From Imbricaverruca yamaguchii (lineage: Eukaryota > Arthropoda > Thecostraca > Neoverrucidae): a DNA stretch of 64,000 bases. Below are positions 1 through 64,000 of this stretch, one piece after another (the first letter of the stretch is position 1; each line of letters opens with the position of its first letter). The translations under genes and the position numbers were made by a program. The stretch covers positions 1,532,501-1,596,500 of the forward strand of contig JAOTOL010001553.1 in the NCBI GenBank assembly GCA_034440575.1, in the 5' to 3' direction. Below the pieces are notes generated by a model, which searched no databases, was not told the origin of the DNA, and saw only the letters and a list, made by a program, of their open reading frames with translations.

Positions 1-70
1 TGGAAGGAAACCGGCAGTTTCTAGACAGTTTCTTCAGTGATGATGAAGTCAAATGCTTCACAGCAATAGA
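1..70 (+). CDS. ARMC8: ARMC8 exon (first in window, 5' end cut by window or intron)
   Basis: Frame 3 reads [19 protein letters not shown], then TAIE. The donor is GA|GTGAGT at 71, leaving phase 2. The next exon supplies G to complete the Glu codon. This matches the region just before the conserved VIGNN/VIGSN segment of ARMC8. The initiator Met is not in the window. Confidence 0.85.
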
Positions 71-3000
71 GTGAGTAGCCCTCTCAATAATCCTCCCATT
101 TAATCCTCATTGGTTGGCAAAATATCTAAGTCCTTGCTGTGGGGAAGTCAATTTGATCATCTCCCCATTGCCACCACCACTAGCTTTTGCTCTAGGTCAA
201 CTAGATCATTGTTCTAAGCCAGATATAATAAGTGGGATGAGGTTGTATCCATGTATACTTCTATCCTTGTACTTTAATGTTGTGTGGATTATTTTGCTTC
301 ACTTGGTTTGGTTTAACTTCCAAATTGGGTCAAGCATGCCATTATCAGGGTATGGTCAGTGACTGTGTTCACAGCAGGTAGTCTTCAGATTATTGTGAAG
401 CAAAGAAGTTTTAATGTTTTAACATTGATGATATGCAAACTTAATCTAATGTTTAGGAGACTTAGTATAACACCATGACATGTCAAGGTCATGAATCATG
501 TGTTCTTTTTAGATTATTTTAGGAAAATGTAGTCCCAAAGATATCAATTTTCTTTCACACAAAATTTCACAGTAATTCTAAGTGTTTTTTTTTGTTACAT
601 TTGGTGACAATAATAAATCACAATTGAAATTGGCACACATTATTGCCATTGTTTGTCCATGCTACTTTACAAGAATCCATATTTTGGGCTCTAGAATGCT
701 TGGAATGACTACTCCTGTGATGTTTCATGGCATATCTCAGTGACCTGACTTCATGCTGATGTGAAATATGAACCAATGTTTAAACACAGCATTTCTGATT
801 GGATATATTCTTTCTTTCTTTTTTGTTGTCAGTTATCACAGAGTTATGATTAAGCAAAACATGTTTATGATTTAGAACTCTTTGGCCCAGTGATGTGACA
901 TGATCACATGTTTTTAATTTGCATTTCTCTTGCATTTCCCCATGCATTCCTGTGCATTTAACTTTTGACCTTTTCTGGTTTGGTTTGCTCTCACTAAGAC
1001 TGTTTCAATGTGCATTTAGAACTGCATGAAGACGAAGTTGTAGCCTGACTTTCACCTAACTCAAAGCCCATAGAATTACTGGGCTTTGCTACATGTGCGT
1101 TTTGGAGAACAAGGATACCGAGAAGATCATTTCATGCCACGACCCAACTGGTCTGTCTAACCATGTGACCTGGGAGTTGTGTGGTCGCTTGTCAAGGGTA
1201 TATGTTGACCAGGCTACAATGCTTAAGAAAATCTTATGTCTCAACACGTCCTTTTTGGTATTTCCAATGCTGAACTAGACCTCCGTTATTTTGTGCAATG
1301 TGAACTTATCATTTGTCAGGTATGCCAAATTTAAAAGCGATGTTTTCACGTTTTGAGAGTTACGCCAAATATCTCTTCAGGAGTGGGTCAAATTTCCCTG
1401 CCTACTAAGAAGTCTAGCTTTGCAAAGTCTACAGAAGCTGAACAAGTGATTATCGAGACATAATTAGCATAATGATCACACCTTGCCATTTGTTCCTCGG
1501 AATTGCCGGTTCAGCAATGCTCTGTTTGTATTGACTTCATGCTCCATGACAATATTAATACTGTATTAATATTGATCATTGTAGTGCTTAATGCATGTGT
1601 GTGTGTGTGTGTGTGTGCGTGTGTGTGCGTGTGTGCATGTATGCGTGGATATGTGACATGATGATGTGTGTACCAGGCGTCTACGGAACCTGGTGATTGG
1701 CAGTAATCGCACCAAAACGCACGTGGTCGAATGTGGGATGGTTCCTCACTTGCTGAGGAGGGTGGCTGACCCCACTGTGGGGCCCAAGGTAAGCAGAGGT
1801 GTCACGTTTGTAGATTTAGTATGCTGTGGTGTTCTATTTAAGGTGAAAACACTGACTGTGGTCAGAAAGTATAGTCTAAGGCCGATTTCACAATTGTTTC
1901 TGCACTTGCATAACTTGTTAACAAACTGTGTGAAGTGGGGATAAGTAGTCTAGGGGTAAGTTGTTCATCTCACAATTGAAAGGTCGTGGGTTGGAACCTC
2001 ACCTGTCACTACCCTTCGCCCGCAACCAATCGGCGTGAGAGATTGGCGATACTACATAACTTAACAGTCGAGGTGTCGTAAAACCATTAACCACCACCAA
2101 ACTGCGTGAAGCAAATCACAAACTGTGTTGAATCCTGTTTCACAATGCTCTTGGATTGCAACCCCAAATTGTGTGATTCGGACGCGATTTTATTATTGTT
2201 TTTCGTTGCTAGTGACGCAATTTCGCGGTGCCTTTCAGTATTAAAACAACATCCATATTTCAAAACAATGTGAATGCCAAGTTTGACAGCTGTCACGTAC
2301 AGCTGTTGGCTGGCTGCTTGGACCGGGGGTGCGTCAGCTCTGGTACACCCGTCTGCCCGAGCAGCCAGCTGGCCGGTTGGCAGCCACGTTAGCCGGACAC
2401 ATCGGCACGCACCGGGCACGCCAGCGTTGTCCGCAGCGACCGTGCAGAGAGCGCCGCGGGGCTGTGGATGCTGTCGGCCACTTGGTGAGCGTGTTTGACA
2501 CGTGACTCGTGACGTGACGTGACACGCTCGGCGGCCGTCCGCAGGTGCAAGTGGAGATCCTGGTGACGCTCGGCTCGCTGGCCAAGGGCACCCGGGAGCA
2601 CGCGCAGGCGCTGGTCAACGAAAACATCCTGCCGCTGCTGGTGGACGGTAGGCGGGGCGAGATGGCGCGGGTGGGCAGTTCCACGCGACGCAGGCGCGGG
2701 GTGGCTCTCGTCGCGCCGGGAGCTGTCTGGCGGTAGTCGTCAGCCGTGGCATCTGGGGAGCTGTTAGCCCAGAGACTGGCTCACTGACGGCGTGCCAGTC
2801 TCTGGCCAGTCTGCACATCGAAAGGTCCCGGGTTCGCGTCTCGCTGCCTGCTGGGAGTTCGGCTTGCCCGCGGTTATTTGGCGTAGTCGAGTGACCACGC
2901 GGCATGGCCCGCGCTGCTGCGGGTGTCGTAGCAGAACCAAAGTTTCTTCTTCAGCTGATATACATGCCGGGAAATTTCTCCGTAGATGACTCGGACGGTT

Positions 3001-6000
3001 ATGTTGCTGTATGTCAGTATTGTACAGAATAGGATGGTTTTAATGCGTCAGGTAGGACTTGCCGGCCATATAGTGGTGGTAGCCGTCTGGCGGTGGTCTG
3101 AGCGGCCAGGTCGTCGGCCTGTCGCTCGTGTCTTAGTCGTCAGGTCGCCACCACCGGGTGGGATGTGCTCCGCAGCCGTTGGATGTGCCTCTCATCTCAG
3201 TCCACGGATGCGACCCCTCAGGTTGTTCGTCTATCTCAGGCGGTGGTCTGGCTGCAGTTAACGTGGACGCATCGCCCTCCAGCCGTAACTGACACACTGT
3301 GACGCATGGTGCGCGCTCATCGGTGATCTCCGACCGCGACACCGCTCTGTCCCTGGCTGTGCCGTCTGACCGACGGCGGCGCCGTGTCAGGTCTGCGCAG
3401 CCCCGCACCCGAGCTGCGCACGCCGCTGCTGCGCTGTCTGCGCTCGCTGCTGCTGCAGCTGCCCGAGCGGGCCGACGACGTGCTGCGCGACCCGTCTGCC
3501 GTGCCGCTGCTGACGCAGAGCCTCAGCGGCCGGCTGGTGGACGACGAGTGTGCCACCACCATACTGGCCATACTGTGTCAGGTAGGCCACCGCTACCACC
3601 ATGCTGGCCATACTGTGTCAGGTAGGCCACCGCTACCACCATGCTGGCCATACTGTGTCAGGTAGGCCACTGCAGCCGCCATACTGGCCATACTGCGTCA
3701 GGTAGGCCACCGCCGCCACCACCACCATACTGGCCATACTGTGTCAGGTAGGTCACCGCTACCACCATGCTGGCTATACTGTGTCAGGTAGGCCACCCCC
3801 GCCACCACCACCATACTGGCCATACTGTGTCGGTAGGCCGCCGCCGCCGCCATGCTGGCAATACTCTGCCAGGTAGACCGTCGCCGCCATACTAGCCATA
3901 CTCTGCCATGTAGGTCGCCGCCGCCGCTGCCGTTCTGGCCATACTCTGCTAGGTAGGATGCCGCCGCCGCCATACCGGCCATACTCTTCCAGATAGGCCG
4001 TCGCCGCCGCCACCATACTGGCCATACTCTGTCAGGTAGACCGTCGCCGCCATACTGGTCATACTCTGCCATGTAGGTCGCCGCCGCCGCCGCCATACTG
4101 GCCATACTCTGCTAGGTAGGACGCCGCCGCCGCCATACCGGCCATACTCTCCCATGTAGGTCGCCGCCGCCATCGCCATACTGGTCATACTCTGCCAGGT
4201 AGGACGTCGCCGCCATACCCAGACGTGCTGTTCAGCTGTGGTATTCGGTCGGCAGTTGTGACACTGTTGTACGGGGTGTATTCTACCTGGGGTGACAATG
4301 GCGTGTTCATCAATCCTGATTGTTGGCTTATTGTCCCTTGTTAGTTAGTCATTTGGGCTTCAGGGCGCTTCGACCAGAATTGATCATTCACGCCCAATTT
4401 CTTTTGATGACTATGTCAAGCCCGTTTTGTCACTATTGTGGTTGTCCCTATCATGGTTGTCGCTATCCTGGTGGCCACTATTTTAGTGGTCACTTCTGGT
4501 AGTCACTTTTCCGATGGTTGGTTATCACCAATATGTTCAAACGTTCCTGGGTTCGTGCTCACCACAAGCCATTCATGTCCATATAACCAGATAAGTAAGT
4601 GTAGTGTGGATAAGGCCGTTGTCGCACCCCAAAGCCCACCAGTAGGTAGTCCAGTCAGCGCGTATCAAGTCAGGTGGATCAAGGTTGCTCATGCCGCAGA
4701 CTTACTACGCTGAGCCTGTGGACGTGCCGGTAGGCGAGTTGCCACGGCGCTGGTGGATTTACAGTGGGCGAGAGCTGGTGGGGTTGCGGTGCCGATCTAC
4801 CGGCCTCGGTGCCGGTGGATTGGCAGAGTAGCCACTGTGTCGGTATATTAGCAGAGTTGCCACTGTACCGGTATATTAGCAGAGTTGCCACTGTGCCGGT
4901 GTATTAGCAGAGTTGTCACTGTGCCGGTGTATTGGCAAAGTTGCCACTGTGCCGGTGTATTGACAGAGTTGTCACTGTGTCGGTATATTAGCAGAGTTGC
5001 CACTGTACCGGTATATTAGCAGATTTGCCACTGTGCCGGTGTATTAGCAGAGTTGTCACTGTGCCGGTGTATTGGCAAAGTTGCCACTGTGCCGGTGTAT
5101 TGACAGAGTTGTCACTGTGTCGGTATATTAGCAGAGTTGCCACTGTACCGGTGTATTAGCAGAGTTGCCACTGTGCCAGTGTATTGGCAGAGTTGCCACT
5201 GTGCCGGTGTATTGGCAGAGTTGCCACTGTGCCGGTGTATTAGCAGAGTTGCCACTGTGCCGGTGTATTGGCATAGTGTCCGCCGTGCCGGTGTATTGGC
5301 ATGGTGTCCGCCGGGCCGGTATATTGCCATAGTGTCTGCCGTGCCGGTGTATTGGCATAGTGTCCGCCGTGCCGGTGTATTGGCAGAGTGTCCGCCGTGC
5401 CGGTGTATTGGCAGAGTTGCCACTGTGCCGGTGTATTAGCAGAGTTGCCACTGTCCCGGTGTATTGTCATAGTGTCCGCCGTGCCGGTGTATTGGCATAG
5501 TGTCCGCCGTGCCGGTGTATTGGCATAGTGTCCGCCGTGCCGGTGTATTGGCAGAGTGTCCGCCGTGCCGGTGTATTGGCAGAGTGTCCGCCGTGCCGGT
5601 GTATTGGCATAGTGTCCGCCGTGCCGGTGTACTGCCATAGTGTCCGCCGGGCCGGTATATTGCCATAGTGTCCGCCGTGCCGGTGTATTGGCAGTGTCCG
5701 CCGGGCCGGTATATTGCCATAGTGTCCGCCGTGCCGGTGTATTGGCAGAGTGTCCGCCGTGCCGGTGTATTGGCAGAGTGTCCGCCGTGCCGGTGTATTG
5801 GCAGAGTGTCCGCCGTGCCGGTGTATTGGCAGAGTGTCCGCCGTGCCGGTGTATTGGCAGAGTGTCCGCCGTGCCGGTGTATTGGCAGAGTGTCCGCCGT
5901 GCCGGTGTATTGGCAGAGTGTCCGCCGTGCCGGTGTATTGGCAGAGTGTCCGCCGTGCCGGTGTATTGGCAGAGTGTCCGCCGTGCCGGTATGTTGGCAT

Positions 6001-9000
6001 AGTGTCCGCCGTGCCGGTATATTGGCATAGTGTCCGCCGTGCCGGTGTATTGGCAGAGTGTCCGCCGTGCCGGTGTATTGGCAGAGTGTCCGCCGTGCCG
6101 TGTACTGCCATAGTGTCGCGCCGTGTATTGTTGCCACTGTGCCGGTGTACTGCCACAGTGTCCGCCGTGCTGGTGTATTGGCAGAGTGTCCGCCGTGCCG
6201 GTGTATTGGCAGAGTGTCCGCCGTGCCGGTGTATTGGCAGTGTCCGCCGTGCCGGTGTACTGCCATAGTGTCCGCCGTGCCGGTGTATTGGCAGAGTTGC
6301 CACTGTGCCTGTGTATTGGCATAGTGTCCGCCGTGCCGGTGTATTGGCATAGTGTCCGCCGTGCCGGTGTATTGGCAGAGTGTCCGCCGTGCCGGTGTAT
6401 TGGCAGAGTGTCCGCCGTGCCGGTGTATTGGCAGAGTGTCCGCCGTGCCGGTGTATTGGCAGAGTGTCCGCCGTGCCGGTGTATTGGCAGAGTGTCCGCC
6501 GTGCCGGTGTATTGGCAGAGTGTCCGCCGTGCCGCTGTATTGGCAGAGTGTCCGCCGTGCCGGTGTATTGGCAGAGTGTCCGCCGTGCCGGTGTACTGCC
6601 ATAGTGTCCGCCGTGCCGGTGTATTGGCAGAGTGTCCGCCGTGCCGCAGAGCTCCCGCCACCAGGAGCTGCTGGCGGCCAACGGTGTGGTGGAAGCGTCG
6701 GCCGCGCTGCTGACCTCCGACACGGGCGCCGTCCGACTGCCCAGTCTGCGCCTGCTCGCCTCGCTCTGTCACAGGAACGCCGCCATCTCGGACAGACTCG
6801 CCCGCTGCACGTGCGTATTGAGAGGCCGAGCCCTGGCTGGCGGCTGGATTATGACCTAGGTCTGAGCTCCTAGTCTGGTCCCCTAATCTGGACCCCTAGT
6901 CTGGACCCCTAATATGAACCCATGGTATGAACCCCCAGTCTGAACCACTAGTCTGAAGCCCTAGTATTAATCCCTAGTCTGAAGTCCTAGTCTGAAGTCC
7001 TAGACTGAAGTCCTAGACTGAAGCCCTGGGTCAGAAGCCCCGGGTCAGAAGCCCCGGGTCAGAAGCCCCGGTCTAGACCCGAGCTAGGGTCTGAGTCAGA
7101 GTTCGTTGCATACGAACTTGTTGGGTAGGGCTTCGAAGTACTAGGTCTGTCCGTCAAAGTCGCCGACGGGGACGCTTCTACGTCCATTTATTTCATGCAA
7201 CATCCGTAGGCGAAAAATTCCTTGGTACAACTTCCGGTGTCGAGCAGTCTGCTACCGCTTGATCTGTTTCGAGGACCCCACGCGTATCACCGAACTATGA
7301 CTGCGTCTTTTTGTGTGTATTATGCCAAATTATTTTGAGCCATGTGTTCATTGTTTACTTGAAGCAAAACCACTATAAGGATAAGTCTGAAGAGTATCTC
7401 GTGCTAATTGGTATTCAAAAGAAGCAACCAGCAATGTTTAGTTGGCGTAGAAAATCATCTTAGTAAAATATGAATTCAGTATCTTGATGAGTTGGTATTA
7501 AAGACCGAGTCTGTGAAGTGGTAAATACCAACAGCATCTGTGGTGGATACGGTGGCTGGGCGCTGAATGACCAAACTTGGTCGATGCGCCATAAAACTCA
7601 ACTAACCAACCAACCAACCAATCAACCAACCAACCAACCAACCAACCAACCAACCAACCAACCAACCAACCAACCAACCAACCAACCAACCAACCAACCA
7701 ACCAACCAACCAACCAACCAACCAACCAACCAACCAAGGATGCGGTGGCCTCGGTTGAGGCATCGTCGTGGTCACATTAGATCGGTGGTGGCTGCTGCCG
7801 CTCGGCACGGTGTCGAATCACGTTGTTTGCGCGGTTGGGTTGCATATGATCCACCAACTCGGCTGCACCGGCTGGCTCTGTCTAAACTGGTGACCTGCTG
7901 ACCTGACTCATAAAGTCAATAGACGGGTCCATAGACGTGTTGACCTTGTCGATTTGACTTGATGGGCTAGTGCTGGTGACATGGGCAGCATGCTGAAAGG
8001 TTGCTGCAGCGTGGGAAAAGTGGTTCGCTGACCTGGAGTCGGAGAAAAAAAAATTGTATCGGAGCCCTCCAAGAAAAAGAAGATATTCCTGCATTGGAGT
8101 CGGAGAATAAAAAATGGCCTCCGACCCCATCCCCCCTAAAAAGAAACAGAAAGCTACTGGTGTCGGAGCCCAAAAAAGGATGATTGATAAAAAGCATACA
8201 AGCCGCTTACTTACAAGCATACTTACACCCCTTTACTGGACCCTAAGTCACTTCAATCACGCCCACTTAATTCACTCGCACTTACTAGGTTTTTCTCCGG
8301 AAAGCTCTCAAAACTTTGTCTCAACCCGAGTATATCCAACCAATAGAGACAAAGATCTTCGCACAAAGGGAAGGGGACAAAGCAGCGAGGCGAAACGCGC
8401 GGTCAAAGCGTGGTCGCTGTGTAAACATGACTGCAATATTTACACAATTTCAAGACCGCTGCTTGACCTCAATTCCTGTCACCTTTAATAGGAATTCATA
8501 CGTAAATACGGTGCTACCTTTTTTCTTCAGTTACATGGGAATCAATACACTAAAGATATATGTTCCTAATCATGAAATTACGGTGTCTTTATCCTAGATT
8601 AAAACATGAATCGGGCGAGACCGTCCCAATAATTTGTTAATTCTCCTACTCTAGTACGGATATTGTCCTGTCCTAACGGCGATGTATCCAAGGGTGGTCA
8701 AATGATGAAATGATATATTTTCGTAACTATTTTAAATGACGTCTAATTATGACCATAAATGGCCCGGAGAACGTTTAAACTCCGTACATGCACAGTTACT
8801 GCAGTTGCTGAAGTGATAAAACTACTATTCAGATGCTTTTCTCTTGATGGGTTACTGTTGTTTTGCGAATTGAGGTGGAATTCATACCAAAGTAACCCAA
8901 GGTCTTTTGCTTTTTTTAGCATTTACATGGCTCCCAAAAATAGGTCTTCTGCCATGAATGAAGTTCGCTAGCTGGTGCTATTTTATACATTTCAATTCGA

Positions 9001-12000
9001 AGTTGAATGCTCAATTTCGTGAAATTAACATAATTACTGAAAATGGTCTGAGATGTCCAGAATTACGTTCTCCGCTAGTCTCCAATTGGAATTCGGCTGG
9101 AGAACAGGACCTCGGGTCCGATATGCGAGTATTTGACGTCATTGTGCATATTTCGAGTTCCACTATTGTGGCAAGATATGGCAGCAATACGAGAGGTTTC
9201 GTAATGTAAATATTTTGGTGTAACGCCAGTATTTCCCGGAATTATGAAGAAGAATCGTGGCATATTCCAATCGTTCCTTCTGAAGAGTCATTTCGACAGA
9301 ATTCTGAATACATACGAAAACCCAATTCCTTATATCTTTGTTATTCAGAATGAGACGAGACTGGCGCAAGCCGAATGACGATTCATCTGTGGTTACAGAG
9401 TGATTGTGCTGGGCCGCCGTCCTGCCGGTGTGAAAATATCCTGGAGAGTAATAGGCTGAGGTAATAACTAGTTCCGAAATTTACATTATTTTGTTCTCTA
9501 TTATTTTTATGCTATGTCGATGCTTTTGTTTCGATCGGATTTGGGGGCACGTGCACACCAACGATTACCTGAGTACCCCCCCCCCACGAGTTCGGCCTTG
9601 ATTGGGGCTTAGACTGAGCCAGGACATAGTTTGTAGCTGTGCGATCCGTACGTATCTGATATAAACAAGGTCTCCACCACAAATGTGTGGGATTTTGCAG
9701 CAACATTTCCTTCATGTCATTTCCTTGCACCTTCAATATCAGTTCTTCCAGGCAAAATAAATATAGGTATAGCCAGAGTTGAATGTATTTATTCAAAGCA
9801 TATTTGCAGATTCATACACACATGCATAACATGCAATATGTTTGACACATGCACAATGCAATCCAAACAACTACCACAAACTTGTAGGTATTCTGATATA
9901 ACATGATATGCTTCCTGGGAAATTGACTGCAACCTGCATTTCATGCCTTATGACCTGCTATGCCATGCTCTTCTGTTCTGTTGTCCAGGCTTCTAATTTG
10001 TATGATGGACTGGAAACTGCAACTGGATTGCTGGAGCTGGACTGAGATCCTGGAAACAAAATGTCATCCATTATTGGCACGTTTCATTCGGAGAATAAGA
10101 AATTTCAACATTTGCAGTCACAATCCTGGAGAATAAAATGTCCTTAGGTCTCCATACTCCATGAGAGGCCTAAAATTCCCACCCTGGGTTGCTGTGTACC
10201 TGACCTGATCCGACCTGATCGGTAGGCTGGGTGGTCGGTCTGTACTTGACTGCTGACCTAACCTGACTGGGAGTTTTTTTTTTTTTTTGGTTGGGGGGGG
10301 GAGTCGTTCCGTGTCTGACATCACGATGCTGACGTCCCGTGACTAATTGTTTTCGGTGTGACTGCTGACCTGACCGGCAGGCTGGGCGGCTGCATCTTAC
10401 CTGACCGGACGGTGCTGATGTCCCAGGACCAGCCGTGTCCGGTGCCTGACCCGACCTGACCTGACCGACAGGCTGGGCGGCCGCACGGTACCTGACCTGC
10501 TGGCGGTGCTGACGTCTCGGGACCAGTTGTGTCCGGTGCTTGACCTGACCCGACCTGACCGACAGGCTGGGTGGCCGCACCGTGCCTGACCTGCTGACGG
10601 TGCTGACGTCCCGGGACCAGCCGTGCCCGGTACAGCTGGAGGCGGCCCGCTGTCTCACCTACATCCACCGGGCGGGAGCGGCCACCCTGCCGGCCGCCGA
10701 CCCGCGGCTCGTGTACCGCGCGCTACCCTGCCTGGTGCGCATGTGCGGCCCGTTCCAGTCGCTGGAGGAGCGCGTGCTGGCCGCCGACACCCTGGCCTAC
10801 CTCACAGAGGTCGACCTAGGTGAGACTGACAACACTGTCTAATAGCCGTGCCGTTATATTGGCCTGCAGCCTTTCTTTTTGATGAGTTTAGGAGGGATCC
10901 GTTGCGTATTCGTAAGGGGAGACTGGGGCATGTGCCATCCTCACACCTTTGAAGAGATATGACACCCTCGACTGGAGAGAAACTCGCTCTGAATGTACCC
11001 CTCCCGCTTGACGAGTTATATTCCACTCGATTGACTCCTCGGGATAGGTGCTCCCTCGCTGCCTCTGGAGAAATGGTGCCCCTGAAGGGGCGGTGTTTTT
11101 CATTGTTTGCTCATCTAGTTGTGAGCAGTATTTTGGTGAGATAATGGGGTCAAATTAAGTCGTGGAATGGTGAATTGTGACGTTTAAAGACATGTCGACC
11201 CACTACTCCTTTTTCCATTTGAGATGAACACTGTGCACGTGTTCAATAAGTTTCTGAAGATCACCAATAATCCTAACTTTCGCCACGAATTTAAGTGTGT
11301 CTTCATATGACGTGAGTGTACCTGATGTCATCGTAATCATAAAACAGATAGTTAATGGGCATGAATGGAGTGAAAGGAGACAACATGCAAAATTTGGTAT
11401 AGCCATAAGGCAACGTAGCCTACCATTGGATATAAAGTTAATTGGATCTCCACGTCTGTTCTCAGAAGCTAGGGATGAATATAGTAGAATTATGTGGAAG
11501 ACTGCAAAGTTCTTGATTTGAAATAAGCAATTAATTATCCTTTTTGTGCAGAATAGCGATTGAGACGCTCCGTGAAAGTGCCTCCTCCTAGTCTGCCAAG
11601 GTCTCCTGTCTGGTCTACAACTAAATATTTGAGTTCACTTCGAAGTCCGACTTTAACTGATCTAGACTGTGTTCCGTGGAATAGATGTCACGGTGTGATT
11701 TCAACTGGTTCGGAAGTGCATCGCGTTTGTTAACGTCAAGCTCGAAATTTGTTCGAAACTCACTTTGCTCGAAATGTTTGCTCCGATTGCATGCTCGGGT
11801 GACCATCCAGAACGTAGTCCTGTGCCAACCATAGAGGGAGACAGCCGCTCGGGGACGCGTCTCTTTCCCCGGATGGCGGCGTTAAGCCGATCTGATGCCT
11901 CGGATGGTGGGAGTTGGACCGAGAGTTCACATTGCCACGACACAACCGTCCGGCTCTCACTGCATGGGGCCGGGTGCCGGCAGCCAAGCGCAAGAGCGCG

Positions 12001-15000
12001 TGCTGCCACCCGAACCTGTGTTGCCACTCGAACCTGCATCGCCAGGACAGGCGAGCTGAGTGCAGACCGGTGCTCCGCGGATTGATCCGGCGGAACGACA
12101 GCCCAATCAGGTCTGCACAAGGATGACGATGACGAGACAGGGATGTCAGATTAGTGTGAACTCAAAGGTGTCGGCACTCAAAGGATGAAGTTGTTTGTTC
12201 AGGGTCTCAATCTGCTAAAGTGTCCCCCCGATAGCTTAGTTAGCTAGAACGCTGGCCTGCGCTGGTCTCCCCTGTCCAGATTCCCCTGTCGAGTCGTTTC
12301 TCGCGCTCGCATTTAGCCCTTGGCTGTGAGGGTCGGTTGGCAGCTGGCCCGATAAGCCCGGGGATGAACTAATGGGCTACCGTGTCGGTGGATTGATGGC
12401 ACGTTAAACTTCCGGTCAAAATTATGCCATTGAACTGAAATGCATGGATCTGGTGGTGGGGCCAGGGTTCACACAACAAACTCTGCTTAGCAATATACCT
12501 CGCTTCATAAAGCCACCCCAGAAAGAACTTGGATGGAATTTATTTAAAAATACATTATTACACTTTAAGTGGTACAGCTGTGCTGCGCTGTGGGTTAATG
12601 TCACGGCCCGTCGCGCTGCCGCCATGACCAGAGCGTGTTCGACTCGTCCTGATACGACTTCAGACCTGCAGCAAATCTGCTCCACCACTAGTCACGTGAC
12701 CAGAGCATGTCCGACCTGACCTGACCTGACACGACCTGAGCGTGTCCTCAGACCTGTAGCGGATCTGCTCCATCGCTGGCCACTTGAACAGAGTATGTCC
12801 GTCCTGGCCTGACCTGATCTGACCTGACACGACCTGAGCGCGTCCTCAGACCTCCAGCGGATCTGCTCCATCACCGACCACGTGACGGCGACGATGCGCG
12901 AGTACCTGCGCTACCAGCCGACCACGTCGCACCCCAAGACGCGCGCCCACCAGCGACGCATGGCCGGCGAGCTGAAGAAGGCCGCCTTCAGGGTGGGTGG
13001 CCAGTTGGTTGGTTATTGTTTTGCGACACGTCGACCAGTCATGTAGCGTCGCCAATCTCTCACGCCGATTGGCCGCGGGAGAAGAGTAGCGACAGGTGAG
13101 ACCCGAACCCACAATCTTTTGATCGTGAGATGGGCAATGGTGGGTGGTGTCGGCGCCAGCTGTGGCGTGCCCTCACGGCGACCTGGCCCGTCTCTTGTGG
13201 GTGGTCTCTGAGAGGGAAGGGTATTACCGGCTGTGGAACTGGCACGCCGAGTTTCCGAGTGAGAGGGCGCTCGGGCCAAATTCCAACTCGAGAGGTTTCA
13301 GCACGAATTTCCTACCTCGGATGCCTTGGATGAGCGTCCGCTGTGTAGCCTAGCCTAGGGTTTTAGCTCTTGCACTCTCCTTGATGGATATTAACTTTTT
13401 TTAACATGAAGCCAAAAGAAAGTGAGCAAACTAAGGAGACGAGTCTTTCTCCTTGAGTTCATGTCCGGGTCTCGTCTAACAAGATTTCAATGTCGGACCA
13501 CCACCATCGACTCTAATGGACCAAAATCCTTGCGTTTGGATTGACTAGAGATACGCACCTTCCCCTCGTTGGCGTGCTAGAAGAGGTCTTGGTTCTTGTT
13601 GGGAGGCGCTTGCATCTGCACATAACGGTTCGGCAGTACGGCACCGATAAATTCAAAGGGGACATAGGTGGCTTCACATCACTTCCGTGTATCACGATGA
13701 AGAGGGTGCTCTGGGTTGGACTGCCTTTCTGACGCTATGCGCGTCTACCATTTACCTTTCCAATGCACGCAGCAAGCACGAGTAGAATGTAAGCCTATTG
13801 CAATCGCATTATCATCATTGATCTACAGTTGCCGACATGTGTATCAGCCAGACGGCGTGCAGGACAGTCCGGACCTGCTGTCGGTATTAGCTACAGTTGC
13901 CGAGTACCCCCTCCCCCAGAGACGAAGCTGCCGCGGGGTGCCATCGCCGCCCACCTGACGCCGCACCCACTCCCCAGGTGTACGCCTCGCTGGGCTCCAA
14001 CGACGAGGAGATCAGGAAGCGGATCATCGAGACGGTCGGGCTGATGTCCGACCTGACGGCGGCCGTCGAGGGCGGCTGCGAGGGCCTGCAGCTGGCGGCG
14101 CTGCGCTGTCTGCTGTCGCTCTCCAGATCCGTACAGACGCTGCGCACCGTCATGCAGGTGCGCGCCGACGTCACTCGGTCATCGTCAGTCAGACGTCAGT
14201 CAGACGTCAGTCAGACGTCAGTCAGACGTCAGTCAGACGTCAGTCAGACGTCACTCGACGTCAGTCAGACGTCAGTTCGTCAGACGCCATTTCACCGTCA
14301 GTCAATCGTTCACCAGTCAAGGTTGTGCGTGGAAGGTGGCTCATAACACTAAGCTGGACTGGAAAAGTTAGCGCATTGGAAGCTCAGTGGTGGAGCTGAT
14401 CGTCTGGCGCGCCAGAGGTACGGGACTCGATTCGCCGCGATGCCCGCCCTTCCTGCCGGGGTGAGATGCAGGCGACGCCATGCTGTCTCAGCTGCTGAGT
14501 GCGTCGTAAAGTCGCAATCCAACGATTCAATTGTTCATCACGGTCATCGTAGAATCATCAATCAATCAATCAATTAATCAATGAAGGGAAGATAACATAG
14601 AAGGGAAAACAGAGACTGTAGTAGACGTTGCTGGGTCCGTTATGTACCCTCGTCTTTTCGGCTGTCTTTCCCACTCGACCTCCTTCCTCTCGCTCATCTT
14701 CATCTCTAGCGTGTTGCCGATCACCGGAGAAGAATCTGTACGTTAGTACGGATTCTTAGCTAACGATGTCGGCACGGAAATGATTGTCTTTAGGCGTAAA
14801 AACGCGACTGACCGACACTGGCAGTCAGAGTTGTGGGTGGTGGGGACACGTGGTGCAGGCAGTGTGTCACTGGCCATATAACGTCATCTGATCACGTGAC
14901 GGACCACGCGATATGGCAGCAGGCGATGGGTCTGTATAGCTATATGACGCCATTTAATCACTTGTCGCCAGGACCACGCGGTGTTGCAGCAGATGATCAG

Positions 15001-18000
15001 TATGTGTGGTTGTATCAAGTTCACAAAGTGTTATGGCTTAATAAGAGCCACAGGGGCAATCTGGAAATGATACGAGAAAAGTCCATGCTCACACCCAGAT
15101 CAATCCACTGTCTCAAGTAGACGTCATTTGATCACTTGTCGCCAGACCACGGCGGCGTGACAGCAGGTGATGAATATGTGTAGTCATATGACGTCATTTG
15201 ATCACTTTTCGCCAGGATCACGTGGTATGGTATGGCCTGTATGGTCATATGACTTCATTTGGTCACTCGTTGCCGGGACCACGTGGTGTGGCATGGTATG
15301 GCAGCAGATGATGAATCTGTGTGGTTATTTGACATCATTTGATCACTTGTCGCTGGGACCACGTGGTATGGCAGCAGATTATGAATCTGTGTGGTTATAT
15401 GACGTCATCTAATCACTTTTCAGGATCACTCAGTGTGGCAGCAGGTGATGAGTCTGGCACAGCACAGTGAGTCCAGCACGGATGTCCGGATAGCTGCCTC
15501 GTCGGCGCTCTGCAATCTCCTGCTCGAGTTCTCGCCGTCAAAAGTGGGTGGTAGCGCAAATGCACAATGATGAGTGCAGAAGCGTATGTACAATTGTCGG
15601 AGTTAAACCTCCGGAATCTTCCAGAAGTGAAATGTTCACCGTCCGGATTTCGGGGATGGAAAATTACTTGAGTATCGTTGCAACGAAAATTATAGTACCA
15701 GCCGAAGGTTAAATTACAACTTTGTGGGGGTGGTTGTCTACATTCCGCGTTCCATTTTCTGAATTGAGTCAGCTTGCCAGCACTCACTTTACGTTAAAAC
15801 TCTGAGGTAAACTCGTGCATTTTAAAATTTCGAATCCAAATGCTGACCTGTGTTGTCAGTGGGATGTAGGCTGTAGCATGTAGGCTGTCCTCAATTTGAA
15901 TAAGTACACCTTGAGCTCTGGTGTGGCTTAAGATGCTGCAACGCTGAATACTCCGATGGCATATCAGTTTGGTGATTCAGAGAACCGTACTGACGGCAGT
16001 CTGTGTCTTTGGAACGGTACTGACATGTGTATTTAAAACAGTAATGGCAACAACCGGTGTTTTAGAGAAATACTTACGGCCGTCTGTGTCCAAGAGCCGC
16101 TGGTGTGTCGGTCTGGTGCTACAGAGAACAGCACTAACGGCCGTCGGTGTCCAGGAGCCGCTGGTGTGTCGGTCTGGTGCTACAGGGAACAGCACCGGCG
16201 ACTGTCTGTGTCCAGGAGCCGCTGGTGTGTCGGTCTGGTGCTACAGGGAACAGCACCGGCGACTGTCTGTGTCCAGGAGCCGCTGGTGTGTGTGTTAGTA
16301 TGGTGCTACAGATAACAGCACTGGCGACTGTCTGTCCAGGAGCTGCTGGTGTGTCAGTCTGGTGCTACAGAGAACAGCACTGAGGACTGTCTGTGTCCAG
16401 GAGCTGCTGGTGTGTCAGTCTGGTGCTACAGAGAACAGCACTGACGACTGTCTGTGTCCAGGAGCCGCTGGTGTGTCAGTCTGGTGCTACAGAGAACAGC
16501 ACTGACGACTGTCTGTGTCCAGGAGCTGCTGGTGTGTCAGTCTGGTGCTACAGAGAACAGCACTGACGACTGTCCGTGTCCAGGAGCCGCTGGTGTGTCA
16601 GTCTGGTGCTACAGAGAACAGCACTAACGGCAGTCTGCGTCCAGGAGCCGCTGGTGTGTCAGTCTGGTGCTACAGAGAACGGCACTGACGGCAGTCTGCG
16701 TCCAGGAACCGCTGGTGTGTCAGTCTGGTGCTACAGAGAACAGCACTAACGGCAGTCTGCGTCCAGGAGCCGCTGGTGTGTCAGTCTGGTGCTACAGAGA
16801 ACAGCACTGACGGCTGTCTGTGTCCAGGAGCCGCTGGTGTGTCAGTCTGGTGCTACAGAGAACAGCACTGACGGCTGTCTGTGTCCAGGAGCCGCTGGTG
16901 CAGAACGGAGGCGTCGACTTGCTGTGTGACCTTACGCGCAGCGACGACCCCAACATCAGACTGAATGGCATCTGGGGACTCATGGTGAGCAGCCGGAGAT
17001 GGTGGTGAGCAGCGCGACTCATTTTCGGCAGCTGAGTCCTGTGGTCAGCGGCACTCGTGAGCAGCTGAAGCTCGTAGTGAACATCTGGGGCTCTGGTGAG
17101 CGGCTGGGACTGGTGGTGAGCAGCGAGGACTCGTGGTGAGCAAATGGCACTGGTGGTGACTGGCGGGCCGCATCGAGCGACGGGATTTGATTAACAGCTG
17201 GTATTGTACAGGAGTCGCCGACTCTTGCTGAGCATCTGCTGACTCTAGGTTTGGCAAAATGCTAGACAAGCAAGTCTGTGCTCGTCAGTGCCATGATAAT
17301 TTGGTTAGCACTGGCTCCATGAGGGTATAATTTTACAATGTACTTCGTATAGTAATTTTCCACATTCTTATGAGACTTAGGACAGCGTAAGCTAAAATAT
17401 GGTGGAACAACAGAAAGTCTTTGTCGCTCTAATTACTGGGCATGTATGTATACCATCAAGAGTGCACTGGAGGTAAAAAATCCGAACAACTTTTGCAGCA
17501 TATCTTGTACGCTGTGGATGCACCACTTAAATTGGCAGCTGTTTTCCATCATCACAGGGATTTTTTATGTGGAGCGGAATTGAAATTAAAGGCAACGTTT
17601 ACGTCAAAGTGATTCATGCTGTTGCACAAGGTGTATTGGAGAATATTGAGTTCGGTGTGCTTGTCAATGTTAATTGGCCAAAAAAAATACACAAAACCAA
17701 GCAACAGCTGAACAATGCTGAAACATTAGCAACTTTCATCACTGTGTGGGCCAAAAGTAGCTATGCCCAGCTGGATGAAGACAAGGGTTTTCAGCTTGTT
17801 AAAATATCGCAGGAGCATACACTTCCCAGCCCTGGCTCATGGTAGCTAACCATCTGAAGGTGCTTCATTACCAACTGAAGTCTTGCTGTACAGAGGTCGG
17901 ATGTGTGTTTGTTTTGAGAGACGTCAGTTAATGAGTGCTTCTGCTTCACACGCTTCCAGGAGGGCATTAGGTTTTGAGTGTTATGGATGCTTGCGATTTG

Positions 18001-21000
18001 AATCCTACGTATTGTTGACCTAGCATATTGCTACTGATTTGAGCTGACCTTTTCATCTACTACTGCCAATAATCTGAGCCCATTCTTCTGACCCATTTGT
18101 CTTGGCATGAGCTGACCCTGCCCACCTCACACCTAAGTTTACATCCGTGACAACACGATAACGGTATATTTATCAGCTATGCCTAAGCGTAGCAACGACA
18201 ACGCTATCATGGCAACGTGGAAAAGAAATCGCCTAGCGCATGTACGCTCTGGGACCTATATTTTTTCATCAAAATGTAACTTCCCGGTCTTCGGGGCCCC
18301 AATCCTCAACATTCGTTCGCCTCTACTCGAAGGAAAATTTTGACTGCACTACTGTCGGCTCCATGTGCAGCTGCTTCAGCAGATGCAATCAACACCGGCA
18401 ACTTCATCTGACGCTGAGTACAGAATGCAGCGCTGGGTAGATTCACATGCCGTCAGAACTTGCTGCCAGAACCTTCCATCAGAGCGTGCGGTCAGAACAT
18501 GTCAGAACCTGCCGTCAGAGCATGCCGTCAGAACTTGCCATCAAAATATGCCGTCAGAACCTCCCATCAGAATCTTCCATAAGAGCATCTCGTCAGAACG
18601 TGGCGTCAAAACCTGCCATCAGAACCTGCAATCAGAACATGCCACCAGAACATGCCGTCCGCACATGTCCTGCCGTGCTCAACCGCCCCAACACCAGCAA
18701 CCTCGGCTCGCACTCTGTAGAGACCGCAGCGCCGTTTTTATTTTCACGTGAGTCGTGCGCGTGCCGCCAGAACATGGCGTACCAGGCGGACCACAAGACC
18801 AAGCGACTCATCCTGCGGCGACTGGGCACCAACGAGCTGTTCCGGCTGCTCTCCGACCCCAGCACGGCCATCCTGATGAAGACGCTCGGCCTGCTGCGCA
18901 ACCTGCTCACCAAGCCGCACGTCGACCAGTTCATGGACGACGGTCACGGCAGTCAGGTGATGCAGGTCAGTCGGGGTCAGGTGGGCTGTACACCAGTCCA
19001 TGGACGACGGTCACGGCAGTCAGGTGATGCAGGTCAGTCGGGGTCAGGTGGGCTGTACATCAGTCCATGGACGACGGTCACGGCAGTCAGGTGATGCAGG
19101 TCAGTCGGGGTCAGGTGGGCTGTACACCAGTCCATAGACGACAGTCACGGCAGGTCAGTCGGGGTCAGGTGGGCTGTACATCAGTCCATGGACGACGGTC
19201 ACGGCAGGTCAGGTGGGCTGTACTGTTCATGGACGACGGTCACGGCAGTCAGGTGATGCAGGTCAGTCGGGGTCAGGTGGCCTGTACACCAGTCCATGGA
19301 CGACGGTCACGGCAGGTCAGGTGGGCTGTACTGTTCATGGACGACGGTCACGGCAGGTCAGGTGATGCAGGTCAGTCGTGGTCAGGTGGCCTGTACACTA
19401 GTTCATGGACGACGGTTAATGCAGCCGGGTAATGCAGTCAGTCGGGGTCAGGTGGGTTAAATGTGAATTAATTTCAATGTATGTAAAGTGATGTCCTTCG
19501 CTGACGAATTACAACATGCGGCCCTGTATTTGGTCTGAGGAGCGGAAAAGTATTGGTGTACTTTGCAACAACAGCATTCGGCATAGTGTGAAGTCACCCA
19601 GGGTACTGGGTGACTGAGCGCGCCGAAACTCCCGTTGGCGCCGACTCGGACGGAGTGACGCCGGAGAAGACACTGCCGTGACCTCAACCACTTGCCAGGC
19701 GATCGTGCTCACTCTGGAGGGCAACCATTCGTTCGAGGTCAAGGAGCAGGCCATCTGCATCATGGCAAACATCGCCGATGGCTCCAAGTCGAAGGAGTTC
19801 ATCATGGGCAACGAGGACGTGCTAAAGAAGCTGCAGAACTACATGGTGAGTGGATGCTGGAATGAGTGGCTGGTGGTGGGATGTTGGCTTGGTGCAGCTT
19901 TTGTCAGTGTCGCAGCAGTTGGATTATAATTTTGTCATACATGCACGCACTTTCGGAGGAATTGTACAGTAAGATGTGCTGGGTGGATGTATTTAATGAA
20001 TGGAAGTATTTCACGATCATCCAAGGCGAGATAGAGAGATAAGGTCAGCTCAAGAAATATTATGGAGTGCTTTATCGAATATGTTGTGCTACTACTGAAT
20101 CTACAAGCTTATCCGTTGGATCTAACAGATCCAACCATGACGAGCTAAACGGGGACCTCTGGTCAAGAATGATGCACCAATTTTCGCCTCGGAGACCATG
20201 ATGCAGTGTCCTAAAATTACTTCACCATTAACTGTGTGAATGAAGAAAGAAGTTGCTTGGGAATAGTGAAAGATTGGAAGAAAATAAAGGATCTCCACTT
20301 AAGGATTAAAAAAGCAGAATACCTTTCACATCAGTCACGAGCATTTTACATTATTTAACAGTTGTGATGATGACTGCCCACACATCATGTGGCAAAATGG
20401 TAAAAACCTAAGACAAGGATGAAATAGCACAATTCCATTAACTGTGAATTTCCAGGCCACATTGTCAAGTATTTTACACTGCCATGATGACCAGTGAAGA
20501 AAGCTCCCATTGACTTAACCTTACCAGTGCCCATCAAGTTCTAGCAAAGCAGAGCAACGAATTGTTCCATCTCCTAATCTCGGCTGAGCACTCGCCTATG
20601 TTAACCCCTCCCAGCCTATCTTCACCTGACAATGGAGACCGGTGTGTCCTTTGACCCGGTCCGACCTCGGTCTTTCAAAATGTATTCTGCGTAGAATGGT
20701 CCCAAACGAAAATATCAAGGTCCATAATGACCTGGAAGCTTATTGGGCGGTATAGCAGGCAAAAGACAGAAGATGATGTTGACATGGGCGCTGTATGGCA
20801 TATGCAGTCGATGCACTCCAAAATTACAATAAATGGGCGCTGTATGACCAACGCAGTCGATGCGCCCGAAAGCCCAAATAACCAACCAAAATTACAATAA
20901 CTAAGATTACCTTGACGTTTTCGCACTGCATCCTTCGGCAGCGTTATGATAGCATATATGTCCGAAATAGGGTAGGGCAAACAGACAACCGTTGCAATAG

Positions 21001-22353
21001 TCGAATGCTGCTTAGTTGCATTAAAGTCAACACAGAAAGTGAAAACCTTGTTCGCAGCAGGCCGCAGCAGGTTTCTGCCGTGTGTCTACATAAACTTTAC
21101 AATCGTCCGATATCACGGCTGACTTGGGAGTGGGGATGGCCGCGTGGTTGAGGTATTGAGCTCTGCCTATCAAAGGTCCCGGGTTCAATACTCACACCAC
21201 TCAGGGCATTTTCCAATCCCGCAGACCACCAGCGAAACAGTGTGGGCGGCGTCATTAGCTGTGATCGCGCATAAAGTGTGTCATGAAACACCCAATAATC
21301 AACAAACAACGACGGCTGACTGCTGACCTGACCTGACCCGGCCAGGTGCACGTGAGTCCACGCCTGCAGATGGCGGCAGTGTTCGTGATCAACAACCTGG
21401 TGTGGCGGTGCGACGACGGCTACCGAGAGCGCCAGTCGCGGCTGCGCCACATGGGCGTCTACAAGCTGTTGCACTCGCTGCAGCACACCGACCACCCGGC
21501 CCTCTACGACAGGTGGGTGCGCCACCTGTCAGCAGGGCCGGCAAACGAACGGCATTGCTCTGTACGGTGCCATCCGGAGCGTTATCCTGTCCAGGAAGTT
21601 GTTCGTACGTTTGCTAGCCCCGAACGGTTGAATGGTGCTACTAAAACGGCTGCGGCTTGAAGAGAAAGGCCAAAAACGCGAGGGAAATGTAATAAATGAG
21701 CTCTTGATGTAGGGAATAGATGAGCCCTCCACTCGCGGATTGGGTTGGATTTATGTCTCGAAATATTGGATTTGGAGCCGAAAATGTCGAGCCGTGAATT
21801 TCCGAGAGGATCATTGTCCTCCCGGAAGTTCATGACCTGGCATTTTCCTCTCCAAATCAAAGATTGCAAGATATACATTCAACCCTGTCCACGAGTGGTG
21901 GTCGCATTGCCTACCAGATGTGGAGCAGTGCTCTGAGAGAGCTTAAAATACGCCCTGTGGCAAGTTGGACTGGTCTGGTTCCCGGCACCAGTGCGCCAGT
22001 TATCCGGAGGGCATCGGAGTTGATAAACACTACGCTGTGAATCCTAGGCGATGTTGGTCAGGTACCCCGTTTTGATGAGCAGCGACACTTCCAAATGTGA
22101 TGCGATTAGGAACACGTCTGAACATGTTGCACCTGAAAAAGAGTTCGTGTCGTACCAGATCCCATTCGAAAGCTTCAGCAACATCTTCGCAATTTTTTCC
22201 TTGCTGCATCGTATTCAGAAGTTCCGTTGCTCATGTAGACGGGAAAATGATTTGACAACGTGTGTGTTCTAGCCGTGCTCCTTGGAGATCCGTGATCTAG
22301 CCGTGATCTACCTCTGTTGCAGGGTGAAGAGCGTGTTGCAGCAGTTCAACTAG
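1..22353 (+). CDS. ARMC8: ARMC8, armadillo repeat subunit of the CTLH/GID ubiquitin ligase (14 exons, 5' partial)
   Basis: Fourteen exons join in phase: 1-70, 1677-1788, 2545-2647, 3391-3581, 6650-6810, 10566-10819, 12850-12992, 13978-14157, 15424-15543, 16889-16984, 18771-18965, 19699-19845, 21346-21512 and 22323-22353. The coding sum is about 655 codons plus stop; vertebrate ARMC8 is about 670 residues, so only the N-terminus is missing. Family landmarks in order are [114 protein letters not shown] and VLQQFN. Known role of the family: scaffold of tandem armadillo helices in the cytoplasmic and nuclear CTLH (GID) RING E3 ligase, equivalent to yeast Gid5. Every intron starts GT and ends AG. 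Seven exons are flanked by minisatellites copied from their own splice junctions. Confidence 0.96.
71..1676 (+). other. ARMC8 intron
   Basis: AT-rich intron from GTGAGT to ACCAG. It holds a perfect 12-bp inverted repeat at 1550-1574 (CAATATTAATAC, one-base loop) and a TG-rich run at about 1595-1640. No other gene-like signal was seen. Confidence 0.8.
1677..1788 (+). CDS. ARMC8: ARMC8 exon 2 of window
   Basis: Acceptor ACCAG|G, donor AAG|GTAAGC, phase 2 in and phase 0 out. Encodes [20 protein letters not shown] and [17 protein letters not shown], matching the first armadillo helices of ARMC8. Confidence 0.95.
1944..2100 (+). repeat. tRNA-derived SINE, family A
   Basis: Contains TAGGGGTAAGTTG (A-box-like) and GTGGGTTGGAACC (B-box-like), then a body with CGCAACCAATCGGCGTGAGA and a GTCGTAAAACCATTAACCACC tail. 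Related copies lie at 13000-13140, 23632-23760 and 28010-28175. It sits in the ARMC8 intron before exon 3. Confidence 0.75.
2545..2647 (+). CDS. ARMC8: ARMC8 exon 3 of window
   Basis: Acceptor CGCAG|GTG, donor G|GTAGGC, phase 0 in and phase 1 out. Encodes [20 protein letters not shown] followed by [14 protein letters not shown]. This matches the LGSLA.GT segment of the family. Confidence 0.95.
2763..2970 (+). repeat. Probable tRNA-derived SINE, family C
   Basis: Shows a B-box-like GGTCCCGGGTTCGCGTC preceded by an A-box-like segment, and ends near a GCAGAACCAAAG tail. Only one clear copy is in the window, so the family is inferred from pol III box structure. Confidence 0.5.
3391..3581 (+). 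CDS. ARMC8: ARMC8 exon 4 of window
   Basis: Acceptor GTCAG|GT, donor CAG|GTAGGC, phase 1 in and phase 0 out, 63 full codons. Encodes [20 protein letters not shown] through to [14 protein letters not shown]. The last 27 nt and the donor are repeated about 16 times just downstream, so several competing donor-like sites follow the true one. The first splice site gives the in-phase join to exon 5 ([13 protein letters not shown]). Confidence 0.93.
3555..4215 (+). repeat. Minisatellite copied from the ARMC8 exon 4 donor junction
   Basis: About 16 units of 36-48 bp. Each contains the exon end CCATACTGGCCATACTGTG TCAG followed by GTAGGCCACCGC. Early units keep a consensus CAG|GTAGG; later ones drift to CCATGTAGG or CTAGGTAGG. 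The first unit spacing is 40 bp, so use of a later donor would change the frame. Confidence 0.92.
4335..4395 (-). repeat. Dispersed hairpin/SINE-tail copy
   Basis: The reverse complement of GGGCGCTTCGACCAGAATTG and onward matches the copy at 7555-7600 closely (TGGGCG.TGAATGA.CAA...TGGTCGA.GCGCC). Short palindromic core. Confidence 0.6.
4820..6647 (+). repeat. 28-bp minisatellite ending at the ARMC8 exon 5 acceptor
   Basis: About 60 units of GTGTCCGCCGTGCCGGTGTA TTGGCAGA and the variant AGTTGCCACTGTGCC. Each unit carries GGCAG|AGTGTCCGCC, resembling the true acceptor CAG|AGCTCCCGCC where the array stops. Long open frames on both strands across it are by-products of the repeat. Confidence 0.95.
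6650..6810 (+). CDS. ARMC8: ARMC8 exon 5 of window
   Basis: Acceptor GCCGCAG|AGC at the very end of a 1.8-kb array; donor CAC|GTGCGT, phase 0 in and phase 2 out. Encodes [20 protein letters not shown] through [13 protein letters not shown]. This matches the H.GAVQNIA..L region of ARMC8. Confidence 0.93.
6866..7075 (+). repeat. Degenerate 14-bp repeat after ARMC8 exon 5
   Basis: About 14 units of the type CTAGTCTGAAGCC or CTAGTCTGGACCC, grading into GGGTCAGAAGCCCC. Unlike other arrays it does not obviously copy the adjacent donor. Confidence 0.75.
7076..7529 (+). other. ARMC8 intron segment without recognised features
   Basis: Unique-looking sequence between two repeats. No coding or RNA signal seen. 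Confidence 0.6.
7530..7738 (+). repeat. SINE 3' end with long (CCAA)n tail
   Basis: The hairpin segment GGGCGCTGAATGACCAAACT onward to GGTCGATGCGCC and TAAAACTCAACT is followed by about 130 bp of (ACCA)n. It is the same tail as at 20760-20895 and 22368-22430. Confidence 0.8.
8025..8180 (+). repeat. Three-copy ~60-bp repeat with A-runs
   Basis: Three imperfect copies of GGAGTCGGAGAA or GGTGTCGGAGCC, each followed by an A-rich stretch. Origin not recognised. Confidence 0.5.
8181..10309 (+). other. ARMC8 intron, nothing recognised
   Basis: AT-richer unique sequence with short open frames lacking family motifs. A poly-C run occurs near 9580 and a poly-T run near 10275. Confidence 0.6.
10310..10625 (+). 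repeat. ~92-bp repeat copied from the ARMC8 exon 6 acceptor junction
   Basis: Copies carry GACCGACAG|GCTGGGCGGCC and the exon segment GGTGCTGACGTCTCGGGACC. AG positions are near 10380, 10471 and the real 10565, spaced 91 and 94 bp. Exon-derived parts have diverged from the coding copy. Confidence 0.9.
10566..10819 (+). CDS. ARMC8: ARMC8 exon 6 of window
   Basis: Acceptor CGACAG|G, donor AG|GTGAGA, phase 2 in and phase 1 out. Encodes [40 protein letters not shown] and LPCLVRMCG...[18 protein letters not shown]. This is one of the best-conserved ARMC8 stretches. Imperfect copies of its acceptor and first ~60 nt lie upstream. Confidence 0.96.
10820..12214 (+). other. ARMC8 intron, nothing recognised
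   Basis: Unique intronic sequence; short open frames on both strands show no recognisable domain. Confidence 0.6.
12215..12425 (+). repeat. tRNA-derived SINE, family D
   Basis: Begins with CGATAGCTTAGTTAGCTAGA (A-box-like TAGCTTAGTTAG) and continues to CACGTTAAACTTCCGGTC. The 'gatagcttagt' start is typical of tRNA-derived elements. A clean B box is not evident. Confidence 0.5.
12640..12890 (+). repeat. ~90-98-bp repeat copied from the ARMC8 exon 7 acceptor junction
   Basis: Three tandem copies of CTCAG|ACCTSNAGCRRATCTG CTCC, with AG at 12663, 12751 and the real 12849. Spacer is GACCTGACCTGACACGACC. The first two have stops or substitutions in the exon part. Confidence 0.9.
12850..12992 (+). 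CDS. ARMC8: ARMC8 exon 7 of window
   Basis: Acceptor CCTCAG|AC, donor AGG|GTGGGT, phase 1 in and phase 0 out. Encodes [20 protein letters not shown], then [20 protein letters not shown] and ELKKAAFR. Two degenerate copies of the acceptor plus exon start lie upstream. An antisense SINE begins about 10 nt after the donor. Confidence 0.94.
12995..13140 (-). repeat. tRNA-derived SINE, family A, antisense at the exon 7 donor
   Basis: Reverse complement of the family A body (CCAATCGGCGTGAGA...GTCGCAAAACAATAACCAACC). Its tail begins about 10 nt downstream of the ARMC8 exon 7 5' splice site. Confidence 0.75.
13141..13977 (+). other. ARMC8 intron, nothing recognised
   Basis: Unique intronic sequence without repeat arrays or coding signals I recognise. 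Confidence 0.55.
13978..14157 (+). CDS. ARMC8: ARMC8 exon 8 of window
   Basis: Acceptor CCCCAG|GTG, donor CAG|GTGCGC, 60 codons, phase 0 on both sides. Encodes [40 protein letters not shown] and [20 protein letters not shown]. Strong match to the YASLGANDE...LSRSVQQLRT block. Confidence 0.97.
14180..14285 (+). repeat. 10-bp repeat downstream of ARMC8 exon 8
   Basis: About nine tandem units of GTCAGTCAGAC-type sequence starting 25 nt after the donor. Each has GTCAGT, a fair donor consensus. Confidence 0.85.
14366..14582 (+). repeat. tRNA-derived SINE, family E, with (AATC)n tail
   Basis: GAAGCTCAGTGGTGGAGC resembles an A box and GGTACGGGACTCGATTCGCC a B box. The body ends GTGCGTCGTAAAGTCGC, followed by an ATCAATCAATCAAT tail. 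Confidence 0.65.
14583..14869 (+). other. ARMC8 intron segment, nothing recognised
   Basis: Short unique stretch between the SINE and the exon 9 array. Confidence 0.5.
14870..15460 (+). repeat. ~70-90-bp repeat copied from the ARMC8 exon 9 acceptor junction
   Basis: About seven copies of GACGTCATTTGATCACTTGT CGCCAG, then GACCACGTGGTATGGCAGCA GATGATGAATCTG. The second half parallels the true exon start GATCACTCAGTGTGGCAGCA GGTGATGAGTCTG. Some copies have lost the AG. Confidence 0.92.
15424..15543 (+). CDS. ARMC8: ARMC8 exon 9 of window
   Basis: Acceptor TTTTCAG|GAT, donor AAA|GTGGGT, 40 codons, phase 0 on both sides. Encodes [20 protein letters not shown] and [20 protein letters not shown]. 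About seven related copies of its acceptor and first 30 nt precede it. Confidence 0.96.
15544..16074 (+). other. ARMC8 intron, mostly unique
   Basis: No coding signal. From about 15970 it shows diverged relatives of the following 61-bp unit. Confidence 0.55.
16075..16905 (+). repeat. 61-bp minisatellite copied from the ARMC8 exon 10 acceptor junction
   Basis: About 13 units. Each contains CTGTCTGTGTCCAG|GAGCC GCTGGTG, i.e. acceptor plus the first 12 nt of exon 10, and then TGTCAGTCTGGTGCTACAG. The last unit runs directly into the real exon at 16889. Confidence 0.96.
16889..16984 (+). CDS. ARMC8: ARMC8 exon 10 of window
   Basis: Acceptor GTCCAG|GAG, donor ATG|GTGAGC, 32 codons, phase 0. Encodes [20 protein letters not shown] and [12 protein letters not shown]. 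Upstream, about 13 copies of a 61-bp unit carry the acceptor plus the first 12 nt of this exon. Downstream lie degenerate copies of the donor. Confidence 0.96.
16975..17165 (+). repeat. Degenerate repeat copied from the ARMC8 exon 10 donor junction
   Basis: About eight irregular copies of GGACTCATGGTGAGCAGC-type sequence following the real CTCATG|GTGAGC. Many keep GTGAGC. Unit length is variable. Confidence 0.75.
17166..18440 (+). other. ARMC8 intron, nothing recognised
   Basis: AT-richer unique sequence. One 92-codon open frame at 17567-17845 has no motif I recognise. Confidence 0.5.
18446..18776 (+). repeat. 14-16-bp repeat copied from the ARMC8 exon 11 acceptor junction
   Basis: About 15 units of GCCGTCAGAACATG and variants, matching the true junction GCCGCCAG|AACATGG. 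Nearly every unit has a CAG|AAC acceptor look-alike. Confidence 0.88.
18771..18965 (+). CDS. ARMC8: ARMC8 exon 11 of window
   Basis: Acceptor GCCGCCAG|AAC, donor CAG|GTCAGT, 65 codons, phase 0. Encodes [40 protein letters not shown] and [15 protein letters not shown]...SQVMQ. An alternative in-phase donor CAG|GTGATG at 18957 would drop VMQ; the longer form matches the family. Junction-derived arrays flank both sides. Confidence 0.96.
18928..19460 (+). repeat. 67-bp minisatellite copied from the ARMC8 exon 11 donor junction
   Basis: About eight units, some shortened. Each holds the exon end CATGGACGACGGTCACGGCA GTCAGGTGATGCAG, then the donor GTCAGTCGGGGTCAGG and intron TGGGCTGTACACCAGTC. The first copy is the coding one. 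Confidence 0.96.
19699..19845 (+). CDS. ARMC8: ARMC8 exon 12 of window
   Basis: Acceptor TGCCAG|GCG, donor ATG|GTGAGT, 49 codons, phase 0. Encodes [40 protein letters not shown] and VLKKLQNYM. The ILANIADG-type motif is diagnostic of ARMC8. Confidence 0.97.
19846..20759 (+). other. ARMC8 intron, nothing recognised
   Basis: Unique sequence, no coding or RNA signal. Confidence 0.55.
20760..20895 (+). repeat. SINE 3' end with two hairpin copies
   Basis: Two successive copies of GGGCGCTGTATGACCAACGC AGTCGATGCGCCC, then an AAATAACCAACC tail. The same hairpin occurs at 4335, 7557, 22374 and 60660. Confidence 0.75.
21130..21310 (+). repeat. tRNA-derived SINE, family B
   Basis: GGCCGCGTGGTTGAGGTATT (A-box-like) and AGGTCCCGGGTTCAATACTC (B box), with body and tail CATGAAACACCCAATAATC. 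A reverse copy lies at 43590-43768. Confidence 0.8.
21346..21512 (+). CDS. ARMC8: ARMC8 exon 13 of window
   Basis: Acceptor GGCCAG|GTG, donor AG|GTGGGT, phase 0 in and phase 2 out. Encodes [40 protein letters not shown] and [15 protein letters not shown]. Matches the QLAAMFCISNLIW...QERQDKLRDMG end of the family. Confidence 0.96.
22323..22353 (+). CDS. ARMC8: ARMC8 terminal exon with stop codon
   Basis: Acceptor GTTGCAG|G completes the Arg codon, then VKSVLQQFN and TAG at 22351-22353. This aligns with the AKMALQQYLA end of vertebrate ARMC8. The 3'UTR begins here and within 20 nt enters a copy of a dispersed hairpin/SINE-tail sequence. Confidence 0.93.
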
Positions 22354-22367
22354 ATGCCGCCCCCGAG

Positions 22368-22430
22368 CATGGGACGCGCTGCGTGACCGACGCAGTCGAT
22401 GCGCCCCTAAACCCCAGTTAAAGCCACACG
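22368..22430 (+). repeat. Hairpin/SINE-tail copy in the ARMC8 3'UTR
   Basis: GGGACGCGCTGCGTGACCGA CGCAGTCGATGCGCCCCTAA begins about 17 nt after the ARMC8 stop. Only the SINE tail is present. Confidence 0.7.
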
Positions 22431-23631
22431 CGGGGACGAGCGCCGACTGGTCACGTGACCGCTGGCGGCTGCTGGGCGGCTCACCGCGTGACCGCCTGTC
22501 GTTGGGTCACGTGGTCGCCGATCGCCGGTCGCCGGCCGCTGGCGGCGGAGTGGAGTCGTCCCCAGTCGGGCCGAAGCGGCGCGCAGTCTCGCCGCCGGAG
22601 AGCAGCACGAGCCGACCGTCTTCCGCCGGCGCCGTAACGTTTGGCGTTGGCCGTGTGGTGTGCCGCCCAGAGAACTCGCCGTTGGTGTGGCGTCTGCCCG
22701 CCGGAGGCTCTGGGCCAGCAGTGGACTCGTCGGTGTTCAGTGGGGGGGGGGGGGAGAATGATTTGGACGCGCCTGCCAGAGCTGTGCAGCGTCGCCGCGT
22801 CCTTCCGTGTGGTGCTGAGTGCGCTGCTCGACTTTGCCGGCGTGTGTTTGTTTGGTCGACGCGCACGTGCGGTCGCGGCCGGCTGGGGCACGAGTGGCTT
22901 CGGTTGGGGTCGGGTGGCTGGGACACTGCGGGCCGTCGCCTTCCGACGGCAGCACGCCGGCACGCGTGCTCTTCGTCGCGCCAGGTGGTTGTTGAGTGGG
23001 CGTCTCTGCGCGCGCGGCGGCCGGTCGACGCCAACCCGTAGCGCGCTGGCGTGTTGAAGCGACCCGACGCGTACATGGCTGATGTCTTGCCTGAGCGACG
23101 GCAGCCCAAGACGGCGGCAACCGTTTCGCTCGCCTAATGTACGCATTCTAGCGGAGTGTTTCGTTTTGAAGTCTGATTATTCAGTGATATTCTCTGATGT
23201 AGTGGTTCGGTGATTTCGATCGAGCACGTTTCCGGCCTTGACAGCTCTCCGTGCCGCATTGTGTGCGCTTGTAGTGTTTCAGTTTCTTTAGCCGCTAGTA
23301 TTGTTGTTTGTGACTGCGACGCACCGAGCGGTTGGGTCTCCACGTCACCTGCGAAGGGCTGGTGCCGCGGGGCATCGAACGCCGTATCCCTGGTTCGTCA
23401 GACGTCCACTTACGCCAGAGTCGGCACTCAGACCTCAACTCCGGGAGCAACTTGTCGAGTCCAGTCGAGAGTCGGTTGTCAGTCGAGGGTCGAGGTTAAG
23501 CACGACGTTCGCCGACGACGCTCCGGGTGTCCTGGGCCATTCAGTCAGTACTTACAACTCAAGTTACATAGCCTCCCAGCGGTGCCGATGTGTGCTGGCG
23601 GTGGTTACCGGTTTTACGACTCGCCGACCGT
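22431..23631. other. Intergenic GC-rich stretch between convergent genes
   Basis: GC-rich from about 22440 to 23060 with overlapping long open frames on both strands but no domain recognised. A poly-G run lies at 22741-22754. I see no supportable gene. Confidence 0.5.
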
Positions 23632-23760
23632 TAAGTCACGCGGCGTCGCCAATCGCTCACGCAGATTGGTCGTGGCCAAAGAGCAGTGACAGGCGGGACC
23701 CGAACTCGCAACCTTTCGATTGCGAGACAGACGCCTTCCCGCTGGGCCACTCTTCCTCGA
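23632..23760 (-). repeat. tRNA-derived SINE, family A, antisense
   Basis: Reverse complement of the family A body: GTGACAGGCGGGACCCGAAC carries the B box, with CCAATCGCTCACGCAGATTG. Confidence 0.7.
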
Positions 23761-24229
23761 CTCGTCCGGGCTGTGCTTCTTCGTCCGCGTCCGCTGCGGT
23801 TGCTACGCTTTTGCAAGAGCTGGTGCCGAATGCAAGCCTTCCGATCCCTAACGAGGTTATTTTCTGTGAGCGAGCAGCCGGCAATATACAGTCTGCCTTG
23901 TTACGTCCGTGGCGTACAATGTCGAGTATGTATTGAGTCAACTGACGACGGCAACGCTCATACGGTGCGCTGGTGAACGCTCGAAAGAGGAACGTTCACG
24001 TCCGAAGTCGCGTACAAGACCGGCGGTGGGGCGCTGATCGGAGCTTCTATGGACCGGCGCCGGCCGACACGTCACAGTCAAGTCTGTACAAGTGGCAGTG
24101 GCATGACCTGGGTACCGGTGACGCCGTTCTTGGGGCTCTGGTGTCCACCTGGGCAAATGCCCATAATATATGCCACATCTAGCCCGCTATAAACCTAGCC
24201 GAGCGCTATTATCACATCGAACAATGATA

Positions 24230-24980
24230 TGTCTGCACTGCGAGACGCGGAAGAACAATACTAGTATCTATGAACGGGGCGTCCAATACTCCGGAGGCTC
24301 AGTGGAGTCAATAAATGCGGGCACACGTGAAACACATGACCTAAATGCCACACTAAAGCTTTCTTGCGCCGGATCCCGGGATACCGTCGTACCAACGACA
24401 CCAGCTACTTTGTGTTCGCGCGTCATCTCCGAGAACACGATGGACACAGCTTTCCCATCGGCTTACCACAAGTCTACTGGGCCGAGGAGCCTCAGCCAAT
24501 CACATTCACCACCGCCGACGTGCTGCGACGGTTATCGCCACCACATCAGGTGGGTCTGCACGTACACGGGTGCTCAGACTTCACAACAGCTCTCAATGTC
24601 TCGCGAGCTGTCGTTTCCCCGGCGCAGACAGGTGGCGTGACTGGAGGTCTCCGCCATCTTGCCCGACCGACGATGATCGATGGAATAGCGTTGGAAATAC
24701 CCGGAGGTTTTGGACCCGGCTCCGGAGAGGGCAAGTGGGCGAATGGGTCCTTTCACGTTGCGGGCAAGGTTGACCTTGACCGACAGCGTGCGAGGATGGA
24801 CAATGCGACTACTTTTGTTCTCCGGAGCGCACGTCCAGAGGTGACCAGTATGTCCGACCTTGACGGGGGAGGGGGAGGACCGACGGCCAAGCGGAGGTGG
24901 CCGGCACAGACGTCCACCTTTAAACATGTTGAATACACGATCCAGAGGGCTTGTCGGTCGTGGCCTATTGACTAATCAAT
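24230..24980 (+). other. Unrecognised ORF fragments, possibly a decayed gene or element
   Basis: A frame over about 24233-24640 reads YERGVQYSGGSVESINAGTR. A second over 24364-24975 reads TSYFVFARHLREHDGHSFPI, then LSPPHQVGLHVHGCSDF. A donor-like CAG|GTGGGT sits inside the second. GLHVHG recalls the GFHVH motif of Cu/Zn superoxide dismutase, but no other part of that fold is visible. The two protein-like frames overlap, suggesting decay or splicing. No function assigned. Confidence 0.3.
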
Positions 24981-25144
24981 CGGCCTGGCTGACCGCCATG
25001 GGACTCGATCCACGCCTTGCTCTTGCCATTGTTCGCCTCCGACCACAGCCTCTCTCCGACAGTATCTACTGACAACTACTCTACCGTGTGAGCGTCCGCC
25101 TTCCACCATTCGCCGGTCTGTGACGCTCCATGTTCGCCACTCGT

Positions 25145-25335
25145 CCGTCTGAGTGTTCAGACTGCCGGGCGACTGCCGTCTGAGTGTTCAGACTGCCGGG
25201 CGACTGCCGTCTGAGTGTTCAGACTGCCGGGCGACTGCCGTCTGAGTGTTCAGACTGCCGGGCGACTGCCGTCTGAGTGTTCAGACTGCCGGGCGACTGC
25301 CGTCTGATGTTGCTGCCGGGCGACTGCCGCTGAGC
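25145..25335 (+). repeat. 31-bp tandem repeat
   Basis: About six units of CTGCCGTCTGAGTGTTCAGA CTGCCGGGCGA. Confidence 0.9.
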
Positions 25336-26339
25336 GGGTGTTTGCTGTTGACGGCTGCTGGGTGTTTGCTGTTGACGGCTGCTGGGTGTTTGCTGTTGAC
25401 GGCTGTGGAGTGTTTGCTGTTGACGGCTGTGGGGTGTTTGCTGTTGACGGCTGCTGGGTGTTTGCTGTTGACGGCTGCTGGGTGTTTGCTGTTGACGGCT
25501 GCTGGGTGTTTGCTGTTGACGGCTGTGGGGTGTTTGCTGTTGACGGCTGTTGGGTGTTTGCTGTTGACGGCTGCTGGGTGTTTGCTGTTGACGGCTGCTG
25601 GGTGTTTGCTGTTGACGGCTGCTGGGTGTTTGCTGTTGACGGCTGCTGGGTGTTTGCTGTTGACGGCTGCTGGGTGTTTGCTGTTGACGGCTGCTGGGTG
25701 TTTGCTGTTGACGGCTGTGGGGTGTTTGCTGTTGACGGCTGTTGGGTGTTTGCTGTTGACGGCTGCTGGGTGTTTGCTGTTGACGGCTGCTGGGTGTTTG
25801 CTGTTGACGGCTGCTGGGTGTTTGTTGTTGACGGTTGTTGGGTGTTTGCTGTTGACGGCTGCTGGGTGTTTGTTGTTGACGGCTGCTGGGTGTTTGCTGT
25901 TGACGGCTGCTGGGTGTTTGCTGTTGACGGCTGCTGGGTGTTTGCTGTTGACGGCTGTGGGGTGTTTGCTGTTGACGGCTGCTGGGTGTTTGCTGTTGAC
26001 GGCTGCTGGGTGTTTGCTGTTGACGGCTGCTGGGTGTTTGCTGCTGACGGCTGCTGGGTGTTTGCTGTTGACGGCTGCTGGGTGTTTGCTGTTGACGGCT
26101 GCTGGGTGTTTGCTGTTGACGGCTGCTGGGTGTTTGCTGTTGACGGCTGCTGGGTGTTTGCTGTTGACGGCTGCTGGGTGTTTGCTGTTGACGGCTGCTG
26201 GGTGTTTGCTGTTGACGGCTGTGGGGTGTTTGCTGTTGACGGCTGTGGAGTGTTTGCTGTTGACGGCTGTGGGGTGTTTGCTGTTGACGGCTGCTGGGTG
26301 TTTGTTGTTGACGGCTGCTGGGTGTTTGCTGCTGGCGAC
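25336..26339 (+). repeat. 24-bp minisatellite directly after the VWDE-like stop codon
   Basis: About 41 units of TGTTTGCTGTTGACGGCTGC TGGG with few variants. The unit length is a multiple of three and lacks stops in several frames, so 376-432-codon open frames appear on both strands. These are not taken as genes. By position it would be transcribed as the 3'UTR of the minus-strand gene. Confidence 0.93.
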
Positions 26340-26432
26340 TCAGCGTTTCTCCGGCGTGTCGTTCGAGCGGCTGTAGAGGATCTCGTCGCCGATCTCCTCC
26401 AGAGAGTGCAGGTCAGGCGGCCGAGCCGGAAA
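26340..26432 (-). CDS. VWDE-like terminal exon with stop
   Basis: Minus strand: acceptor TACGACAG|TTT, phase 0, 30 codons then TGA at 26342-26340. Encodes [20 protein letters not shown] and [10 protein letters not shown]. It follows the EGF exon in phase. A 1-kb 24-bp array starts directly after the stop. Confidence 0.68.
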   Translation of the reverse strand, partial: FPARPPDLHSLEEIGDEILYSRSNDTPEKR

Positions 26433-29400
26433 CTGTCGTACAGGGTCGGCGTCAGTGACCATCTCCGACGCCATCTCCCGCCATGTGGTAGTGCCACGCG
26501 CCGCATGTGTCCACTTCGTTCACTCTACGATAAATTCTTTCTCCGAACTCAGTTTCAAGTGGAAGGTTGGGGTAAAATCAGAGGATGCTTTTGTCCCCTT
26601 CCCCAATGTTCTCATTGTTTTGGCCCCCGATGTTGACGGGTATAAATTTCAGAGAGCACATCTACGACCTCATTCATATCCTCTGATTAGGTCATCGAGG
26701 CGTGAGTGAAGGCTGGTGCAAGTTCAGATCTAAATAGTTTTCCGAGACCGACATTCCCATTATTTTCACGTGAGTGGAGTTCTACCACAGCGGTGCAGCG
26801 GTGTCGTTTTATCACGGCACTGCAGCGGTGTAGCGTTGTCGCCAACCAACGCTCTTTTCCCGGGTACCATGGACGTCCGGTGATGCACAATGACCAGTAA
26901 CCAATGATCAACGGCAGCACTGAGAGCCCCTAGAATACATTGAAGATGTGACTGAATACACGATGAATGTACATCGCACGAGCCACCCACCTGGCAGTGT
27001 GATCCACGGTAGCCGCGCTCGCAGACGCAGATGGCGCCACCGGTGTCGTCCACACACAGACCGTGCCGACACGAGGTGGTGCGACACGTGGCGGGTTCAT
27101 CGCGAGGGCACTGGTCACCTGAGGGGGGGGCAGTCAGTCAGCTGACAGCAGGCCGGTGTGGTGTGACGTCGAGCACGGCGCACACACGCAGCGAAGCCCG
27201 GGAGAACGTCGTCTCACAGGTTGGTGGCTCACTTCTGCGCCGGCCCGCATTAAAAACATACTTGACTGACAACAGTGCAAGATCTCTTTCCTGGTGCTTA
27301 ATGAGGGGTGAGCGCAGAGGACCACTACTTACTACCGATAAAACTATGTGCTGGCTTAATGGAATTTTCCGGCATGGCTGCCCTGACATGCTACCCTACC
27401 ACGCTTCGCTAGAACTACCATTACTCTATTACCATGAGAAACGGGATAGCCCTTTTCAGGACCACGCTGAAAAGAATCGTGCATTATATCTTACTATGTC
27501 TTCAATACTACTCTGAAAAAAGTTTGTTTCAAAACCAACTCTACAATGAGATGAGTTCACATTTTTCGGCGGTTATATCTTTGCCCCTCAGGGCGGTCGC
27601 CCGAAGGATCCTGTTTCGCCATGGGTGTGTGTTCTTCATCCTTTAGAAACCCACCGATTTTTAATAGCCCGGGGCCACTCTTTGACCTTAAAAAGCACTT
27701 TACCTAGCACCGGGAATCTTCCGCTTCGGTCAGGATAGTCTGCGCAGCTCAGTGGTCTCTATCGGCCTGAGGCCCACTGCCAGCTCTAAGCCCCTCTCCA
27801 TCAATGTAAACCAAAGCGGACCCAGTGGCTCTGCACGTCCGACCCTGGGCCCCATCCGAGTCTCGGGACCCTATTTCAAGTCTTAGCACACTCTCCGTCC
27901 AGCTCGGGTCCCCTCTTCAAAATCGTTGGTCTCTACTATCACGCAAGGGGCCTCGGTGCGGTTTCGGCCCCCATCGGCCCTGACTCGCACTTTCCTCTCC
28001 CGGCCATGGGACGAGTCGTCTAGGGGTAGGTTGCTCGTATCACAATCTAAAGTTTGTGGGTTCGAGTGTCACCTGTCGCTACTCTTCGCCCGCGACCAAT
28101 CGGCGTGGAAGATTGGCGGCGCAACATGACAACGGTAGATGTGTCGTAAAACGAATAACCAACCAATCTCCCGGCCACAGCGCCGCCCAATGTCACGCCA
28201 CATCACTGCCCGACCCTTGCGCCACCACGCTGTCAACCCGTCGTCACCAGACGAGCCCACGTGACCCACGAGCTGCCGCAGGCGCCGCTGACCTGGGCGG
28301 GAGGTCCAGCGGCTGCGGTCCGGACCGCAGTAGTGGCACGGGTTGGTCGGGTCGGTGGCGCCCCGACTGTAGCAGCGGCCTGCCGAAAAACCGGTGCTGC
28401 TCTCAACAAACGGCGTGCACCGCCATGTACACAACGGGCGACTGTCCAAAATTCGGGGCTCCGTTCCCGGGGAGGGACCGCATAGGCGCCCGGGCGTGCG
28501 GGACAAAGCGGTGCATGCTCCCTTTTCGTGAGCTCAGCCACTAGCTAGCCTCTCCAACTGATATCGGTGTTCTGACGCTTCTGTGGGGATATGTCGTATC
28601 ACCATAAAACATATCATTGCGTCTGCTGATGTCCTATGGGTAATAAATACCACCCATGCGATTCTCCATCAAGCACTACTCCATGGCAGAACCCCTGGAA
28701 GCTTGCGCCGTGCTTGACAAATCCAAAGTGACAAGTTAATGCATCGAATGGAGAAAGTGGGAAATTTAGTAAACACTAAATGAGGGTACTATCGGCGAAC
28801 GACATGCGATGCTCGTTCTGAAGCCAGAGTTCTCAACGACCGGTATGTTGTTCAGCACGCGGCAGCATCGTTTCAGCCTAACCTGCGATGCCACACAAGC
28901 CTGCCACGTCGCACTGTGTCTAAGCCTAACCTGCGATGCCACACAAGCCTGCCACGTCGCACTGTGTCTAAGCCTAACCTGCGATGCCACACGAGCCTGC
29001 CACGTCGCACTGTATCTAAGCCTGACCTGCGATGCCACACAAGCCTGCCACGTCGCACTGTATCTAAGCCTAACCTGCGATGCCACACAAGCCTGCCACG
29101 TCGCACTGTGTCTAAGCCTGACCTGCGATGCCACACGAGCCTGCCACGTCGCACTGTATCTAAGCCTGACCTGCGATGCCACACGAGCCTGCCACGTCGC
29201 ACTGTATCTAAGCCTGACCTGCGATGCCACACGAGCCTGCCTCTTCGCACTGTGTCTAAGCCTGACCTGCGATGACACACGAGCCTGCCACGTCGCACTG
29301 TGTCTAAGCCTGACCTGCAATGCCACACGAGCCTGACACGTCGCACTGTGTCTAAGCCTGACCTGCGATGCCACACGAGCCTGCCACGTCGCACTGTATC

Positions 29401-31492
29401 TAAGCCTGACCTGCGATGACACACGAGCCTGCCACGTCGCACTGTGTCTAAGCCTGACCTGCGATGCCACACGAGCCTGCCACGTCGCACTGTGTCTAAG
29501 CCTAACCTGCGATGACACACGAGCTTGCCACGTCGCTGCAGGTGACGTTGCCTCCTGCCGACTGACAGGTGAGACAGTCGCCGTTGTAGGTGGCCAGCTC
29601 GATCGGCTCGCTCCAGTTGACGCCGTTGTAGGACATCTGGAGCACACAACGTACAGTGAAAAGGTGATGAAGTTTCACGCACGTCGCAGCTGCTTCTTAT
29701 CTGTGTCGAGGCCTTCGCCACTTGATGTATGAGTCGTTGACTAAGTTGAAAAGATATAGAAAAGAAAGTTGGCGGATGGCGTCAGATACAAGGACAAACG
29801 TTCCGAAGTTTAGTTTACTTTACTGACTCCTCCATGAGACAATTTATACTTTGAGTTGGGCAAGTGCTGGCAAGAAAGTTGATTTTGCCATGGTGCTGGC
29901 ATTAGCCCACTTGTCGAAGAGCACCCAGCTTTACTATGCGGGCAAGGAGGCACTTGCCCACACCGTCTCTTACGCCGGCTGCAGCGTGTTAGTAGGAATT
30001 AGTAGCATGAGCTCCAGTGGGGGAGAACGGGCAAGATTATATTACCTACTCACAAAGGTACAAAACCGTCCCTGACAGGAGCAACATTACTGAGGAAATG
30101 TGCTAGGCTCCTGCCTGCACGTGAATTTCCAATATTGTGAATGAGAGGAATAGATTCTCCAAGTATTTTGAAAACTTAGCATCACGCCTATGTATAGCTA
30201 GGTGCGTTGTTTGTGTGGCTTTACCATGTACCAGCTGACGCTATTTTGAGGCGCCTACCTGTCACCGTGGCAGGAAAGCCGGGCATCGCGGGAAATCAAG
30301 CCCTGTGCATCTAGTATTCCAGACGCTCAGCTTAGCTAGTGAACTACCGACGCCCGGAAATAATGAACCTAGAAGCAATACTACTAACCCTGAACCATAT
30401 TGCAATCGACGAAGCCCACGTACGTAGGGCCATTTTTGCTCCATAAAATCAAAAGGCGATCTGTTCTGGAGATCTGTTACCCTGAACCTCGTTAGTGAAG
30501 GAGCACGTGTACACAATTTACCTGCACTGTCCAGAGCAGTACTTCAATCGAGTACCGCAGCTCCCGCGACCTGGCGGCGGCTGGCAAGCGACACTCTACT
30601 TCCGATCTCGACCGGTAGATAGCAGGTGCGACAAACGGCGCCGGTTCGTTTTCCAGCTGGACTCTGCAGCGCAGGTCGACCGACGGCCGGAAGTGACGTG
30701 CCAGAACCGGCACTGAGCCGCACCAGGAGCTGGCCAGGTCACAGAGGCCAGATCGACCCACCGAGGTCACCGACGGAGGGTCGCCTGCAATAGCGGGAGC
30801 GTGGTCGGCATACGCTTCATCGTACAGAAGAGTGACATCGCACCAATGAACCAGCCATATGGGGCAGTAAAAACATACTGGATACTGAAAGTATGCTGCA
30901 TCGTTATTGGGTGCAATCAGTGCAATCGGGCATGGATAGTTCGAGTAGGATGATGGAAAGCATGCAAACTGGTGGGGTGGGGTGGGGTGGAGCAAACTGT
31001 GCCTGCTTCTTTTATTGCGCAACTCTTGGCCTGATGCCAGGTGACCACCGAGCAACTCCTGGATATCGCATTCCGCTCGGAATAAGATGGAGCAGGTTGT
31101 GGATTGGCAAGGTGCCTTTACGAACGTCCTAGAACGTGGGGCGCACTTTGTCTGGGGAACGACCGCTATACCAAGACCCGGATAAAAATGAGTGCAAGAT
31201 ACACATGAGTAAGCCATAGCCGTAGCAACGTATTTTTATATCCCTTCAACAAACGGCTATGGAAGAACACACGCTAGATTTCTTTATTCCTTTACTGGAT
31301 ATATTACATGAACGATTTCTGGTTCAGAATAGTCCGACAGCCAGAAATGGTTGTTGGGAAGTACGGAGAGCGATCACGTGACAGCGTCGGATTTATCACT
31401 GTCTGGTACAGTCAACGAGATAATGAGAACTTCCATCTGAGTGCAGACACAAAAACGATGGCCTGCCTCCCCGTACGCCTCGCAAAGTCGCA

Positions 31493-31538
<46 letters not shown>

Positions 31539-34500
31539 CGATGTAGCTGGTTAGTAGCCTTAATGCACTGGCTTCAGGACTCACCGGGCTGCTGTTGGCA
31601 CATGAAGCCGGCATAGCCGGGCCAGCAGCTGCAGCTGCCGTTGTTGCAGCTGCCGCCCGGTCGGCACTGCTCGGGACACTGCAGCTCGGCTCGAAGAGCG
31701 GCCAAAGCCACCGCCGGCCTGCCGGGCGCCCGCAGAACCTCAGCTTCGCACCGCTGCTCCAGAGATGGCAGCATAAGTGTAGGCCAAGGTTGGACTCCAA
31801 GCGCATCCGTGTCTGTAGGTGTAGAGGAGAATGCAGTCATCACCAGGCTTTCTAAACTTCTAGATTTACAATGTGTAGCTACATCGGAGGGCAAGGTAGC
31901 ATTGCTGGTGCTACAGATCAACACCAGCTTCTACAGGTGCACACCATATTATCCCATGGCTACATTCCACCTCCCAATGCCAGCTGGTTGGTGCCAACAT
32001 TAACCCCCGCCTGCCGGGGGTTCTGATCACGCCCCTGGCCCAGGGGAGATGTTGCCATCCTCCTGCTAGCTCGCCCCTTGGTTAGCTGGAAGCTCGAAGC
32101 AATATATTTATTGAATATCTTGCTAGTGGATCCAGCTATAATGGCTTACGATGTGATTCCTGGAATCGCTGCAGTGGACCGTCCAGGTCGGATCAAATGT
32201 CAGAAATTCGAAACCAACGGACTTTGTTTCATTGTTTGGTTGCCTACCTCTTGTTCTTCCACGTGTTTTCATTATTTATTTCATGTGTTCAATCACGAGA
32301 GAAAACTCTTGATGAAAAACTTCATGGTTATTGGTACTCTATATCCTGATATTTTAATAAGTGTATGTGTATTATATTATTTACAATAAATTAAATTATG
32401 TAAATTACGAAGCACAAATGTAAAGCATGCCCTCTTTTTGCAATTATATACATATGTATAATGTGTATTATCATGAACAGGGTTGCTTATGTCGAAAGTA
32501 AAGTGTTACATAAGTATACTAACTGGAGGTGATCTAGAAAATGAAAACTCATCTAAAAACTTTGACAAGGATAAAACAATGTGTTTATAGAATGTGCATA
32601 AATGATGCATCACCGGCTTCTAGCAATTTCATTGCAATTCCATTGCTGTCTCTCAAACTGATCCCATGCTATCCCACCAATGTGTTTGTGGTGGTGCTCC
32701 GCCTCCCTTTTGCTGCAGACAGTTAGCTTTGAATTTGAAACAGTAGCTTGGCTGGTGACCATCAACTTATGGAAGCACACCATTGGCGTCACCACAGATT
32801 CAGGATCTGTGGATGAGAGGGCTATTGGGTCTACTATTATCATGCAACGCCATAGATGTGATGTTAAATTCCACAAATTTGGTAAGACCCTCTCCACGTC
32901 AGACCCCCCCCGCCCCCGACGACGCTCATGGCGAGCACCCATGAATTTTCCGTGAATCCACCACGAAATATCTGGCATACGTTCATAATACGGTAAAGTC
33001 GCATGTCCACCCTTCGCATTTCCGCTTTATCATCAGTAGGGAACTACTGGCTGGAACATTGCATAAGCAAAAGAACGCCCGGAAAGTCGGACCATTGTAA
33101 GCATTCATCGGCGACCTCAGCAAACGGTCACGCGATATGGCATGATTCATCAATAGTTGCATCATATAGGGGAAGGACGAGACATTTTATTTGATCTCAG
33201 GCGCAAGAGTGACGCACCATCGCGAACGCCGAACAATATCTGCCATTGATACTGCATTAATGCGTTAGTTATTGGTGTAGAGGACATATTTCGCGGACAT
33301 TAACCCAGCTGTGGGTTCCGCAATGCTGTGCTCGCAGCAGTTTCGCGCAATGCATGACGCACCTGTCATATAGCGAGAGGTGCACCAGCCACCGCCAATG
33401 TTGCTGTGCTGAAAGCCAGAAATGGAATTGGAGTGTATAATGTGGTGTGGTGACAAGACGAAAAATCGAAATTACTCTCCGTGTCATTCTACCATATGGG
33501 TGTCCTTTTGCAGTAAACAATTGCTTAATGTACAATTTGTTGTGGATTAATGGCATTAATGAACGAGTCGGGTGGCTAAAGCACAAGTGCATTAATGGCC
33601 GAGTGCTTACACACGAGTGAGTTAATATCACGATGCCACAAAAACCATATCTAATGTTGATATGTATCCCGCCCTTGACCCCTAGTCACGCTAGAATGTG
33701 TTTGTCTATTCAAAAATATTCACAACAGAATACACACGAGCATATTAATTAACTTCGCACCAGTGAAATATACAGGGCCATACATGGCCAGCATGTAACA
33801 CACATGAAAACTCACGACTGCCTACGGCCATCTATATGTCAACTGCAGTTGAAGTAGGGGAAGACCAGTATACACCACGGGAAAGCCAGTAGGTCCCCTA
33901 ACAGAAGAAGCAAACGATGTGCTGGACTTACAAGCTTCAACGAAGGTACCTCATCGAAACGCACAACTTTTCTTCCCTTTGGGAGGAGGCTTTACGTACT
34001 ACATCTTAATTATGATGTCAGTTTTGCAAATGTCCTTACATACAATTAAGCTTCACATAGCTGATGTGCATTCTTCATTAATGTGTATGCGAATTCGTGT
34101 GCATGTGCGCGTGCGATAAAATTAAGAGAAATTCTTAGCGTGTGCCAGTGCTTGTGCATAAGCGTGTTCATATGCATGCGCTTGTGTGCTTGAGCGTGAG
34201 CGTGTGCATATGCGTGTGCGTGTGCATGTGTGTGTGCGTGAATGTACACGCGCGTGCGTCACTCACCGTCGGCGCAGATGTCTGCCACCGTCTCCAACAG
34301 AGCCAGTGGCAGAGCATCCCCGCACACAGCTACCAGTCGAGAGGCGAAGATTCGTCGAGCGCACTCGACCCTCGTCCAGCGGCCGACGTGTCGTGCCTCC
34401 TCGGGGGGTGGCGCCGTCTCCAGGTCACGCCAGTCGTGTCGTGCCTCCTCGGGGGGTGGCGCCGTCTCCAGGTCACGCCAGACGTGTCGTGCCTCCTTAG

Positions 34501-36844
34501 GTGGTGGCGCCGTCTCCAGGTCACGCCAGTCGTGTCGTGCCTCCTCAGGTGGTGGCGCCGTCTCCAGGTCACGCCAGTCGTGTCGTGCCTCCTCAGGTGG
34601 TGGCGCCGTCTCCAGGTCACGCCAGTCGTGTCGTGCCTCCTCGGGGGTGGCGCCGTCTCCAGGTCACGCCAGTCTGTGTGTGCCCTCGGGGTGGCGCCGT
34701 CTCCAGGTCACGCCAGTCGTGTCGTGCCTCCTCGGGGGGTGGCGCCGTCTCCAGGTCACGCCAGTCGTGTCGTGCCTCCTTAGGTGGTGGCGCCGTCTCC
34801 AGGTCACGCCAGTCGTGTCGTGCCTCCTCGGGGGGTGGCGCCGTCTCCAGGTCACGCCAGTCGTGTCGTGCCTCCTCAGGGGGTGGCGCCGTCTCCAGGT
34901 CGTCACGCCCAGCGGCGCCGGCGGGCCGCCCAGGCGCGTCCGTCGACGTGTTCCACTCGGCGTCAGCCGGAGCGCTGTCCGGTCGCTTGCTCTCCTCGTC
35001 GGCGTCGTGGCGGCCGTGGCGAGGACCGACGCCGAGCGGCGGTTCCGGCCGCCGCTCCTCCTCCGGCTCCAGGCCGTAGCGGAAGCGGTGGTCGGTGAGG
35101 TACTCGAACGGCAGCGGCTGCAGGTTGTCCTGGGTGGGCAGGTCGCGCCGCCGCCGGCGCGTGCCGAGCCGACGCCCGGACGTCGGCTCTGCGGTGCCGG
35201 CGGCCGGCCGCCGCCACAGGCCGCTGAAGCCGAGCCGCAGCGCCGACGCTGTGACGTCACCGGCCGTCAGCAACGTCAGCTGAGCGGCGGGAGGCGGGCG
35301 GCACACTCCCGAGGAGCACGCGCAGCGCGGCGACGACGGCGGCGGCGGCGGCGGAGCTGGCCGGGGCGTGTCGGTCCTAAACAGGCTACGGTCGGACGGT
35401 AGCCTGTCGGCAGGTTAGTCGCACTCAGTAATGGCCGGCAGCGTGAATGTTTTCATAGAAGCGGAACGAAAATCATCCCTCCCTTCCATTCCCGTGGGGA
35501 GGGGAAATTATCTATATTTGGGACTGGAAATTTCGCTCTACTGAAACAATCGTGTCCTGGCACTAGCGTAGCGAAACGAAACAGTGCTGTAACGGAAGCG
35601 TCAAAACCATTTTCCCCAGCTCAAGTCATCTTTTTGAAATTACCCCGACTGTCACCACTCCTGAGGCAAACATCGATTGCCCGCGACATATCAGGTGATC
35701 CAGATATAGTGCTGGTTCGGCCCGCCCTCCATGATTTTCTGACAACCAAGATGCAATCACGTTGACGAGGACAATACATCTGAAATAAAGAGCAGTTCGA
35801 ATTCTAGTGCCTCTCCATGGTGGTGGTAAAACCAAACTATCCCGACGTTTTCGAACAAATTAAATCAATAAATCAAACAATGCTGTCTGAAGACTCACCT
35901 CCACTCGCAAGAACGCAAGAACTTTGAAGAACTCGGAATAACGCAGGATAAATGCACAGCACCGATTTTTTCACCATAAAATTCATTCGTTTTAATGATT
36001 CCAGGAGGCTCACTTTTGGCTTCAAAGCGCAGAAAATTCAGTTTTACGACATAAAATGGAATGGATGATAAGGCCAGTGCATGAGTTATTTCATTACGCT
36101 GGAATGTCAGGATGTGAAGCTTCGAACTAACTATTGATCGGTGATGAACATGACCCTGGATCAGACTACTAAGAATTTAGCCATCAAGATGAGTATGCAT
36201 TTCCAAATTATCTACATGCTTTGGACGAGGCAGTATCGTAAGCTTAGGCAAATATTTCCTCGGAAGCAGAGAGCGCAGAGCTTGAGCACAGACAAGATTT
36301 TGGTGAAGCTGGCGCCTCGATGGCGGAAGAAAATCAAAGCGGAGGGGCATTAACTCAGACCTGTGAGGGTTATTCCTGGGTTTCTGAAGAAGCAGCATTT
36401 TGTAATCGCACTAGTTGCCTTTCCGAAGTTTTAGGGGTCGCTTTTCACGATTTCGTAGCCTAGGTGTAGGTTTCTGAAGAGTACTGGGAGGGCACAATAC
36501 ATGAAGGCAATGGTCGAACCTACATAGGTTGGTGAGGAGCATCGCATAGGGTCCTGTGTCAAAAGCTGAACTCATTGGGGTGGAAAATCCAACATTGGTG
36601 GGGAAGTGTCCTCCCAAAGGCATGCAAAGCTACAGCTCTGCTTCGTAGTACCGACACTGGGACCAGTGTCGGTACTACGACATATTACCAATGTTTTCGA
36701 AGGGTTCCAAATTGAGGTGTCTAAGTAAAACTTTGGATTTGTAGAATACGTAGTATGTGCACAACACAAGAGGAATGACACACTTTTAGACTCTGTATAA
36801 TTATCACAAAGAGAACGCAAGTTGAGAAGCATCTAAAATAAGAA

Positions 36845-36882
<38 letters not shown>

Positions 36883-36894
36883 CGACGAGAGAGA

Positions 36895-36958
<64 letters not shown>

Positions 36959-39900
36959 GAGAGAGATAATCCTTCCCCGGCCGGGCGAAGGACGACCAGA
37001 GGACGGGCGGGGTGCTGGGTGCCATTCCTGGGGGTGGATGGGGTGTGCTGGGTGCCATTCCTGGAAGGGTGCTGCGCGTGATTTCTAGAGGAGTGCTGGG
37101 TGCGATTCCTGGAGCGGTGCCGGATCACTATTATCTTTATTTCGTTGTTCTCAGATTGAAAGAAATTGAGAAAATGACAATTTTGCGTCCCGGAGGATAC
37201 GTTTCAGCTGCCTGCCCAAACCGTTGGTCCTCACAGCACCTCACTCACGGGTGTAACTTGATTGCCCCTTTATGCCCGTTTTACAGAAGTGGCTAGAAAA
37301 CGATTTATGCCGTTGCCACCATGCCTTGCACACCGAATCCCCGATTAGACGGTATATAAAATGAGCGCGTGCAACAAAACGCTACCAGTGCCACCATAGC
37401 GGGGGCGCGCTACAGCGGTCGCATCTCAACAATGCCAACATTCCTCGAGCCACAGTTGGCGTCCGCCTGTGCGGACGGCACGGCTCTGCAATAAGGCGGC
37501 CCAACACCCGAGTCTGACAGCGAACCTCTCACAGTCGGCGTCCGTCTGTTGGGTGTAACTGGCGCCGGTGGCCAGCCGTCTGGCCGGGCTGTTTGTTTCC
37601 GACACACAGTTCAATCTGGACCTTCAGCTGGCCACCTGCAGGGAGTCCATCTCCTGCGACAGCCAGCTGTACAGTCGCGGCTCACGTCCTTTTCACTTCT
37701 GTCCTGACCTGATCAAAGGTGCTTCTCCCAGACGAATTGACACCATCTTGAGAGGGAAAGACACCATTCCTTGTGCTCGAGTGCATCACACACGCTCAAC
37801 GAATGTTCACCCGAAGGCGCCCCTCCAGGGACTTCACAGTGCCGCTTCTAAAAACAAATGGCGTCCTTCCAGACGAATTCCCCCATGGAACCTTTTGGAT
37901 CCGCCCCTGACTCATCGTTCCCCACAACTCACTCTGCTTCAGAGCTAATCCCTACCCACCCCGACTCACAATTCGCCCTGTCTCACAAATATCATTTCTG
38001 ACAACTCGTCCTATATCACTCTTGCCAGCACACACTTGTCAGCGTCCACTGTGAATTGGTCAATGCGTGTGACAATCCCATCAGTCGATAGCTTTCCCGC
38101 CGCTGATCGAATGACGGTTGATATTCGCGTTGTCGATCTGCACAATGCATCAGATATGGACATCATTGTACGCCATACATTCACGTTTTAGGGACGAGTT
38201 CTTCCACGGCTTGGGTGGGGCGCTCAACCTGGAACCGCCTGGACAGCTTCTGACTGGCCAGTCTGGCGAACATCTCAGGTGACATCATCCCACCTCGGAT
38301 GTTCCATCGTCTAACACTCTCCTGATCCCACTTCACCAGGGTCGGCACATGTCGTGCCGCGTGGGACGGAGAGGATGAACGAGGCATCAGAGCAGCTCAA
38401 CATGCATAATTCAACAGTGTCGAGAGCTCAGACGATTAGACACTAGTGGTTCGAAATCGTCGCTGCGGGACAGCGCCGTGGGGACCAAAACAGGACGGGC
38501 GAAGCGACCGTGTCTGCGGCTGACCTGCTGGGGACGGATGGGCTGCCACCGGCGTCACCGACGGAGCAGAGACCGGCCGTCGGCCCGGCAGGCAGGCTGG
38601 CGGACAGGGTGATGGTCAGCGCCGCCAGCCACCTCCAGTCGGGCCGGCGCACGGGCAGCAGGTGCAGACGGGTCACCAGGCCGGACTGAGAGGCCACCTG
38701 CGGCAGACGGCGTCACCAGGGTCACTGTGGCGGCGTCACTACACCTGCCGGGGGAGGGTGTCACTACACCTGCCCGTGGAGGGTGTCACTACACCTGCCG
38801 GGGGAGGGTGTCACTACACCTGCCGGGGAGGGTGCCACTAACCGCCGGGGGAGGGTGTCACTACACCTGCCGGGGGAGGGTGTCACTACACCTGCCGGGG
38901 GAGGGTGTCACTACACCTGCCGGGGGAGGGTGTCACTACACCTGCCGGGGGAGGGTGTCACTACACCTGCCGGGGGAGGGTGTCACTACACCTGCTGTAT
39001 CACCACCAGAGGTACCTGTCAGGAGACAGCGTCACTGTGGCGGTGTCACTACACCTGCCGGGGAGGGTGTCACTACACCTGCCGGGGGAGGGTGTCACTA
39101 CACCTGCCGGGGGTCACTGTGGCGGTGTCACTACACCTGCCTGCCGGGGAGGGTGTCACTACACCTGCCGGGGGAGGGTGTCACTACACCTGCGCCTGCC
39201 GGGGAGGGTGTCACTACACCTGCCGGGGAGGGTGTCACTACACCTGCTGTGTCACCACCAGAGGTACCTGTCAGGAGACAGCGTCACTGTGGCGGTGTCA
39301 CTACACCTGCCGGGGGAGGGTGTCACTACACCTGCCGGGGGAGGGTGTCACTACACCTGCCGGGGGAGGGTGTCACTACACCTGCCGGGGGAGGGTGTCA
39401 CTACACCTGCTGTGTCACCACCAGAGGTACCTGTCAGGAGACAGCGTCACTGTGGCGGTGTCACTACACCTGCCGGGGAGGGTGTCACTACACCTGCCGG
39501 GGGAGGGTGTCACTACACCTGCCGGGGGAGGGTGTCACCGAGGGCGCCTGTTGGGAGTCAGCGCCACTATCACTGTGCCACTACACTGTGTCACACGCAG
39601 TGACTACAGGGATGGTGTCGCAGCAGATGCCTCTTGGGAGACAGCATCGCCGGGGGTGAATGCTGGGGGACGGTGTCACAGGTCGAGGGGTGTCTGTGAA
39701 GGGACGACGTCACCAGGGGTGAATGCTGGGGGATGGTGTCAGAAGTCGATCGGTGTCTGTGGAGACACGGCGTGTCTGCCGAGGATGGTTTCATGGTTGT
39801 TGAAATGCATGGTCGGTAATGGTGCGCATTCCTAACACTATCAAAGTGTCGTCGCAAGGCTTTGCTCAGTTGGAGTAACCATTGGCTTCAACGACTTTCT

Positions 39901-42900
39901 AAGGGAAAGATACCTCTATGTTACCTAATCAGTCAAAGGCTGGGCGACGGTCGACGGTGCCAATGCATGCCAGGTTTACTGGGTGCGCCTACTGGGAGTC
40001 CGGCGGGTACAAGGGAGGCTGGGCACACGCAGCGTCAGACGTCCAGTTCGCGAATGACACGCAGGTCGCACATGACGGTCGGCAGCACGGCGCGCCGAGC
40101 ATGCACGCGTCCTGCTGACTGCTAAGTCCAGTCTAAGTCTAACTAAGTCTAGTCCAGCCTGCTAAGCAGGCCGATCAGACTTGGGCGGACCAGTCACTGC
40201 TCGCTCGCAGGTCACTGCTGCTACACCAGGTGTAGCAGTCACTGCTCCGTCACTGCAGATGTAGCACCAGTCACTGCTCCGTCCATCCCGCGGCTGTCTG
40301 CCGGAGCGGACAGCGCCGCGGTCGTTCGGTAGGCGTGCCACCAATTCGAGACGGGGCCCGAGAGGGAGGACGTGCCACCTATTTCGAGACGGGGCCCTAG
40401 AGGGAGGACGTGCCACCTATTTCCAGACGGGGCCCGAGAGGGAGGACGTGCCACCTATTTCGAGACGGGGCACGAGAGGGAGGACGTGCCACCTATTTCG
40501 AGACGGGGCCCGAGAGGGAGGACGTGCCACCTATTTCCAGACGGGGCCCGAGAGGGAGGACGTGCCACCTATTTCGAGACGGGGCCCGAGAGGGAGGACG
40601 TGCCACCTATTTCGAGACGGGGCCCGAGAGGGAGGACGTGCCACCTATTTCGAGACGGGGCCCGAGAGGGAGGACGTGACGCCTGAATTTGAGCGAACGT
40701 CCGGCCGCGTGGGTGGTGAGTCAGGCCGAGATAGCAGCAAATGAGACAAGCTATCCCCGAGGCACGGAGCGCCGGCCTCCGCCGGCGGTCAGAGATAGCA
40801 GCGTGCCCCGGGTTCACCGCCGTGTCCGTTCCGAGATGTGTTTTCCTTGATGGTCCCCTGGAGGCGTGACGTTTGGCTGTCGGCCAGGCGCTGCAGACCA
40901 ATCCTGCGTTTTCAGTGCACGTAATGTGGTGTATCGTGTATGGTTTGGTGAACATAGTATGATGATGAACGGTAAGTTATATATCAATTGAGTGAACAAT
41001 GGTGCTTTTATCAAAAGTTCAAAGGCATTTCCAGACGCGTACTAAAAGTACTAAGAGTTCACTCAACTGATATATCTTGCCGGTCATCATCATACTATTT
41101 TACCAATCTGCCTCTCCGATAATTCAAAACGTAGAAATGGTTTGTTAATAATCAACAGAACATGCCAAATTGGAGGTGAAGTCAGCTAAAAATATAACTA
41201 CACTAGCACGTCAATGACACCAATGACACGAATGTCAGTGCGAAGCGGGTCGGTGAACTATACACGTAAGCTATTTCAGAGACCTCTCAAAGCCGCAATA
41301 GAAGTGGGAACTTCCAGCTTCACCAGTATATTGGATCACATAAAATGTTGGTCTTTGGTGAGAAGGCCATGAAGGTCAGTGCAACGGGCGCGCAAGACGA
41401 TGCCAGCTGCAACACCGTCTACCCTGCCAAACGGCACATGGCCAAGTGTTGTTTGAGCGTTCCTGATGCCCCTGGAGGGCACATGACCAGAAGAAGATTA
41501 CGAGGTGAGATATAGCGATGAACCCTTTGGACTCCTTGCATGCAAATAACGCATGACATTGTACGCGTCTCGCATGCAGAGGTTGGATATTATAAAGTCA
41601 CAGCCGGTGCTCATACGCTAGAAAGTGGTAGCCTGGTTCTGTGTGGTGAGCGAGCCGCATCAAGAATTTATACTACACCCTCTTAATTCGCACGCAATGA
41701 CATCTGTTTCCAATGAAGACACAACCGACAGCTGCCTATAAACACCTGTTTCCTTCGCTGGTAGAACACATTCGAAGCCTGGCAGCGTGATGGCGCTCGG
41801 CCCTGCTACTCACTCATCTTCAGAGTCATTGCATCTCGGAGGATTGTGCATTATTCATAAAATCGCCGTGGGAATGACGTCATGGCCATATTTCACCGGC
41901 ACTGCGCGTGAGTAATGGGTCTCATTTGAATGCAGCTCACAAAGGCGATGGCGAATCTAGATAGCCAATTAGCGCTAATACATGCAAAAATGATTGATGT
42001 CGTGTGCTTAATATGGTGTACGTGGTATGATAACTGCACTGGCTACCATCAGGTGATTTTACTGAATGTGGACTCTCAGCAAGCATGACCATTCCATTCT
42101 GTGGAAGCGTGGGTTGTTCTATGTAGTGTGATGACTTCCAAATACGACGTTAATCATTTTTCATTCCTCGAACAGCAAGGTTGGAGCTATAAATGCGTTA
42201 TCGGACCCGGAGCGCTAAAGTTGATGAAGTCCTAATGATTTCATAGCGCTGGCCTGTAACATACTTGGTTAAAGAAGCAAATTGGAGAGATTTGGCCAAA
42301 CCTTCGAAGTACGCCAAGCCCACACCAACAGATAGCAAGCTCAGCATTTGCCTGCCCGCCATCCCTGGTTAGCATCTATTCCAGGTCATTATCGACACTG
42401 CATTGTGAGAGTCGTTCTGCAGGCGCCTCTCGACCACCAACTGAAACTCAAGCGTCGGGCGATAGCTACTTACTATAGCGTCGCTAGTAGCGAAGCACAC
42501 CGTTTGAACACTCAATCCCATCGTGCCAAAACTTGAACCGATTGGCCGCATGTGCCTGAGAAGGTCCCACAGGTGACATTGCTGCTGGAGTCCATCATTC
42601 ATATCCGCTGGCTATCGGCTGAGCCTGGATGACCTACGAAGCTGAAGGGCGGTGGGCTAGCCACGGGTGGTCCGGGGAGTCCCGATATCGGCCCGGTTAG
42701 CATAGACGGCGGCGCACCGGGAGCTGTTGGACACGTGACGACAGGGCCGGGCGGTCAAGGACGGGCAAACGTGGCCCAGAGGTCAGGCAGTGGGGTCAGG
42801 TGGCAGGGACAGCAACCCGGGGAAACGGACCGGGGGCCACGGGCTGCTAAAGAGGACCACGACCAAGAGGCGTAGAGGCGTACCACACCAAACAGGCCGG

Positions 42901-45900
42901 CAACATGTTTCAGGCGTGTTCACTAGGAGCAAGGACTAGAGGCAGCTGCAGGGAGCATAAACCAACAACACCGATCAGAACAGGGTCTGGGACAATGATC
43001 CAAACAAATGCGTTGCAGGCAGACAAAACAGACAAGGCTGTAGGACAACCGCATGTAGATCTAGTAAAAATCAACATAAACGATGTCATCACTGAATGAT
43101 GTAGGATAAGGAGTAGGACCAGGAGCGACATACAAGAATTACGCACGGTGTCCATAGGTAATAAGCAGCGATAGCTATTGGGAGCACGGTCCACAGATCA
43201 GGACCGGCGACCAGCAACACAGCAAATACACATCAGCAGAACCGGCGACCAGCAGCATAACCAATACACATCAGCAGGGACGGGGACCAGCAACACAGCC
43301 AACACACATCAGCAGGACCGGCGACCAGCAACACAGCCAATACACATCAGCAGAACCGGCGACCAACAGCATAACCAATACACATCAGCAGGACCGGCGA
43401 CCAGCAACACAGCCAATGCACATCAGCAGGACCGGGGACCAGCAACACAGCCAACACAGATCAGCAGGGCCGGCGACCAGCAATACAGCCAACACACATC
43501 AGCAGGACCGGGGACCAGCAACACAGCCAACACACATCAGCAGGACCGGGACCAGCAACACAGCCAATACACATCAGCAGAAACGCATATCATTTGTTTA
43601 TTGGGTGGCATAAGACGCACTTTATGTACAACCACGGCCACTGGCGCCGCCCACATTGCTTCTCCGATGAGCCGCGGGATTGGGAAATGTTCCGGGTGGT
43701 GCGAGTGCCGAGCCTGGGACCTTGTCGTCCAAAGCTGAACCCTAAGCCACTCGGCCACCCCCGCCGCTAGGAACACAGATTTCAGACGGCACCCACCAGC
43801 CAGTCGGTGTCGGCGCGCGTCTCCAGCAGCCTGACGGGGGACGTCCCGTGGTGTGCAGAGGTCAGCGTGAGTCGGGGTCGGCCATTGCACGCCTGCAGAG
43901 TGGCCAGGTCGCCACCGTCCTGCACTGCCACGGCACACACACAGAGCGCTTCCGGCTCGTCCGGAGTGCATTGTCGTGTCCGGATCTCCACCTGTCGAGT
44001 CACGACACACGTTTGTCAACATCGGATACGGATACGTGTGTGTCGGAGAAAAATCCCGGATTCCACCCGCCTGGTCACGACACATGTCAACATAATACGG
44101 GTGTGTGTCGGTGAAGACTCCGGATCTCCACCCTGTCGTCGACACATGTCAACATCGGATACGGATACGTGTGTGTCGGTGGAGACTCCGGATCTCCACC
44201 CGTCTGGTCACGACACATGTCAACATCAGACACGGTTACATGTGTGTCGGTGAAGACTCCGGATCTCCACCCGTCTGGTCACGACACATGTCAACATCAG
44301 ACACGGGTACATGTGTGTCGGTGGAGACTCCGGATCTCCCCGCATGGTCCACATGTCAACATCAGACACGGTTACATGTGTGTCGGTGGAGACTCCGGAT
44401 CTCCACCCGTCTGGTCACGGCACATGTCAACATCAGACACGGGTACATGTGTGTCGGTGAAGACTCCGGATCTCCACCCGTCTGGTCACGACACATGTCA
44501 ACATCAGACACGGGTACGTGTGTGTCGGTGAAGACTCCGGATCTCCACCCGTCTGGTCACGACACATGTCAACATCAGACACGGGTACATGTGTGTCGGT
44601 GAAGACTCCGGATCTCCACCCGTCTGGTCACGACACATGTCAACATCAGACACGGGTACATGTGTGTCGGTGAAGACTCCGGATCTCCACCCGTCTGGTC
44701 ACGACACATGTCAACATCAGACACGGGTACATGTGTGTCGGTGAAGACTCCGGATCTCCACCCGTCTGGTCACGACACATGTCAACATCAGACACGGGTA
44801 CATGTGTGTCGGTGAAGACTCCGGATCTCCACCCGTCTGGTCACGACACATGTCAACATCAGACACGGGTACATGTGTGTCGGTGGAGACTCCGGATCTC
44901 CACCCGTCTGGTCACGACACATGTCAACATCAGACACGGGTACGTGTGTGTCGGTGAAGACTCCGGATCTCCACCCGTCTGGTCACGACACATGTCAACA
45001 TCAGACACGGGTACGTGTGTGTCGGGACTCCGGATCTCCACCCGTCGGGTCACGGCACATGTCAACATCAGACACGGGTACAGTGTGTCGGTGAAGACTC
45101 GGATCTCCACCCGTCTGGTCACGGCACATGTCAACATCAGACACGGGTACATGTGTGTCGGTGAAGACTCCGGATCTCCACCCGTCGGCCCAAAAAATTA
45201 AAAATAAAAACGGGTACATGTTGTCGGTGAAGACTCGTCCACCCGTCGGTCACGACACATGTCAACATCAGACACGGGTACGTGTGTGTCGGTGAAGACT
45301 CCGGATCTCCACCCGTCGGGTCACGGCACATGTCAACATCAGACACGGGTACGTGTGTGTCGGTGAAGACTCCGGATCTCCACCCGTCGGGTCACGACAC
45401 ATGTCAACATCAGACACGGGTACATGTGTGTCGGTGGAGACTCCGGATCTCCACCCGTCTGGTCACGGCACATGTCAACATCAGACACGGGTACATGTGT
45501 GTCGGTGGAGACTCCGGATCTCCACCCGTCTGGTCACGGCATAGAGTGTGTTCGGGGGACTCCCTTTTCCCCCCTTTTACACATGTCAACATCAGACACG
45601 GTTACATGTGTGTCGGTGAAGATCGGGCTGTGTGGAGGCATTTGTGTTTGCAAGATAGAGGTGTGGAGATGTGTGCTGGCGATGGTCAGGTTGTGAAAAT
45701 TTGCGTTTGTAAGATCAGGGTGCAGATAGTATCGATGAGCATGAGACCGTGGAAATATATGTACCTGTGAAGATCAGAGTGCAGACATATGTGAAGATGA
45801 GCGTAGAAATATGTGCTTCGATGAAGAATGGAGTGTGGGGATAAGTGGGTTGGTGACGTTTAGGGCATGGAAACCTGTGTAGCCATGACAACCACAATAT

Positions 45901-48900
45901 GGTGCGGGAAGTACTTCGTATGAGAAAAACGGATTTCAGGAGGAACTCCACTCTTGGGTTGTCACTATACACGTACATAGTTGAAATATAATTTCCACCA
46001 TTTCTGAGTGCACAATGAACGAATATTCTCCATAATATCCTGCATTCTCAATCGTGTCGTTGTTTCAGTTGTCATGTTCCTCGCATCGTAACTGATGCTG
46101 CTTTACAGGTCTGGTCATGCTTCAACCACATTGAAGCTTATGACAGCTTGTGTTTTCCAGTCATCTTGTGTCAACATTACAAAGTGGTATGGAGTGGAGG
46201 AGGCGCGTCATTTAATTGTTTTAAGCCGATGCGTAACGATGTGAAGGCGGTCAAAATAGCGCGGTCTTCTTCACACGGAGTGAACAGTCTTTGCCTTTTT
46301 ACCACTTGTAATCACCCAGCTCGAATGCTGAAACACGATTAAAAGATTCATCACGCTCATTGACAACTTCGTGGGGAAGCTATTGGCATTGTGGGTTCTG
46401 ATGAGACAGCAACGTCCGAGGACACAGCTCGAAAGACCTAGCAGCGAGTGCCGTAGGCAGGCTCCAACACTGACAGCCGAGTGACAAAGTCCAGCGACGG
46501 ACAGTGCGACAGTGAATGTTGAAGAGTCGTGTGGTCCATCACAGCGCATCAAACCCAGCCCAGACTATCCTAGTCATCACCGCACCGAGAGTCACAGGAC
46601 CACCAGCCAGCAGGCCAAGATGCTGTCTTTCGCCTCGATATCGACTCCGCCGGAGGAGCGCAATCACAGCCCAACGACGCGAACATTTCACCCATGGTGG
46701 CGGACTTGATAGACTCTCCAGACAGCCATTTCCGGTCTGTTACAGGCAATTGTTGGAACTGCGGCGGCATGGGTGGCAGGGTCATGTGGCCGAGATTCCG
46801 CCCATTATCCCGGCTTTGGGGCGGCTGGCTGACTGAATGCATGACTGAATGAATGCATGAAGTAGAGAAGGAGAGAAGGTGAGGCGTGGGTGGAAGGATG
46901 GACGGATGGACGGATGGACGGATGGACGGATGGACGGATGGACGGATGGACGGATGGACGGATGGACGGATGGACGGATGGACGGATGGACAGATGGACG
47001 GATGGACGGATAGACGGATGGACGGATGGACGGATGGACGGATGGACGGATGGACAGATGGATGGACGGATGGACGGATGGACGGATGGACGGATGGACG
47101 GATAGACGGATGGACGGATGGACGGATGGACGGATGGACGGATGGACGGATGGACGGATGGACGGATGGACGGATGGACGGATGGACGGATGGACGGATG
47201 GACGGATGGACGGATGGACGGATGGACGGATGGACGGATGGACGGATGGACGGATGGACGGATGGACGGATGGACGGATGGACGGATGGACGGATGGACG
47301 GATGACTGGATGGATGAACGGCGAATGAATAAATGACTGGATGGATGGATGAACGTACCGATCGATGAATGAATGGAGCGATGAATAAATGCATACACGA
47401 ATGATTGACTAACTGATTGACTCACAGACTGACTGCGTAAACACGCGAGTGAGTGAATAAATGAATGGACAGATGGACGGATGGACGGGTGAACGGATGC
47501 ATGAATGGACGAATGAATAAGTGAATGGATGGACGGTAGACGCCTGGATCGAAGAATTAATTGATCGACGAATGAATGGACATACGATTGGATGCATGAC
47601 TGACCCGTACGGCGGCGGCTGAGTCGGTGTAGAGTACGTAGTCCCCGGCACCGTGCAGCCGTCGGGTGGAGCCGTCCCAGCGGACCACGTGACTGGCGGG
47701 CACCAGCTGACACAGGGCACGCTCGACAGCTGCCAGCTGCGGGACCAGCAGCGTGTCAGTGGTCAGAAGCAGCTGCGGAAGCTCGTACCTGGCTGGCGCT
47801 GGCGCTCATTAATGCTCTCGTTCTCTTCAGACGTTCTCTTCAAACGCCGGTACGTTTGGCTGCATGCAATTTCGTTGCGACGTTGAGAGCGCTATGGTGC
47901 ACTGCGGCGTGCACTGCAGTGCGGTTGACATGTACAAGGTGTTAATCAGTTTCACTGATGGTCGGAAATGGTCCCGACAGTGAGGGCACTGGAGTTTCCT
48001 GGAGACTAGTCTATTGTGAGGGCAACGGTATTTAACTCTGTGAGCGCGCCGAGAAGCGCATCAGAAAACGACTCGACTCCAGGTTCAGAAACATTACTAC
48101 AGTGCAATTAGTGAGGCATCCACTTAAGAAAATGGCGTGGCAAGAGGATTGCAGGATTTCTCGGGTGGAAGCCAAGCTGATTAAGCGAGCTTTCTGGAAA
48201 ATTGCAATCCGTCAGGAAGATGCAAGGGAAATGAAAAGTATACTGAGAAGCGTAAAATGGAATGGAAGCAACCAGCACCATTTTCACACATGCCATGCTT
48301 CGTTACCCTACCGGCAATGATCATAGAGCATCTAGATGGTGGCGGGATAACGATCAAATACATCAACATATTTCTCTTGCAAGCTGTCGCATGGCACGGC
48401 TCCCCGAAACAGCCCTTGGCACGGCTGCCCGGGGCAGGCTTTGACACGGCTTCCCGGGGCAGGCTTTGGCACGGCTTCCCGGAGCAGGCTCTGGCACGGC
48501 TCCCCGAAACAGCCCTTGGCACGGCTGCCCGGGGCAGGCTTTGACACGGGTTCCCGGAGCAGGCTTTGGCACGGCTGCCCGGGTCAGGCTCTGACACGGC
48601 TGACCGGGGCAGGCTGTGGCACGGCTGCTCGGAGCAGGCTCTGGCACGGCTACCCGGAGCAGGCTCTGACACGGCTGCCCGGGGCAGGCTTTGGCACGGC
48701 TGCTCGGAGCAGGCTCTGGCACGGCTCTCTGTGATGGAGAGCTGTGCAGCCTTACACTCCACTTCATCATGGTGAACGAACACACAATGCATCCCACCCC
48801 GCCGCTCCGTGGCGGGCGAACACACAATGCATCCCACCCCGTCGCCCCGTGGCGGGCTTCTGGCTGCGTATTTCGCGAGACTGCCGAGCGGAAATTGCGC

Positions 48901-51079
48901 TCTGAATCATCGGCCACATCGGGCTGAAAAAGAGCGCAGGCCCATTACCGACACGGCGCGGAGGAGAACTTCGACACTGAATGCTATCTGCGCGAGTCCG
49001 TGTCATAGGTCGCCACGTTTGCCACTGGCAGACTCGGTGCACCCATCCACCCAGCTACCCCGGTCGTTACCATTTCATGATCCGTGTAGAGCAGAGCCGG
49101 GCTCTGGCAAGCTGCTCAGGTCAAACAGCATGCACAGCGAACCAATTGCTGTCGTACTGCCGGATAGCTCGCAGCTGAAGAAGTCGAGTTCAGTCGGCCG
49201 GGAGTTCGATCCACACCCTAGATCACTGTCATTGATTTTGATTGTCTGGCACACCGGACATTTGCCGGACTCGTTGATCATACATAAGGCTAAAAAATAC
49301 ACAGCTGAATGTTCGCATTTGTGTACAGCATATTAATTCGCTTGAAGATATTCACAGCGCATTTCCACATGTATTTGCAGCTAATCATCATCATGTGTCA
49401 ACCCACTTGTTATTCGTTCGTTATCGCATATCTTACACGAATTATTCACACATGGACAACAACTGAAAGTAAGTTCCTATTGCAAGTACACTGCTGTTCT
49501 GTATTGCATTGCATCACTTTTGATGAACGCATTACTTTTTATGATACTTCTCGGTGGTACTGAATGACCATAATATCTCTTGGGTTTGACATATTTTCAG
49601 ACATTTGCCTGACAGCGATCTAGTCTACCACCGCTGGGAACTATGCCACACCTCCCAGAGGTGAAGTGAGTTGCGTTGAAGCTATTTCAAGCAAGTCGCG
49701 TTTGCTCGGATCACTTGAATGACCAACTGCGCGATGAAATCGCTGTAAAAGCTGGCATCTGTCAGCTTTGCCGATGTTTTCGTCTTTCTCGACTGTTCTG
49801 AAATGTGGATTAAAGATTTCTTCACTGGCTTTGTTCTTTCGATTTTCTCCAACAACCAGCTCGGCTTCGTTACAGTCATGTCAAACCGAATGTCTTCACT
49901 TCACAGTTGTGGACTTTGCAACTGATCGACTTTGCTCACATTTTGGAAGGAACTCCCCAGCCTTAGACAAGAGTACATCCCTAGGAACGAGACGCCGCGC
50001 TAAGAAATAACTTAGCATTGCAATTCGCTGGATTAAGAAACGGCTTGAAATGCCAAACAATGTGCATCAAGGCAACAACTTTGCCAGCAGATTTACGCCC
50101 AGAACAGTGGTGAACATGACAATACTTGTTTATTTCATTCACGTGGTGCGGAGGGCAATTTTACCCACCTGGCATTGCACCGAGGTACCACCTGAACCGC
50201 TCACCCGATCACTTTGAAAGGTTTTCCACACCTTTCATCTCGTAGCTTGCGCACATTGTGTAAAGTGTGTGCTCCAGGCTCTTAAGGAAGTCGTGTTGAA
50301 ACTAGGGTATGACCTCGTCTTAATACAGTTTTAGATGCACATTGAAATATTCTTCACAAACCAACCATACAAGATACAATCAAAACGTAAATTAGGACAG
50401 ATATACATATGATCAAAGTAAAATGCAAAATACTCAATGTGACCCTAAAGCAGGTCTCTGGGGCATATGAAGGTTAAAACTAGAACAGTGTTTCTCACTG
50501 CATAAATTCGCTAGTGGACAATTTTGTTCTGGAAAACTGGGAATAAAGTGGAAAATTAAAGTTTCTAAAAGCGTTCCAGGTTTCAAATCCAAGTCTGATC
50601 AGGGTATTTACATACAATCTAAAACATCACGTATGCCAGGCTCTCTAGAACCTAAATATGGACTATTACTACTTCAAAATGGCTAAGCAATGACAATCAT
50701 GCAGGCTGGGTTCATTTCTGATCTGATCATTGTCCAGGATCTCAATTTCAACTATTTTAATTTTGTCGTAAGTATTTCGTAAACTATCGGGAAATAAACT
50801 CATACCCTTTTCTTTTCTGCGAAAACGTCATATATTGGCTTTGGTTTGGCGATCCTCATTACCTTTTATTAATTGTCATCTCTTTCGCTAATCGTCATCT
50901 TCAACACTCCTTCACATATTCCAGGTATTTGACCTTGACGGGATCGATGACCTGGATATGTGCACGTATTGCTTGTGTTAAATCAAGTTTTCAGGTTGCA
51001 TATCACCAATATTGAAGCATGAAATTACATTTATTTACGACCAGGGTTAGCGCATATTTCGAATATATCGATGTGGGTG

Positions 51080-51152
<73 letters not shown>

Positions 51153-54100
51153 TATATGCTAGCTATGCAACCATGTATATTGGAAGGACGAGTTTATCTA
51201 TCTAAGGTTTTCGCTTGCCTTTACCCGATCGTCGCTTATGTGGCATGCTAATCCTTGGTGATCAATCGCAGGATCCCCAATGCTACCGATAGGATTCGCC
51301 GGTTAATTTCCCGGAAGCTGCTGAAGCCCAGGACACCGTTCTACGGTAATAACTCACCGGGACGGGCCATATCCGAACTCGTTCGATACAACTTCGGCCT
51401 CAATCTACGCTAACGGCGGACGTATTTTCATTCATCAGCAAGACAGGATGGGCAGTATTGTCAACAGCGAGCTACTTAGAAAAATATTTCGCAAAACTGG
51501 CGTGAGATATCAGGACACGGCGGCAATGCGCGCCGGGAAAATAGACAGCAGATGGGATTCGCCGGATGAGCACGATCGAGGAGAGACTACACGAGCGGAG
51601 ACTACGGGACGGCTGAGACGTGACAGGCATAGACACCGCATTGCAGCTCACGTGGCTAAATCCAGACGGCGAGTCTCACACTGACCTGGCATCACTTTGA
51701 TACGTGACGCTTCCTGGCGCCGTGAGCGCCTCGTTCAGAGTGGCTCCGGTGAAACTGGGGTCCATCGGCAAGCCACCGATGCCAGGATTGGTGAGAGGAC
51801 CGATTTCCTTCCATGCGACATGCCGAAATGTCGTCTCGGCAACAGCGAGTGATAATGCAAGTTGGCCATCGAGGACGAGGACGTTATCAGGGACGAGGCG
51901 TTCGAAGTAAAAGTGCCGGAACAGGGTACATTGTTCGTGAATTGGGGTGGATCATACCGCTTCCTGAACACTGAATCCACATCCCTCCCAATAAAGTATT
52001 TGCATCGCTTCTCTTGATGAGTCTTCATGAAGTCTTCAAATATAACAACAGTATCTTGTTGACAAGCATCATGCTGGTATGGTCGCTATTGGGGATTGTG
52101 ATACACGGACAAGTTTTCGGACAATTCCGGGTAAGAGGATTACATATGGTGAGATCTGATGCATAATATCGGTTGATAAGTGCAGGCATTTTGCATCGTT
52201 ATCATTCAAATAGTTATCCCAAAGTTATGCATCTCAAAATGAACAAAAATGGTGCTTGCATGAGTTCGCTGTTGGATCAAAGTTTCGTTGCAAAAAGATG
52301 GCACGCTTGGCGACACCATTTCCATGACGAATTTTTACATCCTACTGTACGCGTGTCGTCATCTCACACCCAAGGAAAAGCCATTACGTGAACACTGTGC
52401 CGGAGCCTAACGTGAACACGTGCCGGAGCCTACTGTCCGGACAGCGGTCTGACCTGAGGCGGCATTCCGGCAAGAAGCGGCGCTGTGACAGGCCGGCCTG
52501 CGATCGCGCGCGCCGCGGCATCGATTCCGCAGACGGCGGCCGGCCCGCGGCGGGCGGCGTGCCGCGGGTCGGACCGTCCCCGAGAGGACTGAACTGGCTC
52601 CACTCGAGAGAGCGGATGGTGGTCGGACAGGACTCGACTCGATTGGCGGAGAGCGGATCGTGGTCGGACAAGGCTCGACTCGATTTGTGGAGGGCGAATC
52701 GTGGTCGGACAGGGCTCGACTCGGCTGGCGGAGAGCGGGTGGTGGTTGGACAGGGCTCGACTCGGCTGGCGGAGAGCGGGTGGTGGTCGGACAGGGCTCG
52801 ACTCGGCAGAGCGGGTGGTGGTCGGACAGGGTCGACTTGGCTGGCGGAGAGCGGGTGTTGGTCGGACAGGGCTCGACTCGGCTGGCGGAGAGCGGGTGGT
52901 GGTCGGACAGGGCTCGACTCGGCTGGCGGAGAGCGGGTGGTGGTCGGACAGGGCTCGACTCGGCTGGCGGAGAGCGGGTGGTGGTCGGACAGGGCTCGAC
53001 TCGGCTGGCGGAGAGCGGGTGGTGGTTGGACAGGGCTCGACTCGGCTGGCGGAGAGCGGGTGTTGGTCGGACAGGGCTCGACTCGATGCGGCCGCGGCGC
53101 TGCGACGGCGACTGAACCGGACGCCGAGACGTCACGTCACGCCACGTCAGTTACGTCAGACACGTCACGTTACCGGTCACACTGGCCACATCAACCACGT
53201 CAATCACATCAAATTAGTCACGTCACGTCATCTCGTGTCCATCAACACTCAGCGTCATGTAAAGTCACACCACACCACGTCATGTCAAGTCACACCACAT
53301 CACGTCGGGCAGCCGCGCGTGCGAGGCCCGGGCGGACTCGGGCCACGGCCGCGTGCCGCCCTGGCCGTCAGCCGCCGCACGACACGCTCACGTGACGTCA
53401 GTGCGTGACGTCAGCTGACGCCAGTGCAGCGCCGGCGTCAGCCCAGCTGTCAGCCGATGATTTAGTGGCGCCGCGCTGACAGCTGCGACAGTGTGACGCC
53501 CGCTGGCCCTGGTCTGGCGCGGCTAGAAGGTCCACCAGCTAGCGGCAGTGTGACGCCCGCGGGCCCTGGTCTGGCGCGGCTAGAAGTGCCACCGGCTAGC
53601 GGCAGTGTGACGCCCGCGGGCCCTGGTCTGGCGCGGCTAGAAGTTCCACCAGCTAGCGGCAGTGTGACGCCCGCGGGCCCTGGTCTGGCGCGGCTAGAAG
53701 GTCCACCAGCTAGCGGCAGTGTGACGCCCGCGGGCCCTGGTCTGGCGCGGCTAGAAGTGCCACCGGCTAGCGGCAGTGTGACGCCCGCGGGCCCTGGTCT
53801 GGCGCGGCCAGAAATGCCACCAGCTAGCGGCAGTGTGACGCCCGCGGGCCCTGGTCTGTGGCGGCCAGAAATGCCACCAGCTAGCGGCAGTGTGACGCCC
53901 GCGGACCCTGGTCTGTGGCGGCCAGAAATGCCACCAGCTAGCGGCAGTGTGACGCCCGCGGGCCCTGGTCTGTGGCGGCCAGAAATGCCACCAGCTAGCG
54001 GCAGTGTGACGCCCGCGGGCCCTGGTCTGGCGCGGCTAGAAGTTCCACCAGCTAGCGGCAGTGTGACGCCCGCGGGCCCTGGTCTGGCGCGGCTAGAAGT

Positions 54101-57100
54101 TCCACCAGCTAGCGGCAGTGCAGCGGCCAGCCGCCCGCATACGTGAGCCACGCTGCAAAAGCCGGATCTGCATCCCATCTCGGCGCCCATCGCTCTCGCC
54201 GCCACCTCCAGAAGGAAAATGATCGAAGAGTGGCGGGTTTTGCGTCTTTAGGGGGCAGCCACTACGACGTTCATGCTGTACCGATCTGGGAGCTAGATGT
54301 TGCATGACAGAGGCTTGTCAGGTTACCGGTTAGCCGAGGGCACTGGGGGTCATGGCCGTGGTCTGATGGCAGTGGTCTGATGGCAGTTCATGTGAGAGGG
54401 GAAGCCCTCTCACATGAACCACTCGTGTTTTGCAGAAGCCTGCTTTTTTCCAGAATGACTTCAGCGTGAAAGGCAGTGGTATTGCACCAGCTTTGTAGGC
54501 AGTGTGGTGTTGTAAGCAGAGTGGCACGTTAAAAAAATGCACGGCCATAATAAAACTACGCCCATGCCCACCGGCCGCGAACGTGTACGCCCATGCTTCG
54601 TCGGCCGTTCTACAACGGCTAATGCATGCAACACGAGAACCACACTTCCTGACGACTGGACCGCAACCGGGCTGGTGCATGCAGGCCCCGCCCACCGCCG
54701 ACAACCACATCGGACTGACCTGCACCTGGACGCCAGCGGGCTGGTAATGTTTCCAGCCCTGGTCTGGTGTGTCGACCACCACATGGGACTGACCTGCACC
54801 TGGACGCCAGCGGGCTGGTAATGTTTCCAGCCCTGGTCTGGTGTGTCGACCACCTTCAGACCGAGCCAGGCGGCCGGCGGTCTCCTCGAGGCGCTCGTCT
54901 GCGGCACGACACAATACAGGTGACGTCGTCGGCAGGTGACGTCATCGATACCCCGGTGTGACGTCACTGTGCGCATTACTTCGAGCATGCGCGCGATGGT
55001 GAGAGCGCCATTCCGACGCCTGAACGACGACTGGAAGGGAGACAGCTGATGCGTCATGGCGCGCCACGCAGCTCGCCTAACAGTTGTGCTGTTGACTGTA
55101 GTTCGCGAGCACTCTGAGGGAGCTTAAGAGCAGCTCGATAGTAGTCCAAATGCGGTATGACAGCAACCCGGTAGTGGTGTCTGATGGTAGCGGTGTGTGG
55201 TGGTAGTGGTGTCTGATGGTAGTGGTGTCTGATGGTAGTGGTGTCTGATGGTAGTGATGCCTGGTGGTAGTGATGTCTGATGGTAGTGGTCTGATGACAA
55301 TGGTCTGATGACAATGGTCTGATTACAGTGGTCTGGTGATAGTGGCCTGATAACAGTAGTCTGATGATATTTGTCTGATGATAGTGGTCTGATGGGAGTG
55401 GTCTGATGGCAGTGGTCTGATGGCAGTAGTCTGGTGGCAGTGGTTTGGTGGCAGTGGCTTGGTGGGAGTGGTTTGGTGGGAGTGGTCTGATGGCCGTGGT
55501 CTGATGGCAGTGGTCTGATGGCAGTGGTCTGATGGCAGTGGTCTGGTGGGAGTGGTTTGGTGGGAGTGGTCTGATGGCAGTGGTCTGGTGGCAGTAGTCT
55601 GGTGGCAGTGGTTTGGTGGGAGTAGTCTGATGGCCGTGGTCTGGTGGCAGTAGCATGATGGCAGTAGTCTAATGTAAGTGGTCTAATGTCAGTGGTCTGA
55701 TGATAATGGTCTGATGACAGTGATCTGAAGGCAATGGTCTGATGACAGTGGCATGTGTGGAATGGAAGCCAGAAAGCCAGAAAGTCGTTTGGAACGTTAA
55801 AATTCATGTTGCCAACGGAACGAGTTAGTGCCACAAAGTGGAATGAGCCATGTAGTCATGAGAGAAGCTTGCTGTTGCAGTTGTGACAGTTGGTGTTTTA
55901 GCCGCGTCACGGCAATATTACACTTCCCACCCTTGTCTGATTGTGGTCTGAGGGTGGTGACACGGTGGTCCGAAGCCGATAGTAATATGGAGGAAGTCGG
56001 AGGCTTCCGAACTACGAGGATGGCCGAGAGCAATCTGGAGTGGTCGTGGGATAATATGTGGCTAGCTCGCAGGCTGTTTCAGGATAATCTGTGGGTAGTT
56101 CGTAATTGGCTTTGGAGTAATTCTGTGGTAGCCTGCAGGTAGACTAAGGGCAGTCGGTGGTTAATATGAGGGCGGTCTTGCGGTAATCTGTGGGTGGTCC
56201 GTAGATAGCTTCGGGATAATCTGTCGGCAGTTCGTAATTGAGACGATGGTAATATGTGGGTATTCTGCGGGTAGCCGTAGAGCGGCCTGTGGGTGTTCCG
56301 AGGACTGTCGGTGCTCCGTAGGTAGTTTGATGGCAATGTGTGCCCAGTCGGAGTGGCCTGCGGTAGATTGTGGCCATTGGTCGGCAGTATGTCGGTGGTC
56401 GGCGGGCCACACGACTATAGCGGACAGCCGCGACGCTCGGCGTGCCTGTCCATTAAACCATGACGACCGCCGCCGCTTGGCAACGCGCTACAGGCGCAGC
56501 ACGCGATGCGGACGTGCACCAGTCGGGTCGGCGTACAATGGCAATGTCACGCCGCACTTGGTCAGATTAACGGAGCATTGCCATGCCACCGTTTGCTGCC
56601 ATGTGAGCCGAAGTTCATTAGTGGGTCGGGGCTGCATGGCCTCACCTGCAGTGGACCCATGTGAACATGGGCAGCACCTGATCTGTCTGTGTGACGGCGG
56701 AGCCAGCGGGACAGAACACATGACCCTCCTTCTCCGACCTTGTTTTTCAGTGATGCGGCTAGTCCTGGTGACTTAATATGTCCCACTACGGTGCTAGCCA
56801 ACGGTTGTGGCTGGAATGTTGTTAGCCTAGCTCGGAGTGCCGAGCGGTGGAGCCAGCACACATTGCCACTGAGGTCGCAACTAATACATCGATAGGTTTC
56901 ATTAAAACTTCTGCCATTACAGTTGAACTTATGAGAATAATTTCCGTCCCGTTGCGATGTACTGACACTGGATACATTATTAGTGATCTCTGCTCAACAT
57001 CTCATAGACTGCTTCACAGCTAACGTCGCACGTTCAAGTTAGATTCTAGATGTGTGCCGCTTTTGACCATTCACATAAAGAACTTTTATTTTAGAGTCTC

Positions 57101-58604
57101 GATAGCTGCGCTCAACATGTCGATGGATCGGTCAGTGGACGAGCTGCAGCTTCTCTCACTGCGCTCCGGGTCTCCTAGCCGTCCGGCGGACATAGCTTCC
57201 CTCGAGAACGATCGACTCGCTTCTGGGAGGCAGTTGCGGGATGGTCTGTCTGCTTACCTCCACGCGGTGGCGCGGTGACATGGTGTGTCTGTCGATGTTC
57301 ACCTCATCTGAGTTCGAAGGCATTGAGCTAGGGCTAGGAAATGTATACTGCATCTAGTTTACTACAGCCGAAATCTACATTTCAAATTGTGTGCGTCGAA
57401 CTTCAGTAGTTTCTGAGACCTCTGGGAGCGAAACCGTTCACCTATGTCCGGTCCGCGTTATATGAGATACCCCCGGCGTGCGCATGAAGAGGTAATCAGA
57501 ACATTCTGGAAAAATGTCAAACAATTTTGCTTCTTCATGATTTTGCTAATAAAAAACAAATTCAACCTAACCTGACCTAGCCTGACATGCTTTTGGAAAT
57601 AAAACAATGTTCAACGCGCGTTCGATAAACATCCGAACAATTATTTTTACAGATCCAATGTAAAAAAGCCTAACCTAACCAAACCACATCTAACCCTTTG
57701 CTTTATGAAGGTAAAATATATACGCAGAAACTTGTCTCGTGAATATCTTAAAGCACAACCATACTCCGCTTCCTCACTCGCACCGGCCTGCACTGTCCGT
57801 CTGCGCCACTCAGCTCTCCACCAGAATGCCGAGTCCCGAGCGAACGCTGAGCCCCGAGCGAACGTCGAGTCCCGAGCGAGCGCCGAGCATGCACCTCCTA
57901 CCTCGCCAGACGGTGCAGGACATCTGCCCATATTGCCCCCAAGGGCTTCACCACATATGGGACATACGAAGTTCTGTCTGTCTCCGTGGAGGAGCTCAAG
58001 TCCCTTCCATGCTCTACGAAGCGCCTTTTATAACTACAGGTGCGAGAGTGACCCCCCCTGCGAATCAGTCTTTGCCATGTGCTCTGATCCTATCACAAGC
58101 TTTGGCTCCGTGTGGCTTTCCCAATAATTTCTTCAGATCTCCAATTTCTTCTTATTTCTTCTTTCAGATCAGGCTTTCTTCAGATCTCCACTCCTTGGCA
58201 TCACTGTGGCTTTCCCCAGAGACTGCCATTTTGCCATTTTGCATACCTTGCTACACTGTTCACATAGCGACGCCTGATGCATCCTACTCCAGTTTTTATA
58301 ACAGCACATAGCGTGGATAAAATTAGACGTGGGCGTAGCCTTCAAATTGAAAGGGTCAAAGGCATACCGGAGCACCTTCGACTCCACCAACTTCTAGGCA
58401 TCTTCGCATATGCTACATATTACATATGCTTACTGTTAGTAAGGCGGGAATCCTATCTGCATCGATGGTTCCTACAGACTAGAAGGGAACGCGAGGGTAG
58501 TCGTACCTGATGTTGTGCGGCGACGGCCACTGTTGTTGGTCGACACACACCCTCGGGACACTTCATGCTGACTTGGCACCTCGACAGCAGCAGGTCTGGG
58601 GCAT
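26340..58604 (-). CDS. VWDE: VWDE-like secreted protein (VWD + EGF modules; N-terminus and some exons unresolved)
   Basis: Minus-strand exons that join in phase are 58604-58507, 54898-54794, about 47772-47605, 43991-43797, 38697-38559, about 35403-34267, 31689-31585, 30784-30522, 29636-29507, 28379-28293, 27118-26991 and 26432-26340. Landmarks are a VWD domain ([35 protein letters not shown]), a SLF/Pro-rich linker, a Cys helical-like segment (ECARRIF...ADICAD), an EGF ([20 protein letters not shown]), an Ig-like stretch, [23 protein letters not shown]...DPTNPC, and a final EGF. This order is that of VWDE, an extracellular protein studied in vertebrate appendage regeneration. The name is from recognised motifs, not a search. 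One exon is out of frame as assembled. Confidence 0.72.
26433..26990 (-). other. VWDE-like intron, nothing recognised
   Basis: Short intron between the terminal exon and the EGF exon. No repeat array. Confidence 0.5.
26991..27118 (-). CDS. VWDE-like C-terminal EGF exon
   Basis: Minus strand: acceptor CCCCTCAG|GT, donor CAG|GTGGGT, phase 1 in and phase 0 out. Encodes [20 protein letters not shown] and [22 protein letters not shown]. This is a complete EGF domain with six cysteines. Confidence 0.9.
27119..28009 (-). other. VWDE-like intron, unique sequence
   Basis: No repeat array or coding exon recognised. Confidence 0.5.
28010..28175 (+). repeat. tRNA-derived SINE, family A
   Basis: GTCGTCTAGGGGTAGGTTGC then GTGGGTTCGAGTGTCACC (B box), CGCGACCAATCGGCGTGGAA and an ACGAATAACCAACCAATC tail. 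The most complete family A copy here. Confidence 0.85.
28293..28379 (-). CDS. VWDE-like cysteine-rich module exon
   Basis: Minus strand: acceptor TTTTTCGGCAG|GC, donor CCCAG|GTCAGC, phase 1 on both sides. Encodes [20 protein letters not shown] and RSRWTSRP. The CY..G..DP.NPC..C.P..SR..W pattern is a known extracellular module found in VWDE-type proteins. Confidence 0.85.
28868..29535 (-). repeat. 48-bp minisatellite copied from a VWDE-like exon donor junction
   Basis: About 14 units. In minus sense each holds GACGTGGCAGGCTCGTGTGG CATCGCAG followed by GTCAGGCTTAGACACAGTGC. This copies the 3' end of exon 29636-29507 with its donor. The copy nearest the exon is the coding one. Confidence 0.95.
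29507..29636 (-). CDS. VWDE-like exon [11 protein letters not shown] ... SCVIA
   Basis: Minus strand: acceptor TGCTCCAG|ATG, donor CGCAG|GTTAGG, phase 0 in and phase 1 out, 43 codons. Encodes [20 protein letters not shown] and [23 protein letters not shown]. The split Gly codon joins to [14 protein letters not shown] of the next exon. The exon's 3' end with its donor is repeated about 14 times in the following 660 bp. The phase and the CVI.G.CY motif fix the first donor as the real one. Confidence 0.87.
29637..30521 (-). other. VWDE-like intron, nothing recognised
   Basis: Unique sequence with short open frames only. Confidence 0.5.
30522..30784 (-). CDS. VWDE-like exon after the EGF module
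   Basis: Minus strand: acceptor ATTGCAG|GC, donor CAG|GTAAAT, phase 1 in and phase 0 out, 87 codons. Encodes [40 protein letters not shown] through [20 protein letters not shown] and [12 protein letters not shown]. It looks like an Ig/TIG-type beta domain with paired cysteines. It joins without a frame break to MSYNGVNW of the next exon. Confidence 0.85.
30785..31584 (-). other. VWDE-like intron with a (TA)n tract
   Basis: Contains (AT)n at about 31496-31537. Otherwise unique sequence. Confidence 0.7.
31585..31689 (-). CDS. VWDE-like EGF-module exon
   Basis: Minus strand: acceptor CTTCGAG|CC, donor CCCG|GTGAGT, phase 1 on both sides, 34 whole codons. Encodes [20 protein letters not shown] and [14 protein letters not shown]. 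Six cysteines sit in EGF spacing. The GAG acceptor is less common than CAG, but it is the one that keeps phase with the exon before and after. Confidence 0.82.
31690..34266 (-). other. VWDE-like intron, nothing recognised
   Basis: 2.6 kb of AT-rich sequence. (TG)n-like sequence at 34090-34255. No exon found; the flanking exons join in phase without one. Confidence 0.6.
34267..35403 (-). CDS. VWDE-like long exon with coding 48-bp minisatellite (net frame disrupted)
   Basis: Minus strand. The acceptor is GCCGACAG|G (35404) or GTTTAG|G (35377); donor GACG|GTGAGT, phase 1 out. The 5' part reads [20 protein letters not shown], then ...CACSSGVC..., then [20 protein letters not shown]. The 3' part reads [21 protein letters not shown]...[11 protein letters not shown]. 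Between them, about 12 copies of a 48-bp unit encode ([16 protein letters not shown])n. With one copy the two unique parts are in the same frame. As assembled, two adjacent copies near 34640-34715 are 47 and 44 bp, a net loss of 5 nt that introduces a stop. Assembly error, a null allele and real shortening are all possible. Confidence 0.65.
34388..34905 (-). repeat. 48-bp coding minisatellite in the VWDE-like exon
   Basis: About 12 units. In minus sense each reads TGGCGTGACCTGGAGACGGC GCCACCCCCCGAGGAGGCA, translating as [16 protein letters not shown]. Two neighbouring units are 47 and 44 bp. Confidence 0.92.
35404..38180 (-). other. VWDE-like intron(s) with a (GA)n tract and a long palindrome
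   Basis: (GA)n at 36843-36966. A perfect 17-bp inverted repeat with 2-nt loop at 36644-36679. Four related GGTGCCATTCCTGG-type units at 37008-37120. A two-copy CACAG[TT/TC]GGCGTCCG segment near 37448 and 37530. No exon assigned with confidence. Confidence 0.6.
36644..36679. repeat. Perfect inverted repeat, 17-bp arms
   Basis: CGTAGTACCGACACTGG and its exact reverse complement are separated by GA. It would extrude as a near-loopless cruciform or hairpin. Confidence 0.95.
38190..38300 (-). CDS. Candidate VWDE-like exon after the VWD domain (boundaries unclear)
   Basis: Minus-strand frame reads [20 protein letters not shown] and continues FQ/VERPTQ. A phase-1 acceptor CATCCGAG|GT exists. The flanking known exons require a phase 1-to-2 exon between 38559 and 35403, and the F.....S...RR pattern suits the post-VWD segment. 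The only phase-2 donor seen (CG|GTTCCA) is weak. An unrelated or transposon-derived ORF is possible. Confidence 0.3.
38559..38697 (-). CDS. VWDE-like exon: end of the VWD domain
   Basis: Minus strand: acceptor GCCGCAG|GTG, phase 0 in. Donor TCG|GTGACG gives phase 1 out (a weak donor; others are nearby). Encodes [40 protein letters not shown] and AGLCSV. The LTITL...GLC ending matches the C-terminal strand of a VWD domain and continues in phase from 43797. Confidence 0.78.
38740..39545 (+). repeat. 25-bp minisatellite with higher-order structure
   Basis: About 25 units of GTGTCACTACACCTGCCGGG GGAGG, interrupted three times by a TCACCACCAGAGGTACCTGT CAGGAGACAGCG segment. In minus sense the unit contains CCCCCGGCAG|GTGTAG, an acceptor look-alike. 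The array lies just upstream of the VWD exon acceptor at 38698. Confidence 0.9.
40335..40680 (+). repeat. 38-bp minisatellite
   Basis: Nine units of ACGTGCCACCTATTTCGAGA CGGGGCCCGAGAGGGAGG. In minus sense it contains AAATAG|GTGGCA. Confidence 0.95.
40956..41096. mobile_element. MITE-like element with ~40-bp terminal inverted repeats
   Basis: AGTATGATGATGAACGGTAA continues to TATCAATTGAGTGAAC, and is matched in inverse orientation by GTTCACTCAACTGATATATC continuing to GTCATCATCATACT. Arms are about 85-90% identical around a ~60-bp centre. No transposase is present. Confidence 0.65.
41097..43204 (-). other. VWDE-like intron, nothing recognised
   Basis: About 2 kb of unique sequence without arrays or convincing exons. 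Confidence 0.55.
43205..43585 (+). repeat. 38-bp minisatellite
   Basis: About ten units of AACACAGCCAATACACATCA GCAGGACCGGCGACCAGC. Confidence 0.93.
43590..43768 (-). repeat. tRNA-derived SINE, family B, reverse copy
   Basis: The reverse complement matches the 21130-21310 element: GGGGTGGCCGAGTGGCTTAG (A box), then GGTCCCAGGCTCGGCACTC (B box) and an AAACATTTCCCAATCCCGCG body. Confidence 0.8.
43797..43991 (-). CDS. VWDE-like exon: middle of the VWD domain
   Basis: Minus strand: acceptor CGACAG|GTG, donor CTG|GTGGGT, 65 codons, phase 0. Encodes [40 protein letters not shown] and ...[11 protein letters not shown]. The CxCAVAVxxGxD pattern is typical of the VWD cysteine core. The first 13 nt of the exon are repeated in each unit of a 1.6-kb array lying immediately upstream in transcript sense. 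Confidence 0.85.
43985..45620 (-). repeat. 71-bp minisatellite copied from a VWDE-like exon acceptor junction
   Basis: About 23 units. In minus sense each contains ACCAGACGGGTGGAGATCCG GA, corresponding to the true junction GACTCGACAG|GTGGAGATCCGGA. Exon bases are kept but the AG is usually changed to GG in the copies. Confidence 0.93.
45621..46889 (-). other. VWDE-like intron, nothing recognised
   Basis: Decaying GTG.AGAT units for about 200 bp after the array, then unique sequence. Confidence 0.5.
46890..47315 (+). repeat. (GATGGACG)n microsatellite
   Basis: About 52 units of an 8-bp motif, with related GAATGAATGGA-type sequence to about 47590. Confidence 0.97.
47605..47772 (-). CDS. VWDE-like exon: start of the VWD domain
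   Basis: Minus strand: donor CGG|GTCAGT, phase 0 out. Encodes ...[38 protein letters not shown]. The DG....GAGDYVLY pattern is the opening of a VWD domain. The acceptor is uncertain: TTCCGCAG at 47773 is used here, and CCCGCAG at 47737 is also in phase. Confidence 0.72.
47773..48387 (-). other. Intron segment, nothing recognised
   Basis: Unique sequence upstream (in transcript sense) of the VWD-start exon. Confidence 0.5.
48388..48728 (+). repeat. 25-bp minisatellite
   Basis: About 13 units of GCACGGCTGCCCGGGGCAGG CTTTG with variants (CCCCGAAACAGCCCTTG). Confidence 0.92.
48729..51675 (-). other. VWDE-like intron region, no exon recognised
   Basis: Contains a two-copy CACAATGCATCCCACCCCG segment near 48785-48842 and (AT)n at 51078-51148. 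A possible SINE B box (GGAGTTCGATCCACACC) lies near 49200. Otherwise unique. Confidence 0.5.
51676..51960 (-). other. Unrecognised minus-strand ORF fragment with a good donor
   Basis: One frame reads [20 protein letters not shown], then [20 protein letters not shown] and [20 protein letters not shown]. It reaches a donor AG|GTCAGT at 51685. An overlapping frame ([20 protein letters not shown]) is also open. It could be an additional VWDE-like exon or an old element. No family recognised. Confidence 0.3.
52605..53092 (+). repeat. 41-bp minisatellite
   Basis: About 12 units of CAGGGCTCGACTCGGCTGGC GGAGAGCGGGTGGTGGTCGGA, open in several frames. Confidence 0.95.
53105..53300 (+). repeat. CGTCA-rich degenerate repeat
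   Basis: Repeated ACGTCACGTCA and CATCA-type pentamers in an irregular array. Confidence 0.75.
53480..54125 (+). repeat. 57-bp minisatellite
   Basis: Eleven units of CTAGCGGCAGTGTGACGCCC GCGGGCCCTGGTCTGGCGCG GCTAGAAGTTCCACCAG. The length is a multiple of three, so long open frames appear on both strands. Confidence 0.96.
54386..54419. repeat. Perfect inverted repeat, 15-bp arms
   Basis: GTTCATGTGAGAGGG, loop GAAG, then the exact reverse complement CCCTCTCACATGAAC. Confidence 0.95.
54700..54870 (-). repeat. Two-copy 77-bp repeat of a VWDE-like exon donor junction
   Basis: In minus sense GGTCGACACACCAGACCAGG, GCTGGAAACATTACCAGCCC and GCTGGCGTCCAGGTGCAG| with GTCAGTCCCATGTGG appears twice in tandem. 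The first copy is part of exon 54898-54794. It may represent the earliest stage of array growth. Confidence 0.9.
54794..54898 (-). CDS. VWDE-like exon (N-terminal region)
   Basis: Minus strand: acceptor GTGCCGCAG|ACG, donor CAG|GTCAGT, 35 codons, phase 0. Encodes [20 protein letters not shown] and [15 protein letters not shown]. The 3' three-quarters of this exon plus its donor occurs a second time about 77 bp further on. Another frame is also open, so the frame choice is a judgement based on phase with neighbours. Confidence 0.5.
55190..55760 (+). repeat. 14-bp minisatellite
   Basis: About 40 units of GTCTGATGGCAGTG with variants (GTTTGGTGGGAGTG, GTCTGATGACAATG). Confidence 0.93.
55925..56400 (+). 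repeat. Degenerate ~15-bp repeat
   Basis: Irregular repetition of AATCTGTGGGTAGTTCG-like units. Periodicity is weak. Confidence 0.55.
56410..58506 (-). other. VWDE-like intron region, no exon recognised
   Basis: Plus frame 57117-57278 ([20 protein letters not shown]...) looks protein-like but matches nothing I know. TTAGG-like AACCTAACC motifs occur near 57565 and 57668. Confidence 0.4.
58507..58604 (-). CDS. VWDE-like exon (N-terminal region)
   Basis: On the minus strand, acceptor GGGAGCAG|AT and donor CAG|GTACGA, phase 1 in and phase 0 out. Encodes [20 protein letters not shown] and [12 protein letters not shown]. The acceptor is preceded, in transcript sense, by about 1.3 kb of pyrimidine-rich repeat. 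Assignment to the gene rests on strand, phase and style of sequence. Confidence 0.6.
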
Positions 58605-58639
58605 CTGCTCCCACGTGGAGATGGTGAGAGATATAAATA

Positions 58640-59960
58640 TTCAGAGAGGAAGGTAGACCGCGAGACGGAGAGACGGAAAGACGGAAAGACGGAGAGACAG
58701 AGAGACAGAGAGACAGATAAACAGAAAAGCGGAGAAACTGAGAAACGGTAAGACGGAGGGACGGAGAGAAAGAGAGAAGGAGAGAAGGAGAAAGAGAGAG
58801 AGATAGAGAGAGAGAGCAAAAGTGAGAGAGCGAAGACGAGAGTGAAAGGGATAGAGAGATAGAGAGAGAAAGAGGGAGAGAGAGAGAGCGAGAGAGAGAG
58901 AGCGAGAGAGAGCGAGAGAGAGCGAGAGAGCGAGAGAGAGCGAGAGAGAGCGAGAGCGATAATGAGAGCGACAGCGACAGCGACAGCGAGAGCGAGAGCG
59001 ACAGCGAGAGCGAGAGCGAGAGCGACAGCGAGAGCGACAGCGAGAGCGACAGCGAGAGCGACAGCGAGAGCGACAGCGAAGCGACAGCGAAGCGACAGCG
59101 AAGCGACAGCGAAGCGACAGCGAAGCGACAGCGAGAGCGACAGCGAGAGCGACAGCGAGAGCGACAGCGAGAGCGACAGCGAGAGCGACAGCGAGAGCGA
59201 CAGCGAGAGCGACAGCGAGAGCGACAGCGAGAGCGACAGCGAGAGCGACAGCGAGAGCGACAGCGAGAGCGACAGCGAGAGCGACAGCGAGAGCGACAGC
59301 GAGAGCGACAGCGAGAGCGACAGCGAGAGCGACAGCGAGGCGACAGCGAGAGCGACAGCGAGAGCGACAGCGAGAGCGACAGCGAGAGCGACAGCGAGAG
59401 CGACAGCGAGAGCGACAGCGAGAGCGACAGCGAGAGCGACAGCGAGAGCGACAGCGAGAGCGACAGCGAGAGCGACAGCGAGAGCGACAGCGAGGCGACA
59501 GCGAGAGCGACAGCGAGAGCGACAGCGAGAGCGACAGCGAGAGCGACAGCGAGAGCGACAGCGAGAGCGACAGCGAGAGCGACAGCGAGAGCGACAGCGA
59601 GAGCGACAGCGAGAGCGACAGCGAGAGCGACAGCGAGAGCGACAGCGAGAGCGACAGCGAGAGCGACAGCGAGAGCGACAGCGAGAGCGACAGCGAGAGC
59701 GACAGCGAGAGCGACAGCGAGAGCGACAGCGAGAGCGACAGCGAGAGCGACAGCGAGAGCGACAGCGAGAGCGACAGCGAGAGCGACAGCGAGAGCGACA
59801 GCGAGAGCGACAGCGAGAGCGACAGCGAGAGCGACAGCGAGAGCGACAGCGAGAGCGACAGCGAGAGCGACAGCGAGAGCGACAGCGAGAGCGACAGCGA
59901 GAGCGACAGCGAGAGCGACAGCGAGAGCGACAGCGAGAGCGACAGCGAGAGCGACAGCGA
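58640..59960 (-). repeat. Pyrimidine-rich array upstream of a VWDE-like acceptor: (TC)n grading into (GCTGTCGCTCTC)n
   Basis: Plus strand: (GA)n with interruptions at 58640-58960, then about 75-80 units of GAGAGCGACAGC to 59960. In transcript sense this is a very long pyrimidine-rich tract ending about 30 nt before the acceptor at 58605. Confidence 0.95.
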
Positions 59961-61676
59961 TAGAAGCATCAAGATCAGCACCACAGTGTTGGACTGCACC
60001 AGCCCAACGACAGTAGAGCACGACACCACGAAGATTAGCACGCTCCTCCCAACAGGCAGGTCATGATCAGCGTCATAGCGGCAAATGTCACCAGATTAAC
60101 GACTGGGAGCATGACACCATCATGAATGGCATTCACCACCGTCCGTGGGGACAAAGCTCAGTTGAACTTCGACCTTACAAGCGCTGGTGGTGGGGGACAC
60201 TTCGCAGGCCGATGCCGATAAATAGACTGGAGATAGGCTTCTAGCAGTTCGGTTTTGGGCATGGTTTCGGTGCTGTTCAATACAAAGTTTATGTCGTCCT
60301 GGCACATACATCACAATGCTTAGGACTATTTACATTTCTGATGCAATTTGTGTCTTAGGGAAGCCTGCTTATATTGATCAATGCTAACCACACAGTGACG
60401 TCATAGCAGAATCTGTGACATCGCAACCTGCCCGGCTTTTTCGGCGGCCAAAAAGCCGGAAAATGCCCTTTAAAGCGAGTAGATTTTGCAACCAGGTCTA
60501 AGGGAAGTGTATATTTACGTTAAGGGAGTCTCACGTTATAGTGTATGTATGTACGAGCCTCAAGTGAACGCATGCATAACATTTTTATTAATTGAAACTG
60601 AGGAGGGGGAGAGAGAGTAAACTTAAAGGTGTGTAGTGGTTGTGGTGGTGGATTTATGCTTTAGGGCGCGTCGACTGCATGAACTTATAAGTGTGCTGAA
60701 CCATAGAGATCATTTAAACCTTTAACGCCTTTAAAGCGAGTGGATTTTGCAAGTAGGACTGAGGCAAGTGTATATTTACGTTAAGGTGGTCTTAAGTTAT
60801 AGTGTATGTGCCGTATATGTGATGAAGGCGGGGGCTAGGCGGGGGACATCTTCAGGATGCTTTGTGTTTTCAGTTTTGCCATGCTCCTCCGCAGGATAAT
60901 TTGTAGCTAGGATGGGGAAGGGTGACGAGAAAGTTGGTTTTGCCAGGGTACCGGTATTAGCCTGTGCTTGTCGAGGAATACCGATAGGTCTTTACCGTGC
61001 GTCTAAGGAGGAAATTATCCACACCCATATCATGCCGGCCGCCGCTTGCTTAGTTTTACATATTCTATGCTGAGTTTTTCCCAACATGAACTTTTTTCTT
61101 AGCATTGTCACAGAATAATCCCAGCACGAACGTTCCATAATTGGCTAAGTGGCCGAAGTTAAGGCTTGCTTTGCCAGCCGATCTGCTTGCACGATCCTTG
61201 GGATGTTGGCGTGGCCCAGAATCCAGATGCCAGTTGTATGGCATGGGCGGAAGAAGAATAGCGGGCACCGAGTGATGTCGAAACTGTTTTTTTGTTATTT
61301 ATCTGCGTGAGTGGAACCACTATCCATGTAAGCGGTACCAAGTGTACCTCTCGCAGCTGGATGTGTAGGAGCGTTTCGGCGGCCAATGTGGTGGGCAGGA
61401 TCTATCGACCGCCACACCAGCCCCCGCGGAAGTAGGCGTGCTGGCAGCATTTCCACAGTGTAATGCTATCATTCTGGTCGCTTCACGGCACCACCTACTT
61501 TATCGTGACGATCCGAGAATGCTCGAGTCATGGCCGTAGAGACAGTTTTTGCATAGAATGATGACGAAATTGCTTTTAGGTGTGTTTTTGTCGTGCAATG
61601 TCATGTGCGTAATGTGAAATTTCAAGAAGATTGAAGACCCCGCCCTCCCCACACACCCCTCCTCCCGTGCCCCGCC
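59961..61676. other. Unique sequence, nothing recognised
   Basis: A reverse hairpin/SINE-tail copy lies at about 60640-60715 (TTTAGGGCGCGTCGACTGCA). A duplicated TTTAAAGCGAGTNGATTTTG CAA segment occurs near 60470 and 60733. Confidence 0.5.
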
Positions 61677-61739
61677 GTGGTGACGCTCACCGTTTCAGTG
61701 GGATTTCGAGACACGGAGCCACATCCGTCAAAGTCTTGC

Positions 61740-61976
61740 CATAACGTGATGGATGTGATACAGGATCATTCCTGCACCATACGCGACATGTGCGAACATG
61801 TAAATGATTCGCCATGGATTATAGCTGCCCAGTCTTCTGATCCGGCTATCAAAATTATCCATGAATTAACGACAGGTCAGGCCCCATCCAACGGTAGCGG
61901 TCCCTGTCCTGAAACCAGAATGTCACGAGTTCGAGACTTGGAACGCTCCAGGTTTTATGAGCAGTTTCTACGTTAG
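61740..61976 (+). other. Possible retrotransposon pol-like ORF fragment
   Basis: The frame reads DSPWIIAAQSSDPAIKIIHE, then LTTGQAPSNGSGPCPETRMS and RVRDLERSRFYEQFLR before a stop. The W..AQ..DP.IK.I pattern recalls the segment before integrase in Ty3/Gypsy-type polyproteins. Short, with no flanking repeats seen; low certainty. Confidence 0.3.
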
Positions 61977-62589
61977 CAGCTCATCGGAGTGGTACAGCAA
62001 TGGCGCACCGGATGTTTGAATTTTGCACAGTGATTTCTCCGCAAAAATCTTCAGATTCTTTTGGTTCTCCGATTCATAGTACTCACCGCAACTAAGGCGA
62101 TGTTTTCCGAGCCCTGGCAGTCATTGGCGGTGCCAATGGGGAGGGGAGACGTGTCCTTCCAAAACGCCACGATGTTCAACATCACGCCTATGGGTGATGC
62201 AGGGGACGAATGGACTCCCAAACGATCATGTTCCCCTTCCCATATTCAAGGTTCGTGTCGTCGTCGCCGTTGGCAGCACCCCGCCCCCACCGAAACCAAT
62301 CCACTATAATCCAGTGTCTGCGCGGGAAGCTCGATTGAAAACAATCGACAGCAAAACAAATGCATTCGTCCGCAGACCGCCACGGACAGGTGATGAGAAC
62401 TAACTGGTGCGGTGGTCTGGCGGCTTCCCGCAAAGGCAAACCGGCAGACTATGGTCGATGTCTAGCGGGCATTGTTTACGGCCTAGCCGGCGCCCTGTGC
62501 TCTGTCCGTGTGAGATATTGCCAGCAGCAAATTAGCTGCGTTAAAAGCGCAATGCAAAAAGACGCTGAAGTGTATTTATTACCCACCGG

Positions 62590-62890
62590 AATTGCTTCCG
62601 ATGAAGCATGTTTCCACTAAATATTGTTACCAATGAAGCATGTCTCCACCAAGAACGGCTGCTGGTGAAGCATGTCTCCATTACGTATTGTATTGTCACC
62701 TGTGAAGTGTCTCCTCTGAGTATTGTTACCGGTTAAGTAGGTCTCCGCTACGTATTTTTACCGATAAAGTATGTCTCCACTACGTGTTGCTACCAGTGAA
62801 GTATGTCTCCACTAAGTATTGTTGCCAGTGAAGTATGTTTCCACTAAGTATCGTTGTCAGTGAAGTAGGTCTCCACTAAGTCTTGTTTAG
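62590..62890 (+). repeat. ~32-bp diverged tandem repeat
   Basis: About nine units of GTGAAGTATGTCTCCACTAA GTATTGTTACCA with substitutions and small indels. Confidence 0.88.
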
Positions 62891-64000
62891 TACGCTGCAC
62901 TGGGGTACGAAGTGTCCGTGTGAAAAGCAAGCAACTTCGTATCAACATGGCTAACAACTTGGATGAACTCAGCTGACTTCACCCGCGGGATGTTTTCTGG
63001 TTTATGGATATTGCAAAATATGCCCCGGAAGATAAATTTGCCTCGGACTCCACTTCATTACAAACTGGAAGCAATAGTCAGATATCACTGAAATGCAAAG
63101 TAATACAACATTATCCATGGCAGTAGGTGTGGAATATGCGCAATATAAGCTCAGTGGGCTGCGAAGGCCGCTCGTCATATGTAGATACATTTCAACATGC
63201 GGCAGTGGAAGAGGAACACAAGCAGGATGACATATTCAGCCAGAGACAACGTATTGGATGAAGACTACAGCCGTAAACGGGCGATAAACATCCCTTGCGA
63301 GTTATGCGTGCACATATCTATATACACAGAGCACACTCGCGCAGATAAGGTCTCACCAGCACACAGGTGTCGACCTAATAACCCATACACTTCGTTGAAA
63401 AGCTAGAGTAGTACAAGCTCATGAGCATGATCTTGGGACACTTTTTAACCAAGTCTGTGACGGGGATAATTATTAATATTCGGTATATAATAAGCAGCAA
63501 TTGCATTCCAGGCAGCAAGGCCTACAGAATATAATGATCGTGTTCGAACAGTACTAGGTGGGTATTTACTGTTCCTTTTCTCCTTCCTATTCCTAACCAT
63601 GGAAATAGTAACTTAGTCGGCAGTGATTGTTCCAGATGTTGACGACATTAGCAGGACACTAACATTAATTGAAACATGGTAAAAATCTCGCTTACCTGCC
63701 GATATTGGGCAAAGTGGGCTTGCTTTTCAAGAAGTGTAGGAAACATCCAAGTACAACTATTGTGGGAAGGAACGTTATAAAGCTTCAGAAAAAGGTGTCT
63801 CGGTATCGGGAATGGTAATAGCGGCAAGGTCAATGACTCATGCTTTACGGTAATCAAGAGTTTCAAAGTGCTTCCGTAGTCTGAGATCCGGTTATTGAAA
63901 CAAATTTTAAGGTACGTTTCCAAAACGAAATAAGCATACTACAAGAACAAATGTGTGCGCTAAAAATATATATTATCTTGCTGACGTGATCGTTAGCCCG
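62891..64000. other. Unique sequence, nothing recognised
   Basis: AT-rich sequence to the window edge without recognised coding, RNA or repeat features. Confidence 0.5.

Follow-up and report, generated by a model that had tools for sequence, protein, structure and literature searches.

Probable mirage-type minisatellites at splice junctions of ARMC8 and other genes in the barnacle Imbricaverruca yamaguchii

The window, that is, the whole 64,000-nucleotide stretch of contig JAOTOL010001553.1 that was analyzed, contains an ARMC8 gene on the plus strand and a second gene on the minus strand. Exons E2 to E13 of ARMC8 were reconstructed in the window, giving a product of 622 amino acids. This product aligned to human ARMC8 over its full length with 46% identity and no break across the junctions, and its identities to ARMC8 of Pollicipes (the best protein match) and Amphibalanus were 86% and 75%, respectively. 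These full-length alignments indicate that the analysis worked with the coding exon edges. In the rebuilt model, supported by protein alignment, the exons next to the arrays described below are exon 4 (3391-3581), exon 5 (6650-6810), exon 6 (10566-10819), exon 7 (12850-12992), exon 9 (15424-15543), exon 10 (16889-16984), and exon 11 (18771-18965). The GC content was 66% in the exons and 48% in the introns outside arrays. A spliced aligner found 9 of the 11 true introns, missing those flanking exon 5, and linked exon 4 to a point within that exon's own array, a misjoin that serves as a warning to gene annotators. All ARMC8 counts rest on hand-defined exons and not on the aligner output.

A 40-mer across each junction was aligned to the adjoining intron-side sequence, with 200 shuffles and the other junctions as controls. 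The ARMC8 scores were bimodal, with 15 of 24 junctions at background (8 to 12) and nine at 16 to 40: the E4 donor, the acceptors of E5, E6, E7, and E9, and both junctions of E10 and E11. These are exactly the junctions listed by the first-pass annotation, which had described each array as built from its exon's own junction. That description held for eight of the nine, which beat all controls in alignments that included exon and intron bases together, whereas the E5 acceptor (score 18) merely equaled its top shuffle. Thus, 8 of the 22 intron-bounded junctions have copies of themselves in the adjoining intron, and the ninth only adjoins an array. The copies in this 28-bp array (4809-6646) match intron bases -20 to -3 alone, which sets the exon-5 array apart from the junction-derived ones.

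The remaining ARMC8 arrays, all read on the plus strand, differ in unit and extent. At the exon-4 donor, a 40-bp unit (30 bp of exon and about 10 bp of intron) is repeated over 3552-4218. The exon-6 acceptor has a 94-bp array that extends 66 bp into the exon (10367-10631, with diverged copies from 10188), and the exon-7 acceptor has a 98-bp array including 36 bp of exon (12660-12885, with copies from 12625). Six degenerate copies of about 60 bp, absent from the TRF list, lie at the exon-9 acceptor (14876-15384). Exon 10 is flanked by a 61-bp array at its acceptor (16082-16900; about 49 bp of intron and 12 bp of exon) and, by junction alignment, by three degenerate copies at its donor (17050-17155). 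At exon 11, junction alignment identified a 13-bp array resembling the acceptor junction, noncontiguous with it and about 110 bp away (18445-18667), and the donor has a 67-bp array (18925-19456; 41 bp of exon and 26 bp of intron). Exon 5 aside, each ARMC8 array unit contains its own exon's bases. The exon portions encode residues conserved in Pollicipes and partly in human, which indicates that copying ran from exon to intron. The median identity of array copies to the functional copy was 79 to 100% over the aligned part, and the exon-11 donor copies were mostly identical. An Rfam search gave no match.

In the second gene, whose exons are predictions (the reading of the exon at 47.6-47.8 kb is uncertain), 3 of 12 predicted junctions matched the adjoining sequence (scores 36, 27, and 36). 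On the minus strand, a 74-bp, two-copy array was found by junction alignment at the predicted donor of exon 54794-54898 (54699-54854), a 71-bp array lies at the predicted acceptor of exon 43797-43991 (43979-45538), and a 48-bp array, with GT in 13 of 13 copies, lies at the predicted donor of exon 29507-29636 (28875-29536). The assignment of this gene as VWDE-like was unconfirmed: Pfam gave only EGF matches under curated cut-offs, in two of nine pieces, and X-padded protein searches with the second gene gave no match.

As a replicate sample, five importin-alpha and two beta-catenin genes of the same genome were located by Pfam search; they stand in for a different set that had been registered beforehand (CLTC, PPP2R1A, VCP, EEF2, and RUVBL1). 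Core stretches were chosen from the Pfam matches, and flanking catenin stretches were added after an array was noticed in one of the two; stretches L009-L012, L014, and L016 had no match to the two queries, and extensions L017-L019 stand outside the counts. Eleven unresolved introns were dropped (7/27 importin-alpha and 4/20 beta-catenin). Junction-derived copies were found at 18 of 72 junctions in these genes; adding ARMC8 brings the count to 26 of 94, spread over seven contigs and seven of the eight genes. A few of the acceptors chosen may be wrong, such as CTNNB_1339 16633, a poor site with no paralog partner that is counted among the 26. Donors and acceptors were affected alike (13/47 each). 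At these 26 junctions, and at the three in the second gene, the repeat units hold exon bases, the position of the splice dinucleotide, and intron bases.

Paralogs differed in the presence of arrays. On one contig, the beta-catenin donor following ...DAATK carries about ten copies of a 59-bp unit; none were found at its counterpart on the other contig, although the paralogs are 97% identical over 66 aligned junction bases. In importin-alpha D, copies occur at three junctions, and the same junctions in importin-alpha E score at background. Both beta-catenin paralogs, which lie on different contigs, have the LINYQ, SSPVES, and NQRNK arrays. The NQRNK donor on contig C1339 had been considered empty; this was rejected, as a short degenerate array is present, and the array lengths differ between the copies. 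Several other paralog pairs were left out as ambiguous (scores of 13 to 20, or a non-GT/AG partner site). A single spreading family was rejected because the units carry their own exon's bases. The exception is short shared motifs: at least 6 of 231 unit pairs scored above the best of 5 × 231 shuffles, and five high-scoring pairs that were inspected showed gappy alignments with CTGACC/AGGTCAG-type motifs in common. The own-exon bases, the spread over seven of eight genes, and the presence or absence between paralogs support the earlier claim of repeated independent origin.

The first-pass annotation had regarded splice junctions as seeds of minisatellites and proposed a comparison of match rates. 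By this comparison, the claim was not supported: 27 of 94 junctions matched, which is not higher than the 32.4% at random intronic positions (P = 0.80). Placement of founder units at random gave a different picture. A junction is spanned by 16 of 51 arrays, compared with 5.0 expected (3.2-fold, P = 5e-6), 8.2 expected when the arrays' GC preference was included (1.9-fold, P = 0.003), and 10.1 at the upper confidence bound of that preference (1.6-fold, P = 0.024). Outside the window only, the GC-corrected comparison gave 11 versus 6.2 expected (P = 0.03), or 7.7 at the upper bound (P = 0.12). In ARMC8 only, with GC matched over the collapsed gene and with hand-set units in one pooled region, 7 of 13 arrays spanned a junction under a loose definition, versus 1.7 expected (P = 1e-4), and 5 of 13 under a strict one (P = 0.011). 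A stricter within-intron GC match showed no significant excess (11/30 versus 8.4 expected, P = 0.14); this run took the periods that TRF scored highest, and several real units could be contained in one such period. Both this run and the ARMC8 run are superseded by the 51-array analysis. The other 35 of the 51 arrays, which lie in the same introns and span no junction, are GC biased as well (beta 5.9, CI 3.2-8.8).

The excess left after GC correction suggests that some junction-linked bias is possible. It is consistent with splice junctions being true hot spots, where R-loops, cotranscriptional breaks, or branchpoint and donor motifs raise the rate of tandem duplication, and the recurrence of CTGACC/AGGTCAG-like motifs in several units points the same way. 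However, besides the match rate and the loss of significance under within-intron GC matching, founder breakpoints around the junction were indistinguishable from uniform (KS P = 0.42, n = 16), as was the exon share of the unit in the first set (n = 9, P = 0.87), and no anchoring of breakpoints at GT/AG was detectable. Together with the equal frequency of donors and acceptors and the mixed sign of GC skew in the ARMC8 arrays (-0.29 to +0.42, 14 arrays), these results do not favor the splice-signal or R-loop mechanism suggested earlier. Junctions as special seeds are weakly supported, and we consider it unlikely that barnacle junctions are duplication hot spots beyond what GC content and selective tolerance explain. 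If they were, a large share of the genome's minisatellites would be born there, and gene architecture would feed minisatellite evolution.

The arrays are probably mirage-type minisatellites that arise by GC-biased tandem duplication and are tolerated at exon edges. A short segment, mostly of about 30 to 100 bp, would be duplicated in tandem and then expanded, which this genome appears to do often and preferentially in GC-rich sequence; the copying event may be slippage or replication repair. Duplications entirely within a coding exon would be purged by selection, and those within introns would be neutral. When the segment lies across an exon edge, the extra copies would fall on the intron side and leave the exon and the original splice site untouched, hence the tolerance. 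The array would then be removed with the intron by normal splicing and, with the exon intact, could persist. In ARMC8, 8 of 116 exon-interior positions matched their surroundings, compared with 28 to 33% of noncoding positions, as predicted by purging of exonic arrays; constraint on the sequence itself may also account for this low rate. For the related barnacle Capitulum mitella, the accessible part of the source reports only 3.53% repeats, so array richness perhaps depends on lineage or method.

It is very unlikely that the arrays instead mark intron birth, in which exon-internal AGGT duplications are turned into introns, leaving arrays at intron ends. The mechanism is established elsewhere (PMC3443670) and, in the accessible text of PMC3087553, has been proposed for amphioxus mirages; moreover, among the 22 introns that carry a junction-derived copy, 4 have one at both ends. 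However, the other 18 have copies at one end, and the four both-ended introns score just 4 to 9 between donor and acceptor. Over 47 introns, alignment of each donor 40-mer to the acceptor 40-mer of its own intron gave a mean score of 6.68 (maximum, 11), against 6.66 (maximum, 16) for cross pairs, with likewise no greater likeness in ARMC8 alone; the intron ends share no duplicated segment in this comparison, and no new intron was evident. In addition, some intron positions shared by paralogs have an array in only one of the two.

Each array had also been described as a row of decoy splice sites, and GT or AG is indeed kept in 61 of 86 aligned copies, including 14 of 15 decoys at the exon-4 donor, 12 of 13 at the exon-10 acceptor, and 6 of 6 aligned decoys at the exon-11 donor. 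This does not extend to every array, as only 1 of the 21 copies flanking the acceptor at 43.99 kb retains AG, and at E9 only 2 of 5 do. The earlier statement that the exon-adjacent copy is the functional one in every case is close to tautological for arrays that spare the exon. Selection on the decoy rows, for example to regulate splicing or shield the functional site, would fit the overall retention, but these losses, the frameshift or stop that 44 of 46 intact ARMC8 decoys would cause if used, and the lack of arrays at some near-identical paralog junctions make it most improbable. An assembly artefact is hardly credible: tandem arrays are error-prone in assemblies and are known here from the assembly, but copies differ within most arrays, the 26 junctions are spread over seven contigs, and three arrays are common to paralogs on different contigs.

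As mirage-type minisatellites, these arrays affect about a quarter of the sampled junctions, and the paralog pairs show their turnover while coding sequence is nearly fixed. They offer natural tests of how the spliceosome chooses among up to fifteen similar sites, and they give models of intron gain and sliding ample material to work on.

The original report on amphioxus mirages is said to have concerned Adh. The first-pass annotation knew of no described system of this kind; however, mirages in the amphioxus Adh3, globin, TnC, and PGBD5 genes, as presented in the accessible parts of PMC3087553 and PMC3902484, are the same kind. As far as described there, both are tandem repeats across exon-intron boundaries at either intron end, with unit lengths that vary by gene and many, but not all, copies retaining AG/GT; the amphioxus repeats are said not to disturb splicing and to differ in copy number between haplotypes. 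Unlike these cases, which those parts describe in individual genes, the host here is a barnacle, with 26 of 94 junctions affected in a sample of eight genes, so that mirages, known from a handful of lancelet genes, now extend to a crustacean, in an unrelated phylum. The barnacle arrays differ in presence between paralogs and are known here from genomic DNA. In the Rogers model of intron gain by tandem genomic duplication, as outlined in the accessible text of PMC3443670 and PMC4974935, exon sequence with AGGT is likewise duplicated and coding is preserved by splicing, but in the barnacle the duplicated segment lies across a junction that is already there and is expanded to many copies. Finally, the arrays resemble ordinary intronic GC-rich minisatellites in unit length and GC bias, and differ from them in that the founder segment takes in the exon edge.

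ARMC8 was located in the window (contig C1320:1532501-1596500 of the 767-Mb assembly) by tblastn with human ARMC8 as the query, and exons E2 to E13 were then rebuilt at 1677-21512 on the plus strand. The 622-aa product aligned along its length with human ARMC8 (46%, few gaps); its top database match was Pollicipes pollicipes ARMC8 (86%, full coverage), followed by Amphibalanus amphitrite (75%), which points to a barnacle related to Pollicipes as the source. The second gene, assembled from reading frames, lies on the minus strand from about 54.9 to 26.3 kb and likely carries EGF-type exons, but the VWDE-like identity given in the first-pass annotation was not confirmed. The tandem arrays listed in the window, including microsatellites, total about 17 of 64 kb. 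On the minus strand, a GC-rich open frame is flanked at its 3' end by a 48-bp, in-frame array (34387-34901 and 34910-35354); a Pfam search of this frame gave no match. In addition, a long array made of about 90 copies of the 12-bp unit GAGAGCGACAGC (58884-59960) is stop-free in several reading frames across the two strands.

For each ARMC8 junction, a 40-mer (20 exon and 20 intron bases) was compared with its own intron, using shuffled 40-mers and the other junctions as controls. The scores formed two groups, 8 to 12 at 15 of the 24 junctions and 16 to 40 at nine, the same nine at which neighbouring arrays had been described as built from the junction itself. Eight of the nine beat every control, and copies listed singly covered both exon and intron bases at eight junctions. 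At E5, where the score was level with its best shuffle, the copies end three bases before the exon, and the description is not supported there. Three of 12 predicted junctions in the minus-strand gene also matched. Within 10 bp past the predicted stop of this gene (26340) starts a 24-bp, 41-copy array (25336-26331), which adjoins a coding edge with no splice site and whose score of 17 equals the best of 200 shuffles. Short CTGACC/CCTGAC runs, which resemble a branchpoint motif, precede several acceptors (upstream of ARMC8 exons 6, 7, and 13); TGACCT occurs at 2.2 times the Markov-1 expectation in non-array sequence.

Importin-alpha and beta-catenin genes of the same genome were located by a Pfam Arm search blind to arrays, and 23 stretches were fetched, the catenin flanks being chosen after an array was noticed in one of them. 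Scores of 16 or more were obtained at 10/40 and 8/32 junctions (20 and 16 resolved introns, with 11 unresolved introns dropped). Pooled with ARMC8, the 94 junctions comprised 26 spanning, 1 intron-only, and 67 background junctions. Junction-derived copies were present in seven of the eight genes; the importin gene KPNA_B had hardly any arrays and copies at 0/10 junctions. These results show that junction arrays are real and common in the sampled genes.

The fetched loci include two beta-catenin genes and five importin-alpha genes; multiple copies in one assembly are handy for dating array turnover. Exons of the paralogs are nearly the same, yet their junction arrays differ. At the beta-catenin donor following ...DAATK, contig C1339 carries about ten 59-bp copies, whereas none were found on C1262, although the two are 97% identical over the 66 junction bases that align. 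Three junctions have copies in importin-alpha D but score at background in importin-alpha E: the ...WALG donor (22 versus 7), the ...KDPQ donor (38 versus 10), and the VQT acceptor (24 versus 11). The LINYQ, SSPVES, and NQRNK arrays are common to both genes of the catenin pair. Presence versus absence between paralogs may reflect gain or loss.

Each array had been said to create a row of decoy splice sites. GT or AG was intact in 61 of 86 aligned copies (five further copies were unaligned at the dinucleotide), but AG was retained in only 2/5 copies at E9 and 1/21 at the 43.99-kb acceptor, so the claim holds for most copies and mostly fails for these arrays. In the latter (43979-45538), the homogenised unit lacks AG; decoys can thus be disarmed during array expansion. 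Splicing at 44 of the 46 intact ARMC8 decoys would cause a frameshift or introduce a stop codon, and the two harmless ones both lie within the non-contiguous E11-acceptor array. The continuous protein alignment suggests that ARMC8 splicing uses the exon-proximal site.

Whether junction arrays exceed chance depends on the null chosen. Against intronic positions, the comparison by which the first-pass annotation would have judged its proposal, there was no excess: 27/94 junctions matched their neighbourhood versus 32.4% of intronic positions (P = 0.80), and 9/24 versus 28-33% for ARMC8 alone. This null is inflated by array interiors because a junction can lie only in the founder copy, from which the array grew. 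When each array was collapsed to one unit and founders were placed at random, 16/51 arrays spanned a junction versus 5.0 expected (P = 5e-6; ARMC8 alone, 5/13 versus 0.8). With a GC preference fitted on purely intronic arrays (beta 5.9, CI 3.2-8.8), the expectation rose to 8.2 (P = 0.003), or to 10.1 when the upper CI limit was used (P = 0.024). For arrays outside the window, the corresponding expectations were 6.2 (P = 0.03) and 7.7 (P = 0.12), against 11 observed. Founders GC-matched to each array within its own intron gave 11/30 versus 8.4 (P = 0.14), a test that is over-conservative because a junction-spanning founder draws its GC from the exon. Random placement of whole ARMC8 footprints, which were allowed to overlap an exon by up to 65 bp, gave 1.2 expected versus 5 observed (P = 0.004). 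Thus, GC bias and tolerance account for much, perhaps most, of the junction pattern, leaving a modest excess of about 1.6- to 1.9-fold from few arrays.

The simplest account would be random, GC-biased tandem duplication, in which copies inside coding exons would be purged by selection and edge duplications tolerated because the extra copies would be spliced out. Matches to the surroundings at only 8/116 exon-interior positions are indirectly consistent with purging, and splicing-out is probable. Splice signals acting as the trigger would predict breakpoint clustering at these signals and a donor/acceptor difference, and neither pattern was observed: in a small sample, the fraction of the unit made up of exon sequence was indistinguishable from uniform (n = 16, KS P = 0.42), and donors and acceptors did not differ in spanning junctions (13/47 each). 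The sign of array GC skew was mixed. Intron birth by duplication was unsupported for the 47 introns compared, since the two ends of the same intron were no more alike than unrelated ends. Growth of exons out of intronic arrays is contradicted: where units contain exon sequence, it codes for residues that are conserved in Pollicipes and, in part, in human (e.g., EPLV), and therefore the arrays are copies of exon edges, with copying running from exon edge to array.

No report of junction arrays in barnacles was found in the open-licence papers searched, and passages from the genome papers on Capitulum mitella and Sacculina refer to tandem repeats but not to junctions. Because the Capitulum mitella paper gives 3.53% repeats, an abundance of arrays may not be general among barnacles or independent of the method used. 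The first-pass annotation knew of no described system of this kind; however, the arrays match amphioxus mirages in anatomy, both being tandem duplicates of intron-exon boundaries (PMC3087553; PMC3902484). Mirage units are 10-72 bp in Adh3 (as cited there), 150-160 bp in globin, and 60 and 108 bp in PGBD5 (PMC3087553; PMC3902484). The same sources state that splice signals are kept in many copies, that the mRNA is apparently normal, and that a role in intron gain was proposed (PMC3087553; PMC3902484). Mirage-like arrays, known from amphioxus, are now found in another phylum.
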